Shown here: positions 1 through 46,649 of the stretch, piece after piece
Position numbering within the stretch: the stretch's first letter is position 1
How the letters are laid out: every line of letters begins with the position of its first letter
Origin: a virus
DNA: 46,649 nt
Direction: 5' to 3' (one strand)
Virus record (IMG/VR): IMGVR_UViG_3300003321_000115
Location: 676 to 47,324 of that record
Notes under the pieces: generated by a model
What the model was told of the DNA's origin: nothing
Database searches by the model: none
The model's input: only the letters and a program-made list of their open reading frames with translations
Position numbers and translations under genes: made by a program

Positions 1-125
1 TCATATGCAATCTCTTTTATAGATTTTCCTTTGGCTCTCTCATTTAAGATTTCAATATGTTTTTTAGACATTTTTCTTATACTACCATCAGTTAAAAGAT
101 GACTCTGTGAAATCCATTGCTTCAT
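1..125 (-). CDS. Partial gene, N-terminus of an HTH-like protein
   Basis: Reads from an ATG at 125 on the minus strand and runs off the left edge with 41 residues visible. Residues about 20-41 (ending KGKSIKEIAYE) resemble the first helices of a LuxR/sigma-region-4 type helix-turn-helix, where a 'GkSxkEIA' pattern is typical. Only the N-terminal part is visible, so the family is uncertain. It is the last minus-strand gene visible, after the hairpin at 144-183. A small DNA-binding protein is the most likely role; it is one candidate for the factor reading the palindromes upstream of the sigma54 promoters, but nothing here proves that. Confidence 0.55.
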   Translation of the reverse strand, partial: MKQWISQSHLLTDGSIRKMSKKHIEILNERAKGKSIKEIAY

Positions 126-143
126 TTATTTTAGAAAACTAAG

Positions 144-183
144 TCGGCGGCCCTAAAGATTTCGGAGTCCCTAGAACCGCCGA
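144..183 (-). terminator. Hairpin after the SSB-like gene, probable terminator
   Basis: TCGGCGG at 144-150 pairs perfectly with CCGCCGA at 177-183, with further partial pairing (CTA/TAG) inside the loop. It lies 23 bases past the stop of the minus-strand gene 206-763. The minus-strand sequence after it is moderately T-rich, without a clean T run, so it could also be an RNA-processing or stabilising hairpin. Confidence 0.5.
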
Positions 184-205
184 ATTTGTCTGCTAGTTAA
201 GCGTG

Positions 206-763
206 TTAAAATGCAGCATCAATCTTGGTGGTAGACTGACCCAAAATAACCTCAATCTGCAATTGATAAGTAACAACTTCTTTACCACTTGCATCTTTAA
301 TAGGTTCTCCGGGTTCACCCTTTGCACGTTGCTCAGGAGTTTGAGCTTTCCTACTGCGTTCCTCTTTGGCGTAGACAATCGCCTCGAATGTTTTACCCTT
401 CATGAAGATAGGAGGATTTTCATCATCTATCTCTTCACTGGCAAAACCACAGTTAACTAACTCATCACGAAGTTCGCCAAATCTTTTATCTGATTTAGCA
501 GTATCCCAACCTTCACCATTCTGTGCTTTAACTTTGGTTGGTCGATATTGAGTTATCTTTGCACCTGCGAGAGAGATAGTTCTATCTCCAACCTGAACTG
601 TCTCAGGAGCAACTATTTCAAATTCACGAGTTAACATTGGATTTCCCGATGACTTCGAGATTCCAAATGTTTCATCTAAGCAATGGATAACATACCTATC
701 TTTTGGAAAAGGCATTTTGCTATTCCATTGACTAACTCCTTCTGTGACTTTACGTATGGCCAT
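206..763 (-). CDS. Probable ssDNA-binding-like replication/recombination protein
   Basis: 185 residues. The N-terminal half has the pattern 'W-N..MPFPKDRYVIHCLDE ... SSGNPMLTREFEIV', resembling the phage DUF669/SSB-like proteins that accompany Sak4/Erf/RecA-type recombinases. The C-terminal third is charged, around residues 135-160. It lies just downstream of the Sak4-like ATPase gene (853-1713) on the same strand, the usual partner arrangement. The role as a single-strand binding or annealing accessory is inferred from fold pattern and neighbourhood, not from a diagnostic motif. No Shine-Dalgarno precedes the ATG. Confidence 0.55.
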   Translation of the reverse strand: MAIRKVTEGVSQWNSKMPFPKDRYVIHCLDETFGISKSSGNPMLTREFEIVAPETVQVGDRTISLAGAKITQYRPTKVKAQNGEGWDTAKSDKRFGELRDELVNCGFASEEIDDENPPIFMKGKTFEAIVYAKEERSRKAQTPEQRAKGEPGEPIKDASGKEVVTYQLQIEVILGQSTTKIDAAF

Positions 764-852
764 AACTATTTAGTAATGTGGTAGGACACAACCCTTTGTT
801 TTGTTTTTTAACATCTCATATATACTCCGATGCGTATACACGAGAAATTGTA

Positions 853-1713
853 TTAAGATGGTATTTGAATCTTCCTTTTATATTTTAAAAATGACTGAAA
901 AGTCGCAGGAATATACTTAGGACAATTAACAAGAGAGCCAGCTTTAGCCGAAAATAAATCATCTCCTTCCGTCTGCCATCCGTAGATTGCATTACCAATA
1001 AATGATTTCTGCATTTCGATATACTCAATTTTCGTTTTAAAACCCCATGCTCGTAATGTATTTTCATCTATTTTATCTTCTGATTTTTTATCTCCGCAAA
1101 TCATACGGAAGTGGTCAGTCATATGACTAACTAGTTTGTCCCCAAACTGTCCTGTAAATATCGGTTTTATTTTACCTGTTAAGTCTCCCTTAGAATTTCT
1201 CTCAACTTGTTCATGAGAGATAACAATAACATGACACTTTAAAAACTTTAAACTTTCAAATAACTCTTGAAAATATTCAAGTTTGTTCCGCCAAAAGATA
1301 AATTTATTTTCTTCACCTGACGATGAATGAACTGGATATTTTCGTTCCTCTGTATCAAATGCAGTTTCCCATCCAGTAACTCCATCAATAACAAGAGTTT
1401 GTTCTTCAACTAATTTTGGACCCTCTGATGCTATCCATTTTTTAAGTGCATCTCTTCTATTAGGAGCTTCACCCGGTTTATTAGTTGCCCATTGACTAAC
1501 AAAAGCGGGATTCCAAAATGGAATTTCTATTATATCTTTTCGTCCAACATGAGCACCTAATCCCTTATCAATATTAAGAACAACAGGATTTGGAAATGTT
1601 GTTGCTGAATAAGTCTTACCTTCTCCCGGCGGACCTTGAATACCTAAACGTATCTGTTGCCATTCTACAGTATCTAGAGAGATACCTCCCTTTGGGATAT
1701 ATAGTTCTGTCAT
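853..1713 (-). CDS. Sak4-like RecA-fold ATPase (phage recombinase)
   Basis: 286 residues. Walker A GPPGEGKT is at residues 27-34, followed by 'YSATTFPNPVVLNIDKGLG', the form seen in phage Sak4/AAA_24 RecA-core ATPases. A Walker B-like strand (TLVIDGVT) follows near residue 106, and 'VIVISHEQVERNSKGDLTGKIKP' matches the late RecA-core strand with its conserved His. These proteins support homologous recombination and annealing during phage replication, usually with an SSB partner, here the next gene at 206-763. It starts 4 bases after the stop of the dNMP kinase gene, so the two are co-transcribed. Fairly sure of family. Confidence 0.8.
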   Translation of the reverse strand: MTELYIPKGGISLDTVEWQQIRLGIQGPPGEGKTYSATTFPNPVVLNIDKGLGAHVGRKDIIEIPFWNPAFVSQWATNKPGEAPNRRDALKKWIASEGPKLVEEQTLVIDGVTGWETAFDTEERKYPVHSSSGEENKFIFWRNKLEYFQELFESLKFLKCHVIVISHEQVERNSKGDLTGKIKPIFTGQFGDKLVSHMTDHFRMICGDKKSEDKIDENTLRAWGFKTKIEYIEMQKSFIGNAIYGWQTEGDDLFSAKAGSLVNCPKYIPATFQSFLKYKRKIQIPS

Positions 1714-1716
1714 GAC

Positions 1717-2268
1717 TTAGCGTGTTGTTTGTATGTATAACTGTTGCGCGGCTTTGATTCTAGCTTTGAATTTATCTAGAGTATCATTGTGAATAACAAA
1801 ATCAAAATGGTCGAAGTGGTCAAGAGAAGTTTCGGAAGAATGAGAATCAAGGAGCGGAGAAGCAAACTTTCGTTCAACTTTAATTAGAAGAGAGCCTTTA
1901 AATGAACGAACAAACTTTACTTCATTCATGAACCGAACATCAGGTATTAAAACAATACGATGTTTCGGAGTGAGATTTGAAATTCTAAGACGAATTTGGT
2001 CTACCCAATAATCATCATTCTGATTCCATTCACGTTTAAAATCAGTTCCCCACCATTGCAGTAAAGGTCTGAATACAGATTTATGTTGTTTAATGATGTG
2101 AATAGGAACACCAGTTACAGCAGAAACTTCCTCATAAAGAGGGTCGGCAAAATGAATTATAACTGGATATTCATCTTTCAGAAGTTCAAGAAGTTCTTCT
2201 GCACAAGTATCTTTGCCATGTTGTTTTTTACCGTGGATTCCTATAATGATTCTTTCAGGGTTAGTCAT
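1717..2268 (-). CDS. Deoxynucleoside monophosphate kinase-like P-loop protein
   Basis: About 183 residues from the ATG at 2268. The P-loop is IIGIHGKKQHGKDT near the N-terminus. 'HFADPLYEEV', 'LLQWWGTDFKRE' and 'RIVLIPDVRFMNEVKFV' are typical of phage dNMP kinases, which phosphorylate dNMPs for phage DNA synthesis. An in-frame ATG at 2331 exists, but I prefer 2268: it overlaps the stop of the upstream nuclease gene by 8 bases and places the P-loop at the usual distance from the N-terminus. It works with ThyX (45003) and Nudix (5640) in nucleotide supply and clean-up. Confidence 0.8.
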   Translation of the reverse strand: MTNPERIIIGIHGKKQHGKDTCAEELLELLKDEYPVIIHFADPLYEEVSAVTGVPIHIIKQHKSVFRPLLQWWGTDFKREWNQNDDYWVDQIRLRISNLTPKHRIVLIPDVRFMNEVKFVRSFKGSLLIKVERKFASPLLDSHSSETSLDHFDHFDFVIHNDTLDKFKARIKAAQQLYIQTTR

Positions 2269-3310
2269 TTGTATACTCGCCGTGTTGTAATGGTTTATAA
2301 TCTTTCTGCTTAAAATTTTTGGTTTTAACAAACTCTGCTACAATTTCATCTTGAGCATGGCAAATATCAAAGAATTTACAAAAATAGCCGGGATAACAAA
2401 GACCTCTCATTTTACCATTTTTATCTGGTGCTATAGTTCCTAATGCCAATGCCATTATTCTATAAATCTCTTTTGCCAATAGAACTTCAAATTCATCCAT
2501 CTGAGTATCTTTAAATATGAACACTTCTGAACCCTCAAATGTTGTTTCCTTCTTTGATTTTAAAAATATTCCATCAATAGCAACTCCAACAGGTTGCTTT
2601 GCAAAAGGAGCTAACGGACCATCAGGAAATAAAAGGCCAAGCTTTTTAAGAGACCAGATATATAGTTTAAGTTGAGCAGAAGATTTGAAAGATTTTAGAA
2701 ATTTGACAGAATCCCAAGAAGAAGTTGTTTTGTAATCACGAACACAAAGACAACCATTTTTAATCTTACCTATTCTATCTATTGTTCCTTCGATATATAC
2801 TATGAATTTATCATCTTCATAATACTTAATCGAAAACTTCTTTTCTACAATAGGCTGCGGTCTAACTTTATTTCCATTACAAATTGAACAAACTGTAAAT
2901 ACTTCAGGTTGTGTTTGAATATGACCTGCACCTTTACAATTATAACAAGTTGCTTGTGGGTCTATAAATAATTCAAAATTACTATTCTTCTCTATGTGCT
3001 GCCAAAAATCGAAACAAGTTAGAATTAAATGATTCTCTGTTAAATGCTCTTTCTTTTCACGTATGACAATATTTGGATTTCTAAATATAAGCATAGCCTG
3101 ACGAACAGCATCATCAAACTTACCACCTGATTCTTCCATTCGCGCCATATAAGCATGAACGGCGGTGCCATACAGAGTATCATTGTATACTTTATTTCCA
3201 ACTAGACCATCAACTACAATAGATTTAAAACGGAAATCACAACCACCTTCTTTGATTGCAGATGAATCACAACGTAGAATTATCTTTCCTGTTTCTTTAT
3301 CTATTTCCAT
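2261..3310 (-). CDS. PD-(D/E)XK nuclease, RecB/Cas4-like, with zinc-ribbon insert
   Basis: 349 residues. The nuclease core reads 'IEGTIDRIGKIKNGCLCVRDYKTT', i.e. an E..D..DYK arrangement typical of RecB/Cas4-type PD-(D/E)XK exonucleases. A CxxCxGxG / CSICNG pair near residues 122-150 looks like a DnaJ-type zinc ribbon inserted before the core. The C-terminus 'LCYPGYFCKFFDIC', with an early Cys at 'RCDSS..', resembles the four-Cys Fe-S cluster of AddB/Cas4 enzymes. Probable exonuclease for recombination or end-processing, next to the Sak4 and SSB-like genes. The insert is unusual for the family. Confidence 0.75.
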   Translation of the reverse strand: MEIDKETGKIILRCDSSAIKEGGCDFRFKSIVVDGLVGNKVYNDTLYGTAVHAYMARMEESGGKFDDAVRQAMLIFRNPNIVIREKKEHLTENHLILTCFDFWQHIEKNSNFELFIDPQATCYNCKGAGHIQTQPEVFTVCSICNGNKVRPQPIVEKKFSIKYYEDDKFIVYIEGTIDRIGKIKNGCLCVRDYKTTSSWDSVKFLKSFKSSAQLKLYIWSLKKLGLLFPDGPLAPFAKQPVGVAIDGIFLKSKKETTFEGSEVFIFKDTQMDEFEVLLAKEIYRIMALALGTIAPDKNGKMRGLCYPGYFCKFFDICHAQDEIVAEFVKTKNFKQKDYKPLQHGEYTND

Positions 3311-3325
3311 ATATAGCGTGTATTA

Positions 3326-3568
3326 TTAAAATTCCAAATCTAAATCTATTCCTAATTCTTCTGCCATCTTCATTGCCATTGCTTTCTTGGCATTTTTCAA
3401 AGCATTCTCTGCTGATGCTATTGTAACTCTCTTACCTGTATTCTTTGGTTTTTCAGCAAGTTCTGGTCTAGTCACTTTTAACATTGGCTCAAAATGTTTC
3501 TTGAGTTCTTCGTCAGTTAAAAGTTTGAGTTCGGCGGCGGAACATTTAAGAAGTTCGTTTATTGTCAT
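3326..3568 (-). CDS. Hypothetical protein, 80 aa
   Basis: Not recognised. N-terminal helix 'INELLKCSAAELKLLTDEELKKHFEPML' and a Lys/Ala-rich C-terminal helix; predicted to be largely helical and soluble. Its ATG overlaps the stop of 3565-4320 by 4 bases (ATGA), which implies translational coupling, and the nuclease gene follows 15 bases downstream. Likely a small accessory protein of the replication operon. Confidence 0.65.
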   Translation of the reverse strand: MTINELLKCSAAELKLLTDEELKKHFEPMLKVTRPELAEKPKNTGKRVTIASAENALKNAKKAMAMKMAEELGIDLDLEF

Positions 3569-4320
3569 TCCGTAATCTGATTAAACTGTTCCTGTGTTAG
3601 ACGAGCAACAAAGATTTTATCTCCAGAAATTTTATATATAAGACATTTCTGTTTTGCTACAACCTCTAGAGATTTCTTTGCATACTCTATATCAGAATTT
3701 CCTAGAACAATATTTTTAAGGGTAATACTCTGACCAACTTCTCCTTGTTCTATGAATGCATGTAAAGTAATCCTCCACTCAGGAAGTTTTTCCTCCTTGT
3801 TTTGTTTTTCAATAGGAGTCTGTTGGCTCTCACTTGTTTCTACTTTAGGATTGACAGGCGCGTCAATACTACTCAGGGAATCTTCCTTTGCCTGAGTGGA
3901 GGTAAGATGTTGTTTAACTTTAAGTTCTGCTGGTGCAAAACCAGAGGCATGTAATGGAGTAGTTGATTTCTTTTTTGCATCATCTGCATACTCCAATACT
4001 ATACCTTTATTTCTATATCTTTTAATCAATAATAACTGTAAGAATCTTGAATAGATTTTTTCTGAATCAAGAAATTCTATTAGATATAATTTAGATTGAT
4101 TAATTTTTAGATATAGAGAGTTATGGGAAAGTTCAGGATAGTCTATATATCGAAATATTTTTGGAGAGTGAGTATCGTGTTGATACTCTAACATCATTCC
4201 ATCAAGAATTGCTTTTAATTCAAGTGCATACCTTTCACGAAAGTAAGGTGCATTTGTTCTGCGTCCCCAATTCTTAGGCTTTTCTTCTGTGTGTAAATCT
4301 GGTGCTGCGTGTTCTGGCAT
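3565..4320 (-). CDS. Hypothetical protein, possible C-terminal winged-helix
   Basis: 251 residues, no recognised catalytic motif. The N-terminal 100 residues are rich in aromatic and charged residues ('APYFRERYALELKAILDGMM'). The middle (about 110-175) is a low-complexity Ser/Thr/Gln/Glu linker. The C-terminal 70 residues, from 'WRITLHAFIEQGEVGQSITLKNIVLG', alternate helix and strand in a way that could form a winged helix. Coupled by ATGA overlap to 3326-3568 and 2 bases after the co-chaperonin gene. Two-domain, linker-joined architecture suggests a DNA- or partner-binding protein; this is inference. Confidence 0.6.
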   Translation of the reverse strand: MPEHAAPDLHTEEKPKNWGRRTNAPYFRERYALELKAILDGMMLEYQHDTHSPKIFRYIDYPELSHNSLYLKINQSKLYLIEFLDSEKIYSRFLQLLLIKRYRNKGIVLEYADDAKKKSTTPLHASGFAPAELKVKQHLTSTQAKEDSLSSIDAPVNPKVETSESQQTPIEKQNKEEKLPEWRITLHAFIEQGEVGQSITLKNIVLGNSDIEYAKKSLEVVAKQKCLIYKISGDKIFVARLTQEQFNQITE

Positions 4321-4322
4321 AA

Positions 4323-4616
4323 TTATTTAACCTCTATTGCAGCAACATCCTCGCCATCGAAGAATCTAATTCGTTCATTATATTGGTCAACATGATTCCC
4401 TAAATGACTTGGAACATAAACAAAGTCACCAACTTTAACTTCATTTTTAAAACGAAATTTGGAACCTATCTTTAGAACTTCTCCGCGAATTAATTGAACA
4501 GTAGTCCTGTGTTCTTCAGGAAGATGAATACCATGAAATCCAGTTGGAGGCTTATCAAGCTTTACAATGATAACATCTTTAAGAAGCGTGTGTATTTTAT
4601 TTAATTCGATGGACAT
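4323..4616 (-). CDS. GroES-like co-chaperonin
   Basis: 97 residues, the normal Cpn10 length. Start 'LLKDVIIVKLDKPP', then 'GIHLPEE', 'RGEVLKIGSKFRFKNEVKVGDFVYVPSHLG' and the C-terminal 'GEDVAAIEV' match the GroES beta-barrel pattern (the G-x-V-x-x-x-G and VKxGDxV motifs are present). The mobile-loop region (residues about 18-35) is shortened and divergent, as in other phage GroES analogues such as T4 gp31. Expected to pair with host GroEL for folding of the capsid or another phage protein. No GroEL is in the window. Confidence 0.8.
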   Translation of the reverse strand: MSIELNKIHTLLKDVIIVKLDKPPTGFHGIHLPEEHRTTVQLIRGEVLKIGSKFRFKNEVKVGDFVYVPSHLGNHVDQYNERIRFFDGEDVAAIEVK

Positions 4617-4806
4617 AAATTATAAATGCCAGATTTTTACAATCGACCAATAGGAGGAACTAACAGACTTAGCTGAACGAACAATCGACAACGATGATAA
4701 ATACTGACATAAACCTTAATTGTCTAGCTCTTATGTTACTATTCCACTATAGAGCTGAAGTCAACTTCATTAAGTATTGCTCAGGAGAAATACAATGAAG
4801 ATTATG

Positions 4807-4862
4807 CTGAATAACAATGAACAAAACACACTCTCGTTATGTAATGTAGGACTGTTATTCAG
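4807..4862. repeat. Inverted repeat in 296-base non-coding gap
   Basis: The 4617-4912 gap between the co-chaperonin gene and the 4913 gene has no convincing ORF. CTGAATAACA at 4807-4816 is perfectly complementary to TGTTATTCAG at 4853-4862 (36-base loop). Shorter inverted repeats flank it, including GAAGT/ACTTC around 4757-4770. In the minus direction it lies between the single gene driven by the 5355 promoter and the co-chaperonin operon, so it may be an attenuator, a processing site or a structured RNA. No good U-run follows, so it is not called a terminator. Confidence 0.45.
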
Positions 4863-4912
4863 TAGAGCCATCATTTCCTTTATCCAATAATGGGAAAGTT
4901 ACCACAGTTTAA

Positions 4913-5299
4913 TTAAGACTTCTGTGGAAATTTAAGACCAGTTTGTTGCTGTTGACGACGAGCTTGGTCCTCTTGTTGTTTCTTCATTGCTTCTTGCTCA
5001 GTCTCAGTTAACTCCATCTTAGGATGTTCTGGTTCATCTGGCAATGAAAGAATTGATTTCTCTAATTCTTTGGTTCGTTCGCCTTTCATGAACCTATCAA
5101 CTAGAGGTTGAACAACATTCTTAACCCAAATGAATGGATTCTTACCACGCTGTCCTGCTGTCTTATTAACATTCTCAGCAATCTTATCCATCTTTTGCTG
5201 AACAGCTTGCTCGTTAAATACTGAAGGAGCAACAGTTGGTGGTGGTTTAACAGGAGCAGGTTTAGGAGCTTCTGGTGATTTTGGAGCTTCTTCTGGCAT
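4913..5299 (-). CDS. Hypothetical protein with Pro-rich N-terminus and Gln-rich C-terminus
   Basis: 128 residues: a Pro/Ala-rich N-terminal tail (residues 1-27), a helical centre ('QQKMDKIAENVNKTAGQRGKNPFIWVKNVVQPLVDRFM') and a Glu/Gln-rich coiled-coil-like C-terminus. No family recognised. It is the first gene after the sigma54-type promoter at 5355-5370 (about 46-base leader) and is followed by a non-coding stretch, so it looks like an independently controlled, probably abundant protein. Confidence 0.7.
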   Translation of the reverse strand: MPEEAPKSPEAPKPAPVKPPPTVAPSVFNEQAVQQKMDKIAENVNKTAGQRGKNPFIWVKNVVQPLVDRFMKGERTKELEKSILSLPDEPEHPKMELTETEQEAMKKQQEDQARRQQQQTGLKFPQKS

Positions 5300-5354
5300 A
5301 GTATTTTTATGAATTCATTGTTAATTTTTGACACATACGGTGAGCCATCTATAT

Positions 5355-5413
5355 AGCAAGAAGTGTGCCAATAGTTATATACTAGTTAAATAAGATGGTT
5401 CTCAGGGATGAGA
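5355..5413 (-). promoter_or_regulatory. Sigma54 promoter with upstream palindrome (R1)
   Basis: On the minus strand TGGCACACTTCTTGCT (5370-5355) matches the sigma54 -24/-12 consensus with GG and GC 10 bases apart. The expected start is about 5344, giving a 46-base leader to the ATG at 5299. The perfect palindrome TCTCA-GGGA-TGAGA is at 5400-5413, centred about 38 bp upstream of the -24 GG, as at three other promoters in the window. Drives 4913-5299. Confidence 0.85.
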
Positions 5414-5416
5414 TAG

Positions 5417-5620
5417 TCAGTCAAGAACATCTATACTGTTATTAACTATTTCTTCGATTGCTTGGCCAGCACCTTGCACCATCCCATAACAATCTACAAT
5501 CTGTAAATAATTAATACCCACTTGAAAATAAGGACCATCTTCAGTTACTTTATTTTCATATTTTGCAAGTGCTGATTGTAATACTGCTACTGCTTTTACT
5601 ATTTCTGTATTTGTTGGCAT
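5417..5620 (-). CDS. Hypothetical protein, 67 aa
   Basis: Small acidic protein ('MPTNTEIVKAVAVLQSALAKYENKV...'), no family recognised. I chose the ATG at 5620, preceded by an A-rich stretch as for most genes here. An upstream in-frame ATG at 5656 would add 12 residues and overlap the Nudix stop. It is the last gene of the long minus-strand operon from 11928, and its stop lies 4 bases from the palindrome at 5400-5413. Confidence 0.6.
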   Translation of the reverse strand: MPTNTEIVKAVAVLQSALAKYENKVTEDGPYFQVGINYLQIVDCYGMVQGAGQAIEEIVNNSIDVLD

Positions 5621-5639
5621 ATGTTTATTGTTTGTATAG

Positions 5640-6056
5640 TCATAAATTAACATCAAAATATTTACTAAGAGCTTTCTTTGACATTCCAGTTATCATTGTT
5701 CTAATTTCTATTAAATCATCTACAGAATACCAACCAACTAAAGAAAATCCATCACCGGCAATAGGAGAATGAATTGGAGGTATATCTGTAACAATATAAA
5801 ATGGCATTACTGTATGGCCATTTTCTGAAAATCCTTCTTCAATAGAAAACAAATGATGAACATGAATATGCAATCCAGTCTCTTCATTAAACTCTCTAAA
5901 TAAAGCAGCTTCTAATGTTTCCTTGTATTCAACTCTACCGCCGGGAGAGCAATACATATTAGGTAATGCTTCATCATCAGGTAATCGTTTACCTAATAGA
6001 ACTCTACCATCACGAATTAATATACCAGATACACCGACTTTTATTATGTTGTTCAT
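5640..6056 (-). CDS. Nudix hydrolase
   Basis: 138 residues from the ATG at 6056. The Nudix box is complete: G-x5-E-x7-REFxEETGL in 'GGRVEYKETLEAALFREFNEETGL'. The strand before it ('VGVSGILIRDGRVLLGKR') is typical of ADP-ribose/NTP-type Nudix enzymes. Substrate cannot be told from sequence; sanitising dNTPs or cleaving nucleotide-sugar or signal nucleotides are both known for phage Nudix proteins. The start at 6056 follows the stop of the sigma54 activator gene by 2 bases; the longer reading from 6125 would run through that gene's C-terminal codons and is rejected. Confidence 0.85.
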   Translation of the reverse strand: MNNIIKVGVSGILIRDGRVLLGKRLPDDEALPNMYCSPGGRVEYKETLEAALFREFNEETGLHIHVHHLFSIEEGFSENGHTVMPFYIVTDIPPIHSPIAGDGFSLVGWYSVDDLIEIRTMITGMSKKALSKYFDVNL

Positions 6057-6058
6057 TT

Positions 6059-6958
6059 TTATATCTCTCCTAATACTTGAAATCTTCTGACTGCACGTTG
6101 TAATCCTCTTACTCCTAAACCACACATTCCGTAAGAATTTATATAATCTTCTACACTAATGTTTTCTTCTTCACACTCTGATTTATCAAATGTTGCTAGA
6201 TGACTTTGAACCGCATTTAGATAATCATTACCGCCGGGAATTGATTGCACGATTGGAATTATATCTTTATTTCGTGATGCAAATCCAGAAATATTAATCT
6301 CGAATGTAGAAATCCTAGCATACAAATCTTCTCGAAATCTTTCGGCCCGCACCATCTCAGTTAAATTGCGATGTGTTGCAGATACAAATCTACAACGTAT
6401 ATCAACTTCCCTGTTTGCACCAACTGGAAGAATCTTCTTTTCTTGAATTGCTCTAAGAATTTTAGCTTGAAGATGTAATGCCATATCACCAATTTCATCT
6501 AGAAATAGAATACCATCTCCAGCTTGAACACACATTCCTTTATTTTCTGATACAGCACCAGTAAATGCACCTTTAACATGACCGAATAATATACTTTCTA
6601 TTAGATTCTCCGGTATCCCTGCTGAATTAACTGCAACAAATTGGTCACGCTCTCCTATTAAAGCATGTGCAATTAATTCTTTACCACATCCAGTCGGTCC
6701 CACAATTAAAACACAGTCATCTACTTTCGCAATCTTGCGAACGTGGTCTTTCATGACCATCATTTGAGGATTCACTGTGATAAACTTTGAAAGCCAATAC
6801 TCTGTAGAATTCTTTTTGTCCACAAGTTTTCCATCAACTATTTCATATTGAAGATTCCATTTCTCTAGTTGTTTAATAGCCTCATTACCTAGGCCATTAT
6901 CAAGATACGCTTCTATTGTTGCTCTCCAATGTGGAGGTGGTATTATGTGGTTACTCAT
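6059..6958 (-). CDS. Sigma54 activator (bEBP-type AAA+ ATPase) lacking HTH domain
   Basis: 299 residues. Residues 1-60 are an unrecognised N-terminal region. The AAA+ core follows: Walker A GPTGCGKE at 87-94, the sigma54-contacting loop GAFTGA at 130-135, Walker B GILFLDEIGD at 149-158, sensor I SATHRNL near 193-199, arginine-finger region FREDLYARI near 208-216, and sensor II-like GVRGLQRAVRR near 282-292. The protein ends there; the Fis-type HTH of NtrC/PspF-type activators is absent. Known role of the family: hydrolyse ATP to remodel the sigma54-RNA polymerase closed complex. It lies in the operon below the sigma54-type promoter at 11995, so it probably activates its own expression as well as phage promoters at 5355, 12769, 15341, 16689, 17031, 25382 and 25445. 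No RpoN is encoded here, so host sigma54 is presumably used. Confidence 0.93.
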   Translation of the reverse strand: MSNHIIPPPHWRATIEAYLDNGLGNEAIKQLEKWNLQYEIVDGKLVDKKNSTEYWLSKFITVNPQMMVMKDHVRKIAKVDDCVLIVGPTGCGKELIAHALIGERDQFVAVNSAGIPENLIESILFGHVKGAFTGAVSENKGMCVQAGDGILFLDEIGDMALHLQAKILRAIQEKKILPVGANREVDIRCRFVSATHRNLTEMVRAERFREDLYARISTFEINISGFASRNKDIIPIVQSIPGGNDYLNAVQSHLATFDKSECEEENISVEDYINSYGMCGLGVRGLQRAVRRFQVLGEI

Positions 6959-7290
6959 TTATTTAATTCCTCTTTGAGCATTTGCATTATTATATATTTT
7001 TTATGTTCTTTCTTTGCTTCTTCACCATTTGTTTTTTCCCAAACATCACGATACCATAATCTCTTTTCATCTGGATGTAAAGATGGAAGTATAATGTGTG
7101 TTCCGGGAAATAGTGTATTGTTATTGTTTTCTAGGACATACTTCTGATGGAAATCTATAAAGAATACTGTATTAACTTTCTGAAATTCCTCTAGCTCATC
7201 TAAAACTAGTTTAGTTTGATTACGAGAAAGCTGAACATAATCCTGACTACTACCAATAAGAGCATCAATGTAATCCTGTAGAGTTATCAT
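6955..7290 (-). CDS. Hypothetical protein between helicase and sigma54 activator
   Basis: 111 residues, not recognised. The middle has 'NTLFPGTHIILPSLHPDEKRLWYRDVWEKT', the C-terminus is Lys/Glu-rich. It overlaps both neighbours by 4 bases (ATGA), so it is translationally coupled to the helicase gene above and the activator gene below. The position directly ahead of an activator without a DNA-binding domain makes it a candidate adaptor or regulator, but no HTH is visible. Confidence 0.65.
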   Translation of the reverse strand: MITLQDYIDALIGSSQDYVQLSRNQTKLVLDELEEFQKVNTVFFIDFHQKYVLENNNNTLFPGTHIILPSLHPDEKRLWYRDVWEKTNGEEAKKEHKKYIIMQMLKEELNK

Positions 7291-9530
7291 TCTTCACTTT
7301 CCTCTTCCTCTTCTTCATCTTGTATGAATGTGTTACTTGTTTCATTATCTGTATCTTCAGGGTCTCCTTCTTTACGTTCTCCTTTAATTAAAAGTGCTTC
7401 AACTTCTTCCTCTTTCATATCCTTTCTCCCAAGAATAATATCTTCCCATGATTCTTTATTACGAACTGCTTTCGACAGGCAATGAAGTTTTACGGACATT
7501 ACTCTAGCCTGCCTTTCTTCTACAGTTCCAGCATAATATTCTAATTCTTGTTGTGTATCTGACAATGAATTAATACGAGCACATCTACCTAATCCTTGCA
7601 CACTCTCTTGTGCAGACCAAGTTGGAGTGCATTTTAAAAATCTAGGACGAGTAGGAATTAATGGTATATCTTCAACGTAAGCATATCCCGATGGTTTATG
7701 TCTTACTTTTTCTTTCGTCATTTCATCAGTATGATGTAAACTCAAGCCTACACCACCAGCACGAAATGTATAAAAGCAATATAGAGATTCTCCTCTTTGA
7801 TACCTATCAATTTCAGCTTGCCTCTGTTTCTTATTTTGCGGCCCCAATCTCCATGCATCAGGATATTTTGGTAAGTCTGTATCAGCATCTATATCATCCA
7901 AATCTAAATCATCGAATGATAATCCTTCTGCTGCCATTCTTTCCATGAATTGTGGAGAATTAACTATACTTCTTTTTACTTTCTGTTTCTTGGTTAATGT
8001 AGGAGCGCCACCCCAAATTAAAGATATTTTATCACGAGGAATACCATACTCTGTGATTAATAACTCTACACATTTACATATGGTAAGCTTGAATCGAACA
8101 GCACATGCAGCAGCATATCCTTCTTTAACTGCATGATACATATCTTTTGCTAAGTGTCTAACTCTGTCATAATTTGATTCGGCAGCCTTTAAGAATACTT
8201 GAAGTTGTGCAAGAATATTGAAGTTGGCTTGTGCCGCATTCATTGCATCATCACCTTCAATCTTAGCTTTCTCTTCTAAGAATTTCTCCCACGCAAGATG
8301 ATATTCTTCTCTACCTTTATCTGTTTCAAATTGTAGAATTTTAATCTTATTGTATGCCTTAAATTGTGTCTTAACTCCTTTGACTCTGTATATGTAATCA
8401 TTCATATAGTTCATCAAACGAGTCATTGCGCCGGGAGAATAATCTGCTGGCCCAATTTTTAATCTTCCCCAATCACTAGCTATATTACGAGCAAAATCAT
8501 TCCAATGTTCATTCACCATTGGTGCATTACGATTAAGACCAAATGTATACGGAACTCTAGAAGCAACACAGAAACATTTAGCCTCTGAAACACGAACGTA
8601 TGGCGTAGCCGATACGAATACTTGAAAGATATTTTCATCTTCAATATCGTTAAATGATTGTGCAATCTGTGATTGTTGTGAACCCGGATTTTTAAGAGAG
8701 TGTGCCTCATCCCAAATAACAACTAAAGGATGAATGTTTGGACGCCATACCCATTTACAAGACTCCATCCCATCCTCTACAACTATTTCTTCACGAACAA
8801 ATCTCTTTCCAAACTGAGCACGAAGTTGGTCAATGCCTATAACTAGAACGTCATGTTCTGTTATTCCAAAGTATTTTTTAAGAACACGCTGAGTTTGTTC
8901 TACAACAGTTGCTTTTGTTACATAAATAAATGGCCAAGGTGTAAATGATTTACCTTCATTCCATTTTGATTCTACTAAACGAGCTAGATATGCACCAATG
9001 ATAAATGTTTTACCAAGACCAGTTGCCGCGATTAAATAATATGCACGCTTATGGGCTATCTGTTGTGCATTGATAATGGCTAGTGTTGCTTTCTTTTGAA
9101 ACCAATAAAGAAATGATTTATCTCTAGCACATGGCGGTAATTCTACACCATGCATTTCCTCTTCTTCTGTCTTTGGTGGAGGTATCAGTTCTTTGTTAGT
9201 TACTAATTCTAAAGTAACACTTTTTATTTCTTCTTCGGATTCCGGTATTAATAATGGAGGATTATTCCTTAACCATATATATGTCTCCATTTCAATACGT
9301 CTATCCTCTATGAAATCCTTTACTTGTTGAAAATCTAAAGGATGATTTAACCAAGACTCACAAGCACCTTTCGCTGGCGGCCATTCAAAGAAATCTGATA
9401 AATCTCTATATGTTTTTATATGACCAAATGACCAAGCTCCTTTTGTTCTATTAACTATATAATTAAATTGGTCACGTATTTTCTTATCCTCTTTTTGTTG
9501 AGGAGTGAGTTTTAGTCTAGGAGTGGTCAT
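7287..9530 (-). CDS. SF2 (SNF2/DEAH-type) helicase
   Basis: 747 residues. Motif I ATGLGKT at residues 169-175, motif II DEAH at 274-277, motif III SAT at 307-309, and in the second RecA domain 'FYTFRAGGVGLSLH' (motif V-like) and 'ESVQGLGRCAR' (motif VI-like, with the final Arg) near 650-670. The C-terminal 40 residues are highly acidic. Phage SF2 helicases of this size serve in replication or recombination; no separate DnaB-like helicase, primase or DNA polymerase is visible in the window, so it may be the main replicative motor here or work with genes outside. Coupled by ATGA to genes on both sides. Confidence 0.85.
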   Translation of the reverse strand: MTTPRLKLTPQQKEDKKIRDQFNYIVNRTKGAWSFGHIKTYRDLSDFFEWPPAKGACESWLNHPLDFQQVKDFIEDRRIEMETYIWLRNNPPLLIPESEEEIKSVTLELVTNKELIPPPKTEEEEMHGVELPPCARDKSFLYWFQKKATLAIINAQQIAHKRAYYLIAATGLGKTFIIGAYLARLVESKWNEGKSFTPWPFIYVTKATVVEQTQRVLKKYFGITEHDVLVIGIDQLRAQFGKRFVREEIVVEDGMESCKWVWRPNIHPLVVIWDEAHSLKNPGSQQSQIAQSFNDIEDENIFQVFVSATPYVRVSEAKCFCVASRVPYTFGLNRNAPMVNEHWNDFARNIASDWGRLKIGPADYSPGAMTRLMNYMNDYIYRVKGVKTQFKAYNKIKILQFETDKGREEYHLAWEKFLEEKAKIEGDDAMNAAQANFNILAQLQVFLKAAESNYDRVRHLAKDMYHAVKEGYAAACAVRFKLTICKCVELLITEYGIPRDKISLIWGGAPTLTKKQKVKRSIVNSPQFMERMAAEGLSFDDLDLDDIDADTDLPKYPDAWRLGPQNKKQRQAEIDRYQRGESLYCFYTFRAGGVGLSLHHTDEMTKEKVRHKPSGYAYVEDIPLIPTRPRFLKCTPTWSAQESVQGLGRCARINSLSDTQQELEYYAGTVEERQARVMSVKLHCLSKAVRNKESWEDIILGRKDMKEEEVEALLIKGERKEGDPEDTDNETSNTFIQDEEEEEESEE

Positions 9531-9775
9531 ATCCTATTTAAGTTTGCTATTGGTTTGTTATGAACTTCTAAAATTTTTATACGGACAAATCCTTTACCAA
9601 TACGAGAGAAGAATTGCCATTTTAATATATCAGTTTCAGTTATAAGTGGCAATGGTGGAAGAGTCATTTTATTATATGCTTCTTCTCCATATGCTAACTT
9701 GATTGATTCAAATGCATCTTCTATTTTATTGAAGTATGTATTACAAAACGGAGTTGCTACTTCAAATATAATCAT
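9527..9775 (-). CDS. Hypothetical protein, 82 aa
   Basis: Small, mixed alpha/beta composition ('EVATPFCNTYFNKIEDAFESIKLAYGEEAYN'), no recognised family. Overlaps the helicase start by 4 bases and the preceding gene 9772-9978 by 4 bases, so it belongs to the coupled operon. It could be a helicase accessory subunit; this rests on position only. Confidence 0.6.
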   Translation of the reverse strand: MIIFEVATPFCNTYFNKIEDAFESIKLAYGEEAYNKMTLPPLPLITETDILKWQFFSRIGKGFVRIKILEVHNKPIANLNRI

Positions 9776-9978
9776 GGCGGATTGTTTTGATAGATACGAG
9801 TTACTTCAGGTGTCTCAGAATGAATATGGCAACGAATATTTCCTTTTTCGTTTATCTGCATTTCTATTCGTAAAAGAGCTTCCATCAATAAATTATCCCA
9901 ATCTTCTTTTGGAATATCCCATGATGTGAAGAACTCTAATCTAAAGAATGATTTATGTTTTGGATTGATTTCGCACAT
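9772..9978 (-). CDS. Hypothetical protein, 68 aa
   Basis: Small protein with beta-strand-like pattern ('KSFFRLEFFTSWDIPKEDWDNLLMEALLRIEMQI'), not recognised. It ends in an ATGA overlap with 9527-9775 and starts 1 base after the stop of 9980-10381, so expression is tied to the same operon. Confidence 0.6.
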   Translation of the reverse strand: MCEINPKHKSFFRLEFFTSWDIPKEDWDNLLMEALLRIEMQINEKGNIRCHIHSETPEVTRIYQNNPP

Positions 9979-9979
9979 A

Positions 9980-10381
9980 TTATATAGAATTAATCATCTC
10001 AATTTCACAATCTGAACAGAACTTTTCTAGCCAAATATCTTTTTCCTTGAAAGCTTTCCTATATGCTTGTTTAAGCTCTAGGTTTTCTTCTCTCTTATCC
10101 CAAAGCTTATGTGTTTTCTTCCATTCCTCATATTCAGCATTCTGTTTATCAGATATTTCTTGCAAAGCATCACAAGCCTTAGCTGTCAATTCACCAAATT
10201 GATTCAGCCATTTGATTTGAGTATCATTCAAATCTAGTTGACCCGGATTTAATCCCAAAGATACAAATATGTGGCCAGTCTTCTTTGTCTTTATAGTGCA
10301 GACAACATGATTCATGATTCGCCCGCGCTTCACATATTGAGATGGTTTATACGATATGTCAAACAGGTCTAGGTAGTTCAT
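9980..10381 (-). CDS. Hypothetical protein, 133 aa
   Basis: No family recognised. The N-terminal half has strands ('HVVCTIKTKKTGHIFVSLGLNPGQLDL'); the C-terminal half is a Lys/Glu-rich, probably coiled helix ending 'FCSDCEIEMINSI', with a CSDC pair that might bind metal. It overlaps 10359-10577 by 23 bases if the ATG at 10381 is used; an internal ATG at 10315 would avoid the overlap but lose 22 residues. Confidence 0.6.
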   Translation of the reverse strand: MNYLDLFDISYKPSQYVKRGRIMNHVVCTIKTKKTGHIFVSLGLNPGQLDLNDTQIKWLNQFGELTAKACDALQEISDKQNAEYEEWKKTHKLWDKREENLELKQAYRKAFKEKDIWLEKFCSDCEIEMINSI

Positions 10382-10577
10382 TTTTATTTGCCTTTCTCAC
10401 TTGAATTAAAGCTTGATTAAAGTATTCTCTGCCATAATAATCTTCGTCATCTTTAATTAGAAAAAATACTCCAGCTTTAGTTACATCTAATAGTTCTTCT
10501 TCTGATGCGCTAAATAAAAAATCATCATACGAATGAGAGAAATAGTAAGTGCTATGTCCAAATTGTTCAGAGCGCAT
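10359..10577 (-). CDS. Hypothetical protein, 72 aa
   Basis: Acidic and aromatic small protein ('STYYFSHSYDDFLFSASEEELLD', 'IKDDEDYYGREYF'); no recognised domain. Such charged, aromatic small phage proteins often target host factors or mimic DNA, but nothing here shows that. Starts 1 base after the stop of 10579-10800. Confidence 0.55.
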   Translation of the reverse strand: MRSEQFGHSTYYFSHSYDDFLFSASEEELLDVTKAGVFFLIKDDEDYYGREYFNQALIQVRKANKNELPRPV

Positions 10578-10578
10578 A

Positions 10579-10800
10579 TTAACAACAACATCTTTCAGGC
10601 AATTCCATAAACCAAGCTACAAAGTATTTGCCACGTTGCACTGGATTATCTCTTATGGAAATTTTAACTTCTTTAGGATGAACAAAAACATCTACTCCAC
10701 CCATATCTCCACTTTCATATGTAACAATTTTCTTTTCTTCTTTAGCATGTTTTCTAATGAGTTGCATTTTGCAAAAATTACACATTGTATTGTCGCTCAT
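10579..10800 (-). CDS. Small Cys-rich hypothetical protein
   Basis: 73 residues with an N-terminal CNFC pair (residues 7-10) and a C-terminal run of three Cys. Two Cys pairs could form a zinc site, but spacing is unlike any family I know. Its start overlaps the stop of the 41-residue gene 10797-10922 (ATATGA). Confidence 0.6.
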   Translation of the reverse strand: MSDNTMCNFCKMQLIRKHAKEEKKIVTYESGDMGGVDVFVHPKEVKISIRDNPVQRGKYFVAWFMELPERCCC

Positions 10801-10922
10801 ATCTGTTCTATTCTTTCTACTTCCTCCCCTAAAGTTATTTCGTAAACTGACTCTCTTTCATAATCTTCATTGTCAACTAAAGCTATCTCTGTTGTAGAGT
10901 TAATCAGTTTAATCACCTTCAT
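10797..10922 (-). CDS. Hypothetical 41-aa protein
   Basis: ATG at 10922 to TGA at 10797. Starts MKVIKLINSTTEIALVDNED and is strongly acidic at the end (EEVERIEQI). It fills the otherwise empty 118 bases between two genes and overlaps both by 4 bases, ATGA at each end, like the rest of this operon. That perfect fit is the main evidence that it is real. No function recognised. Confidence 0.65.
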   Translation of the reverse strand: MKVIKLINSTTEIALVDNEDYERESVYEITLGEEVERIEQI

Positions 10923-11371
10923 ATGTCGCCGAGGTCTAACTTCGATTTAATACCTAATTTTTCTACATTCTGTTGCTTCTTCTGTCGTGCAAGTTTGGCG
11001 GCAATACCTCTTAATAATTCGGGGTCATCAATTCCATATTGCTTTGCTAAAGAACGCATTAATAATGAGGTATTCTCTGACAATAGATTTGCCTCTTTTC
11101 TTCTCCGTTCTGATGCTGCTTTATCTAATTGATGTTTATGATAACAGGTTTTCCATTCTTTTATTTTCCAAAGATATGGATGCTGTAATTTTTCACCTGT
11201 TTCTAGAGATTCAAATTGAACATGACAGAATTGTTCATTCTTATCAAGAGCTTGAAATATGACAGCATCCTCATAATCTATTGCTTGTTTATCTTTATAT
11301 GAAACAATCCAAGCAATAACTTTTGATAATGGACCTGTGTATTTTAATGTTTCTTCATTTTGTTTGCTCAT
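10919..11371 (-). CDS. Hypothetical protein, 150 aa
   Basis: The N-terminal half has strand-like segments; the C-terminal half is a basic helix-rich region ('AASERRRKEANLLSENTSLLMRSLAKQYGIDDPELLRGIAAKLARQKKQQ'). No catalytic motif and no family recognised. The basic C-terminal helices would suit nucleic-acid binding. Coupled to 10797-10922 by ATGA. Confidence 0.6.
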   Translation of the reverse strand: MSKQNEETLKYTGPLSKVIAWIVSYKDKQAIDYEDAVIFQALDKNEQFCHVQFESLETGEKLQHPYLWKIKEWKTCYHKHQLDKAASERRRKEANLLSENTSLLMRSLAKQYGIDDPELLRGIAAKLARQKKQQNVEKLGIKSKLDLGDI

Positions 11372-11375
11372 GCCA

Positions 11376-11633
11376 TTATCTCACCACTTTCTTGTATGTA
11401 AAATGCCAATTCTTATATCCACCTTCTGTATAATCTGATTCATTACACCACAATAATTTTATGGCATGAACCAAATCGTCAAATTCTTGTCTTGTTTTTT
11501 CTATGGGTAATCTAGCCGAAGATTGTGCAACTGCCATTGACATATTTCTAATGTCTGGTCCCAAAGAAACAGCTATTGCTTCATGATTAGGTTGAGATGA
11601 ATGAAGCATTCTTATGATGTGGATGGTTGCCAT
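11376..11633 (-). CDS. Hypothetical protein, 85 aa
   Basis: Small protein, 'HSSQPNHEAIAVSLGPDIRNMSMAVAQSSARLPIEKTRQEFDDLVHAIKLLW'. No family recognised. Lies 16 bases after 11650-11928 and 4 bases before 10919-11371 in the same operon. Confidence 0.6.
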   Translation of the reverse strand: MATIHIIRMLHSSQPNHEAIAVSLGPDIRNMSMAVAQSSARLPIEKTRQEFDDLVHAIKLLWCNESDYTEGGYKNWHFTYKKVVR

Positions 11634-11649
11634 AAGAATAAAGATTTAA

Positions 11650-11928
11650 CTAATCAAATTTATCTATATGAAGTTGAGTTAATGCTTTCGATAATGACAT
11701 TTTATGTTGCTTTATTAAATGTAATATCATAGGATAACCATAAGCAACTCCTTTACATTGCTTACACCTAAAAACAGTAACATATTTTTCTGAGTCTACA
11801 GGATGTGGAAAATTATCTCTAAACCATCTAGAACATTCTTGTGATGGTCCAAAATCTGCTTCTTTTATTAAATGAGATATTAATGCAGTCTGTTGTGCTG
11901 TCAATTTTACTCGTTCTATTCTATACAT
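11650..11928 (-). CDS. C2H2-like zinc-finger small protein
   Basis: 92 residues. 'FRCKQCKGVAYGYPMILHLIKQH' gives C-x2-C ... H-x4-H, the spacing of a C2H2-type finger, near residues 53-75. The N-terminal part is 'LTAQQTALISHLIKEADFGPSQECSRW'. First gene after the sigma54-type promoter at 11995-12010. Zinc binding is likely; DNA, RNA or protein binding cannot be told apart. As a first-expressed, finger-bearing protein in the activator's own operon it is a possible DNA-binding partner for the HTH-less activator. Confidence 0.6.
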   Translation of the reverse strand: MYRIERVKLTAQQTALISHLIKEADFGPSQECSRWFRDNFPHPVDSEKYVTVFRCKQCKGVAYGYPMILHLIKQHKMSLSKALTQLHIDKFD

Positions 11929-11963
11929 AAAAGTATTCTATTGTATAACCAATCTGTTGTCAA

Positions 11964-11982
11964 GCCTTCGCTTCGCTCAGGC
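11964..11982. repeat. GC-rich hairpin element E1 (GAGCGAAGCGA family)
   Basis: GCCT at 11964-11967 pairs with AGGC at 11979-11982 around the minus-strand core GAGCGAAGCGA. It stands out in an AT-rich surround and belongs to the same family as 14045-14061, 14296-14315 and 17847-17868. It falls at or just past the predicted start of the 11995 promoter, so the transcript may begin with this hairpin. Confidence 0.6.
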
Positions 11983-11994
11983 CAAAATAAAGGA

Positions 11995-12052
11995 AGCAAG
12001 AATCGTGCCAACTTGTATGTTATACTTCTGTTATACTATCTCAAGCTTGAGA
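11995..12052 (-). promoter_or_regulatory. Sigma54 promoter with upstream palindrome (R4)
   Basis: Minus-strand TGGCACGATTCTTGCT (12010-11995) is essentially a perfect sigma54 -24/-12 element. The palindrome TCTCA-AGCT-TGAGA at 12039-12052 is centred about 37 bp upstream of the -24 GG and is preceded by TTATACTA, as at 25.4 kb. The predicted start is near 11984. Drives the 11928 to 5417 operon that includes the sigma54 activator and helicase. Confidence 0.88.
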
Positions 12053-12061
12053 AATAGGAAC

Positions 12062-12105
12062 AAAAAGAAATCCTTGCTATGATATTACTACCAAAGCAAG
12101 GATTT
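12062..12105 (-). terminator. Intrinsic terminator of the 12140 gene
   Basis: AAATCCTTGCT (12068-12078) pairs perfectly with AGCAAGGATTT (12095-12105) around a 16-base loop. On the minus strand it is followed by CTTTTTG. Lies 35 bases past the stop of 12140-12679, separating that unit from the next promoter. Confidence 0.8.
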
Positions 12106-12139
12106 AATTGTTCGTCTACCTTATTAGTCTGTTTCCTAA

Positions 12140-12679
12140 TTAAGCAGTAGCAGCTTCTTCCTTAGGAGTTCGCTTCTTAGCTGCAATAGCAACTTGTTTC
12201 TTCTTGATTTCAACAGCAAATTCCTTGAAGTCCTGTGCAAATGTAGGAGATTCAGGGTCAAGAGCAGTCATCTGATTAGTCAATTCCTCAATTTCACCAC
12301 GCAACTGTGGAATAGAATCACCCCTATCAGAGAAGTCTGCTGCAAGAGTCTTGAATACTTCATACATCTTATCAGTATCAACTTTTCCTGTAGCTTCATC
12401 TGTAGCTTGCTCTTCTGCTTCACCCATCCAACCTTGACAGAGAGTTCTAACAAATGCTCCGAGACGATTTGCTGTAATCTTACGATTAATCCAAGCAATA
12501 ACTGTGTCAAGATTTTCCTCAGTAACTTTCGGGGCAAGATAAGGAGTTCCTTTTTCTTTTCCCTTCATTACTTCAGTATCAACGAAGTCCAAAGAAACAT
12601 CGTTTCGAGGAATACTGATTGTCTGCAACTTAACACGAGGTGTATTATTTGCCGGAGTAGTTTGCGTTTCTGTTGACAT
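12140..12679 (-). CDS. Hypothetical protein in its own sigma54 transcription unit
   Basis: 179 residues, mostly helical: 'TPYLAPKVTEENLDTVIAWINRKITANRLGAFVRTLCQGWM', then an acidic helical part and a Lys-rich C-terminus 'IKKKQVAIAAKKRTPKEE'. No family recognised. Codon use is richer in G/C than its neighbours. It has its own sigma54-type promoter (12769) and its own terminator (12062-12105), the layout of a highly expressed single gene. A structural, DNA-coating or host-takeover protein would fit; none is shown. Confidence 0.8.
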   Translation of the reverse strand: MSTETQTTPANNTPRVKLQTISIPRNDVSLDFVDTEVMKGKEKGTPYLAPKVTEENLDTVIAWINRKITANRLGAFVRTLCQGWMGEAEEQATDEATGKVDTDKMYEVFKTLAADFSDRGDSIPQLRGEIEELTNQMTALDPESPTFAQDFKEFAVEIKKKQVAIAAKKRTPKEEAATA

Positions 12680-12768
12680 ATTTATTTTAGCGTTAACTGA
12701 TTATACTGTTGTTTACTAATCTAACTTATCGAATAACTTCAGTTATTTTCTAAGCTAGAAATTGATAT

Positions 12769-12828
12769 AGCAGGAAGTATGCCAGCTATTAAGAGATTGT
12801 TTAAGTGTTATACTTCTCAAGGATGAGA
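12769..12828 (-). promoter_or_regulatory. Sigma54 promoter with upstream palindrome (R2)
   Basis: Minus-strand TGGCATACTTCCTGCT (12784-12769) keeps the GG and GC of the sigma54 consensus at the right spacing. TCTCA-AGGA-TGAGA at 12815-12828 is centred about 39 bp upstream of the GG. The palindrome sits at the very 3' end of gene 12817-13161. Predicted start near 12758, about 79-base leader. Drives 12140-12679. Confidence 0.83.
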
Positions 12829-13161
12829 TAGGCGTTCACTTAGTTTAGGGGAGGATGTTATTCCAGATATATATTCAATATCAATAACATCTCCAGATTC
12901 AAATTCATTCCAATGTCTCTCAATCCAAAAATGAGCACTTTTCATTGTGTTATTATCCCACCCATAAACGTCATATGATGCCTGAGATTTACCACCATTA
13001 GCATCCATTCGACAAAGAAGAACTAAAGGATTATTTAACCCATAACCAGACCTACGCAATAAGTATTTAGTTTCCTCTAAATCTGAGGTCATTAATATGG
13101 CTATTGCTGGAATAAATGTCCCAATATCTCTAATTTCTATTGATTTTGTGTGTAAGTCCAT
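12817..13161 (-). CDS. Hypothetical protein, 114 aa
   Basis: 'FIPAIAILMTSDLEETKYLLRRSGYGLNNPLVLLCRMDANGGKSQASYDVYGWDN...' No family recognised, although the same general layout is common for small early phage proteins of unknown role. Last gene of the coupled minus-strand cluster from 15193. Its start overlaps the stop of the small membrane protein gene (TAATG). Its last codons carry the palindrome of the R2 promoter. Confidence 0.65.
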   Translation of the reverse strand: MDLHTKSIEIRDIGTFIPAIAILMTSDLEETKYLLRRSGYGLNNPLVLLCRMDANGGKSQASYDVYGWDNNTMKSAHFWIERHWNEFESGDVIDIEYISGITSSPKLSERLSHP

Positions 13162-13295
13162 TATCTTGGTTTATGTTTTAGATTTTCTGGCCATTCAAAT
13201 ACTTGACACAAAATGATATAAATGAGGAATGTCCCCGTGAAAATAAGAAAAAGCGGGAACAACAGATTGAATAAATCTTTAATGGTTCTAATCAT
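13161..13295 (-). CDS. Small single-pass membrane protein, 44 aa
   Basis: ATG at 13295 (ATGA overlap with 13292-13537), stop TAA at 13161 overlapping the next ATG. Residues about 8-33 ('LFNLLFPLFLIFTGTFLIYI..') form one clear transmembrane segment, with basic residues before and after. The coupled fit on both sides supports it as a real gene. Could be a host membrane-targeting protein. Confidence 0.7.
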   Translation of the reverse strand: MIRTIKDLFNLLFPLFLIFTGTFLIYIILCQVFEWPENLKHKPR

Positions 13296-13537
13296 ATTGT
13301 CCTAAATGTTCCGTTTTGAAACCATTCCAAAGTCCATCCAAATGGAGGTAAAGTTGAATTATCATCCACCAATTCAAAATCTCCACTATTTTTGCATGGT
13401 TCATCAACAGTTAAAACTCTTCCTATCAACCATGAGGAATCCATTTTATATATTAATCCACATGCTAATGGACGTTCAACTTTAAACATTGTTCCTACTT
13501 TTATTTTTCGCTGTTGTTTTGTTTTCATTTTTTCCAT
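13292..13537 (-). CDS. Hypothetical protein, 81 aa
   Basis: Basic N-terminus (MEKMKTKQQRKIKVGTMF) then a beta-rich segment ending 'FGWTLEWFQNGTFRTI'. Resembles small beta-barrel-type phage proteins in outline only; no family recognised. The start at 13537 is preferred; an internal Met at residue 16-17 is possible. Confidence 0.6.
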   Translation of the reverse strand: MEKMKTKQQRKIKVGTMFKVERPLACGLIYKMDSSWLIGRVLTVDEPCKNSGDFELVDDNSTLPPFGWTLEWFQNGTFRTI

Positions 13538-13601
13538 ATATCAATTTTGCTAATAGAATCATTTCTATTAGTAAAGTGATTAAAATTGTATTAGTGTCCA
13601 T
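13482..13601 (-). CDS. Possible 39-aa hydrophobic peptide
   Basis: ATG at 13601 lies 6 bases inside the stop region of 13591-13707, and the peptide starts MDTNTILITLLIEMILLAKLIY, a plausible membrane helix. It overlaps the start of 13292-13537 by 56 bases in another frame, which counts against it. Kept because otherwise 13538-13590 would be empty in a fully packed cluster. Confidence 0.35.
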   Translation of the reverse strand: MDTNTILITLLIEMILLAKLIYGKNENKTTAKNKSRNNV

Positions 13602-13707
13602 TATAAATCAATCTCCGCAATTTATCTTTCCAGTATTTTCTTGGATATTGTGAAGTATATTTATGATGAAATAGTATCCAAACACAATAGCCTATTTCAG
13701 ATTTCAT
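13591..13707 (-). CDS. Hypothetical 38-aa protein
   Basis: ATG at 13707 overlaps the stop of 13704-13895 by 4 bases (ATGA). Reads MKSEIGYCVWILFHHKYTSQ and ends in a basic stretch. Aromatic-rich and basic; function unknown. The coupled start is the main support. Confidence 0.6.
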   Translation of the reverse strand: MKSEIGYCVWILFHHKYTSQYPRKYWKDKLRRLIYNGH

Positions 13708-13895
13708 TTGAATTTATTTTTACGTGTAGCTTTCCTTCTATTACGCTTCTTTCTTGCCTCTTCTAATGTTTCTTCGATATGTTTGATTCCAGAAATGGGA
13801 TGATTAAATGGTGTTGCTTTATTGAATTTAACATTGTTAGATGTATTTGCTGTTGCCATCATAGCAACTAACATTTGAAGAGGAATGTGTTTCAT
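13704..13895 (-). CDS. Small basic hypothetical protein, 63 aa
   Basis: Begins MKHIPLQMLVAMMATANTSNN and ends in a strongly basic tail 'EEARKKRNRRKATRKNKFK', suited to nucleic acid or ribosome binding. The hydrophobic N-terminus is too short to be a certain signal. Its ATG overlaps the TAA of the preceding frame (TAATG). Confidence 0.55.
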   Translation of the reverse strand: MKHIPLQMLVAMMATANTSNNVKFNKATPFNHPISGIKHIEETLEEARKKRNRRKATRKNKFK

Positions 13896-14035
13896 TATTT
13901 TGGATTATGTTTTTTAAGCCAAGCATTTAAAGATTTCATATATTTTTTACGTTCACTATCTGATTTAAAATCTGGAATTAATGGAGCAAAGTATGCTGTT
14001 GCTTTCTTGATTGATTTGAGTTTAGATTTAATCAA
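13895..14035 (-). CDS. Small basic protein, start unclear, maybe disrupted by E2
   Basis: The frame ending TAA at 13895 ('IKSKLKSIKKATAYFAPLIPDFKSDSERKKYMKSLNAWLKKHNPK') looks coding and ends in a TAATG overlap with the next gene, but has no ATG. A TTG at 14035 is the best start by position. The nearest ATG (14076, just after the previous stop) is in another frame and stops after 14 codons, with the GC-rich element E2 between. Either a TTG start or a frame broken by insertion of E2. Confidence 0.5.
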   Translation of the reverse strand: MIKSKLKSIKKATAYFAPLIPDFKSDSERKKYMKSLNAWLKKHNPK

Positions 14036-14044
14036 TCTATCCTT

Positions 14045-14061
14045 CCTCGCTTCGCTGCGGG
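14045..14061. repeat. GC-rich hairpin element E2
   Basis: CCTCGCTTCGCTGCGGG; minus-strand core AGCGAAGCGAGG, matching E1 (11964) and E4 (17847). Lies between an orphan ATG at 14076 and the body of the small gene 13895-14035, in a different frame, so it is a plausible recent insertion. Confidence 0.55.
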
Positions 14062-14079
14062 CACCTGTCTGTTCATAAG

Positions 14080-14253
14080 TTATTCTGACGCAATATCCAT
14101 TGTTTCGAGTGAAAATATTCTATAATTAGTAAGCGTTAAACATGAAGCCCACTGTTTTGCCTCTTTAAGACTGTAAAAATAGGCAATACTAAACCAGTCT
14201 AGCTCGTATGTATCTGAAGACATTATTTGAATATCTACTCTGTATTTATGCAT
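14080..14253 (-). CDS. Hypothetical 57-aa protein
   Basis: ATG at 14253, TAA at 14080. 'MHKYRVDIQIMSSDTYELDW' then 'YFYSLKEAKQWASCLTLTNY': an alpha/beta small protein in the pattern of ferredoxin-like or DUF-type single-domain phage proteins. It fills the space between coupled neighbours; no family recognised. Confidence 0.6.
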   Translation of the reverse strand: MHKYRVDIQIMSSDTYELDWFSIAYFYSLKEAKQWASCLTLTNYRIFSLETMDIASE

Positions 14254-14295
14254 ATATGTTCTAAGTTGTTGTTTTTGATGATAGTTTGTGCTCGT

Positions 14296-14315
14296 CCCGC
14301 CTTCGGCGCTAACGG
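14296..14315. repeat. GC-rich hairpin element E3
   Basis: CGCC-TTC-GGCG is a tight hairpin within CCCGCCTTCGGCGCTAACGGC. More diverged than E1, E2 and E4 but the same kind of GC-rich island in AT-rich intergenic DNA, here between the 55-aa and 57-aa genes. Confidence 0.45.
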
Positions 14316-14321
14316 CAGAGG

Positions 14322-14489
14322 TTATAAATTATTACGTTTAATCTGTGGCTCTACTCTTGAATGTTTTAAGATAAAGCCAACATGTTTTCCTTTATTCTTA
14401 ACAGTTCTTCTTCCTTGTTTATTTAGAGGAATATGTGTTTTGTGTAACTGAATTGATTTATACAATCCTACTAATTGTGCGTAGTTCAT
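14322..14489 (-). CDS. Small basic hypothetical protein, 55 aa
   Basis: ATG at 14489 overlaps the stop of 14486-14800 by 4 bases (ATGA). MNYAQLVGLYKSIQLHKTHI then a very basic stretch (NKQGRRTVKNKGKHVG). Likely binds nucleic acid; no family recognised. Confidence 0.65.
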   Translation of the reverse strand: MNYAQLVGLYKSIQLHKTHIPLNKQGRRTVKNKGKHVGFILKHSRVEPQIKRNNL

Positions 14490-14800
14490 GGATTTTCTAT
14501 TAGTTCCTCAAGTAATTCCTCAGCTTCTTTTGTATTATATTTTAATGCCTCTGGATAATCCGTTGCATTCCAGTTGATAACATTCATTAATGTTTTATAT
14601 GAATCACTTCCCTCAAGAATTTCTGCTCTAATTAAATCTCTTTTAAATTCTATATAGAGATGTTCCTTCATTAAAAGTCTATCTTCATTTGTAGTGATTC
14701 CATCCTCATTTAAAACTCTTAATGAATTGATATTGTTAATTTGTCTTTGAATATGTTTTCTACAGTATTCAATCCATGTTTTTGCAATATCTTCCTTCAT
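14486..14800 (-). CDS. Hypothetical helical protein, 104 aa
   Basis: Almost wholly helical, amphipathic ('EDIAKTWIEYCRKHIQRQINNIN ... YNTKEAEELLEELIENP'). No family recognised. Starts 3 bases after the stop of 14804-15193 and ends in an ATGA overlap with the next gene. Confidence 0.65.
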   Translation of the reverse strand: MKEDIAKTWIEYCRKHIQRQINNINSLRVLNEDGITTNEDRLLMKEHLYIEFKRDLIRAEILEGSDSYKTLMNVINWNATDYPEALKYNTKEAEELLEELIENP

Positions 14801-14803
14801 ACA

Positions 14804-15193
14804 TCATCTTGGACCTCCTTCTTCTAATTCTTTTGGTTTTAAATCTTCTTTTGTGATTGGTGTTGGATTTGGATATTCTGGTTCTTCTGCTATTAATTTC
14901 TGCACCATTGCCTCTTTTGCAAATTCTGTAACATCAACCATAAAATTAATTCTGCTGGATTCTCTTTCATCTAAAATATGAATACTGTATAAATCTGTTG
15001 TTTTCCATGGAATAGCATTCATACCATCTTTGAATAGAGATTCTATTGAAAAGAGAATACCATTACATCTTTCAAAATTAATTGGTTTGTTTGAGTCCTC
15101 TTTAAGAAATATACCAATCGCCATTCTATACAAGGAATTACGTTTATGCTTGAATTCAACAAGTGTAATGAAGTATTTGTGGTATGTTGTCAT
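14804..15193 (-). CDS. Hypothetical protein, 129 aa
   Basis: Strand-rich N-terminal two thirds ('YHKYFITLVEFKHKRNSLYRMAIGIFL', 'GILFSIESLFKDGMNAIPWKTTDLYSIHILDE') with a Pro/Glu-rich tail. No family recognised. First gene of the coupled cluster of small genes (15193 down to 12817), about 140 bases downstream of the predicted start at the 15341 promoter. Confidence 0.65.
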   Translation of the reverse strand: MTTYHKYFITLVEFKHKRNSLYRMAIGIFLKEDSNKPINFERCNGILFSIESLFKDGMNAIPWKTTDLYSIHILDERESSRINFMVDVTEFAKEAMVQKLIAEEPEYPNPTPITKEDLKPKELEEGGPR

Positions 15194-15340
15194 GTGGTAT
15201 TATTTAACGTATGGTATAACAGAATACTGGAATCGTGATTTTTAAAGCTAAAATAAGCTCCTTTTTGCTCGATTTTATTATGCAATATTTGGATAATGAA
15301 AATAACACTATTTTACTCATTTTAAAGTGTTCATAGTCAG

Positions 15341-15422
15341 AGCATAATCCATGCCAATTATTTACTAGTATTGTTTAATGAACTATATAAAGATTGAGAA
15401 TATTGAGTTCTCACAAATGAGA
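15341..15422 (-). promoter_or_regulatory. Sigma54 promoter with distant palindrome (R5)
   Basis: Minus-strand TGGCATGGATTATGCT (15356-15341) keeps GG and GC at the right spacing but has ATGC in place of TTGC. The palindrome TCTCA-CAAA-TGAGA is at 15409-15422, about 61 bp from the GG instead of 37-39. An extra TTGAGA half-site (15394-15399) lies near the usual distance. Drives 14804-15193 and the small genes after it. Confidence 0.7.
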
Positions 15423-15597
15423 ATATGAATAGTATGGAGTTGTGTTATGTAAGATGTTTACTAGTAAAGTGTATTTTTGTGAAAGTTATGAGTAAAAAAG
15501 TATAAATGAAGTATGACTATATGTTATATTATATAACATTTTTATCCCCTTATCTCCTCATCTCTCTTAATATATAACATCTATTTTATGCCATCCC

Positions 15598-15648
15598 CCC
15601 TCTTCTTTTTCTTTCAAAAATTAAATCAAAAGAGAGCGAAAAAGAGGG
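15598..15648. repeat. Polypyrimidine/polypurine imperfect inverted repeat
   Basis: CCCTCTTCTTTTTC from 15598 can pair with GAAAAAGAGGG (15638-15648) with a small bulge, around an A/T-rich loop. It is followed at 15661-15706 by four TTATAC-type repeats at about 10-base spacing. Non-coding on both strands; 15423-15597 is AT-rich without other structure I can see. Possible DNA-unwinding region, triplex former or regulatory repeat. Confidence 0.4.
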
Positions 15649-15789
15649 TCCAAAAAAATGTTATACCTACTTTATACCTGTTATACTTTCTCCTTACTCT
15701 TATACCATAAATATACTGAAAATAGTTTTAAGTAGATATTTCTTAGCCAATCTCATGTTATCGCAATACCACCAACGCTCTGTAGATTG

Positions 15790-16018
15790 ATACGTATTAA
15801 CCGTATTTTATACTAGCTGTAGTTTTCGTTGTTTAACGCAATCATGAATTGCTAACTTTAGCTACTGCGGATATTTCCGCGCCGCAACGTGCACTTTGAA
15901 TGTTGGCTAACTCAAGTCTTATCTAGTGGCGTCCGTTTACGCCGTTACTTCGATAATGTTATCTTGAATATACAGTTGTCGTGCTCGATGGATTTACGCA
16001 CTCAAGCTTACTAGCTTG
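15790..16018. other. Non-coding array of perfect hairpins
   Basis: In about 230 bases with higher GC than the flanks there are at least seven perfect short inverted repeats: ATACGTAT (15790-15797), CGTT/AACG (15827-15838), GCAAT/ATTGC (15838-15852), GCGGA/TCCGC (15867-15880), GGCGT/ACGCC (15928-15943), GATAA/TTATC (15952-15963) and CAAGCT/AGCTTG (16003-16018), plus GTGC/GCAC enclosing 15981-16001. No ORF longer than about 10 codons with a start was found on either strand. Candidate replication origin, structured non-coding RNA or packaging signal. Confidence 0.5.
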
Positions 16019-16090
16019 CTTACTCTATTTGAAAGAGCAGCACTGTTTTTCAGCCAGTATTGGAAAGAACAAGAAAGAAATTGAAAAGAA

Positions 16091-16126
16091 GTGAGAGGCT
16101 GGATATTGTGTATCCAACCTCATCAC
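16091..16126 (-). terminator. Intrinsic terminator of the 16130 gene
   Basis: GTGAGAGGCTGGATA (16091-16105) pairs with TATCCAACCTCATCAC (16111-16126) with one bulge and one wobble around a 5-base loop. The minus strand beyond is T-rich (TTCTTTTCAATTTCTTTC). It begins 4 bases past the stop of 16130-16525. Confidence 0.78.
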
Positions 16127-16129
16127 TAT

Positions 16130-16525
16130 TTAGCGGGTAACATCGGCAATAGCTTGCATCAATGTTTCATTGCATTCGAGTTGATTCGGCTCGAATCCGA
16201 AGGATGATGCTTCATTGGCGAATTGAATTGCCCTAAGAATGAAGATAGCATTCGTCAAAGGAACACCCTTCATCTTGGCTGCTTCGGACAATGTAACCTT
16301 AGCATCCTTGTTAACCTTGCCAATCTTCACCTTGACTGGAGAGCTGGCCATAGCCGCACCCCAATCACGACCAATAGCTTTAGCTATCTTCACCGCTTCA
16401 TCTTGAGTAACGTGCAATACTCGCATAGAATCCTTAAAGGACTCTTTCATCAAGGATGAATATCGCCCATCACCAAAAGTCGTGGTTACGTCGATTGGCT
16501 TGATTTCTAACGCATTAGTTGACAT
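16130..16525 (-). CDS. Hypothetical protein in its own sigma54 transcription unit
   Basis: 131 residues, soluble, alpha/beta: 'VLHVTQDEAVKIAKAIGRDWGAAMASSPVKVKIGKVNKDAKVTLSEAAKMKGVPLTNAIFILRAIQF'. No family recognised. More G/C-rich codon use than its neighbours, own promoter (16689) and own terminator (16091-16126), like 12140-12679. First gene on the minus arm from the divergent switch region, so probably expressed strongly. Confidence 0.75.
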   Translation of the reverse strand: MSTNALEIKPIDVTTTFGDGRYSSLMKESFKDSMRVLHVTQDEAVKIAKAIGRDWGAAMASSPVKVKIGKVNKDAKVTLSEAAKMKGVPLTNAIFILRAIQFANEASSFGFEPNQLECNETLMQAIADVTR

Positions 16526-16688
16526 ATATGACTCCTACTACAAACCATGTAGGGCTGCTGTCATTTTGACAGTGGACTTCCCACACAGTAAATCCTGTTT
16601 ATGTCAACGAGTCACCGTTCTACAATGCATGTTACTGCATCGCACTAGGCGACTTGCACACCGCTATTTCAAAGAACACCACACTATA

Positions 16689-16704
16689 AGCTAATCGTGT
16701 GCCA
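16689..16704 (-). promoter_or_regulatory. Sigma54 promoter (R6), palindrome degenerate
   Basis: Minus-strand TGGCACACGATTAGCT (16704-16689): perfect -24 half, -12 half TAGC with GC in place. Predicted start near 16677, leaving about 150 bases before the ATG at 16525. Upstream there is only a degenerate CTC-A5-GAG (16766-16777) instead of the full TCTCA-N4-TGAGA. Confidence 0.68.
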
Positions 16705-16717
16705 ATCTATATATAGC

Positions 16718-16885
16718 GTAAAGCAAATTGATTGACACAATAGGTAGTGGTTATCGAGCGGCAATGCTCAAAAAGAGACATACAACTGGACAAATATCTA
16801 CAGTCAATTAATATGCTTGACTATGGGCTAAGGTAAAGCAAAGTTGCTTGACAATTAATGTAAAACTAAATAGCTTGACATAGGG
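16718..16885. repeat. TTGACA-containing repeats in the divergent switch region
   Basis: GTAAAGCAAA-TTG-TTGACA-type copies at 16718-16737 and 16833-16853, and ATATGCTTGACTATGGG-type copies at 16811-16827 and 16869-16885. The second long copy also contains the palindrome AAGCAA-AG-TTGCTT. Each carries TTGAC(A/T), a sigma70 -35-like hexamer, but I see no good -10 at 16-18 bases. The 16526-17030 gap between minus and plus arms has no supported gene. Candidate early promoters, iterons or regulator sites. Confidence 0.5.
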
Positions 16886-17030
16886 ATAGGGGGACCAGAA
16901 ATCTTTCTCGAAATGCTATATATGTATACTCGTAAAATTTTCCTCTCTAAATCATATATTATCTAATATAACTGTTCCCTTATCCCATAATCAATCTTTT
17001 CCCATCTCACAATCAACTACAAAGTATAAC

Positions 17031-17046
17031 TGGCATCTTTCTTGCT
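17031..17046 (+). promoter_or_regulatory. Sigma54 late promoter for the packaging/head operon
   Basis: TGGCATCTTTCTTGCT on the plus strand, with GG and GC at sigma54 spacing. Predicted start about 17057, just 13 bases ahead of the ATG at 17070 and before the terminase genes. No full TCTCA-N4-TGAGA palindrome upstream; only a lone TCTCA at 17005-17009. Confidence 0.8.
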
Positions 17047-17069
17047 TTCTCATGTATGAGAATCACGTT

Positions 17070-17249
17070 ATGTCAAAATTGCTAAATAATGTAGCAGAAA
17101 AGAACGGGACTCGTTTACTGACGGATAAAAGTCCCAAGATGGTTATTAGCGGAGATGACATACTCATGATTGAGAAACTTAAAATTGAATATCGCGCAAT
17201 CTATGAATCACCAACGAATAGCAAAACTGCTAAGAATCGGAATCAGTAA
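17070..17249 (+). CDS. Small hypothetical protein at start of late operon
   Basis: 59 residues from the ATG at 17070 (MSKLLNNVAEKNGTRLLTDK...). An in-frame ATG at 17052 lies upstream of the predicted sigma54 start (about 17057), so it would not be on that transcript; I therefore prefer 17070. Basic, soluble, no family recognised. Its end overlaps the next reading frame by 47 bases. Confidence 0.55.
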   Translation: MSKLLNNVAEKNGTRLLTDKSPKMVISGDDILMIEKLKIEYRAIYESPTNSKTAKNRNQ

Positions 17250-17385
17250 ATACAATCTTCCTATTGAAGTTATCTGGCAGAAGATATACGCAATATATAA
17301 ATCTCTTGCATATGTTACTATGCCTTGGCATCTTCCTGATGATGAATTTGCGCAGGCTGTTATAAATGATTTCTCGAATGCCTAG
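17203..17385 (+). CDS. Small hypothetical protein, 60 aa
   Basis: 'MNHQRIAKLLRIGISKYNLP', then 'LAYVTMPWHLPDDEFAQAVIND'. ATG at 17203 preferred over 17170 to limit overlap with 17070-17249. N-terminal helices could be an HTH. Sits before the candidate small terminase gene; possibly a packaging or regulatory accessory. Confidence 0.5.
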   Translation: MNHQRIAKLLRIGISKYNLPIEVIWQKIYAIYKSLAYVTMPWHLPDDEFAQAVINDFSNA

Positions 17386-17399
17386 AATCGTAGAATAAA

Positions 17400-17825
17400 A
17401 TGACGAACGGGAATGCACAAATAGTTGAGGCTTACGAAACACTTCAACTAAGTCCCGGCGAAATAGCCGAACAGTTCGATTATGAAGAATCTGCTGTTAT
17501 AGCTGTTTTAGCACAATATTCGTCTACCTACAGGAAAGCAGTTGGCACCGCGAAAGAAACTGGATTCACTGATGAACAAGAACAGGCTATCTGTGATGTA
17601 ATTTCCAACATAGCTAGAGGCTACACTGATGCAGACATTCCTACTCAATTAAGAGCGGCCATATATGTAAGGAATGATAAAAGAGGTCGTCTTGATACTA
17701 TCAAACAAATGAACTCTCTTAATATCAATATGGTCAATTTCAATGTAGATTTGAAGAAAGCTCTTAATGCAATTCAAAAATCTAAAGAGAAGGCTGCTCA
17801 AGTAACTGAAGTTGCTTCTGTTTAA
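17400..17825 (+). CDS. Candidate small terminase subunit
   Basis: 141 residues directly upstream of the large terminase. Residues about 17-40 ('LSPGEIAEQFDYEESAVIAVLAQ') read like a helix-turn-helix, followed by a helical middle and a Lys-rich C-terminal helix, the usual order in TerS proteins (DNA-binding, oligomerisation, TerL-contacting). No sequence family recognised; assignment is from size, position and layout. Followed by a pyrimidine-rich run and the E4 hairpin. Confidence 0.6.
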   Translation: MTNGNAQIVEAYETLQLSPGEIAEQFDYEESAVIAVLAQYSSTYRKAVGTAKETGFTDEQEQAICDVISNIARGYTDADIPTQLRAAIYVRNDKRGRLDTIKQMNSLNINMVNFNVDLKKALNAIQKSKEKAAQVTEVASV

Positions 17826-17846
17826 TTTTTTCTTTTTTCTTGATTG

Positions 17847-17868
17847 GCCCGGAGCGTAGCGACTGGGC
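17847..17868. repeat. GC-rich hairpin element E4
   Basis: GCCC (17847-17850) pairs with GGGC (17865-17868) around GGAGCGTAGCGACT, the fullest copy of the GAGCGNAGCGA family in the window. Lies in the TerS-TerL intergenic gap. Confidence 0.6.
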
Positions 17869-17872
17869 TAGA

Positions 17873-17929
17873 TAACAGAATGATTGTGGGTTATATGACG
17901 ACAAACATAGAGTAACAGAGTGATTGTGG
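17873..17929. repeat. Two 17-base direct repeats before the terminase gene
   Basis: TAACAGAATGATTGTGG at 17873-17889 and TAACAGAGTGATTGTGG at 17913-17929, 40 bases apart, one mismatch. Within the 137-base non-coding gap ahead of the large terminase. Could be a terminase/pac recognition site or a binding site for the preceding gene product. Confidence 0.5.
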
Positions 17930-17962
17930 AGTAACCCTAACGAAAATAACTACTAGATTGAA

Positions 17963-19627
17963 GTGTCAGAAGAAATATCAAATATATCTGAAGAGAAGTT
18001 AAATCAGATACTCTCTACTTCCAACACAGATATATATCCCGGTGATTATATAGATGAATCGGGACCGCTTAGAGATAATCAATGGCAAACAATAGATTAT
18101 CCTAATGCGGCAATATTTCTAGCATTTTATAATAAATCAATTCGTGAAGGTGAAGTTCTTCTTCATCCTTGGCAAATAGACTTCCATGAGAAGGCCGCCG
18201 CAGCCCCTGCAAATAGTCAAGAGCCATATAAAGAATGTTTGTTAACATGCAATGGTTCGGGTAAAGATGCTTTTATAATCGCCGGGTGGTCTTGTTGGTT
18301 TGTGTTAGCGAAAATCAAAGCTAGAGTAATTATTACTTCATCCTCTGGTGTTCAGCTTACAGCACAAACAGAAAATTATATTCGTTCATTAGCACAATCT
18401 GTAAATGATTATCATCAATGTGAGATATTTCGTATTCGGCAACGATACATTAAATGTATGTTATCAGGTTCTGAAATACGAATGTTTGCAACTGATGAGG
18501 CAGGTAAAGCAGAAGGTTATCATCCATTAGAGCCTAATGCTGAGATGACGATAATTGTAAATGAAGCTAAATCTGTATCTCCTGAAATCTTCGGTGCTCT
18601 TAAACGTTGCACCGGTTTTAATTATTGGTTCAATATTTCTAGTGCTGGTGAACCATTTGGTGATTTCTATAATTCTTTTACTTCTTGGACTCACACTCGC
18701 AGGATTACTGCGTTTGATTGTCCACACATATCAAGGAGTGAAATTGAAGAAGCTAGAAGAGATTTGGGAGAGAACTCAGCTTTATTTAGAAGTATATACC
18801 TTGCTTTATTTACTTCTCTTTCTAATGAAACTGTCATACCTAAAGAACTAGTTGAACAGATTTTAAAATCTCAAACATTAAATCCTCCTGAAAGAATACA
18901 TTTAAAAAATGACCGCATTGGTCTTGATTTAGCAGCAGGTGGAGATGAAAATACAATTTACTTCTGTAATGGCAACAAATGTCTTAAAGAAGTCTGCTTT
19001 CGTGAAGTTGATACAGAAATAGCGGCAGATAGAATTGATTTGGAATTTCGTAAATTTGGATTACCTAAAGATTATAAATATATATTTGCCGATGATGGCG
19101 GTGTTGGTCATGCCATTATAGATAAGTTGCGGCGAAAAGGTTGGATAAATATCAATCGAGTAAATAATCAATCCGCCGCCATAAGTAAAAAATTATATGG
19201 AAATAAGGGTGCCGAAAACTGGATAAGATTTTCTCGTATTGTAGAAGAGAGATTTTTTGACCTTACTACAGTTAGCACTAAATGTCATGAACAGCTTTAC
19301 AGTAGACATTACAAGAAAACAAATACATCTGGAAGATTGTTTCTTGAATCAAAGAAAGAAGCAAAAGCTGAAGGTAGACCATCTCCAGATAGAGCAGATG
19401 GATTGGTTCTAGCATACACTGGAGTAAGTCTAGATGACTTTACAGCAGACGGTGTTGTAAAAGAAAAACCAGATAATAGACCAAAAGAACGATTTGATGA
19501 TATGGAATCATACTATGAACACTATGAAAATAATGTAGTGTATGAAAAGTATGACCATAAAAAGAAAGCTCTTGGAGCTAGAAAAGTATTTGCGTCTTTA
19601 CAGGTTGCAATGAAAAATCATGAGTGA
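17963..19627 (+). CDS. Terminase large subunit
   Basis: 554 residues from a GTG start. ATPase: Walker A-like CNGSGKD at residues 96-102; Walker B strand TIIVNEAK near 196-203, in which N stands before the catalytic E rather than the usual D. Nuclease (RNase H fold): 'RIGLDLAAGGDENTIYF', 'YIFADDGGVGHAIIDKL' and 'PDRADGLVLAYTG' supply the acidic residues. About 70 extra residues at the C-terminus are acidic and Tyr-rich. Cuts and pumps DNA into the prohead through the portal (20060). The start overlaps nothing and no Shine-Dalgarno is visible. Confidence 0.9.
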   Translation: MSEEISNISEEKLNQILSTSNTDIYPGDYIDESGPLRDNQWQTIDYPNAAIFLAFYNKSIREGEVLLHPWQIDFHEKAAAAPANSQEPYKECLLTCNGSGKDAFIIAGWSCWFVLAKIKARVIITSSSGVQLTAQTENYIRSLAQSVNDYHQCEIFRIRQRYIKCMLSGSEIRMFATDEAGKAEGYHPLEPNAEMTIIVNEAKSVSPEIFGALKRCTGFNYWFNISSAGEPFGDFYNSFTSWTHTRRITAFDCPHISRSEIEEARRDLGENSALFRSIYLALFTSLSNETVIPKELVEQILKSQTLNPPERIHLKNDRIGLDLAAGGDENTIYFCNGNKCLKEVCFREVDTEIAADRIDLEFRKFGLPKDYKYIFADDGGVGHAIIDKLRRKGWININRVNNQSAAISKKLYGNKGAENWIRFSRIVEERFFDLTTVSTKCHEQLYSRHYKKTNTSGRLFLESKKEAKAEGRPSPDRADGLVLAYTGVSLDDFTADGVVKEKPDNRPKERFDDMESYYEHYENNVVYEKYDHKKKALGARKVFASLQVAMKNHE

Positions 19628-19787
19628 TAAAGAAAAATCGGATATAGAATTTAATATGGGTAATGCTATACATTATCTACACACTCTTGATTCATATCAT
19701 GTTAAGGATGTGATAGTATACAAAGAAATTCAAAAGACAGCAACTATTGTTTTAGAGGCAGTTAACAAATTACTTGGAGAAAATTAA
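19620..19787 (+). CDS. Hypothetical 55-aa protein
   Basis: ATG at 19620 overlaps the terminase stop by 8 bases; TAA at 19787 is 2 bases before the next ATG. 'MSDKEKSDIEFNMGNAIHYL...TIVLEAVNKLLGEN', acidic helical. The tight fit between two genes is the main support. Possibly a packaging accessory. Confidence 0.65.
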   Translation: MSDKEKSDIEFNMGNAIHYLHTLDSYHVKDVIVYKEIQKTATIVLEAVNKLLGEN

Positions 19788-19789
19788 AT

Positions 19790-20056
19790 ATGTATGATGA
19801 CCCCTCGCCTGTTAGTGGCTCTGTTATGGAATACGGAATTCTAGATGGTATTCCAACTAAACTTGCTGAATGTTGTGAAGAATGTCATGATGAATTGACA
19901 ATGCAACAGTTGAGGCAAATGAGGGATTACTTTCAAAATAAATTAGATTCATTTCAACGTAATGTTGAAAAGGATTTAACAATAGAAGATTTTGAGAAAG
20001 CAAGAAAGAGAGATGAAGATAATGACCAAGAAGTGGGGGAAGAGAAAATATATTAA
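19790..20056 (+). CDS. Hypothetical protein, 88 aa
   Basis: 'LAECCEECHDELTMQQLRQMRDYFQNKLDSFQRNVEKDL' has a CC..C..H cluster near residues 29-34, perhaps a metal site, then a coiled-coil-like helix and an acidic tail. Lies 3 bases before the portal gene. No family recognised. Confidence 0.65.
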   Translation: MYDDPSPVSGSVMEYGILDGIPTKLAECCEECHDELTMQQLRQMRDYFQNKLDSFQRNVEKDLTIEDFEKARKRDEDNDQEVGEEKIY

Positions 20057-20059
20057 TAT

Positions 20060-22147
20060 ATGCACCGTATTCTTTTAATAAACGATATGTATATGGGTAA
20101 TGGAGAAGCTGGTAACTCCATTACTACAAATGCTGGTCTTATTCCTCCTGTTGGTTTATCTGAAGTTCCTGAACAACAGCAACAACCGGGAGCAGATACA
20201 GAACAAGATAAGATGTTTGATTTCTCTCAGGCGAGAATACATCTTATGCGTATCGTAGATGATTGGAATACGGAAGTGGAAGATACGGAAGTTCGTAGAA
20301 AAACTCGTGATGTAGAATTAGATGTTGAAGGATTGCGTCAAAAAGGAGATTTAGACGAAGATGAAACTATTGTGCCAGTTAGAACAATAGACACAAACAT
20401 TCAACGTGAAATTCCTGCATATGTCAACTACCTAACTAATTCGCGGCGACTTTGCACCTTTCGTTGTTTATCAACTCCCGGCAAAGATGGTCAAAATATT
20501 GAGAAAGAGTTTACAGAAGGAATGACATATACTGCTTGGAATGTTCCGCATTTCAAAGAAGTAGATGGTGCTGAAACTCATGGTTGGGCTTCTGTCGAAG
20601 TTGTTTTTGATTCTTCAAAACCTCTTAATGTCGGACTTGAGTATATAGCTCACGATAAACTATTCTTTCCTAGAACAGTTGAGAATTTTCAAGATGCGCC
20701 GCGAGTTATTCGTGCATACGATGTTACCATTCTTAAATTAAAAGAGTGGGTGCGAACATTTGGATTTGACGAAGAGCAAGTTGATTTGTTGATTCAAACT
20801 AGACAGGATAATATCAAGGAAAATGAAACTGTTCGTATTTATAAATGCTACTTCAAAAAAGAAGGAGTTGTTTATGTTTCTTGGTTTTCTTTGACTGAGG
20901 GAGTTTCTAATTGGCTTAAGAAACCAATTAAACATTTCATTGGAATTCGCACTAAACAACAAGTTCCTACACAAGTTCCACAACCTGATTTACCTGTTTC
21001 TACTGAGCAAGGAATTGCAATGATTCCTCAACCTCCTAAAACTGTTATGCAAGAACAGTGGGTTGATGAAGATGTTAAGCAATATCCAATATTTAAATTA
21101 GATTACAAGGAATCAGAAAAGCCTAAAGAAGTTGACCATAAAGGAAGAGTCTTTTATGATGAACCTAAACAAGAAGCACAAACTGCTATTCAGTCTGGAT
21201 TTATTAATGGTTTAACTCGTGCTAGCAATGTTTATGCTTCTCCTTCACAAGAAGATGGTTCTGGTTCTTCTCTTAAAGAATTAGAGGATGTTAAATTGTC
21301 TGGTGGTAGAATTCTTTCTAGGCCAATGACATTTTGGTCGCCGCCATACCCTGATGCTTTGATTATCAGAACTTTACAGTATATGGATACTGCAAATTCT
21401 GAGGAAACTAATCAAGTTAACTTTGCGTCTATGAATAGGGAAGATAGCCGCAAAACAGCCAAAGAAATAAGTGCTGCACAACAGCAGCAACAGATATTGA
21501 ATAGTGTTCAGTTGGCAATGTATTCAACACACATTCGTGAAGTATATTCTTTCTGTTGGCTTATTGTTCAATCTCAGGCATTACAAGGTAATATTAGATT
21601 CTTGCTTATTCCAAATCCTCAGTATGTTCAAGCGTTGCAGCAAATGCAGCAGACTGGAGTTCCTCCAGAACAGATGTTGCCTCAATTAACTAGAATTCCC
21701 AAATTTATTAATGATGATGACACAATATCTGAAACTTGGGAAGTTCGTGCTGCTGGAGATATTGATGTAGTTCAAAGGCAAGAAAAGATACAAATGATGA
21801 TGCAGATGTGGCCTTTGGTTCAAGGAACTCCTTTGGCGGCACAATTCTTGGCAGACCTTATTAAAATAATGTTTCCTGATGTTGGTGATAGATATGCACA
21901 AGTTATCATGCAACAAGATATGGTAAACAATATGAAAGGTTTGCTTGGTGGATTAGCACATATTGTTGATGCAGTGATACAGCAGCATCCAGAAGTAATG
22001 AATAGTATTAATCCACAAGAGAAACAACAATTAATGTCAATGTTACAACAAGCTGGTTCATTATCTGGAACACCGCCGCCAAATAAAGTTGGTGGTGGCC
22101 AACAGCAAATGAAACAGGCAAATGTTCAATCAATTAATCCTTCATAA
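20060..22147 (+). CDS. Portal protein
   Basis: 695 residues, right size and place (between TerL and scaffold/capsid) for a podovirus portal. Central region: 'TIDTNIQREIPAYVNYLTNSRRLCTFRC' and 'VEVVFDSSKPLNVGLEYIAHDKLFFPRT', then a long helical, Gln/Met-rich C-terminus ('QQMQQTGVPPEQMLPQL', 'GGGQQQMKQ') expected for the barrel. The dodecameric portal is the DNA gate and tail attachment point. An internal ATG (Met 10 or 12) is an alternative start. Confidence 0.82.
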   Translation: MHRILLINDMYMGNGEAGNSITTNAGLIPPVGLSEVPEQQQQPGADTEQDKMFDFSQARIHLMRIVDDWNTEVEDTEVRRKTRDVELDVEGLRQKGDLDEDETIVPVRTIDTNIQREIPAYVNYLTNSRRLCTFRCLSTPGKDGQNIEKEFTEGMTYTAWNVPHFKEVDGAETHGWASVEVVFDSSKPLNVGLEYIAHDKLFFPRTVENFQDAPRVIRAYDVTILKLKEWVRTFGFDEEQVDLLIQTRQDNIKENETVRIYKCYFKKEGVVYVSWFSLTEGVSNWLKKPIKHFIGIRTKQQVPTQVPQPDLPVSTEQGIAMIPQPPKTVMQEQWVDEDVKQYPIFKLDYKESEKPKEVDHKGRVFYDEPKQEAQTAIQSGFINGLTRASNVYASPSQEDGSGSSLKELEDVKLSGGRILSRPMTFWSPPYPDALIIRTLQYMDTANSEETNQVNFASMNREDSRKTAKEISAAQQQQQILNSVQLAMYSTHIREVYSFCWLIVQSQALQGNIRFLLIPNPQYVQALQQMQQTGVPPEQMLPQLTRIPKFINDDDTISETWEVRAAGDIDVVQRQEKIQMMMQMWPLVQGTPLAAQFLADLIKIMFPDVGDRYAQVIMQQDMVNNMKGLLGGLAHIVDAVIQQHPEVMNSINPQEKQQLMSMLQQAGSLSGTPPPNKVGGGQQQMKQANVQSINPS

Positions 22148-22154
22148 ACACGCT

Positions 22155-22559
22155 ATGGCTAAAACAGCAGAAATATATACTGGAGCAACTTCATTAACAG
22201 ATGTAGAAAGAGCTAGAATAAGAGAGAAGATGGGGCTTCCTCCAAGAAAACAAACTGTTGCAGAATCAAAAGATAATGGAACAGCAGGTAATCCTAAACC
22301 TGCTGAGATTCCAACAGATGCTTCTACAATGTCTCAATTTGTGGCAGAGAAATTTAATTGGATGGAATCTCCTGTGACTGGAGAATTAATTAAAGATTTA
22401 ACTGAACAAATTGCTAGTGCTGAAGAAGAAGCTCGTAAGATGGCAATGACATTTTCTGTTCATCAAGATATTTTTAGAATTGTTCGTCTCCTAAATAAAT
22501 CAACTGAACTCCGTAACATACTGAATAAATATGGCCGAAATAAACCCAGCACGCATTAA
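22155..22559 (+). CDS. Hypothetical head-module protein
   Basis: 134 residues from the ATG at 22155, 7 bases after the portal stop; the frame is open further upstream inside the portal gene but that is not used. Starts MAKTAEIYTGATSLTDVERA; Pro-rich middle and helical C-terminus 'EEEARKMAMTFSVHQDIFRIVRLLNKSTELRN'. It overlaps the scaffold gene start by 29 bases. Likely a minor head or scaffold-associated protein. Confidence 0.65.
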   Translation: MAKTAEIYTGATSLTDVERARIREKMGLPPRKQTVAESKDNGTAGNPKPAEIPTDASTMSQFVAEKFNWMESPVTGELIKDLTEQIASAEEEARKMAMTFSVHQDIFRIVRLLNKSTELRNILNKYGRNKPSTH

Positions 22560-23892
22560 TCAACCTCGTATTGATACAGGTGCAGAGGTAACACAAGATG
22601 GTGTTCCCATTAGTCAACAAGCTGCTCCTACTTCACAACAGAGGCAGGCACCAGTTAATAATACTCCTCCTGTTGAAGTAGTAGAACAGCAACAGCAGGC
22701 TAACGAAAATCAGACACAGCAGCAACAGAACCAAGAACAAACCACCACTACAGAGAATACTCCTACACAAGATAATACTAATAATCAAGAGCAGACTAAT
22801 AATGAAACTGCTCCTGATAATCTTGTTGATTTCTCTAATTTCTTAGAGGTTAAAGATGCAGGTATCCCAACTGAGAAACCTAAGACGCCAGTTGAACAGA
22901 AAGAAACAACAAAGGTTGATGAATCTCAGACGCAACAGAGAACACCGTCTAAAGAAACTCAAACACAGCAGCAGCAAAGAACTCAACCACAAGCAAGAGA
23001 TTATTCCGATTTAGATGCTGATATTGCTCCATTGTTTAAAAACATGAGCAATGATGCATTTAATAAGATTAAACCTATTGTTATAGAGCACAAACGAATT
23101 AAAACAGAGCTGGCCGCTAAAGATGCAGAAATAGTAGAATTAAAGAAAGGTGGCTTACCTCCTTCTTATCATGATAATCCTAATGGATTTGTTTTAGACC
23201 CTGCTTATCTTGCTGCTGATTCTCAAGTTGCTACTGCTGAAACTATTCTTAATCACTGGGAAAGACAAGCTGAAGCAATTCGTCAAGGTGCAGCTGAAAT
23301 AGATGTATTGGGCACAAATGAACAAGGTCAGCTTGTTATAAAAGGAAAAGCAAAAGCTGATAAAAATGTAGAAGGACAAGTTGGTCAGATTATTGCTGGC
23401 GCTCGTAATCAACTAGTAAAGGTTGCAGCAACGGCTGAAACACTTAAGACAAACTTTGCTACACGTTATCAGGCGGCACAACGCTGGCTTTCTGATTATG
23501 AAGGAAGAGCTTATCAGGTGTTTAATACAGAACAAGGTAAGCAATTTATTCCTCAAGTAGAAGCTATTCTTAAAGAGTTTCCTGTTGAATATCGTAATCA
23601 TCCTCTTGCTAGAATGGCAGCTAAGGGATTAATGACTAATAATCATTTGGCAACATTACTCATTCAAATGCAGCAAAAGATGGGTAATGGAAATGGTGTT
23701 GTTCAACAACAGCAAACTCAAACTGCTGTTAATAAGAATGGTAAACAAACTGCACAAGAACAACAACGTCGTGCTGGTCCAACTACTGCTGATACTGGTG
23801 CAGCTTCATCTTCTGGAAAAGGTTCTGGTAAAGGTGGAAATGATGAAGTTACTTTTGATGCATTTAATCGTGCTAAGGAAGGAGTTGATTAA
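22531..23892 (+). CDS. Probable scaffolding protein
   Basis: 453 residues. Residues 1-170 are Gln/Asn/Thr-rich and disordered, 170-380 helical ('KRIKTELAAKDAEIVELKK', 'ERQAEAIRQGAAE'), and the tail is Gly/Ser/Lys-rich. This composition, in the place just before the major capsid gene, fits an internal scaffold expelled from the prohead. No sequence family recognised. The stop overlaps the start of the exonuclease gene (TAATG). Confidence 0.72.
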   Translation: MAEINPARINQPRIDTGAEVTQDGVPISQQAAPTSQQRQAPVNNTPPVEVVEQQQQANENQTQQQQNQEQTTTTENTPTQDNTNNQEQTNNETAPDNLVDFSNFLEVKDAGIPTEKPKTPVEQKETTKVDESQTQQRTPSKETQTQQQQRTQPQARDYSDLDADIAPLFKNMSNDAFNKIKPIVIEHKRIKTELAAKDAEIVELKKGGLPPSYHDNPNGFVLDPAYLAADSQVATAETILNHWERQAEAIRQGAAEIDVLGTNEQGQLVIKGKAKADKNVEGQVGQIIAGARNQLVKVAATAETLKTNFATRYQAAQRWLSDYEGRAYQVFNTEQGKQFIPQVEAILKEFPVEYRNHPLARMAAKGLMTNNHLATLLIQMQQKMGNGNGVVQQQQTQTAVNKNGKQTAQEQQRRAGPTTADTGAASSSGKGSGKGGNDEVTFDAFNRAKEGVD

Positions 23893-24497
23893 TGAGATTC
23901 CTTGTAACAGACTTTGAAACATCAGACCTTCCTGATTTTAATGGTCATCCCGGAATGTCTAAAGCTAGAATTGTGCAATTTGCTTGCATACTTCTATCTG
24001 AAGAATTTAATGAGATAGGACTCTTCTCAAGCTTGATAAAACTTGAAGATGGAGTTGCAATTTCACCGGGAGCACAAAATTCACATGGTATTTCTTTAGA
24101 GGAATGTCATGAATATGGAATACCTATATCTAGTGCTTTAGATATATTTGATTCATTTGCATCACAAGCAGATATTGTAGTTGCTCATAACATGAGATTT
24201 GAATCATTTTTACTTGCAACTGAATGTGTTCGTTCAGGTAGAGAAATGTATAATCTTGCAAATGGTAATGGTCAGGCTATTTGCACTATGTTAGCTTCTA
24301 CTTCTGTTTGTGGATTAACTCAAAAAGGAAGTAATCGACCTAAATGGCCTCGTCTTGAAGAGGCATATGAGATACTTGTTGGTGAAAAATTAGAAGGTGC
24401 TCATGATGCTTTAATTGACTGTCGTGCTTGTGGTAAGGTATTGAGGAAGTTAATCGATGGAGGACATATTAAGCTTCCTGAATTAGTAAATAGATAA
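23892..24497 (+). CDS. DnaQ-like 3'-5' exonuclease
   Basis: 201 residues. Exo I 'LVTDFETSDLP' supplies D-x-E; Exo II 'VVAHNMRFESFLL' has the HN..F of the family but E where DnaQ enzymes carry D; Exo III 'GAHDALIDCRA' gives H-x4-D, the DEDDh arrangement. Such enzymes degrade ssDNA/RNA ends or proofread. It is odd to find it inside the head module between scaffold and capsid, and it is the last gene before a terminator and the homing-endonuclease insert. It is one of very few genes here with a Shine-Dalgarno-like AAGGAG upstream. Confidence 0.82.
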   Translation: MRFLVTDFETSDLPDFNGHPGMSKARIVQFACILLSEEFNEIGLFSSLIKLEDGVAISPGAQNSHGISLEECHEYGIPISSALDIFDSFASQADIVVAHNMRFESFLLATECVRSGREMYNLANGNGQAICTMLASTSVCGLTQKGSNRPKWPRLEEAYEILVGEKLEGAHDALIDCRACGKVLRKLIDGGHIKLPELVNR

Positions 24498-24520
24498 GTC
24501 ATTAGCACATTTCCACAGCG

Positions 24521-24563
24521 GGAGCCATATTTCATTTAGGAGATATGGCTCCTTTTTATTTTT
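24521..24563. terminator. Intrinsic terminator between convergent genes
   Basis: GGAGCCATAT (24521-24530) pairs perfectly with ATATGGCTCC (24543-24552), followed by TTTTTATTTTT on the plus strand. It ends plus-strand transcription after the exonuclease gene. For minus-strand transcripts of 24562 the same stem lacks a strong U-run. Confidence 0.9.
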
Positions 24564-24876
24564 ATATAATATTGCCATCAGAGTCTTTTATCTTGAACTC
24601 GCCATCTTCATCTTGGAATACATAAAATCCATTTTTAGGTTTTCCATATAATTCTGGAAATTCTCCAAATTCAAAATTTTTTGGCATTTCTAAGTATTCT
24701 TTAATTCTTTTTAAGACTTCTTTTTCTATTTCTTTCATTCTATCTATAGTTAAATTCATTCCAGTATTTAACTCTGCTTCAGGCCCATGAAAGACACAGG
24801 CTGCAACATTATATGCAAATGCAGCTTCATCAGCTGTATCGTATTCTCCTACAAAAAATTCATCTTTATTATTCAT
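24562..24876 (-). CDS. AP2-domain-containing protein, partial homing-endonuclease module
   Basis: 104 residues. The N-terminal part 'FFVGEYDTADEAAFAYNVAACVFHGPEAELN' is the second half of an AP2 DNA-binding domain (the 'FDTAEEAAxAYDxAA...hG..A.LN' pattern). The first half and the HNH part are missing, so it may be a degraded or split piece of a homing endonuclease. The C-terminus is acidic and helical. Follows 24884-25357 on the same transcript, 7 bases apart. Confidence 0.6.
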   Translation of the reverse strand: MNNKDEFFVGEYDTADEAAFAYNVAACVFHGPEAELNTGMNLTIDRMKEIEKEVLKRIKEYLEMPKNFEFGEFPELYGKPKNGFYVFQDEDGEFKIKDSDGNII

Positions 24877-24883
24877 TTTATTT

Positions 24884-25357
24884 TTAATCTTGTGGTGGTA
24901 TAATATTTAAAACGGCAAATTCTCCAAATCTCTTTTTTACATAATTATTATATGCTATAGCTGCCTCTATTTCTGTTTTAAAGCTTCCCAGAAATTGATG
25001 GCAGGCTTCAGCTTTCCATGGAGAGTTTGGCCTGTCTTTTCTGTAATACACTCCTTTAAATTTTGATGTGGCATTTTTATTATATTTATGCTTATTCATT
25101 CCGTTTTGGGGAAATGTAGCAGGTCTAAAGTTATTTCTACAGTTATTCCATATATTTCCGTCTATATGGTCCTGATACATTTTTCCAGTTACTATCTGTC
25201 CGGGAGTAATATTTTTTCCTATTATATCTGTTCTAGTGATTCTATTTCTTTGCTCGTTGTATGTAAATTTATATGGAGTAAATTTTTCTCTATCTTCTAT
25301 ATTGATAACAAAATATCTATTAGCATTTGGAACATATACAAAAAATAGATTATTCAT
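24884..25357 (-). CDS. HNH/AP2 homing endonuclease
   Basis: 157 residues. HNH: 'DHIDGNIWNNCRNNFRPAT' (D-H-x-D-G-N...N-N-x-x-x-N-x-R) near residues 64-82. AP2: 'SKFKGVYYRKDR...WKAEACHQFLGSFKTEIEAAIAYNNYVKKRFG' near 98-145. Free-standing homing endonucleases of this kind cut related phages and spread themselves. It sits in reverse orientation between head genes and has its own sigma54-type promoter (25382) sharing a palindrome with the capsid promoter. Confidence 0.85.
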   Translation of the reverse strand: MNNLFFVYVPNANRYFVINIEDREKFTPYKFTYNEQRNRITRTDIIGKNITPGQIVTGKMYQDHIDGNIWNNCRNNFRPATFPQNGMNKHKYNKNATSKFKGVYYRKDRPNSPWKAEACHQFLGSFKTEIEAAIAYNNYVKKRFGEFAVLNIIPPQD

Positions 25358-25381
25358 TTTTAATTATTTTCTATATTTGAA

Positions 25382-25397
25382 AGCAAGTTCTATGCCA
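25382..25397 (-). promoter_or_regulatory. Sigma54 promoter for the homing endonuclease (R3 minus)
   Basis: Minus-strand TGGCATAGAACTTGCT (25397-25382), GG and GC correctly spaced. Predicted start near 25371, 14 bases before the ATG at 25357. The palindrome at 25426-25439 is centred about 37 bp upstream of the GG, the same spacing as R1, R2 and R4. Confidence 0.85.
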
Positions 25398-25425
25398 ATC
25401 CAACCATAGATTAGTTTATATACTA

Positions 25426-25439
25426 TCTCATTATTGAGA
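25426..25439. promoter_or_regulatory. Shared palindrome TCTCA-TTAT-TGAGA between divergent promoters
   Basis: Perfect dyad of the type found upstream of R1, R2, R4 and R5. It lies 28 bases from the minus-strand promoter element and only 5 bases from the plus-strand -24 element. Presumed binding site of the regulator that recruits or controls the sigma54 activator. Confidence 0.75.
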
Positions 25440-25444
25440 ATTAT

Positions 25445-25460
25445 TGGCATAAAACTTGCT
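25445..25460 (+). promoter_or_regulatory. Sigma54 promoter for the major capsid gene (R3 plus)
   Basis: TGGCATAAAACTTGCT with correct GG-GC spacing. Predicted start near 25471, about 130 bases before the capsid ATG. The adjoining palindrome is so close (5 bases) that its bound factor could block this promoter rather than activate it, unless the activator reaches it from the other side. Confidence 0.83.
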
Positions 25461-25480
25461 ATATATATCCTGCTTCTATG

Positions 25481-25571
25481 GGCAATCTGGGCATTGCCTC
25501 TTCAGTATTTTAAGGCTTCTATAAAGTTCTTCGGGCTGGAACACTTGTGTCAACTACAATTATTTAGTTGA
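25481..25571 (+). other. Structured 5' leader of the capsid mRNA
   Basis: Two perfect hairpins in the predicted leader: GGCAAT/ATTGCC (25481-25498) and TCAACTA/TAGTTGA (25550-25571). The second ends 29 bases before the ATG at 25601. No Shine-Dalgarno follows; the 20 bases before the ATG are almost all A/T. Probably helps mRNA stability or keeps the start region open. Confidence 0.5.
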
Positions 25572-25600
25572 GTTAGGTTTAAATTTTCATATAAAATTAT

Positions 25601-26890
25601 ATGCCATTAGCAACAATCCCGGCCATAGACGCAAATATATGTAGCGGGTGGACGGAGCAGGACGTAAATCTTTATAATCGTTTGGACTTTTACCTTGCTA
25701 AGATGCAAGTTGAACGTCGTAAAACTTGGACAACTTGGCAACGCTTCTTAGGTAAGAAGAAATGGACTCCTAATATGGGTCCAACAATGAGAAGTGTTAC
25801 TAAAGAACCTTCTCCGCACATTCGTCAGTTTGCTTTCCCTGCTGAGATTTCTACAGCACCAAAGAAAGATGTGATGGATGTTCGTGAACGTAGAGTTGAC
25901 GAGCAAGTTTATCGTCATCGTTTTGAATCTACAGTTCTTAACTTTGTTCCTTCATTTCGTGATTTCCTTACTGACCATGTTGATGCATGTGGTAATGATA
26001 TTATGGAAAAGATGGAGCGATTTGAAGATTTGTTTATTCGTGGACGTATCTTTCATCGTTCTCCTTTTGTTTGGACTGTTGATAATTCTGCTGGTGAACT
26101 AGCATCTGCTCCTATCGGTATTGGCAATGCTGCTGGAACAGATGGAAAAACTACAGCTTATCTTCAACAGCAAGTTGCACAAATTGGACCTCGTGGTTAT
26201 TTGTCATTCGAGACACTTAATAAATTGTGCACCGCCGCTGAAACAGACCAACGAATTCCTCAATTCTCAGGTGCAGGTATTGCAAAAGAAAATGAAGGGA
26301 TGACTGGTAAATATGTTTGCGTGACTTCTACTGAAGCATTCAATCAATTTACTTTTGACCCTTGGTTGCTTGCAAATAAGAATTGCAATCTTGATGTAGT
26401 TAATGGACGATTCAAGGGTTCAGCATTCGGAATGGTTACTTTCATTATTGAAGATAAACCAATGCGAATGAAAGTAGATGGAACATTTGCTGCTCCTGAA
26501 GTTCGTGAATTGGACCCGAATGCTTACAATGTAGGTGAAAGTATTCCAAATCCTGTTTATACTTCACTTAATGATGTAAATGGTTCTCCTTATGAATGGT
26601 TCTTCTTTGTCGGTGCAGAAGGATATGAAGAAATTCAAGTTGGACCTCCACCTGCGGCATTTGCTGGAAATGGAATGCCTAAAGGATTTGGTAAGATGTT
26701 CTGGAATGGTGAAGTAGAAATCACCAAGAACTTTCTTATTCCCTGTTATGATGATGCTGGTAATCTCTTCTGGGAAACTAACCAGTATGGTGAATATCTG
26801 AAGTTCATCTCTCAGGTAACTTATGGCAATCTTGCCAAACAACCACGTTACATCATTCCCGGTGTATTCAAACGAAAGAGAGGTCAATAA
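25601..26890 (+). CDS. Major capsid protein
   Basis: 429 residues, right size and place (after scaffold, own strong promoter, hairpin-protected mRNA). N-terminal '[32 protein letters not shown]' then mixed beta regions: '[24 protein letters not shown]' and '[21 protein letters not shown]'. Assigned as HK97-fold capsid from context and composition; I do not recognise a named family. Ends '[13 protein letters not shown]'. Confidence 0.82.
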
Positions 26891-26928
26891 TTCTAGATTA
26901 TTTAGTAAATAGTCAAAATAACTAGAAT
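26890..26928 (+). repeat. Inverted repeat after the capsid gene
   Basis: ATTCTAG-ATTATTT at 26890-26903 pairs with AAATAA-CTAGAAT ending at 26928 with one unpaired base. It has no T-run, so it is more likely a processing or stabilising hairpin between capsid and the next gene than a terminator. Confidence 0.45.
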
Positions 26929-26935
26929 AATACTT

Positions 26936-27436
26936 ATGAAAAATCTATTTAAAATTCTCGTTGGAGTTTCACTTCTTTGTGCAACTACAATTCATGCTGC
27001 AATTCTCAGCACTAACTTGCCGTCGAATGGTGTATTTTTGCTTAGCACCAATCGTGCGTCAGTTTATAGTGTTGAGTTAACTGCCGCTGCAAATGCTCAA
27101 GTGTGGCTATTTGATAGTGATTCCTTGGCCGCACCTTTCTATGGCACGAATTACACTAATGATGTGTTTACTAATCGTGTAACTTATCCAACGAATTATG
27201 TTACATCATTTGTTGGATATAATGGAGTTACTAATTGGTATACAAATTCAGGTCAATGGACTCTTAGTGTTTCCAATCGTGCTAATACAAATCAGCTATC
27301 ACCATTATTTAGTGCTGTAGTTGCTGGTGCAACTTACGCTGTATATAATACAGATGCACTATTTGCTAGGGGGGTGGCAGTAGCAGTTACGGGAACAAAT
27401 GTAGGCATTGTAGTGAATTATCGCCCTGCACAATAA
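26936..27436 (+). CDS. Exported beta-rich protein after capsid
   Basis: 166 residues with a Sec signal peptide at residues 1-22 (basic start, hydrophobic core, 'IHA' cleavage region). The rest is Ser/Thr/Asn-rich beta structure ('VYSVELTAAANAQVWLFDSD', 'WTLSVSNRANTNQL'). Next to the capsid gene a decoration protein would be expected, but the signal peptide argues for export to periplasm or cell surface. No family recognised. Confidence 0.7.
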   Translation: MKNLFKILVGVSLLCATTIHAAILSTNLPSNGVFLLSTNRASVYSVELTAAANAQVWLFDSDSLAAPFYGTNYTNDVFTNRVTYPTNYVTSFVGYNGVTNWYTNSGQWTLSVSNRANTNQLSPLFSAVVAGATYAVYNTDALFARGVAVAVTGTNVGIVVNYRPAQ

Positions 27437-27456
27437 CGGAGTAGAGCGAGCAAAAC

Positions 27457-27504
27457 GGGGCTGGTATACTTTCATTAGCGTGTAGTATATCAGCCCCTCA
27501 TTTT
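27457..27504 (+). terminator. Hairpin terminator directly before the LamG gene
   Basis: GGGGCTGGTATACT (27457-27470) pairs with AGTATATCAGCCCC (27484-27497) with one G-T wobble, followed by TCATTTT. The next gene's ATG is at 27506, so read-through transcripts would have the start codon tucked against the stem. A partial terminator that lowers expression of downstream genes after the capsid fits. Confidence 0.8.
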
Positions 27505-27505
27505 A

Positions 27506-29245
27506 ATGAAAAGATTAACATTAATTTCTATTTCTTCTTTAGTGGCTATTAATTTTAGCCTTTTCTCTCAACAAAGACCTTCTTCTTTTAATGGACCATA
27601 TATAAATTCTGTTTCAAATAGAGTTTATCTTGATTATAGAAATGGTCCACGTTACCCTGTAGCAGACCCTTCTACAATTCCGGGGATTGCTAATATAACA
27701 ATATTTCCAAGTGGTAGTACTTTACTAAATAGTTTACAAGCAGCATGGAATTTTGATGAACAGTTCAACGCACCAACGAACCGCTTTTCTGATTTTTCAG
27801 CGACTAGCAGTTTAGTGCTCAGTAACTCAGCCGCTACAGGGGCAGCTAGAAGTTTAACAAGTGGAGGATTAGAACTTACCAATGGTTCTACAGCAATTCT
27901 TACCATTACGAATACTTCTGTATTTGGATTGAATAGTTCGTTTACGATGTCGTTTTGGGTTTGTGGTGGGGTGAGTGGCTCTAATCCTTGTGGAATCGGA
28001 CAGCAGATTGATATCTCTACATGGGATTATCAGTGGGGTGGGCAAACATTTCAATCGCATGATAGTGGTGGAACGCTGCATCAAGTAGTTGGAACATCAA
28101 TAGGTTCAACAACATGGCTCCTTGTAGTTTGCGGATATGATTCCGCGAACAATCAAATCTTCATCAGCAATAATGGAGGAGCGCGTGTTAATGCTTCTGC
28201 TGGTGGTTCTGTAAAGCAAACGGCAAATATGCCGTTTAGGATAAGTATTAATCCTGCTCTTGTTGACAACTTTTACTTTTGGAATCGAGTTCTAACTTCT
28301 GCTGAAATAACCACACTATATAACAGTGGCTTTGGTGTTCAGTATCCATTTACTGCAACAGACCCCGGACTTTCAGTTGTATCGAGCTACTATTGGGGAT
28401 TACAGCAGAATGGTGGAACAACTACAGTAGCAAATTCAAATGCTATTGTTGGTTTAGTTGATGGAATGAACACACATGGATTATGGGCTAGGATGGGTTA
28501 TATTGGTGCGTATGGTGGAAGCACTGTTAAAGAGGCAATTAATCCCATCAAAGGTGGCTGGCAACTGAATGGCGGAAATACCTTTATATTCTTTAATCCA
28601 GATATTGTTACTGCAAGCGTTCCATTCAATAATGGACCATTTGTAGATGCTGATGTTACTGTTAACGGTATGCAGGGTAATGGGACTTCAAAGTATCTTA
28701 ATCTATCTGCTGGTTCGGCTGCATACGGAACTAGTGGAACACAATTTCCAAGCTGGAACAACTGTGCTATTACTGTCTATTGCTACTCAAACAGTGTTGA
28801 AGGTGGCAAAGCTTGGATTGGTTCTCAGGATGGTATAATTGGGAATGGTATCTATATGTATAACTCTGGTGCAGCTAACTGGATTGTAGGTCAGATTGGA
28901 ACTCTTAGTGGTGGTAACACTCAAAGTAATGCTGCTAGTTCTGGATACTGCACTTTAACACGTCCTGATTCTACTCACTTGAATTGGTATTTTGCTAACT
29001 CTCAAGTTCCCCACGGACTCTATTCACAAAGCACTGTAGCTAATACTACAGCTAGTCCTAATTTATCGTTGGGTGTTTCTATTTTTGGATTGCTAGACCG
29101 AGGTTCTGGTGGAACTGTCATACTTACCACCAACCGACTATCATATGCTTCTACTTCGAGTTCTAGCTTGAGTAGTTCTGAGTCAGCTAACTATTTTAGT
29201 GATGTTCAAACATTCCTTACCACTAAAGGTGGTGGTTATCGTTAG
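27506..29245 (+). CDS. Exported LamG/concanavalin-like protein
   Basis: 579 residues. Signal peptide about 1-21 (MKRLTLISISSLVAINFSLFSQ). Residues about 75-265 look like a LamG/concanavalin-type jelly roll ('NSSFTMSFWVCGG', 'DNFYFWNRVLTSAEITTLYNSGFG'), which in tail or surface proteins binds sugars. A second part (residues 270-579) has Gly/Ser/Asn-rich strands and may be another such domain. Either a secreted/surface protein or a host-like tail tip protein; the signal peptide favours export. Typical of Verrucomicrobiota/Bacteroidota protein style. Confidence 0.72.
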   Translation: MKRLTLISISSLVAINFSLFSQQRPSSFNGPYINSVSNRVYLDYRNGPRYPVADPSTIPGIANITIFPSGSTLLNSLQAAWNFDEQFNAPTNRFSDFSATSSLVLSNSAATGAARSLTSGGLELTNGSTAILTITNTSVFGLNSSFTMSFWVCGGVSGSNPCGIGQQIDISTWDYQWGGQTFQSHDSGGTLHQVVGTSIGSTTWLLVVCGYDSANNQIFISNNGGARVNASAGGSVKQTANMPFRISINPALVDNFYFWNRVLTSAEITTLYNSGFGVQYPFTATDPGLSVVSSYYWGLQQNGGTTTVANSNAIVGLVDGMNTHGLWARMGYIGAYGGSTVKEAINPIKGGWQLNGGNTFIFFNPDIVTASVPFNNGPFVDADVTVNGMQGNGTSKYLNLSAGSAAYGTSGTQFPSWNNCAITVYCYSNSVEGGKAWIGSQDGIIGNGIYMYNSGAANWIVGQIGTLSGGNTQSNAASSGYCTLTRPDSTHLNWYFANSQVPHGLYSQSTVANTTASPNLSLGVSIFGLLDRGSGGTVILTTNRLSYASTSSSSLSSSESANYFSDVQTFLTTKGGGYR

Positions 29246-29250
29246 ATAAT

Positions 29251-29784
29251 ATGAAAAAATTAATTGTTATTGGATTACTTTTTAGTTCATGTTTCTTTGC
29301 CAAAGCACAATCTACAAATACAAACTATATTTTATCTGCTGTTGGTGTATCAAATACTATTTGGACTTCATTTAGAACAAACTTACCATTTGTATTATCT
29401 CAGTATCCAGCAGTATCTGGCATCTCTAATATATTAGCAGGTGCAAATATTATTTCTCCCGGCTTTTTTCCTATCTCTAATTACTGGGCAAATGGTCCTA
29501 CGGGAGTGATGGATTTTTCTACCAATCTTGATTACGGATGTGCTACAGTTATTCCTCTTTCTATTTCAGGTATTAGATATGCTGGTGCATTTGCTTCAAA
29601 TTCTTTAGAGGGTTCTTTCACTGTAACTAATGCTGGCGCTGGTTCAAATATTGATGTTTATATTCCCGGTGTTAGAGCAGATGATGGACAACGTGACCAT
29701 TGGGTAACTAATGGACAAGTTACAGAATTTAAGATTAAATTAAAATACGGTATGACAAATATGACCGTAACACATTATTATTAA
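29251..29784 (+). CDS. Exported hypothetical protein
   Basis: 177 residues with signal peptide 1-20 ('KKLIVIGLLFSSCFFAKAQS', cleavage after AKA). The mature part is Thr/Asn/Ser-rich with beta pattern ('GSFTVTNAGAGSNIDVYIPGVRADD'). Lies 5 bases after the LamG gene and is probably co-translated. Function unknown. Confidence 0.68.
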   Translation: MKKLIVIGLLFSSCFFAKAQSTNTNYILSAVGVSNTIWTSFRTNLPFVLSQYPAVSGISNILAGANIISPGFFPISNYWANGPTGVMDFSTNLDYGCATVIPLSISGIRYAGAFASNSLEGSFTVTNAGAGSNIDVYIPGVRADDGQRDHWVTNGQVTEFKIKLKYGMTNMTVTHYY

Positions 29785-29854
29785 TTTCAAATTAATTTAG
29801 AGAGACCTAACAAATAATAACCTCAGATTATGAAAGGAATAAAAGCAGTAAACA

Positions 29855-30124
29855 ATGAATAAAGAAAAACTTATGAACTGGAATACAATTATTATGGTTG
29901 TAGCATTTCCTTTGCTAATCTGGGATATTCAACGGGTGGTTACTAGAGTAGATAATGCCCATGATGATGTTATCGCTGTAAGAGAGGAATTGAAAGCAGT
30001 TAAAACAAATATGATAGATAGAAAAGAATTTGATGCTGTCAATTCTGATATAAAATTAAGACAAGCTTCTCTAGAAATACGGCTTGCAACTCTTGAATTA
30101 GAGTTGAACAAGCTTAAAAAATAG
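29855..30124 (+). CDS. Membrane-anchored coiled-coil protein, holin/spanin-like
   Basis: 89 residues: one N-terminal transmembrane helix (about 9-27, 'TIIMVVAFPLLIWDIQRVV') and a long heptad-patterned helix to the end ('REELKAVKTNMIDRKEFDAVNSDIKLRQASLEIRLATLELELNKLKK'). This is the layout of XhlA/i-spanin-like lysis proteins. The next gene is another small membrane protein, supporting a lysis role. No endolysin is recognised nearby. Confidence 0.6.
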   Translation: MNKEKLMNWNTIIMVVAFPLLIWDIQRVVTRVDNAHDDVIAVREELKAVKTNMIDRKEFDAVNSDIKLRQASLEIRLATLELELNKLKK

Positions 30125-30125
30125 A

Positions 30126-30413
30126 ATGAAAAGTTCGACTAAGAAATGGATTCGCGGCGGTGTTGAAATTCTTATTCATGGATTTTGTGCTGCTGCTATT
30201 GCTACCTTGACAGCATGTTTTATTGATAGTCACGATTGGGCTATAGGAACAAAGAACTTTTATCATATGTTCTTAGCTTCTTTTGTAGCACAAGGTGGAA
30301 TAAGATTTCTTCAATGGTGGATGGCTAATCCTTTTCCACCAGATGATGAAACGGAGGTAGTGAATATTAATCCACTAAAGCCGACAACGTCTGATAAACC
30401 TCAAAACATATAA
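30126..30413 (+). CDS. Small membrane protein, candidate holin
   Basis: 95 residues, two hydrophobic segments: about 14-32 ('EILIHGFCAAAIATLTACF') and 46-66 ('FYHMFLASFVAQGGIRFLQWWM'), then a charged, Pro-rich C-terminal tail. Directly after the coiled-coil membrane protein (1 base gap). Size and topology fit a class II holin; this is inference from layout. Confidence 0.6.
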   Translation: MKSSTKKWIRGGVEILIHGFCAAAIATLTACFIDSHDWAIGTKNFYHMFLASFVAQGGIRFLQWWMANPFPPDDETEVVNINPLKPTTSDKPQNI

Positions 30414-30421
30414 CTAAACTG

Positions 30422-30955
30422 ATGAAAAAACTACTCCTAATTATTGGGCTTATTTCCTTCATTGGAAATGTAAGCATAAACGCGCAGCAGACTACAAACA
30501 CTGATGTAAGTTTGCCCAGAGAAGCAACTCAGTGGATTTCATTTGCATCTACTGCCTCTTCAAATATTATGGCAGCGGCATATGGAATTGCAGCTACCGA
30601 TTTTAAAACATTTGGTGGCGGCATTGCTCTTGCTTATAAACTAGATGATATGATTGTTCCAACTCTTCGTCTAGATTATTATGACAGGGAATTATGGATG
30701 CCTTCTGCATCATTACAGTTGCAGACTCCATTAACTCTATTTGGTAAAGTAACTGTAATTCCATTTGGATTTGCCGGTGTTGCTGAAGCATTAGGCGGGT
30801 CTAGTTCTGGAGTAAGTTCTGGAACAGTTGTAGGTATATTTGGACTTGGCGGTGCTTTGCGAGTTAGTTCCAAATGGGATATAGTTGCAGATTATGAAAA
30901 ATGGACAGGATTTACAAAGGACCAGATTCGATTTGGTGTTCTTTATAAATTCTAA
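30422..30955 (+). CDS. Predicted outer-membrane beta-barrel protein
   Basis: 177 residues. Signal peptide 1-22 ('KKLLLIIGLISFIGNVSINAQ'). The rest alternates amphipathic strands with short turns ('TLRLDYYDRELWMPSASLQL', 'VTVIPFGFAGVAEAL', 'WDIVADYEKW') and the chain ends 'IRFGVLYKF' with a terminal Phe, the Bam-recognised signature of outer-membrane barrels. Small phage-encoded barrels (such as Lom-type) can change host surface or block superinfection. Function here is inferred. Confidence 0.68.
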   Translation: MKKLLLIIGLISFIGNVSINAQQTTNTDVSLPREATQWISFASTASSNIMAAAYGIAATDFKTFGGGIALAYKLDDMIVPTLRLDYYDRELWMPSASLQLQTPLTLFGKVTVIPFGFAGVAEALGGSSSGVSSGTVVGIFGLGGALRVSSKWDIVADYEKWTGFTKDQIRFGVLYKF

Positions 30956-30966
30956 TTTATATAAAA

Positions 30967-31404
30967 ATGCCATTCTTACAAACATCTTTAGCAGTTGCAA
31001 CTAGTGATGGTAGACATTGTAGAACTCTATCATTGTTGCAATATGATTCTAAGAATGGCGAACGAATAGAAATACCAATAGGAACATTAACAGATGGCGC
31101 CAGTATACCTCAAGAATTCTGGAATATTCTTCCACCTTTTGGGGTATACTGGTTAGCTTGTATTCTACACGATTTTCTATATAATTCACATCCTAAACCT
31201 GACAATATAGATGATGAGGAATATCGAAAATGGTGCGATTATATGCTACTTGAAGCTATGGAATCTTTAGAAGTTCCATTTATCATACGAATAACTATTT
31301 ATGAAGGAGTTCGTTATGGTGGAAAACATGCTTATACAGAAGATAGACTTAAATTAATTGCTGCTCATTTTGAAGATAGCAAGATTCATTCTTTTACTGT
31401 TTAA
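30967..31404 (+). CDS. DUF1353-family protein
   Basis: 145 residues. 'IPIGTLTDGASIPQEFWNILPPFGVYWLACILHDFLYNS' carries the DUF1353 hallmark (TDGASIP..fW..lpP.G.Y..A...HD.LY), with conserved His and Asp, around residues 35-75. The family is common in phage tail/lysis regions; its function is not established, though the conserved H and D suggest a hydrolase or metal site. Confidence 0.8.
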   Translation: MPFLQTSLAVATSDGRHCRTLSLLQYDSKNGERIEIPIGTLTDGASIPQEFWNILPPFGVYWLACILHDFLYNSHPKPDNIDDEEYRKWCDYMLLEAMESLEVPFIIRITIYEGVRYGGKHAYTEDRLKLIAAHFEDSKIHSFTV

Positions 31405-31410
31405 CAATTT

Positions 31411-32100
31411 ATGGCTGGCTTCGACGAGGCACAAAAATATCTGGATTTAACTCCAGCAAGAGTTGCTACTTTGGCTGAGGCACAGAATAGTAATGTTCCT
31501 TTTGATAAATATTATGGATTAATTCCAACTAGACCTGTAAAGAAAGTTGGAACCACTTTAGTATTGAAAGCAAACTCTGGTGCCACTGTTCCATTTAATG
31601 CGAATTTAGAAAAGAATCAGGTTCTATTTTCTTATTTCTTTACTCTTCCCCTGCCATTTTATCTTCTCAATAATGATATTCAGGTTGGTCAGCTTGGTAT
31701 TCATTTACCAGTTTTAAACACATCTAATGGATTCATTTGTGTTCGTTGGAGAAGTGGTAACGATGAAACACGCAGAGTTGTTTCTCGTGGTGCATTCTCT
31801 GCTTCATTAATATCACCTGAACAATTTCGTGTTAATATTCCAGATTACAGCAATGAATTAATTGGTCCAAATGCTGTATTTGAATTTTGGAATTTTAAAT
31901 TAAAGACACCACTAAATCAAGTTTACGGTGTTATTTCTGATTTACACATATTGATTAATTATCTTCGAGACCCTGTTGACGGAGATGATTCTGGAGATGA
32001 TATTGAATATACAGCGGTGCCACGAACTACTTATGGTGTTGCGTTACCCGCTAATTTACCAGTTGATAATTCTGCTGAAGCATGGCTAGATAACCCCTGA
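31411..32100 (+). CDS. Hypothetical virion protein, 229 aa
   Basis: Soluble beta-rich protein ('KVGTTLVLKANSGATVPFNANLEKN', 'FICVRWRSGNDETRRVVSRG'). No family recognised. Between the DUF1353 gene and the fibre gene in a late operon; likely a virion or tail attachment component. Confidence 0.62.
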   Translation: MAGFDEAQKYLDLTPARVATLAEAQNSNVPFDKYYGLIPTRPVKKVGTTLVLKANSGATVPFNANLEKNQVLFSYFFTLPLPFYLLNNDIQVGQLGIHLPVLNTSNGFICVRWRSGNDETRRVVSRGAFSASLISPEQFRVNIPDYSNELIGPNAVFEFWNFKLKTPLNQVYGVISDLHILINYLRDPVDGDDSGDDIEYTAVPRTTYGVALPANLPVDNSAEAWLDNP

Positions 32101-32112
32101 TATAAAAATAAT

Positions 32113-33240
32113 ATGGCATTATCATTACAAGATTTTCTTAAAGGTTTAAGTTTTTCCGCTTTACCATCATTTACTGGAACAGATTTAAATAATCTAGTTG
32201 ATGAGGCAACTCCTTTTATTGATTCTCCAACAGAAGGAAAAGGAATAATACTTCATACCATTGATACAGCTTTGGGCGTTCCTGAAGTGCCAGACCCAAC
32301 TATATCTGGTTCCTATAATAAATGGAAATTATACATCTGGAAAAGAACTCCTTTTCCCGGTGCAACGGTTAAAACTCCAACCATTTTTGGATGGAACGAT
32401 GATGCTCCTAATGACGCTACATTTAAGAAGTGGTTGCAGCTTGTTCAAGATACAACACAGATTGAAACAGATATAACTAATCTTCAAACTGAAGTAAATG
32501 TTGCACAATCAACTGCTGCTAATGCGGCGGCTGTAGCAAATCAAGCATTAACTGAAGCTGATAATGCTGAGGCGGCAGCACTTAATGCTCTTAATATTGC
32601 TAATGGTTTAAATGCCGCTGTTAATCAGGCAAATACAAATGCTTCTAATGCTGTAACAACAGCTAACGGTGCATCTGCTGCTGTAACTGCAATGCAGACA
32701 GATGTAAATAATCTTAAAAATGTAAGTGTTCCTGCTTTACAAGCTCTCAACTCTGCATTTGCACTTCTCTCTGAGAATGCTGCTGCAAATACATCATTAG
32801 CTGGATTAGCTGCCGGTGAGAATGTTAGAAATATTAATACCAAGCAATATGATGCTCAGAATTTAGTTACACTAGCTGGTGGTAAAATAACCATTGTAAA
32901 TGCTGGCACTTACTTAGTTAAGGTTCGAGTTCCATACACAGTGACTCTTACTGATGCAAATCTAACAAATCAATTACAGGCTGGCATTATTAAAGATTCA
33001 GATAATTCTGTTTTAGGGATTGGTCAATCTTGTTATCACGCTACAACAGGAATTGGTGGTGCAGCATTTACACAAGATGCTACTGGGTTTTCTGAAGCAT
33101 TTGCAATTATATCTGTTACTGCTGGATTTGTTATTCGTATTATTCTTAATGCGGCAAATACTCATGGTAGTAATGGTAAAGCTGCAAATCGTTTACCAAG
33201 TGAAGTTTACACCACAGTTGAAATTAAACAACTAGCATAA
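32113..33240 (+). CDS. Probable tail fibre with coiled-coil shaft and jelly-roll head
   Basis: 375 residues. N-terminal 100 residues may attach to the tail. Residues about 115-205 are Ala/Asn/Thr-rich heptads ('QSTAANAAAVANQALTEADNAEAAALNALNIA'), typical of a trimeric coiled-coil shaft. The last 130 residues ('NAGTYLVKVRVPYTVTL ... GFVIRIILNAA...TTVEIKQL') look like a C1q/TNF-type jelly-roll head. Likely receptor-binding. No family named. Confidence 0.7.
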   Translation: MALSLQDFLKGLSFSALPSFTGTDLNNLVDEATPFIDSPTEGKGIILHTIDTALGVPEVPDPTISGSYNKWKLYIWKRTPFPGATVKTPTIFGWNDDAPNDATFKKWLQLVQDTTQIETDITNLQTEVNVAQSTAANAAAVANQALTEADNAEAAALNALNIANGLNAAVNQANTNASNAVTTANGASAAVTAMQTDVNNLKNVSVPALQALNSAFALLSENAAANTSLAGLAAGENVRNINTKQYDAQNLVTLAGGKITIVNAGTYLVKVRVPYTVTLTDANLTNQLQAGIIKDSDNSVLGIGQSCYHATTGIGGAAFTQDATGFSEAFAIISVTAGFVIRIILNAANTHGSNGKAANRLPSEVYTTVEIKQLA

Positions 33241-33246
33241 ATATAT

Positions 33247-34224
33247 ATGTTAATAGATGTTTTAACAAGACTTTCCAAAGAAACTGGCATTCATCCAACA
33301 CAAAAGAGAAGTGTTCTAATTTCTCTATTGCAGGATAGTGCTAGAGAGATGCACAAATTATTGGAGTGCACAAAAATTTATAGAGAAGTAACTCTAGTTG
33401 TTCAGCCAAATAAAGTTGTAACTCTTCCTGCTTTTATTGGTGAATTACGTGGAATGAGAATGCACACAAATGAATTACCATTTGATGTAAATTCTATAGC
33501 TCAGCCACGATATATTTCTACAACTTTAGCACACAAATTTAAAAATTGGCGTGATAAAGGAGAATCAGCAGTATTTCAACTTCCTAATGGATATGGTCGT
33601 CTTAAACTTCAATCATTTTCCACTGAACCAGTTCCTGTAAATATTACTATTTCTGGACAAACTGCAAACTCTAATAGAGTTGAAGAAACAATTGTTTGGG
33701 ATGATAATTTAAAGCAAACTACAAACTTGTTTGGCGGCCAAATTTACAATATATCTTGTGTTGCTCAGCGTCAATTTGATATTACAATTTCTGATTATCT
33801 TGGTAATCAAATAGCTGTTCTTTATAATGACCAGAAATTAACAAGATATAAAATTGTAGATGTTTCTCAAATCTTTTGGACACTTGACACAGATGATGGT
33901 GGTTCATTAATTGATGTTCTTTATAAATTACCGGCAACAGATTTATTTAGAGACACTGATTCATTTTATGCTGGTGAAGATTATGATGAAGCTTGGTTTT
34001 GTATGGGTATGTATTTCTATTTACGTGCCCAACAAAATCGTATGAATGATGCTATAGCTTATCAACAGAGTGCATCACAAATGCTTCTAGCTGCTAAAGA
34101 TTCTAGTGAATCTGGAATCATGAAAAAATTGCAATTTGGACGTAACAAATGTTATGGTCTATTTAGAAAATACAGGTATTTTCCGGGAAGTGTGACCTCT
34201 GTGGACCACAACACACAGGGCTAA
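33247..34224 (+). CDS. Candidate tail-tube/adaptor protein
   Basis: 325 residues; begins 'VLTRLSKETGIHPTQKRSVLISLLQDSAREMHKLLE', a helical start then beta-rich centre and helical C-terminus. Position just before the nozzle-like gene and internal virion proteins parallels T7 gp11 (adaptor) in podoviruses. Assignment by synteny and size, not by motif. A homing endonuclease gene is inserted right after it. Confidence 0.6.
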   Translation: MLIDVLTRLSKETGIHPTQKRSVLISLLQDSAREMHKLLECTKIYREVTLVVQPNKVVTLPAFIGELRGMRMHTNELPFDVNSIAQPRYISTTLAHKFKNWRDKGESAVFQLPNGYGRLKLQSFSTEPVPVNITISGQTANSNRVEETIVWDDNLKQTTNLFGGQIYNISCVAQRQFDITISDYLGNQIAVLYNDQKLTRYKIVDVSQIFWTLDTDDGGSLIDVLYKLPATDLFRDTDSFYAGEDYDEAWFCMGMYFYLRAQQNRMNDAIAYQQSASQMLLAAKDSSESGIMKKLQFGRNKCYGLFRKYRYFPGSVTSVDHNTQG

Positions 34225-34235
34225 AAATAGTTTTT

Positions 34236-34760
34236 ATGAAACTTATTCCTGAAGTATGTAGTTCAACTGTTAAAATGCCTCTAACAAACTCGGATTTATT
34301 TTTTTATATTGATAAAAAGAATTACGAAAAATTTAAGAATTATACTTGTAGGTTGAATGATAGAGGATATGTGGTAAGTTCCTCTACATGTTACACAGGG
34401 CCTATTTATATACATAAAAGAATTGCTAAATTATATAATCAAAATTTTGTTGACCATATTGATAAAATGCCCAGAAATTGTACTGAAATAAATCTAAGAC
34501 CTATTTCAATTAAAAATAATGGATTAAATAGATATAAAAATTCTAATAATACTTCAGGATTTATAGGGGTGTCTTACAGGAAAGATATTAAAAAATTTGC
34601 TGCATATGCAAATAATTTAGAGGGGAGAAGAATTCACCTAGGCTTTTTTAATACACCAGAAGAAGCTGCAAGAGCTAGAGATAGATATATGATAAAATTT
34701 TATTTAGAGTTTGCTACTTTAAATTTTCCAATATCAGATTATATAAAGTCTCAACTTTAA
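34236..34760 (+). CDS. HNH/AP2 homing endonuclease (second copy)
   Basis: 174 residues. HNH region 'VDHIDKMPRNCTEINLRPISIKNN' near residues 72-95, with the final HNH Asn/His positions altered compared with 24884-25357, so activity is uncertain. AP2 region 'SGFIGVSYRKDI ... RRIHLGFFNTPEEAARARDRYMIKFY' near 108-160. Sits in the same orientation as neighbours between the two tail genes, without its own promoter. Its codon use is A/T-richer than the tail genes, suggesting a later arrival. Confidence 0.82.
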   Translation: MKLIPEVCSSTVKMPLTNSDLFFYIDKKNYEKFKNYTCRLNDRGYVVSSSTCYTGPIYIHKRIAKLYNQNFVDHIDKMPRNCTEINLRPISIKNNGLNRYKNSNNTSGFIGVSYRKDIKKFAAYANNLEGRRIHLGFFNTPEEAARARDRYMIKFYLEFATLNFPISDYIKSQL

Positions 34761-34771
34761 GAGATTATATT

Positions 34772-36520
34772 ATGCTTTCCGTTCAAAAATTATTTAGCTC
34801 TCTCGATTTATTATCATCCGATAATAAGATAGCTGATACAGACTATCAATGGATGATTAATGCTCGACAGAGATTTGGAGTTGTTGAACCAATTAAGAAA
34901 CATAAAGATTTAACTCAATCTTTACCTGCTGGAGTTAAACAAGGAATATATGCTATTGGCAATGTTCTTCTAGCTTTTGTTTCTGGTAAAGCATATCTAC
35001 AACAAGATGGACAAACTTCTTGGGCACAAGTAGCAAACTTTCAAATGTCTGCTGACGCTGTTCAATATTGGACACAATCAGTTCCAGCATCTTCATTTAA
35101 TTTTGTTCGTAAGGCTGCCACAAATATTCAATCGCCAATAACTGTAACAACAGATTTTAAAGTATCTGGAACTCCTTCTTGTATAGTTGTTCAAGATGGC
35201 GTTTCTCAACCTTGGTTAATCATATATGATACAATTAATCAAGTTTATACTTCTCGTGCTGCTAAAACATTTTCAGATTGGTCAAATACATCAGGAAATT
35301 TAAATGATAGGGAATATGTTCCTATCGGTAAACAAATGATGTATATGAATCAGACTTTATTTATTGTATCTCCAGATGGAAAATCTGTTTATCGTTCTAT
35401 TACAGGTCGTCCACTTGATTTCATGATAAACGTAGATACAGATGGTAATAAGGCTACATCAGAAGCACTTGGCGGCGCTGCTACAGTATCATTTGCAATG
35501 GATTTCGATTTCATAACTTGCATTCAACCTGTTAATATTCAAGATTCATTTGTTTATGGAACTGCTCGCAATACTCGTCTTGTTACTGCTGATTATACAA
35601 ATACTATATTTGGCGAACCAACATTTAAAAGTTCGCCGCCTCTTACTGTAGGTATCGTTAATCAGTATTCATTTGTAGACATTTTAGGAGATTATGCTTG
35701 CATTGATTTTGACGGTGTAAAATCATTTAATGCTGTTCAGAATCAAAAATTTAGAGGTAGAAATTCCATCTTCTCATTGATGATAAGCAAGCTTGTTAAA
35801 CTTAATGCAAATAAAAAGATTAAACAAAGAAATCCAATTTGCATAAATTTTAACGATTATTGTCTATTCAACCTAGACACTAGATATGGCAACCTTCTTG
35901 CTGTATATGACACGCTCAGTTCTAACTGGGTCTCCTTCGATATTACGGAACTTTCCCAAATTAAGCAGTTTGCCATTGTGGAAACTCTTACGGAGAGTAA
36001 ACTCTATGCAATAACATATCTAGATGAATTGTTTCAAGTATTTGGTGACGAAGATAATACTGAAGTAGCAATGGTAAAAACAAGAGCATATACTTCAGCA
36101 GAACCCGCATCAGATGACCCGCGTTATCCATTATATGAAACATCTGTTGAACATAAATCAGATAACATGCATCTATTTTTTGACGCTGGAACAGTTGAAG
36201 GAAATGTTACTTTAATTGAATATGTTGATGAACAGGAAAAAATAGAAAATAGAGAAACGCAAGCATTAAAACTTCCAAATAATGGTGTATTCTATCCTGT
36301 TAGACCTCCAGTTAAACCAAATAGTGACCAGCAAGTTAATCATGTTACATTCTCTTTAACAACTGGATTGCTTGGCAAAAAGATTTCATATATTATTATA
36401 TGGGATAATGATGCAAATTTAAATGAATTTCAAGTCAAAACAAGCAAGCAGAATTTGCAGGTTTCATCACAACAGCAACAACAAATATTGCAGCCAGTTT
36501 ACAATCCTGCTGGAAACTAA
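34772..36520 (+). CDS. Candidate tail nozzle protein (propeller-like)
   Basis: 582 residues. Repeated beta pattern ('IYAIGNVLLAFVSGKAYLQQDGQTSW', 'PWLIIYDTINQVYTS', 'ICINFNDYCLFNLDT', 'LLAVYDTLSSNWVSF') suggests a beta-propeller, as in T7 gp12-type nozzles. C-terminus Gln-rich. Position between adaptor-like and internal virion proteins supports it. No sequence family recognised. Confidence 0.65.
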   Translation: MLSVQKLFSSLDLLSSDNKIADTDYQWMINARQRFGVVEPIKKHKDLTQSLPAGVKQGIYAIGNVLLAFVSGKAYLQQDGQTSWAQVANFQMSADAVQYWTQSVPASSFNFVRKAATNIQSPITVTTDFKVSGTPSCIVVQDGVSQPWLIIYDTINQVYTSRAAKTFSDWSNTSGNLNDREYVPIGKQMMYMNQTLFIVSPDGKSVYRSITGRPLDFMINVDTDGNKATSEALGGAATVSFAMDFDFITCIQPVNIQDSFVYGTARNTRLVTADYTNTIFGEPTFKSSPPLTVGIVNQYSFVDILGDYACIDFDGVKSFNAVQNQKFRGRNSIFSLMISKLVKLNANKKIKQRNPICINFNDYCLFNLDTRYGNLLAVYDTLSSNWVSFDITELSQIKQFAIVETLTESKLYAITYLDELFQVFGDEDNTEVAMVKTRAYTSAEPASDDPRYPLYETSVEHKSDNMHLFFDAGTVEGNVTLIEYVDEQEKIENRETQALKLPNNGVFYPVRPPVKPNSDQQVNHVTFSLTTGLLGKKISYIIIWDNDANLNEFQVKTSKQNLQVSSQQQQQILQPVYNPAGN

Positions 36521-36531
36521 CTAAATATTTT

Positions 36532-36858
36532 ATGCCATTTACAGCGACAATTCAAATAATAGTAACACCCTTACCAGATAATGATGTTTGGTTCATTAAC
36601 TCAGAATCATGGACAAATTACTGGCAAAATATATCTGGTTTAGTTACAATTACAGCGGCGGCAAACTCTAAATATATCCCTGTTGCATTTGATAATACGA
36701 TTCCTATGCAAGATATAAATATTGATGGTAATGATATTTTCCTTCCATCTCTTGCTGCTTTTCGTTCTTTGCAAGCTCAAGTTGCTGCTCTAGATGCCAG
36801 TTATCAAGATTTAAGAACACAAATGAAAGCTGCTGGAATAATTGCTGAAGCTCAATAA
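36532..36858 (+). CDS. Hypothetical virion-associated protein, 108 aa
   Basis: Beta-rich first 70 residues then a helical coiled-coil-like C-terminus ('SLAAFRSLQAQVAALDASYQDLRTQMK'). No family recognised. Between the nozzle-like and internal virion protein genes, so a minor tail part is likely. Confidence 0.6.
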   Translation: MPFTATIQIIVTPLPDNDVWFINSESWTNYWQNISGLVTITAAANSKYIPVAFDNTIPMQDINIDGNDIFLPSLAAFRSLQAQVAALDASYQDLRTQMKAAGIIAEAQ

Positions 36859-36870
36859 TCCATATATAAT

Positions 36871-38169
36871 ATGCCCACAGATTATTCACAAGATATTTCA
36901 CCATTTATTAATTTAAATGGTTATAATCCATCTCAATTTCTTCCTACATCTACAGGCACATCTGGTGGTGGAATACCTACTGGGCCACAGCCAACTATTC
37001 CCGGACAAACATCTTCCGGTAATGGATTATTTGGAACCAGTATTCCAGCATATATGGCTGGTCCCGGTGCTCAACAATTATCTGATTTATTTTCAGGTAA
37101 TTTTAATATGTGGGATGCTATTGACCCCACAGGATTACTTGGTGGATTATTTGGTGGTGGTCATCATTCTTCTGCACCGGGATTTCAACCTTATCAGCAA
37201 AATGGATATGTTTATTCTAAAGCTCCTACTGCTGCTAATGGTTATCCTAATCCTATTCCTGTTACAAATGTTCCCGGTGCAACACAAACAATTCAAGGAA
37301 CAGAGGGAACACAGGCTAATCAAGTTCGTGCATTACAGGATTTATTGCCATACTATCTTGATGCAATAAATAAAGGAAATCTTCAATCAGCCGTAGGTCA
37401 GCTTAATATTGCCAATGCTACTGCTGGTCCTTATCAGCAGTTGATGACTTCATTGTATAATACATATGGTCCCCAACTTAATGCTATTTCTAATGAGATA
37501 AATAGAAGAAATGCTCTTTCTGCTGCACAAACAGAGAATCAAGTATTAACTGGTCCCGGCACTGACTTAGTTAAGAATGCTTATAATCTTTCTCAAATAT
37601 ACGATAAACCATATTATGATACAAGACAAGCTGCCGCCGACCAAATTTCAAAACAGTTAGGCTCTATTGATTTAAATGGCGGTTTATCTGAAACAGAGCG
37701 AAATGAAATAGCTCAAGGATTAGCTCGTGAAGGAACAATGCGTGGAACTGCAAATGCTCCTTCTAATACTGATACAGTTGCAAATGCAATGAGATATGGT
37801 TCTGCTGGTAGACAACGTGTATTGCAGAATCAATCATTGTTATCTCAAGCAATCAATAATGCTTCTTCATTTATGCCAGCTTCTAAATCTGGTGTTGATG
37901 TATTTCAAGTTGCTACTGGTAAACCTTCAATGCCTAATGCTGGAAATAGTCTATTCTCTTCAACTGGAACTGGACCAACACAAGATTCTGCTTCATCACT
38001 TGGTTCATCTATGATTAGTAATATGACTGGATTACAGGGTCAGGCTAATCAACTATTAATGAACAGAGAAAATATACAGGCCAATAAGAAAGATTGGGCC
38101 GATTATCTTAATCAAACTATGTCATCGTTAGGTTCACTAACTGGATTAGCTGGTGGATTGCTTGGATAA
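36871..38169 (+). CDS. Probable internal virion protein A
   Basis: 432 residues. Gly/Pro/Ser-rich N-terminus (1-130) with hydrophobic glycine patches ('GLLGGLFGGG'), helical middle ('LQDLLPYYLDAINKGNLQSAVGQLNIANA') and a C-terminus with 'SLGSLTGLAGGLLG'. Low-complexity, membrane-active composition matches podovirus ejection proteins. First of three in a row (36871, 38198, 39344). Confidence 0.62.
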   Translation: MPTDYSQDISPFINLNGYNPSQFLPTSTGTSGGGIPTGPQPTIPGQTSSGNGLFGTSIPAYMAGPGAQQLSDLFSGNFNMWDAIDPTGLLGGLFGGGHHSSAPGFQPYQQNGYVYSKAPTAANGYPNPIPVTNVPGATQTIQGTEGTQANQVRALQDLLPYYLDAINKGNLQSAVGQLNIANATAGPYQQLMTSLYNTYGPQLNAISNEINRRNALSAAQTENQVLTGPGTDLVKNAYNLSQIYDKPYYDTRQAAADQISKQLGSIDLNGGLSETERNEIAQGLAREGTMRGTANAPSNTDTVANAMRYGSAGRQRVLQNQSLLSQAINNASSFMPASKSGVDVFQVATGKPSMPNAGNSLFSSTGTGPTQDSASSLGSSMISNMTGLQGQANQLLMNRENIQANKKDWADYLNQTMSSLGSLTGLAGGLLG

Positions 38170-38197
38170 ACAATAATTTATTTTAAAATACTTAAAT

Positions 38198-39337
38198 ATG
38201 AGTTCTAGACAAACTGGCCGTCTTTACAATAATCACGTTAATTTGTCATTTGGCAATAGAAATGACCCTGCTGGCAATCCATCATTGTTAGCTTCTCTTT
38301 TTGGACAAGATAATGTTACAGGTGGTGAAGGAGATACACCATACCAAGGTTCAGGTGGAATATTTGGTGGCCAAAGTAGAAGATTGGCAACATTACTAAA
38401 TGCTCAAAAGAATCAATCTAATCTTGATTTTCAGCACAATAAAGAATTAGAACAGATTGCACATGACCATGAAAAAGAAATGGAGAGATTAAAGAATGAA
38501 TTAACTGAAAAATTAAAATCATCTGATTATGTTCGTGGTCTTGCTGCTCAACATGATGTTCCTGTAGAAGCTATTGCAGGACAGCTTGGAGAACAATTAA
38601 CACAAACTGCAAATCTCAAACAAGGATTAACCAATAAGTCATTACAGAAACCAAACGCTCAACTATCTGCTGACATGGGTGTTAATATGGGACTAGCTGG
38701 AATGAAACCAGTTGATTTAAAACTTGAAGCTCCACAAGGTTCTGTTGCATCTGGTCCTACAGTTCCCGGTGTTCCAACTAGAACTGCTTCTGGTGCATTA
38801 CCAACACAAACTACAGAAGTTATTCATGGTCCCGGTGGAATACCAATGCCGATAACTAGGCAATCTTATATTCCCGGTAAAATTTCTTCTTCTGTAAATC
38901 CTCTTACATATGACCAAGCTTCACAATTACCTCCCGGTGGTGCTGGACCTAATCCTAATTTAGTTGCTGGAGATGCTATTTCTGGAATGACTTCTCCATC
39001 AAGAGGAATGTTGATGGGAAATACTAATAATGGAACTCCACCTTTATCAGCAACTCCGGGATTAGATTTATCTGGAATGGGATTGCCAAGTGTTCAAGAT
39101 TTAATGAATCCTAATGGTCCCTCAGGAGGAACAAAAACTGCAAATGGATTAGCTCCTATTCCTGCTCTTAAACAAGATTCTAATGGAAATATGCTTAATC
39201 CCGGAATGCCCATGACAAATAATCCAGCAGTTAGTAGTCAGGACTACTCTCCTACATTGGATGAATTTCGTCAATATATGTTAAAACTTCAGCAGGATAT
39301 GCAGAATGGTGTTATACCTGATACTTCTAAATATTAG
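38198..39337 (+). CDS. Probable internal virion protein B
   Basis: 379 residues. A coiled-coil near 75-105 ('NKELEQIAHDHEKEMERLKNELTEKLK') within a Gly/Pro/Asn-rich, largely disordered chain. No catalytic motif. Between the two other ejection-type proteins; a scaffold or core protein of the ejection complex is likely. Confidence 0.6.
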   Translation: MSSRQTGRLYNNHVNLSFGNRNDPAGNPSLLASLFGQDNVTGGEGDTPYQGSGGIFGGQSRRLATLLNAQKNQSNLDFQHNKELEQIAHDHEKEMERLKNELTEKLKSSDYVRGLAAQHDVPVEAIAGQLGEQLTQTANLKQGLTNKSLQKPNAQLSADMGVNMGLAGMKPVDLKLEAPQGSVASGPTVPGVPTRTASGALPTQTTEVIHGPGGIPMPITRQSYIPGKISSSVNPLTYDQASQLPPGGAGPNPNLVAGDAISGMTSPSRGMLMGNTNNGTPPLSATPGLDLSGMGLPSVQDLMNPNGPSGGTKTANGLAPIPALKQDSNGNMLNPGMPMTNNPAVSSQDYSPTLDEFRQYMLKLQQDMQNGVIPDTSKY

Positions 39338-39343
39338 TAAGAT

Positions 39344-42300
39344 ATGCCTCTACAACCATATCAAAGAGATTGGCTAATTCAGCAACAGGGTTTTGACCCT
39401 GCTAGGTATACATTATCTGATGATGAATCAGAAATTATACCTAAGCCTGTTAATTTACAGCCAGCTTTAAATCCAACTCCATATCCAGATAAAATTCAAA
39501 CAGCACCACAGAAGTCAAGTGCAACAAGTGCATTTATAACTTCTGCTGAAGAGAATGCTTTTCCTTCTCTTATGTCTGGTGTTGGAGCAGGAGCAGCATT
39601 AACTGGAATTGGAACAGTTCTAGATATGACTGGAGCAGGTTCATTAGTTGGAATACCTCTTCAAATTCTAGGAACAATGGCTGCTGGTTATGGTGCAAAT
39701 CGTTTAGCTAGACAAGTTCAACGTAATTATCAATCACCGGAGTTTCAACAGGAAGTTGCTCAAGCACAAACTGAACATCCAACTGCATCTGCTTTAGGTT
39801 CACTTGCTACAATTCCTCTATCTGGATTAAATCCTAGTCCCGGAAATCTTAGATTGGCGGGACAAGCAATTCCAAAATTAATTCAAGGTCAATCTGCAAC
39901 GGCGGATGAATTAGGAGCATTACTTAATACTGGTATTGGTGCTGGATTAGGTGTTGCACAACCATTAGCTGAATCTGCTGTTAGTGGACAACCAATGCCA
40001 TCATGGAAAGATTTATTGCTTTCTGGTGCAACTGGTGCTGTATTTAGTAAAGCAAATCCTCTTGGTAGATTGATGGGCTTTCATAATGTAGAATCCGGTG
40101 CTAATGAACCTACTGCTGCGATGTTAGATAGGATTCGCAGACAACCGGCAGAACAACAGCTAAGTGCATCTCCCGGTGGAGATATTAATCAAACTCCTTT
40201 TCTACAAGAAACTTCAACACAGAAGCAGGAAGGTAAAAACATTCCTAAAGTTAATGAAGAAGGTAATGTTGAATGGAAAGGTTCAACATATAAGATGACA
40301 GATGCTGGACTTCGCAAGCTTGCGAAAGACAGTGATGGAATGTGGGATTTTACACAAACTGTTCAAGATACAACTCAACAGCAACAAGAAGCAATGGCTG
40401 GTGAAGGTGGAGTTGGTCCTGAAGTTACTAAAGAATTTCATGATACTCTAGCTGATGAAATTGCCGAGGACCAAGCTAAAGTTGCTCGTAGTAATATAAT
40501 TAAATCTCAAAAGATTAGAAATGAATCTAATCAACAAGAGCTTGAAATTCAAGCGCGGGAACAACAAGCACAACAAGAATCACAACAGCGTGCTAGAGAG
40601 TTTGATTTAGCAAAACAAGAATTAGCAAATCAACGTCTAAAAGAAAATATAGATTTGATTAATGCTGAAATTCAACGTAGACAATTAGCTGGACCTGAGA
40701 ATTATCTCAAGCTTGCGAAAGGAAAAAAGAAGCCTGTTGAACCATTACCGGAACAGACTCCTGAAGATATTAAAGATTTAGAAGCTAGAGAAATTGAAGC
40801 TAGATTGTCTGGCGAACAGAAACCTAAATACCAAGAAAAGAGTAATATAGCAACTCCACAAGAAGAGAGTGTTGCCGCCGAATTAAAATCTCAAGGATTG
40901 TCTGGTAAGTTAACACAGGCTTGGTTAACAATGGCTCAAAAGATTGGCCTTCTTCGCAATATTGAGATACATGAAGATGGAACAATTATCAATTCTGAGA
41001 ATAAGCAGCCTGTTGCGGGGCAAACTTTGGCTAGACAGGGTTTGAATGAAGTTATCACAAAACTCAACCCTAAATTAGCAGCGGCGGATACTCCTTATCA
41101 TGAGGAATTTCATTCATTTGTTAATGATTTACGAAATTCTCCAAGAGCTAGAGATAGAGCTATTGTTGAAAAATATGATGCTCTAACTTCAAAAAATAAA
41201 GATTATCTAGCATGGAAAGAAAAACGTGATGCAGCAGAGCTTAATTCAACACCAGAAGAATTTCAAGCAACAAATGCAGGAGCAGAATCTATTAGAAGGG
41301 CCATTGCTGATGAATCACCTTGGCGTAAATGGTGGAATGATTTATCTGCCTATTCACGAACTCGTTTTGGCGAACATGGAACAATGGAAGATTTTCAGCG
41401 AATCTTGCATTATAAACTACTTCACGACCCATCTTTTGAGAAAGTATTTGGAAAACAAAACAGATTGGCGGTTGCTGGATTACCTTCTACTGCACCGGCA
41501 AATCAAGAAGAGTCTAACATTGGAGGAACTCCACAACAAGAGTATACACCAGAAGATAAAGCAGAACACACTAGATTAGGCTTAGAAATTCAACGATTAA
41601 CTCGTGAAAAGAAGTGGGATGAAATTCCTGCTGTATGGCAGCAGTTTGAAAACATTAGAAATAAATATAAAGGTGCTGCTCCTAAGAATCAAGAATCCTC
41701 TAATTTTAATCCAGAAGAAGAACAGAAAAGATTAAATGAGGAAACCGGTGAATCTGCTAAAACGCCGCCAAAAGATTTAGAGGTTAGAACTCTCATAAAT
41801 AATGCCTATACTCACACAGACGATGCTTCAATTAATCCAGCAGCGGCAGATGAGATTCATCATCTTTTAAAAAATGAGGTAGACTGGCCTGTAAATAGTA
41901 AAGTGGCGAAAGAGTTAAACAGGAAAGATTTTGATACACTAGACCCTGAACATTGGAAGAGTGTTCTAGATGAATACAACAAAGAACAGTTCCTTTATCC
42001 TTCTCCGGTTCAGCAAGAAACAACTAAGAATACTGAGCCTAAACAACAATCAAAACCAATTGAAGTGCCAAGAGAAGTTCCATCTTCCAGTGAAGTGGAA
42101 ACCAAGCCAAAAGTTCAACATAGAACTCAAAAAGATAAAGTAGAAAAGGGGCCGGCATTTACACCGGGTGAAAAAGTTTCCTCTTTAATTCCCGGCGGCA
42201 ATGTTGGCAAACCATCTTCTGAATTAGAGAGTAAAATGTCCAAGAAAAAGATTCTTTCTCCTGAAGAAATACAGGCTGAAAGAAAATCTGTTGAAGAATC

Positions 42301-45013
42301 TTGGAAAGCTGTAGATGCTGTTAAAACTCCTGAGCAAGCTAAAGGAATGATGGCACAATTAGAAGCACAATATCAATCTGCTACTGAACGTAGAAATGAG
42401 GCTAGAAGAAAAAATGATATTGATGCACAAGATAAAGCTGTTGCTCGGCAAGTTGGAATTAGAACACAGATTGATTATCTTGGTAGAAAATTCTCCGTTA
42501 GACAACCTGAGCTACCATCTAATCAAGAAGCATCTGCTTTTTCTAGTCTAGGAGAAGATGAACCTCGATTGAATTTTAGAGTTCATGAATTCTCAGATGA
42601 TTTAGAAAAACATGATTTACCATATCATTCTCTAGGAATTACTCGTCCATTATTGGATGAAGTTCGTAGAGTTGGTGGAGATTCTGGTAATAAGTTGGCA
42701 GATAGTATTCAAAAATACTATACTGATAAGGATTCCATATATGGAAGAGGGATTACTCCAATTCTCAATGCTGCGAAAGGACTTAGTGATTCTCAAATAC
42801 AGAAAGTTGAAAATGCTCTTATCATGGAGAATAGGAGAAAATCGTCCTATAGGGATATATTGGACAGTAAACAGCAAGCACTTTATGATGCGGTTCGTGA
42901 TTCGTTAAGGCAAAAACAGGAAGAACAAATTGAAGCTGGACAACCTGTAACTGATATTGGTAAAGATGGAAAATTAATTCATCGTCTACCTCAAGTTGAC
43001 CCATTCTATTATCCAAATAGAATAAATCCTCAAGTTGCTGAAGTATTAACCGAACGACCTAATTCACGCGCCGCCAAAAATTTAGAACAAGATTTTATAG
43101 AATATCATGTTAGGATGGGTAATACTCCTGAACAGGCTCAAGAAAAGTTTAATTCTATTGTTGAAGCTTATGATACAGGAGAGCCAAATCTAACTTCATT
43201 TGGTGCTGTTCGTAAAGCAGAAGGAATTGGATTACCTGATTCTTGGATGAGAGAAGGACTACTGAAGAATATGAATTCATATTTCAATAGAGTTTCTGCC
43301 GATAGAGCATTTCATGATAATATTGAAACTAATCCTGAAGTTGCTAAATCTATTGGAATAAACAATGATGCTTATGGTAAACCTTGGGACGAAAATACTC
43401 CTGAACCAGAAATGGATTTAGAAGGTATTCCAGAAGTTAAACAAGTGATGGACCAAATTCGTGGAGAACCATATGATAAAGATGAAGCAAAACTTAAACT
43501 TTGGAGTCGCCTTGCTACTTCTTTGTTTCTTGGACCTCTCACTAATATTCATATTGCTGCTTCATCTGTAGCAAAATCTCTCGAATATCTTGGTGCAGAT
43601 GCTCCTGCTGCGATAACACATGCTTTAGCAAATATATCCGATGGTTATGCTAAGTCACTTGAAACTGGATATTCCAGAAAGAATCTTACAAGATTTAGAG
43701 ATATACTGGATATTAATAATACTGCACAAGAGAAATTACAGGCGCGTGCAAATATCATTGCTAAACTTAATGGCCGCGATGTAACTAATGCTTTCACTAA
43801 GGGATTCCTTCAAAATATTGGTGAATGGGTTATTCACAATAAATTGATAGCTGCTGAAGCTGGTGATAAACATGCTCAAGATATTATTAAAAGAATTGAC
43901 CCAGATTGGACTCCAGATAAAGAATATACTCCTGAACAGATTCAAGAACTTGGTTCACAGTTTGGTAGTATAATTCATGGTGCCCATGATGCAAGAACAT
44001 TGCCGGGATGGATGTTAAAAGATACTGCTATACAACCATTCTTTCAATTAATGTCTTGGAATGTGGCTCAAACTAATTCATGGTTGAGGCATGTTTGGAC
44101 TCCTGCAACTGAGGGAAATCTAACTCCATTACTGTTATCAACTCTAGGTTCTGCTGTTGGAGGATATTTAATTAAAGAGGCGCGGGAAAAACTCGGAGAT
44201 AAAAAGAGTGCAATGCCGGGATTGCAGGATATTATAAATTCATCTCGTGGAATAAAAGGTAACATTCCTGCACTTGCTTATTCTTTAATGGGAATGAGTT
44301 CTTATGTAGGATACATGGGAATTCTTTCTACTGCTGCAAAAGCTGCTGGCGATTTGTGGTTTAAAAATATTCCACAAGCTGCTGCATTTCCTCTTGATGA
44401 AGTTGTATCCTCTTTAGCCTATAGACCTGCACAAGCTATCTCAGCTTTATTGAATGATAAATCTATACAGACACCAGAAGATTATATCAATGTTGGAACA
44501 AAACTAGCAACAGATTTAGTTAAAGAGAATGTTCAATTTGGCCGTATAATTACATCTTGGCTTGCTAGAGATAAAGATTTGATGCCAACAGAGAATTACT
44601 ACAAAGAATTAAATAAGAAAACTTCTGATTTACGAAGATTTAAAATGGTAGAAGGTCTACCTTATGAAGCTCAAACTGCTTCTACTGGAAATCCTTATAT
44701 GGATTTACCAATGAAGAAATTCAAACATTCACAAGATGTTGGAGAAGCAGCAGAAATGATTCCACAGCTTATTGAGAATGCAGTCAATAAGGCTAATGGA
44801 AACTATGATGTATTAAGAAGTGAACTCCATAAATTAAAAGCAAATGTTTATGAAACAATTCCATCATGGGAATCTGCACCACAATCATTTGCTAAATATA
44901 TGGAGTTCATAAGGAAGAGAGACGGAGATGAGGCAGCCAACAATTTAATTGCTGACTACCTCACACATAGAGCTATCAATGAATATAAGGGAAGTCTTAT
45001 TCCTACTTTGTAG
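39344..45013 (+). CDS. Giant internal virion (ejection) protein with HEXXH motif
   Basis: 1889 residues. An N-terminal Gly/Ala-rich membrane-like stretch (about 70-125), long Gln/Glu-rich helices (350-470), then HEEFH at residues 586-590 in 'TPYHEEFHSFVNDLRNS', a zincin-type metal site with downstream acidic residues. Several charged coiled-coil regions (up to about 1050) are followed by a helical C-terminal part with hydrophobic patches (from about 1390, including 'LATSLFLGPLTNIHIAASSVAKS' and 'GNIPALAYSLMGMSSYVGYMG'). Matches the domain style of large polyvalent/ejection proteins of podoviruses. Probably injected with DNA and may cut cell-wall or host proteins. Convergent overlap of 11 bases with thyX. 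Confidence 0.75.
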   Translation: MPLQPYQRDWLIQQQGFDPARYTLSDDESEIIPKPVNLQPALNPTPYPDKIQTAPQKSSATSAFITSAEENAFPSLMSGVGAGAALTGIGTVLDMTGAGSLVGIPLQILGTMAAGYGANRLARQVQRNYQSPEFQQEVAQAQTEHPTASALGSLATIPLSGLNPSPGNLRLAGQAIPKLIQGQSATADELGALLNTGIGAGLGVAQPLAESAVSGQPMPSWKDLLLSGATGAVFSKANPLGRLMGFHNVESGANEPTAAMLDRIRRQPAEQQLSASPGGDINQTPFLQETSTQKQEGKNIPKVNEEGNVEWKGSTYKMTDAGLRKLAKDSDGMWDFTQTVQDTTQQQQEAMAGEGGVGPEVTKEFHDTLADEIAEDQAKVARSNIIKSQKIRNESNQQELEIQAREQQAQQESQQRAREFDLAKQELANQRLKENIDLINAEIQRRQLAGPENYLKLAKGKKKPVEPLPEQTPEDIKDLEAREIEARLSGEQKPKYQEKSNIATPQEESVAAELKSQGLSGKLTQAWLTMAQKIGLLRNIEIHEDGTIINSENKQPVAGQTLARQGLNEVITKLNPKLAAADTPYHEEFHSFVNDLRNSPRARDRAIVEKYDALTSKNKDYLAWKEKRDAAELNSTPEEFQATNAGAESIRRAIADESPWRKWWNDLSAYSRTRFGEHGTMEDFQRILHYKLLHDPSFEKVFGKQNRLAVAGLPSTAPANQEESNIGGTPQQEYTPEDKAEHTRLGLEIQRLTREKKWDEIPAVWQQFENIRNKYKGAAPKNQESSNFNPEEEQKRLNEETGESAKTPPKDLEVRTLINNAYTHTDDASINPAAADEIHHLLKNEVDWPVNSKVAKELNRKDFDTLDPEHWKSVLDEYNKEQFLYPSPVQQETTKNTEPKQQSKPIEVPREVPSSSEVETKPKVQHRTQKDKVEKGPAFTPGEKVSSLIPGGNVGKPSSELESKMSKKKILSPEEIQAERKSVEESWKAVDAVKTPEQAKGMMAQLEAQYQSATERRNEARRKNDIDAQDKAVARQVGIRTQIDYLGRKFSVRQPELPSNQEASAFSSLGEDEPRLNFRVHEFSDDLEKHDLPYHSLGITRPLLDEVRRVGGDSGNKLADSIQKYYTDKDSIYGRGITPILNAAKGLSDSQIQKVENALIMENRRKSSYRDILDSKQQALYDAVRDSLRQKQEEQIEAGQPVTDIGKDGKLIHRLPQVDPFYYPNRINPQVAEVLTERPNSRAAKNLEQDFIEYHVRMGNTPEQAQEKFNSIVEAYDTGEPNLTSFGAVRKAEGIGLPDSWMREGLLKNMNSYFNRVSADRAFHDNIETNPEVAKSIGINNDAYGKPWDENTPEPEMDLEGIPEVKQVMDQIRGEPYDKDEAKLKLWSRLATSLFLGPLTNIHIAASSVAKSLEYLGADAPAAITHALANISDGYAKSLETGYSRKNLTRFRDILDINNTAQEKLQARANIIAKLNGRDVTNAFTKGFLQNIGEWVIHNKLIAAEAGDKHAQDIIKRIDPDWTPDKEYTPEQIQELGSQFGSIIHGAHDARTLPGWMLKDTAIQPFFQLMSWNVAQTNSWLRHVWTPATEGNLTPLLLSTLGSAVGGYLIKEAREKLGDKKSAMPGLQDIINSSRGIKGNIPALAYSLMGMSSYVGYMGILSTAAKAAGDLWFKNIPQAAAFPLDEVVSSLAYRPAQAISALLNDKSIQTPEDYINVGTKLATDLVKENVQFGRIITSWLARDKDLMPTENYYKELNKKTSDLRRFKMVEGLPYEAQTASTGNPYMDLPMKKFKHSQDVGEAAEMIPQLIENAVNKANGNYDVLRSELHKLKANVYETIPSWESAPQSFAKYMEFIRKRDGDEAANNLIADYLTHRAINEYKGSLIPTL

Positions 45014-45698
45014 TCATATCTACACAAGGAAATTTAAAATCCTCGTAAGCTTCCATTGTCCAAGGAAATAGGGATTGCAATATAGATTTTATTGCTTTCC
45101 CGTATTGTTGATGTTCCCATTGTGCATGAGGGTCATCACGAAGCATTGTGAAATGTAAAAGATTTCTAAGATTCCAAGTTGCATATATTTCTGTGTAGAT
45201 ACCAACAGGCAATACTAATCTGGCCATTTCTTTTGCAACTCCACCGTGAAGTAAACATTGATAATGCCTATAAGATTCTTTATAGGATTCTTCAAGATGT
45301 TCAGTCATTAAACTTTGACTTATTTCTTTAGATTCTTCGCTTCCCTGTTTATTTGTTGTAGACTGTTTCCTCCAAACTTCAGGTATATAGAATTCATCTG
45401 GTAATTCTGTATATCTCGCCGAAACTTCATTTATAGATTGTGTCCTATGTCTGACGTATTGTCTCATGACAAATATAGGCATTTTTATATTTAATGTCAC
45501 ACAGCACATTTCAAAAGGAGAAGTGTGTTTATTTTTCCATAGATACCTCAAGAGTTTTCTATCGTTTTCTTCTCCTTTGCTGGAGGATTTATAGCTAACT
45601 CTAGCTGCTTCAAGAATACGTTTATCATCTCCCATGTGGTCGATATAACGAACGTATCCTTTATCTAATACTTTTAGTTCTGTTCCTTTTTCTATCAT
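45003..45698 (-). CDS. thyX: Flavin-dependent thymidylate synthase
   Basis: 231 residues. The ThyX signature RHRxxSxNExSxRY is present as 'RHRTQSINEVSARY' near residues 82-95. 'HTSPFEMCCVTLNIKMPIFVMRQ' before it and 'LPVGIYTEIYATWNLRNLLHFTMLRDDPHAQWEHQQYGK' after it are the usual flanks, with the conserved R and H of the FAD/dUMP site. Makes dTMP from dUMP using FAD and methylene-THF for phage DNA synthesis. Length is normal. Its 3' end overlaps the giant virion gene by 11 bases on the opposite strand. Confidence 0.95.
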   Translation of the reverse strand: MIEKGTELKVLDKGYVRYIDHMGDDKRILEAARVSYKSSSKGEENDRKLLRYLWKNKHTSPFEMCCVTLNIKMPIFVMRQYVRHRTQSINEVSARYTELPDEFYIPEVWRKQSTTNKQGSEESKEISQSLMTEHLEESYKESYRHYQCLLHGGVAKEMARLVLPVGIYTEIYATWNLRNLLHFTMLRDDPHAQWEHQQYGKAIKSILQSLFPWTMEAYEDFKFPCVDMTTK

Positions 45699-45708
45699 AG
45701 TGTTTTAG

Positions 45709-46185
45709 TTATGGATTATATGGATGTATACCGTGTGTTCTCCAAAATTTAACATTGTTTGTTCCAATATATACAGTTATATTGAAGTTTGTTTGAGGTA
45801 GAGATGATTTTGCATAGATAGTTCCACCTACCCAGTAGAAATTAGTTCCATATTGAAATCCACATTCAACATAATTTGTGGGGTCAATATGATACCAATT
45901 TACTTTATCTACTGATTCCTGAATTTCCCACATATAATTGGAATAATCAGTAGGATATGATAGAGTAATAAATCTATCAATCGGTTTTTGTTTTGCTTGT
46001 GGAACTGTAAAAGACTCTGGTGCAATTAATTTCTGAGGAACCCTTGGAGAAGGTGCTTTCTTAGGAATGAGAACTGGAGGAATTGGAGGTTCAGTTGGTG
46101 CTGGATTATTTGTAGACCGGCATCCCTGATTCAACAACAGGAGGATTAGACAACTCACGATGGATATACTTGACTTGTGTTTCAT
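45709..46185 (-). CDS. Lipoprotein with Pro-rich linker, o-spanin-like
   Basis: 158 residues from the ATG at 46185. Signal peptide MKHKSSISIVSCLILLLLNQGC with lipobox LNQGC, then a Pro-rich linker ('NPAPTEPPIPPVLIPKKAPSPRVPQK') and a beta domain containing 'WEIQESVDKVNWYHI', a motif style common in Verrucomicrobiota. Its first 80 bases overlap the membrane protein gene 46106-46456 in another frame, as in Rz/Rz1 spanin pairs. It could be the outer-membrane subunit of a spanin, though the extra beta domain is larger than usual. Confidence 0.62.
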   Translation of the reverse strand: MKHKSSISIVSCLILLLLNQGCRSTNNPAPTEPPIPPVLIPKKAPSPRVPQKLIAPESFTVPQAKQKPIDRFITLSYPTDYSNYMWEIQESVDKVNWYHIDPTNYVECGFQYGTNFYWVGGTIYAKSSLPQTNFNITVYIGTNNVKFWRTHGIHPYNP

Positions 46186-46456
46186 ATGATGGTAGGTTAA
46201 GTTCAAACTGTAAAACACCGACATTGTTACTTGTAATAAAAAATATGTTACTATGTCCCGGCCAAGGATTAGGAACAATAGTGCAAGCTATTTGATTTTC
46301 ATCTTTAGCTCTTCCATAAACAACCTGCATAACTTTAGATACAGGTAATTGCTTTTCATACATTTTTGTGTATAAAGTTGCAGCAATAACAAATCCCGCC
46401 GAAAATCCTATAAATAACGGCACCTTGGATTTATCAACGCTGTCGAATAGCATCAT
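46106..46456 (-). CDS. Single-pass membrane protein, i-spanin-like partner
   Basis: About 116 residues from the ATG at 46456; a TTG at 46471 would add five. One transmembrane helix near the N-terminus ('VPLFIGFSAGFVIAATLYT') then an outside region that is mixed rather than a clear coiled coil ('QPVSKVMQVVYGRAK'-like, 'NIFFITSNNVGVLQFELNLP'). Overlaps the lipoprotein gene by 80 bases. Topology fits an i-spanin; lack of a long coiled coil is against. Moderately sure it is a real membrane protein. Confidence 0.55.
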   Translation of the reverse strand: MMLFDSVDKSKVPLFIGFSAGFVIAATLYTKMYEKQLPVSKVMQVVYGRAKDENQIACTIVPNPWPGHSNIFFITSNNVGVLQFELNLPSYETQVKYIHRELSNPPVVESGMPVYK

Positions 46457-46649
46457 AATAGATTTTTTCAATTCCTTGTTCCTCTATTTTTTCTGTTTGT
46501 TGTATGATTTTTCCGCATATAGTTAAATATTCAATTACTGAATCTAGACTATCAGCACCCTGTGGAAGAGATGCCCAATGGTCTATCAGTAATTCCTTTC
46601 TGGTTTTCTTTCCGTTAGTTAATAAGTCTTTGTAGATTTTATCGGCGGA
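46434..46649 (-). CDS. Partial gene, C-terminus of a hypothetical protein
   Basis: Frame open from the right edge to TGA at 46434: 71 residues, 'DKIYKDLLTNGKKTRKELLIDHW', then 'ASLPQGADSLDSVIEYLTICGKIIQQTEKIEEQGIEKIYYDA'. Predicted helical with a possible winged-helix-like pattern. Overlaps the next gene by about 23 bases. N-terminus is outside the window; no family assigned. Confidence 0.6.
   Translation of the reverse strand, partial: SADKIYKDLLTNGKKTRKELLIDHWASLPQGADSLDSVIEYLTICGKIIQQTEKIEEQGIEKIYYDAIRQR

Follow-up and report, generated by a model that had tools for sequence, protein, structure and literature searches.

Does a phage read most of its genome by diverting the sigma54 polymerase of its host? 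The question is raised by a stretch of 46,649 nucleotides (the window, bases 676-47324 of a 47,324-base IMG/VR virus record), for which it had been predicted from the letters alone that a gene for a sigma54 activator is accompanied by eight -24/-12 elements of the sigma54 type, each correctly oriented before a gene start. Our search for TGGCAY-N7-GCT returned eight matches at exactly the coordinates of the original prediction, against a mean of 0.53 and a largest count of 5 in 100 dinucleotide shuffles. Only the sigma54 spacing of 7 is enriched, all other spacings from 2 to 13 giving 0-1 matches each, and 299 permuted cores gave a mean of 0.19 matches with a maximum of 3. Moreover, a generic sigma54 matrix, which we wrote from the textbook consensus independently of the eight sites, placed these same sites at the top eight scores in the window, with every next-best match shown lying inside a gene. 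The sites meet the TGGCAY / TGCW consensus with GG-N10-GC spacing. All eight lie wholly outside genes in a window that is 89% coding, which under random placement has a chance of about 2e-8, and all eight stand 6-164 bp upstream of the start of a same-strand gene, as had been claimed. The prediction would have failed had equal matches been just as frequent inside genes or in shuffled sequence, and the matrix and the shuffles find that they are not. About 94% of the window is downstream of an element in the same orientation.

On the minus strand, the putative promoter TGGCACACTTCTTGCT (5355-5370) precedes the recombination/replication operon 5299-206, TGGCACGATTCTTGCT (11995-12010) the operon 11928-6059 with the helicase and the activator, TGGCATACTTCCTGCT (12769-12784) the gene at 12140-12679, TGGCATGGATTATGCT (15341-15356) the gene at 14804-15193 and those following it, and TGGCACACGATTAGCT (16689-16704) the gene at 16130-16525, each identified by motif and matrix. 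This last gene has a long leader (16525-16689), which contains a TTCTTTGAAATNGCGG-like sequence in common with the relative G061 near 37357 and is maybe a structured leader or a small RNA. On the plus strand, TGGCATCTTTCTTGCT (17031-17046) heads the packaging operon (gene 17400, terminase 17963, portal-like gene 20060), and TGGCATAAAACTTGCT (25445-25460) the capsid and tail operon 25601-45013. While the element at 17031 stands as predicted, the gene start placed at 17052 probably does not: 17052 precedes the transcription start expected for this promoter, so we favour the ATG at 17070. The remaining site, TGGCATAGAACTTGCT (25382-25397, minus strand), lies before genes 25357-24562 and diverges from the capsid promoter, of which it is nearly a mirror copy. 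The first gene that it faces (24884-25357, minus strand) is one of two AP2/HNH-like, homing-type genes, resembling the AP2 domain only by eye; the other (34236-34760, plus strand) matches the AP2 domain.

Are these elements a peculiarity of one genome? Querying IMG/VR with the activator gave 62 loci. Thirteen of the fetched records form one clade with the window, having in common with it several of the terminase, portal-like protein, capsid, tail genes and helicase, at roughly 22-56% identity, while seven others have only an activator-like gene in common with it. Near-complete clade records contain 3-10 strong sigma54 elements each, whereas the seven non-clade records contain none beyond chance (4 elements, the background level). 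A motif scan of relatives had been proposed as a check on the original prediction; in 28 clade genomes (1.22 Mb) it yields 129 elements, against 1-9 for five permuted motifs and 4-20 for eight wrong spacings. With coding sequence taken as reading frames of 90 aa or more (87% of these genomes), 105 of the 129 elements are intergenic, and 100 of these 105 face the next gene. A Cpn10 GroES-like co-chaperonin gene (4323-4616, minus strand, E=5e-6) is found only in the window's subclade among the genomes compared.

We also chose genomes without regard to promoter or activator, by searching IMG/VR with a profile of the major capsid protein (25601-26890, plus strand, 429 aa; named from gene order and size), which serves as the clade marker. 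In the 330 bp that precede the capsid match, 28 of the 43 loci contain a sigma54 element, compared with 109 of 1890 control windows (5.8%); the 15 loci without one, which count against the model, are all more distant members, some of them short fragments. An activator is encoded by every one of the 19 virus records that have the capsid and measure at least 28 kb, and by one of 23 kb; the only capsid-positive records without it are shorter fragments of 24 kb or less. Among orthologues of the promoter-proximal genes, 38 of 50 have an element in the 320 bp upstream, against 6 of 302 for other genes. By gene, the element recurs 102-186 bp upstream of capsid orthologues in 19/22, and upstream of orthologues of gene 4913-5299 in 5/5, of gene 12140-12679 in 6/6 and of gene 17400-17825 in 4/7; it is directly upstream of the activator gene itself in 0/25. 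The promoter at 11995 has counterparts in G056 (at 44804) and G058 (at 4527), and that at 15341 is kept in G058. At the level of sequence, our analysis confirms that sigma54-type promoters are placed before capsid, packaging and replication operons across a divergent clade of environmental phages, and it is in this clade that the elements and the activator are observed to occur together.

What could open such promoters? Sigma54 polymerase needs ATP-driven promoter opening, and the original prediction had assigned this role to a protein with GAFTGA, Walker A/B and arginine-finger motifs, an identification with which Pfam, the invariant residues and the predicted fold all agree. The gene (6059-6958, minus strand), inside the helicase operon 11928-6059, is an uninterrupted reading frame for a 299-aa AAA+ core of a sigma54 activator (bEBP), which matches Pfam Sigma54_activat (PF00158) with E=1.8e-54 and the family PHROG 7998 with E=6e-35. 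The motifs GPTGCGKE (Walker A), GAFTGA (residues 130-135) and FLDEIGDM (Walker B) are intact, and the arginines R209 and R215 and the sensor-II residue R284 are present. Across 17 phage homologues these catalytic residues are invariant or nearly so, the loop reading GSFTGA, GSYTGA or GTFTGA in relatives. An AlphaFold2 model (pLDDT 88.8) has as its closest folds the AAA+ domains of FlrC, FleQ and NtrC1. The AAA+ features expected of a bEBP (both Walker motifs, the arginine fingers and sensor II) are present, and so is the sigma54-contact loop. We found no C-terminal HTH in the protein of the window or its relatives, which stops just past sensor II, and no recognisable receiver domain. A C-terminal HTH is present in most bEBP groups and absent in group 5; because groups without an HTH are known, its absence does not remove the protein from the bEBPs. 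Nevertheless, an activator without a DNA-binding domain is unusual for this family and its specificity for phage promoters is unexplained, which counts against our model. In several relatives the activator gene lies directly before the next sigma54 promoter; in the window a NUDIX hydrolase gene (5640-6125, minus strand), missing from the relatives compared, lies between the activator and promoter 5355.

Whose sigma54 would be used? The sigma54 DNA-binding domain of RpoN (PF04552) has no match in 21 clade records, while 4 of 14 control genomes were positive. Since no phage gene for RpoN was found, the factor would be that of the host, the only candidate; this is an inference, as the host is unidentified. 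The window's terminase, 27-31% identical to those of Akkermansia phages, points weakly to phages of Verrucomicrobiota, but searches of genomes with the capsid do not confirm this: the capsid profile has no match in 388 genomes of the Akkermansia phylum or in 4 genomes with a related terminase. We therefore assign no host. These searches found one phage contig only, G086:C112 (L242), of 49.9 kb, with the capsid, a 253-aa activator and at least four sigma54 elements; it comes from a MAG labelled Deltaproteobacteria and is a weak host lead.

The original prediction extended the diversion of host sigma54 polymerase to most of the genome, both early and late. The window statistics and the conservation across the clade bear out the extent, but the timing needs qualifying: the first activator must be made without itself, which leaves at least one operon to be started in some other way. 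The activator operon is preceded by a sigma70-like site, TTGACA-N17-TAGAAT (11963-11935, minus strand), which is the only match of at least 11/12 in the whole 47-kb record and lies 47 nt downstream of the first base of the operon's sigma54 site. That it gives the operon an early start is plausible, though merely suggestive, since it is a single consensus match and is not conserved in relatives. Sigma70-like sites are fewer than in shuffles (40 versus 59.5, sd 8.4), which speaks for the model.

The description of the eight elements had overlooked a second signal. The dyad TCTCA-N4-TGAGA occurs six times in the window against 0.06 expected, every copy beside a sigma54 site, and adjoins seven of the eight promoters, the exception being that at 16689. 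Measuring from the dyad centre to the T of TGG, with this T taken as -26, we find that promoters 5355, 11995, 12769 and 25382 have the centre at -35.5 to -37.5 (about -62.5). Thus the copy at 5400-5413 is centred 36.5 bp upstream of the T (about -62.5), and those at 12039-12052 and 12815-12828 lie at about -61.5 and -63.5 of their promoters. Promoter 15341 has a copy at 15409-15422 (about -85.5) and a weaker one at about -62.5. The copy at 25426-25439 is common to the divergent pair, at about -61.5 of 25382 and, with an offset of -12.5 from the T, about -38.5 of the capsid promoter 25445, while the copy at 17048-17061 (+23.5 from the T) lies over the expected start, about +1, of the packaging promoter 17031. 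Two relatives whose capsids are about 84% identical, G056 and G058, show these offsets again: both have -12.5 at the capsid promoter and -37.5 at the promoter of gene 12140, and -36.5, with 1-2 mismatches, is seen at the promoters that precede the helicase operon and follow the activator. G059 and G060 have no TCTCA dyad and have TTATACT...AGTATAA palindromes instead.

Such fixed, subclade-specific placement suggests a bound regulator. Could this be the activator, using the dyad as an enhancer (UAS) of its own to which its first 50 residues bind? The fixed spacing of about -62.5 in three related genomes would suit this, as would an N-terminal region modelled as two helices and a hairpin and conserved among G000, G056 and G058. 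However, G059 and G060 have a similar N-terminus with a different palindrome and no dyad, and the copy over the packaging start site, which suits timing by repression, fits a repressor better. We consider this an unlikely reading, if one still worth keeping in mind; the dyads are probably operators of a separate, subclade-specific regulator. One gene considered as the dyad-binding partner, at 6955-7290, is found only in the three TCTCA-dyad genomes among those compared, and its single-sequence model (pLDDT 39.8) is too poor to judge.

The capsid leader has a feature of its own. In most relatives it contains one or two hairpins of the form stem-AAGGGCAT-stem, often after GCTTCTA (for example G036:40370 and 40424, G002:31923 and 31953). 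The stem forms in each of the 19 copies from mapped capsid leaders, and the 33 paired copies comprise 8 distinct stem sequences, which amounts to compensatory change. The window's leader (25461-25545) contains two diverged hairpins, GGCAAT-CTGGGC-ATTGCC at 25481-25498 and GTTC-TTCGGGCTG-GAAC at 25526-25542. The hairpin has no Rfam match in five relatives' loci, the window itself has no tRNA or Rfam match, and we regard the hairpin as a candidate new RNA element in the capsid mRNA.

How might these parts work together? In our model the minimal AAA+ activator of the phage would form the usual ring and open promoters held closed by host sigma54 RNA polymerase, the eight -24/-12 elements being the promoters so opened. 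Initial transcription of the activator operon would come from a different promoter, for which the sigma70-like site 11963-11935 is a candidate; the activator would then turn on its own operon, in positive feedback, and with it the recombination operon, the packaging genes and the capsid/tail operon. Because it has no recognisable DNA-binding domain, the activator would probably act from solution or through a recruiting partner, while the separate regulator bound at the dyads may help at -62 and block or time transcription at -38 and +1. We have no expression data, and the transcription starts at the elements, their opening by the activator, the dependence on RpoN, the early promoter and the role of the dyad are inferred. 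Even so, we are largely confident that the phage activator works with host sigma54 polymerase at the eight promoters, with its own operon started elsewhere and the dyads left to a separate regulator. We are more tentative, placing it somewhat short of an even chance, about the wider proposal that the whole lineage runs its middle/late programme through host sigma54 with a diffusible activator, stripped of both accessory domains and lacking an enhancer of its own, while a separate dyad regulator sets the timing, in effect a split version of an enhancer system.

That the elements arose by chance or from the composition of an AT-rich genome we regard as refuted, and give almost no weight: the shuffles, permuted cores and other spacings contradict it, as does orthologous placement across genomes of 34-56% G+C, and no point in its support held up. 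Scarcely more credible to us is that the conserved 16-base element is the site of another phage protein, a processing, packaging or recombination signal. No experiment excludes this, and downstream of some elements there are long leaders in which RNA hairpins are conserved; yet it would leave an exact sigma54 consensus, with its spacing, upstream and oriented, in phages that contain a sigma54 activator. The elements might also be true sigma54 promoters opened by activators of the host, with the phage protein mainly redirecting host sigma54 genes, an arrangement that would link the phage to nutrient or stress conditions. Hosts that possess sigma54 commonly have bEBPs of their own, and the phage activator has no domain with which to aim at phage promoters. 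Against this, every near-complete member of the clade contains the activator, and in several relatives its gene adjoins a conserved sigma54 promoter, and we consider it improbable. We thus retain the phage activator acting with host sigma54 polymerase.

How does this compare with known systems? The AAA+ core with Walker A/B, GAFTGA, arginine fingers and sensor II is as in NtrC1, FlrC, FleQ, PspF and ZraR, but in the phage activator both the receiver/regulatory domain and the C-terminal HTH are missing; unlike bacterial bEBPs, it is encoded by a phage and belongs to the core genes of a phage clade. An HTH is also absent from group 5 bEBPs such as FlgR and CtcC, and FleT is named as the only known bEBP without both regulatory domain and HTH (PMC7175178). 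FlgR and CtcC thus resemble the phage activator and presumably also act from solution; however, they keep a response-regulator domain, which the phage activators do not have. PHROG 7998, of unknown function, has no annotated promoter link, in contrast to the activator here. Mu C, T4 MotA/AsiA and lambda Q are phage activators that turn host polymerase to late promoters, and there are phage sigma factors such as SPO1 gp28. In all of these an early phage protein passes host RNA polymerase on to later operons, as here, but by way of a sigma70-type holoenzyme or a supplied sigma, whereas here sigma54 would be taken.

The Akkermansia phages offer terminase likeness only, with no capsid match and none among the activator matches listed (40 of 64 records, plus counts by name). 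The activator matches in the phage collection mostly look like bacterial contigs filed as phage, and the record MT121960 has no sigma54 elements. None of 50,697 phage records matches the capsid of the window, the window's terminase as a single query has no match in IMG/VR, and we found no cultured relative of the clade. Nor did we find a precedent for a phage sigma54 regulon in the open-access full text searched, which leaves out subscription papers and preprints. As far as we have checked, the parts are of known kinds, while their use as the backbone of a phage programme, with an activator of the smallest type, is new.

More generally, the known takeovers of transcription by phages rely on a new polymerase, a new sigma or a factor altering the sigma70 polymerase. 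A clade that seizes the ATP-dependent sigma54 polymerase would represent a further route of takeover, and would link phage success to RpoN-bearing hosts. The clade also offers a naturally occurring set of very small sigma54 activators together with many compact promoters, which lets one ask how activators without DNA-binding domains find their targets.
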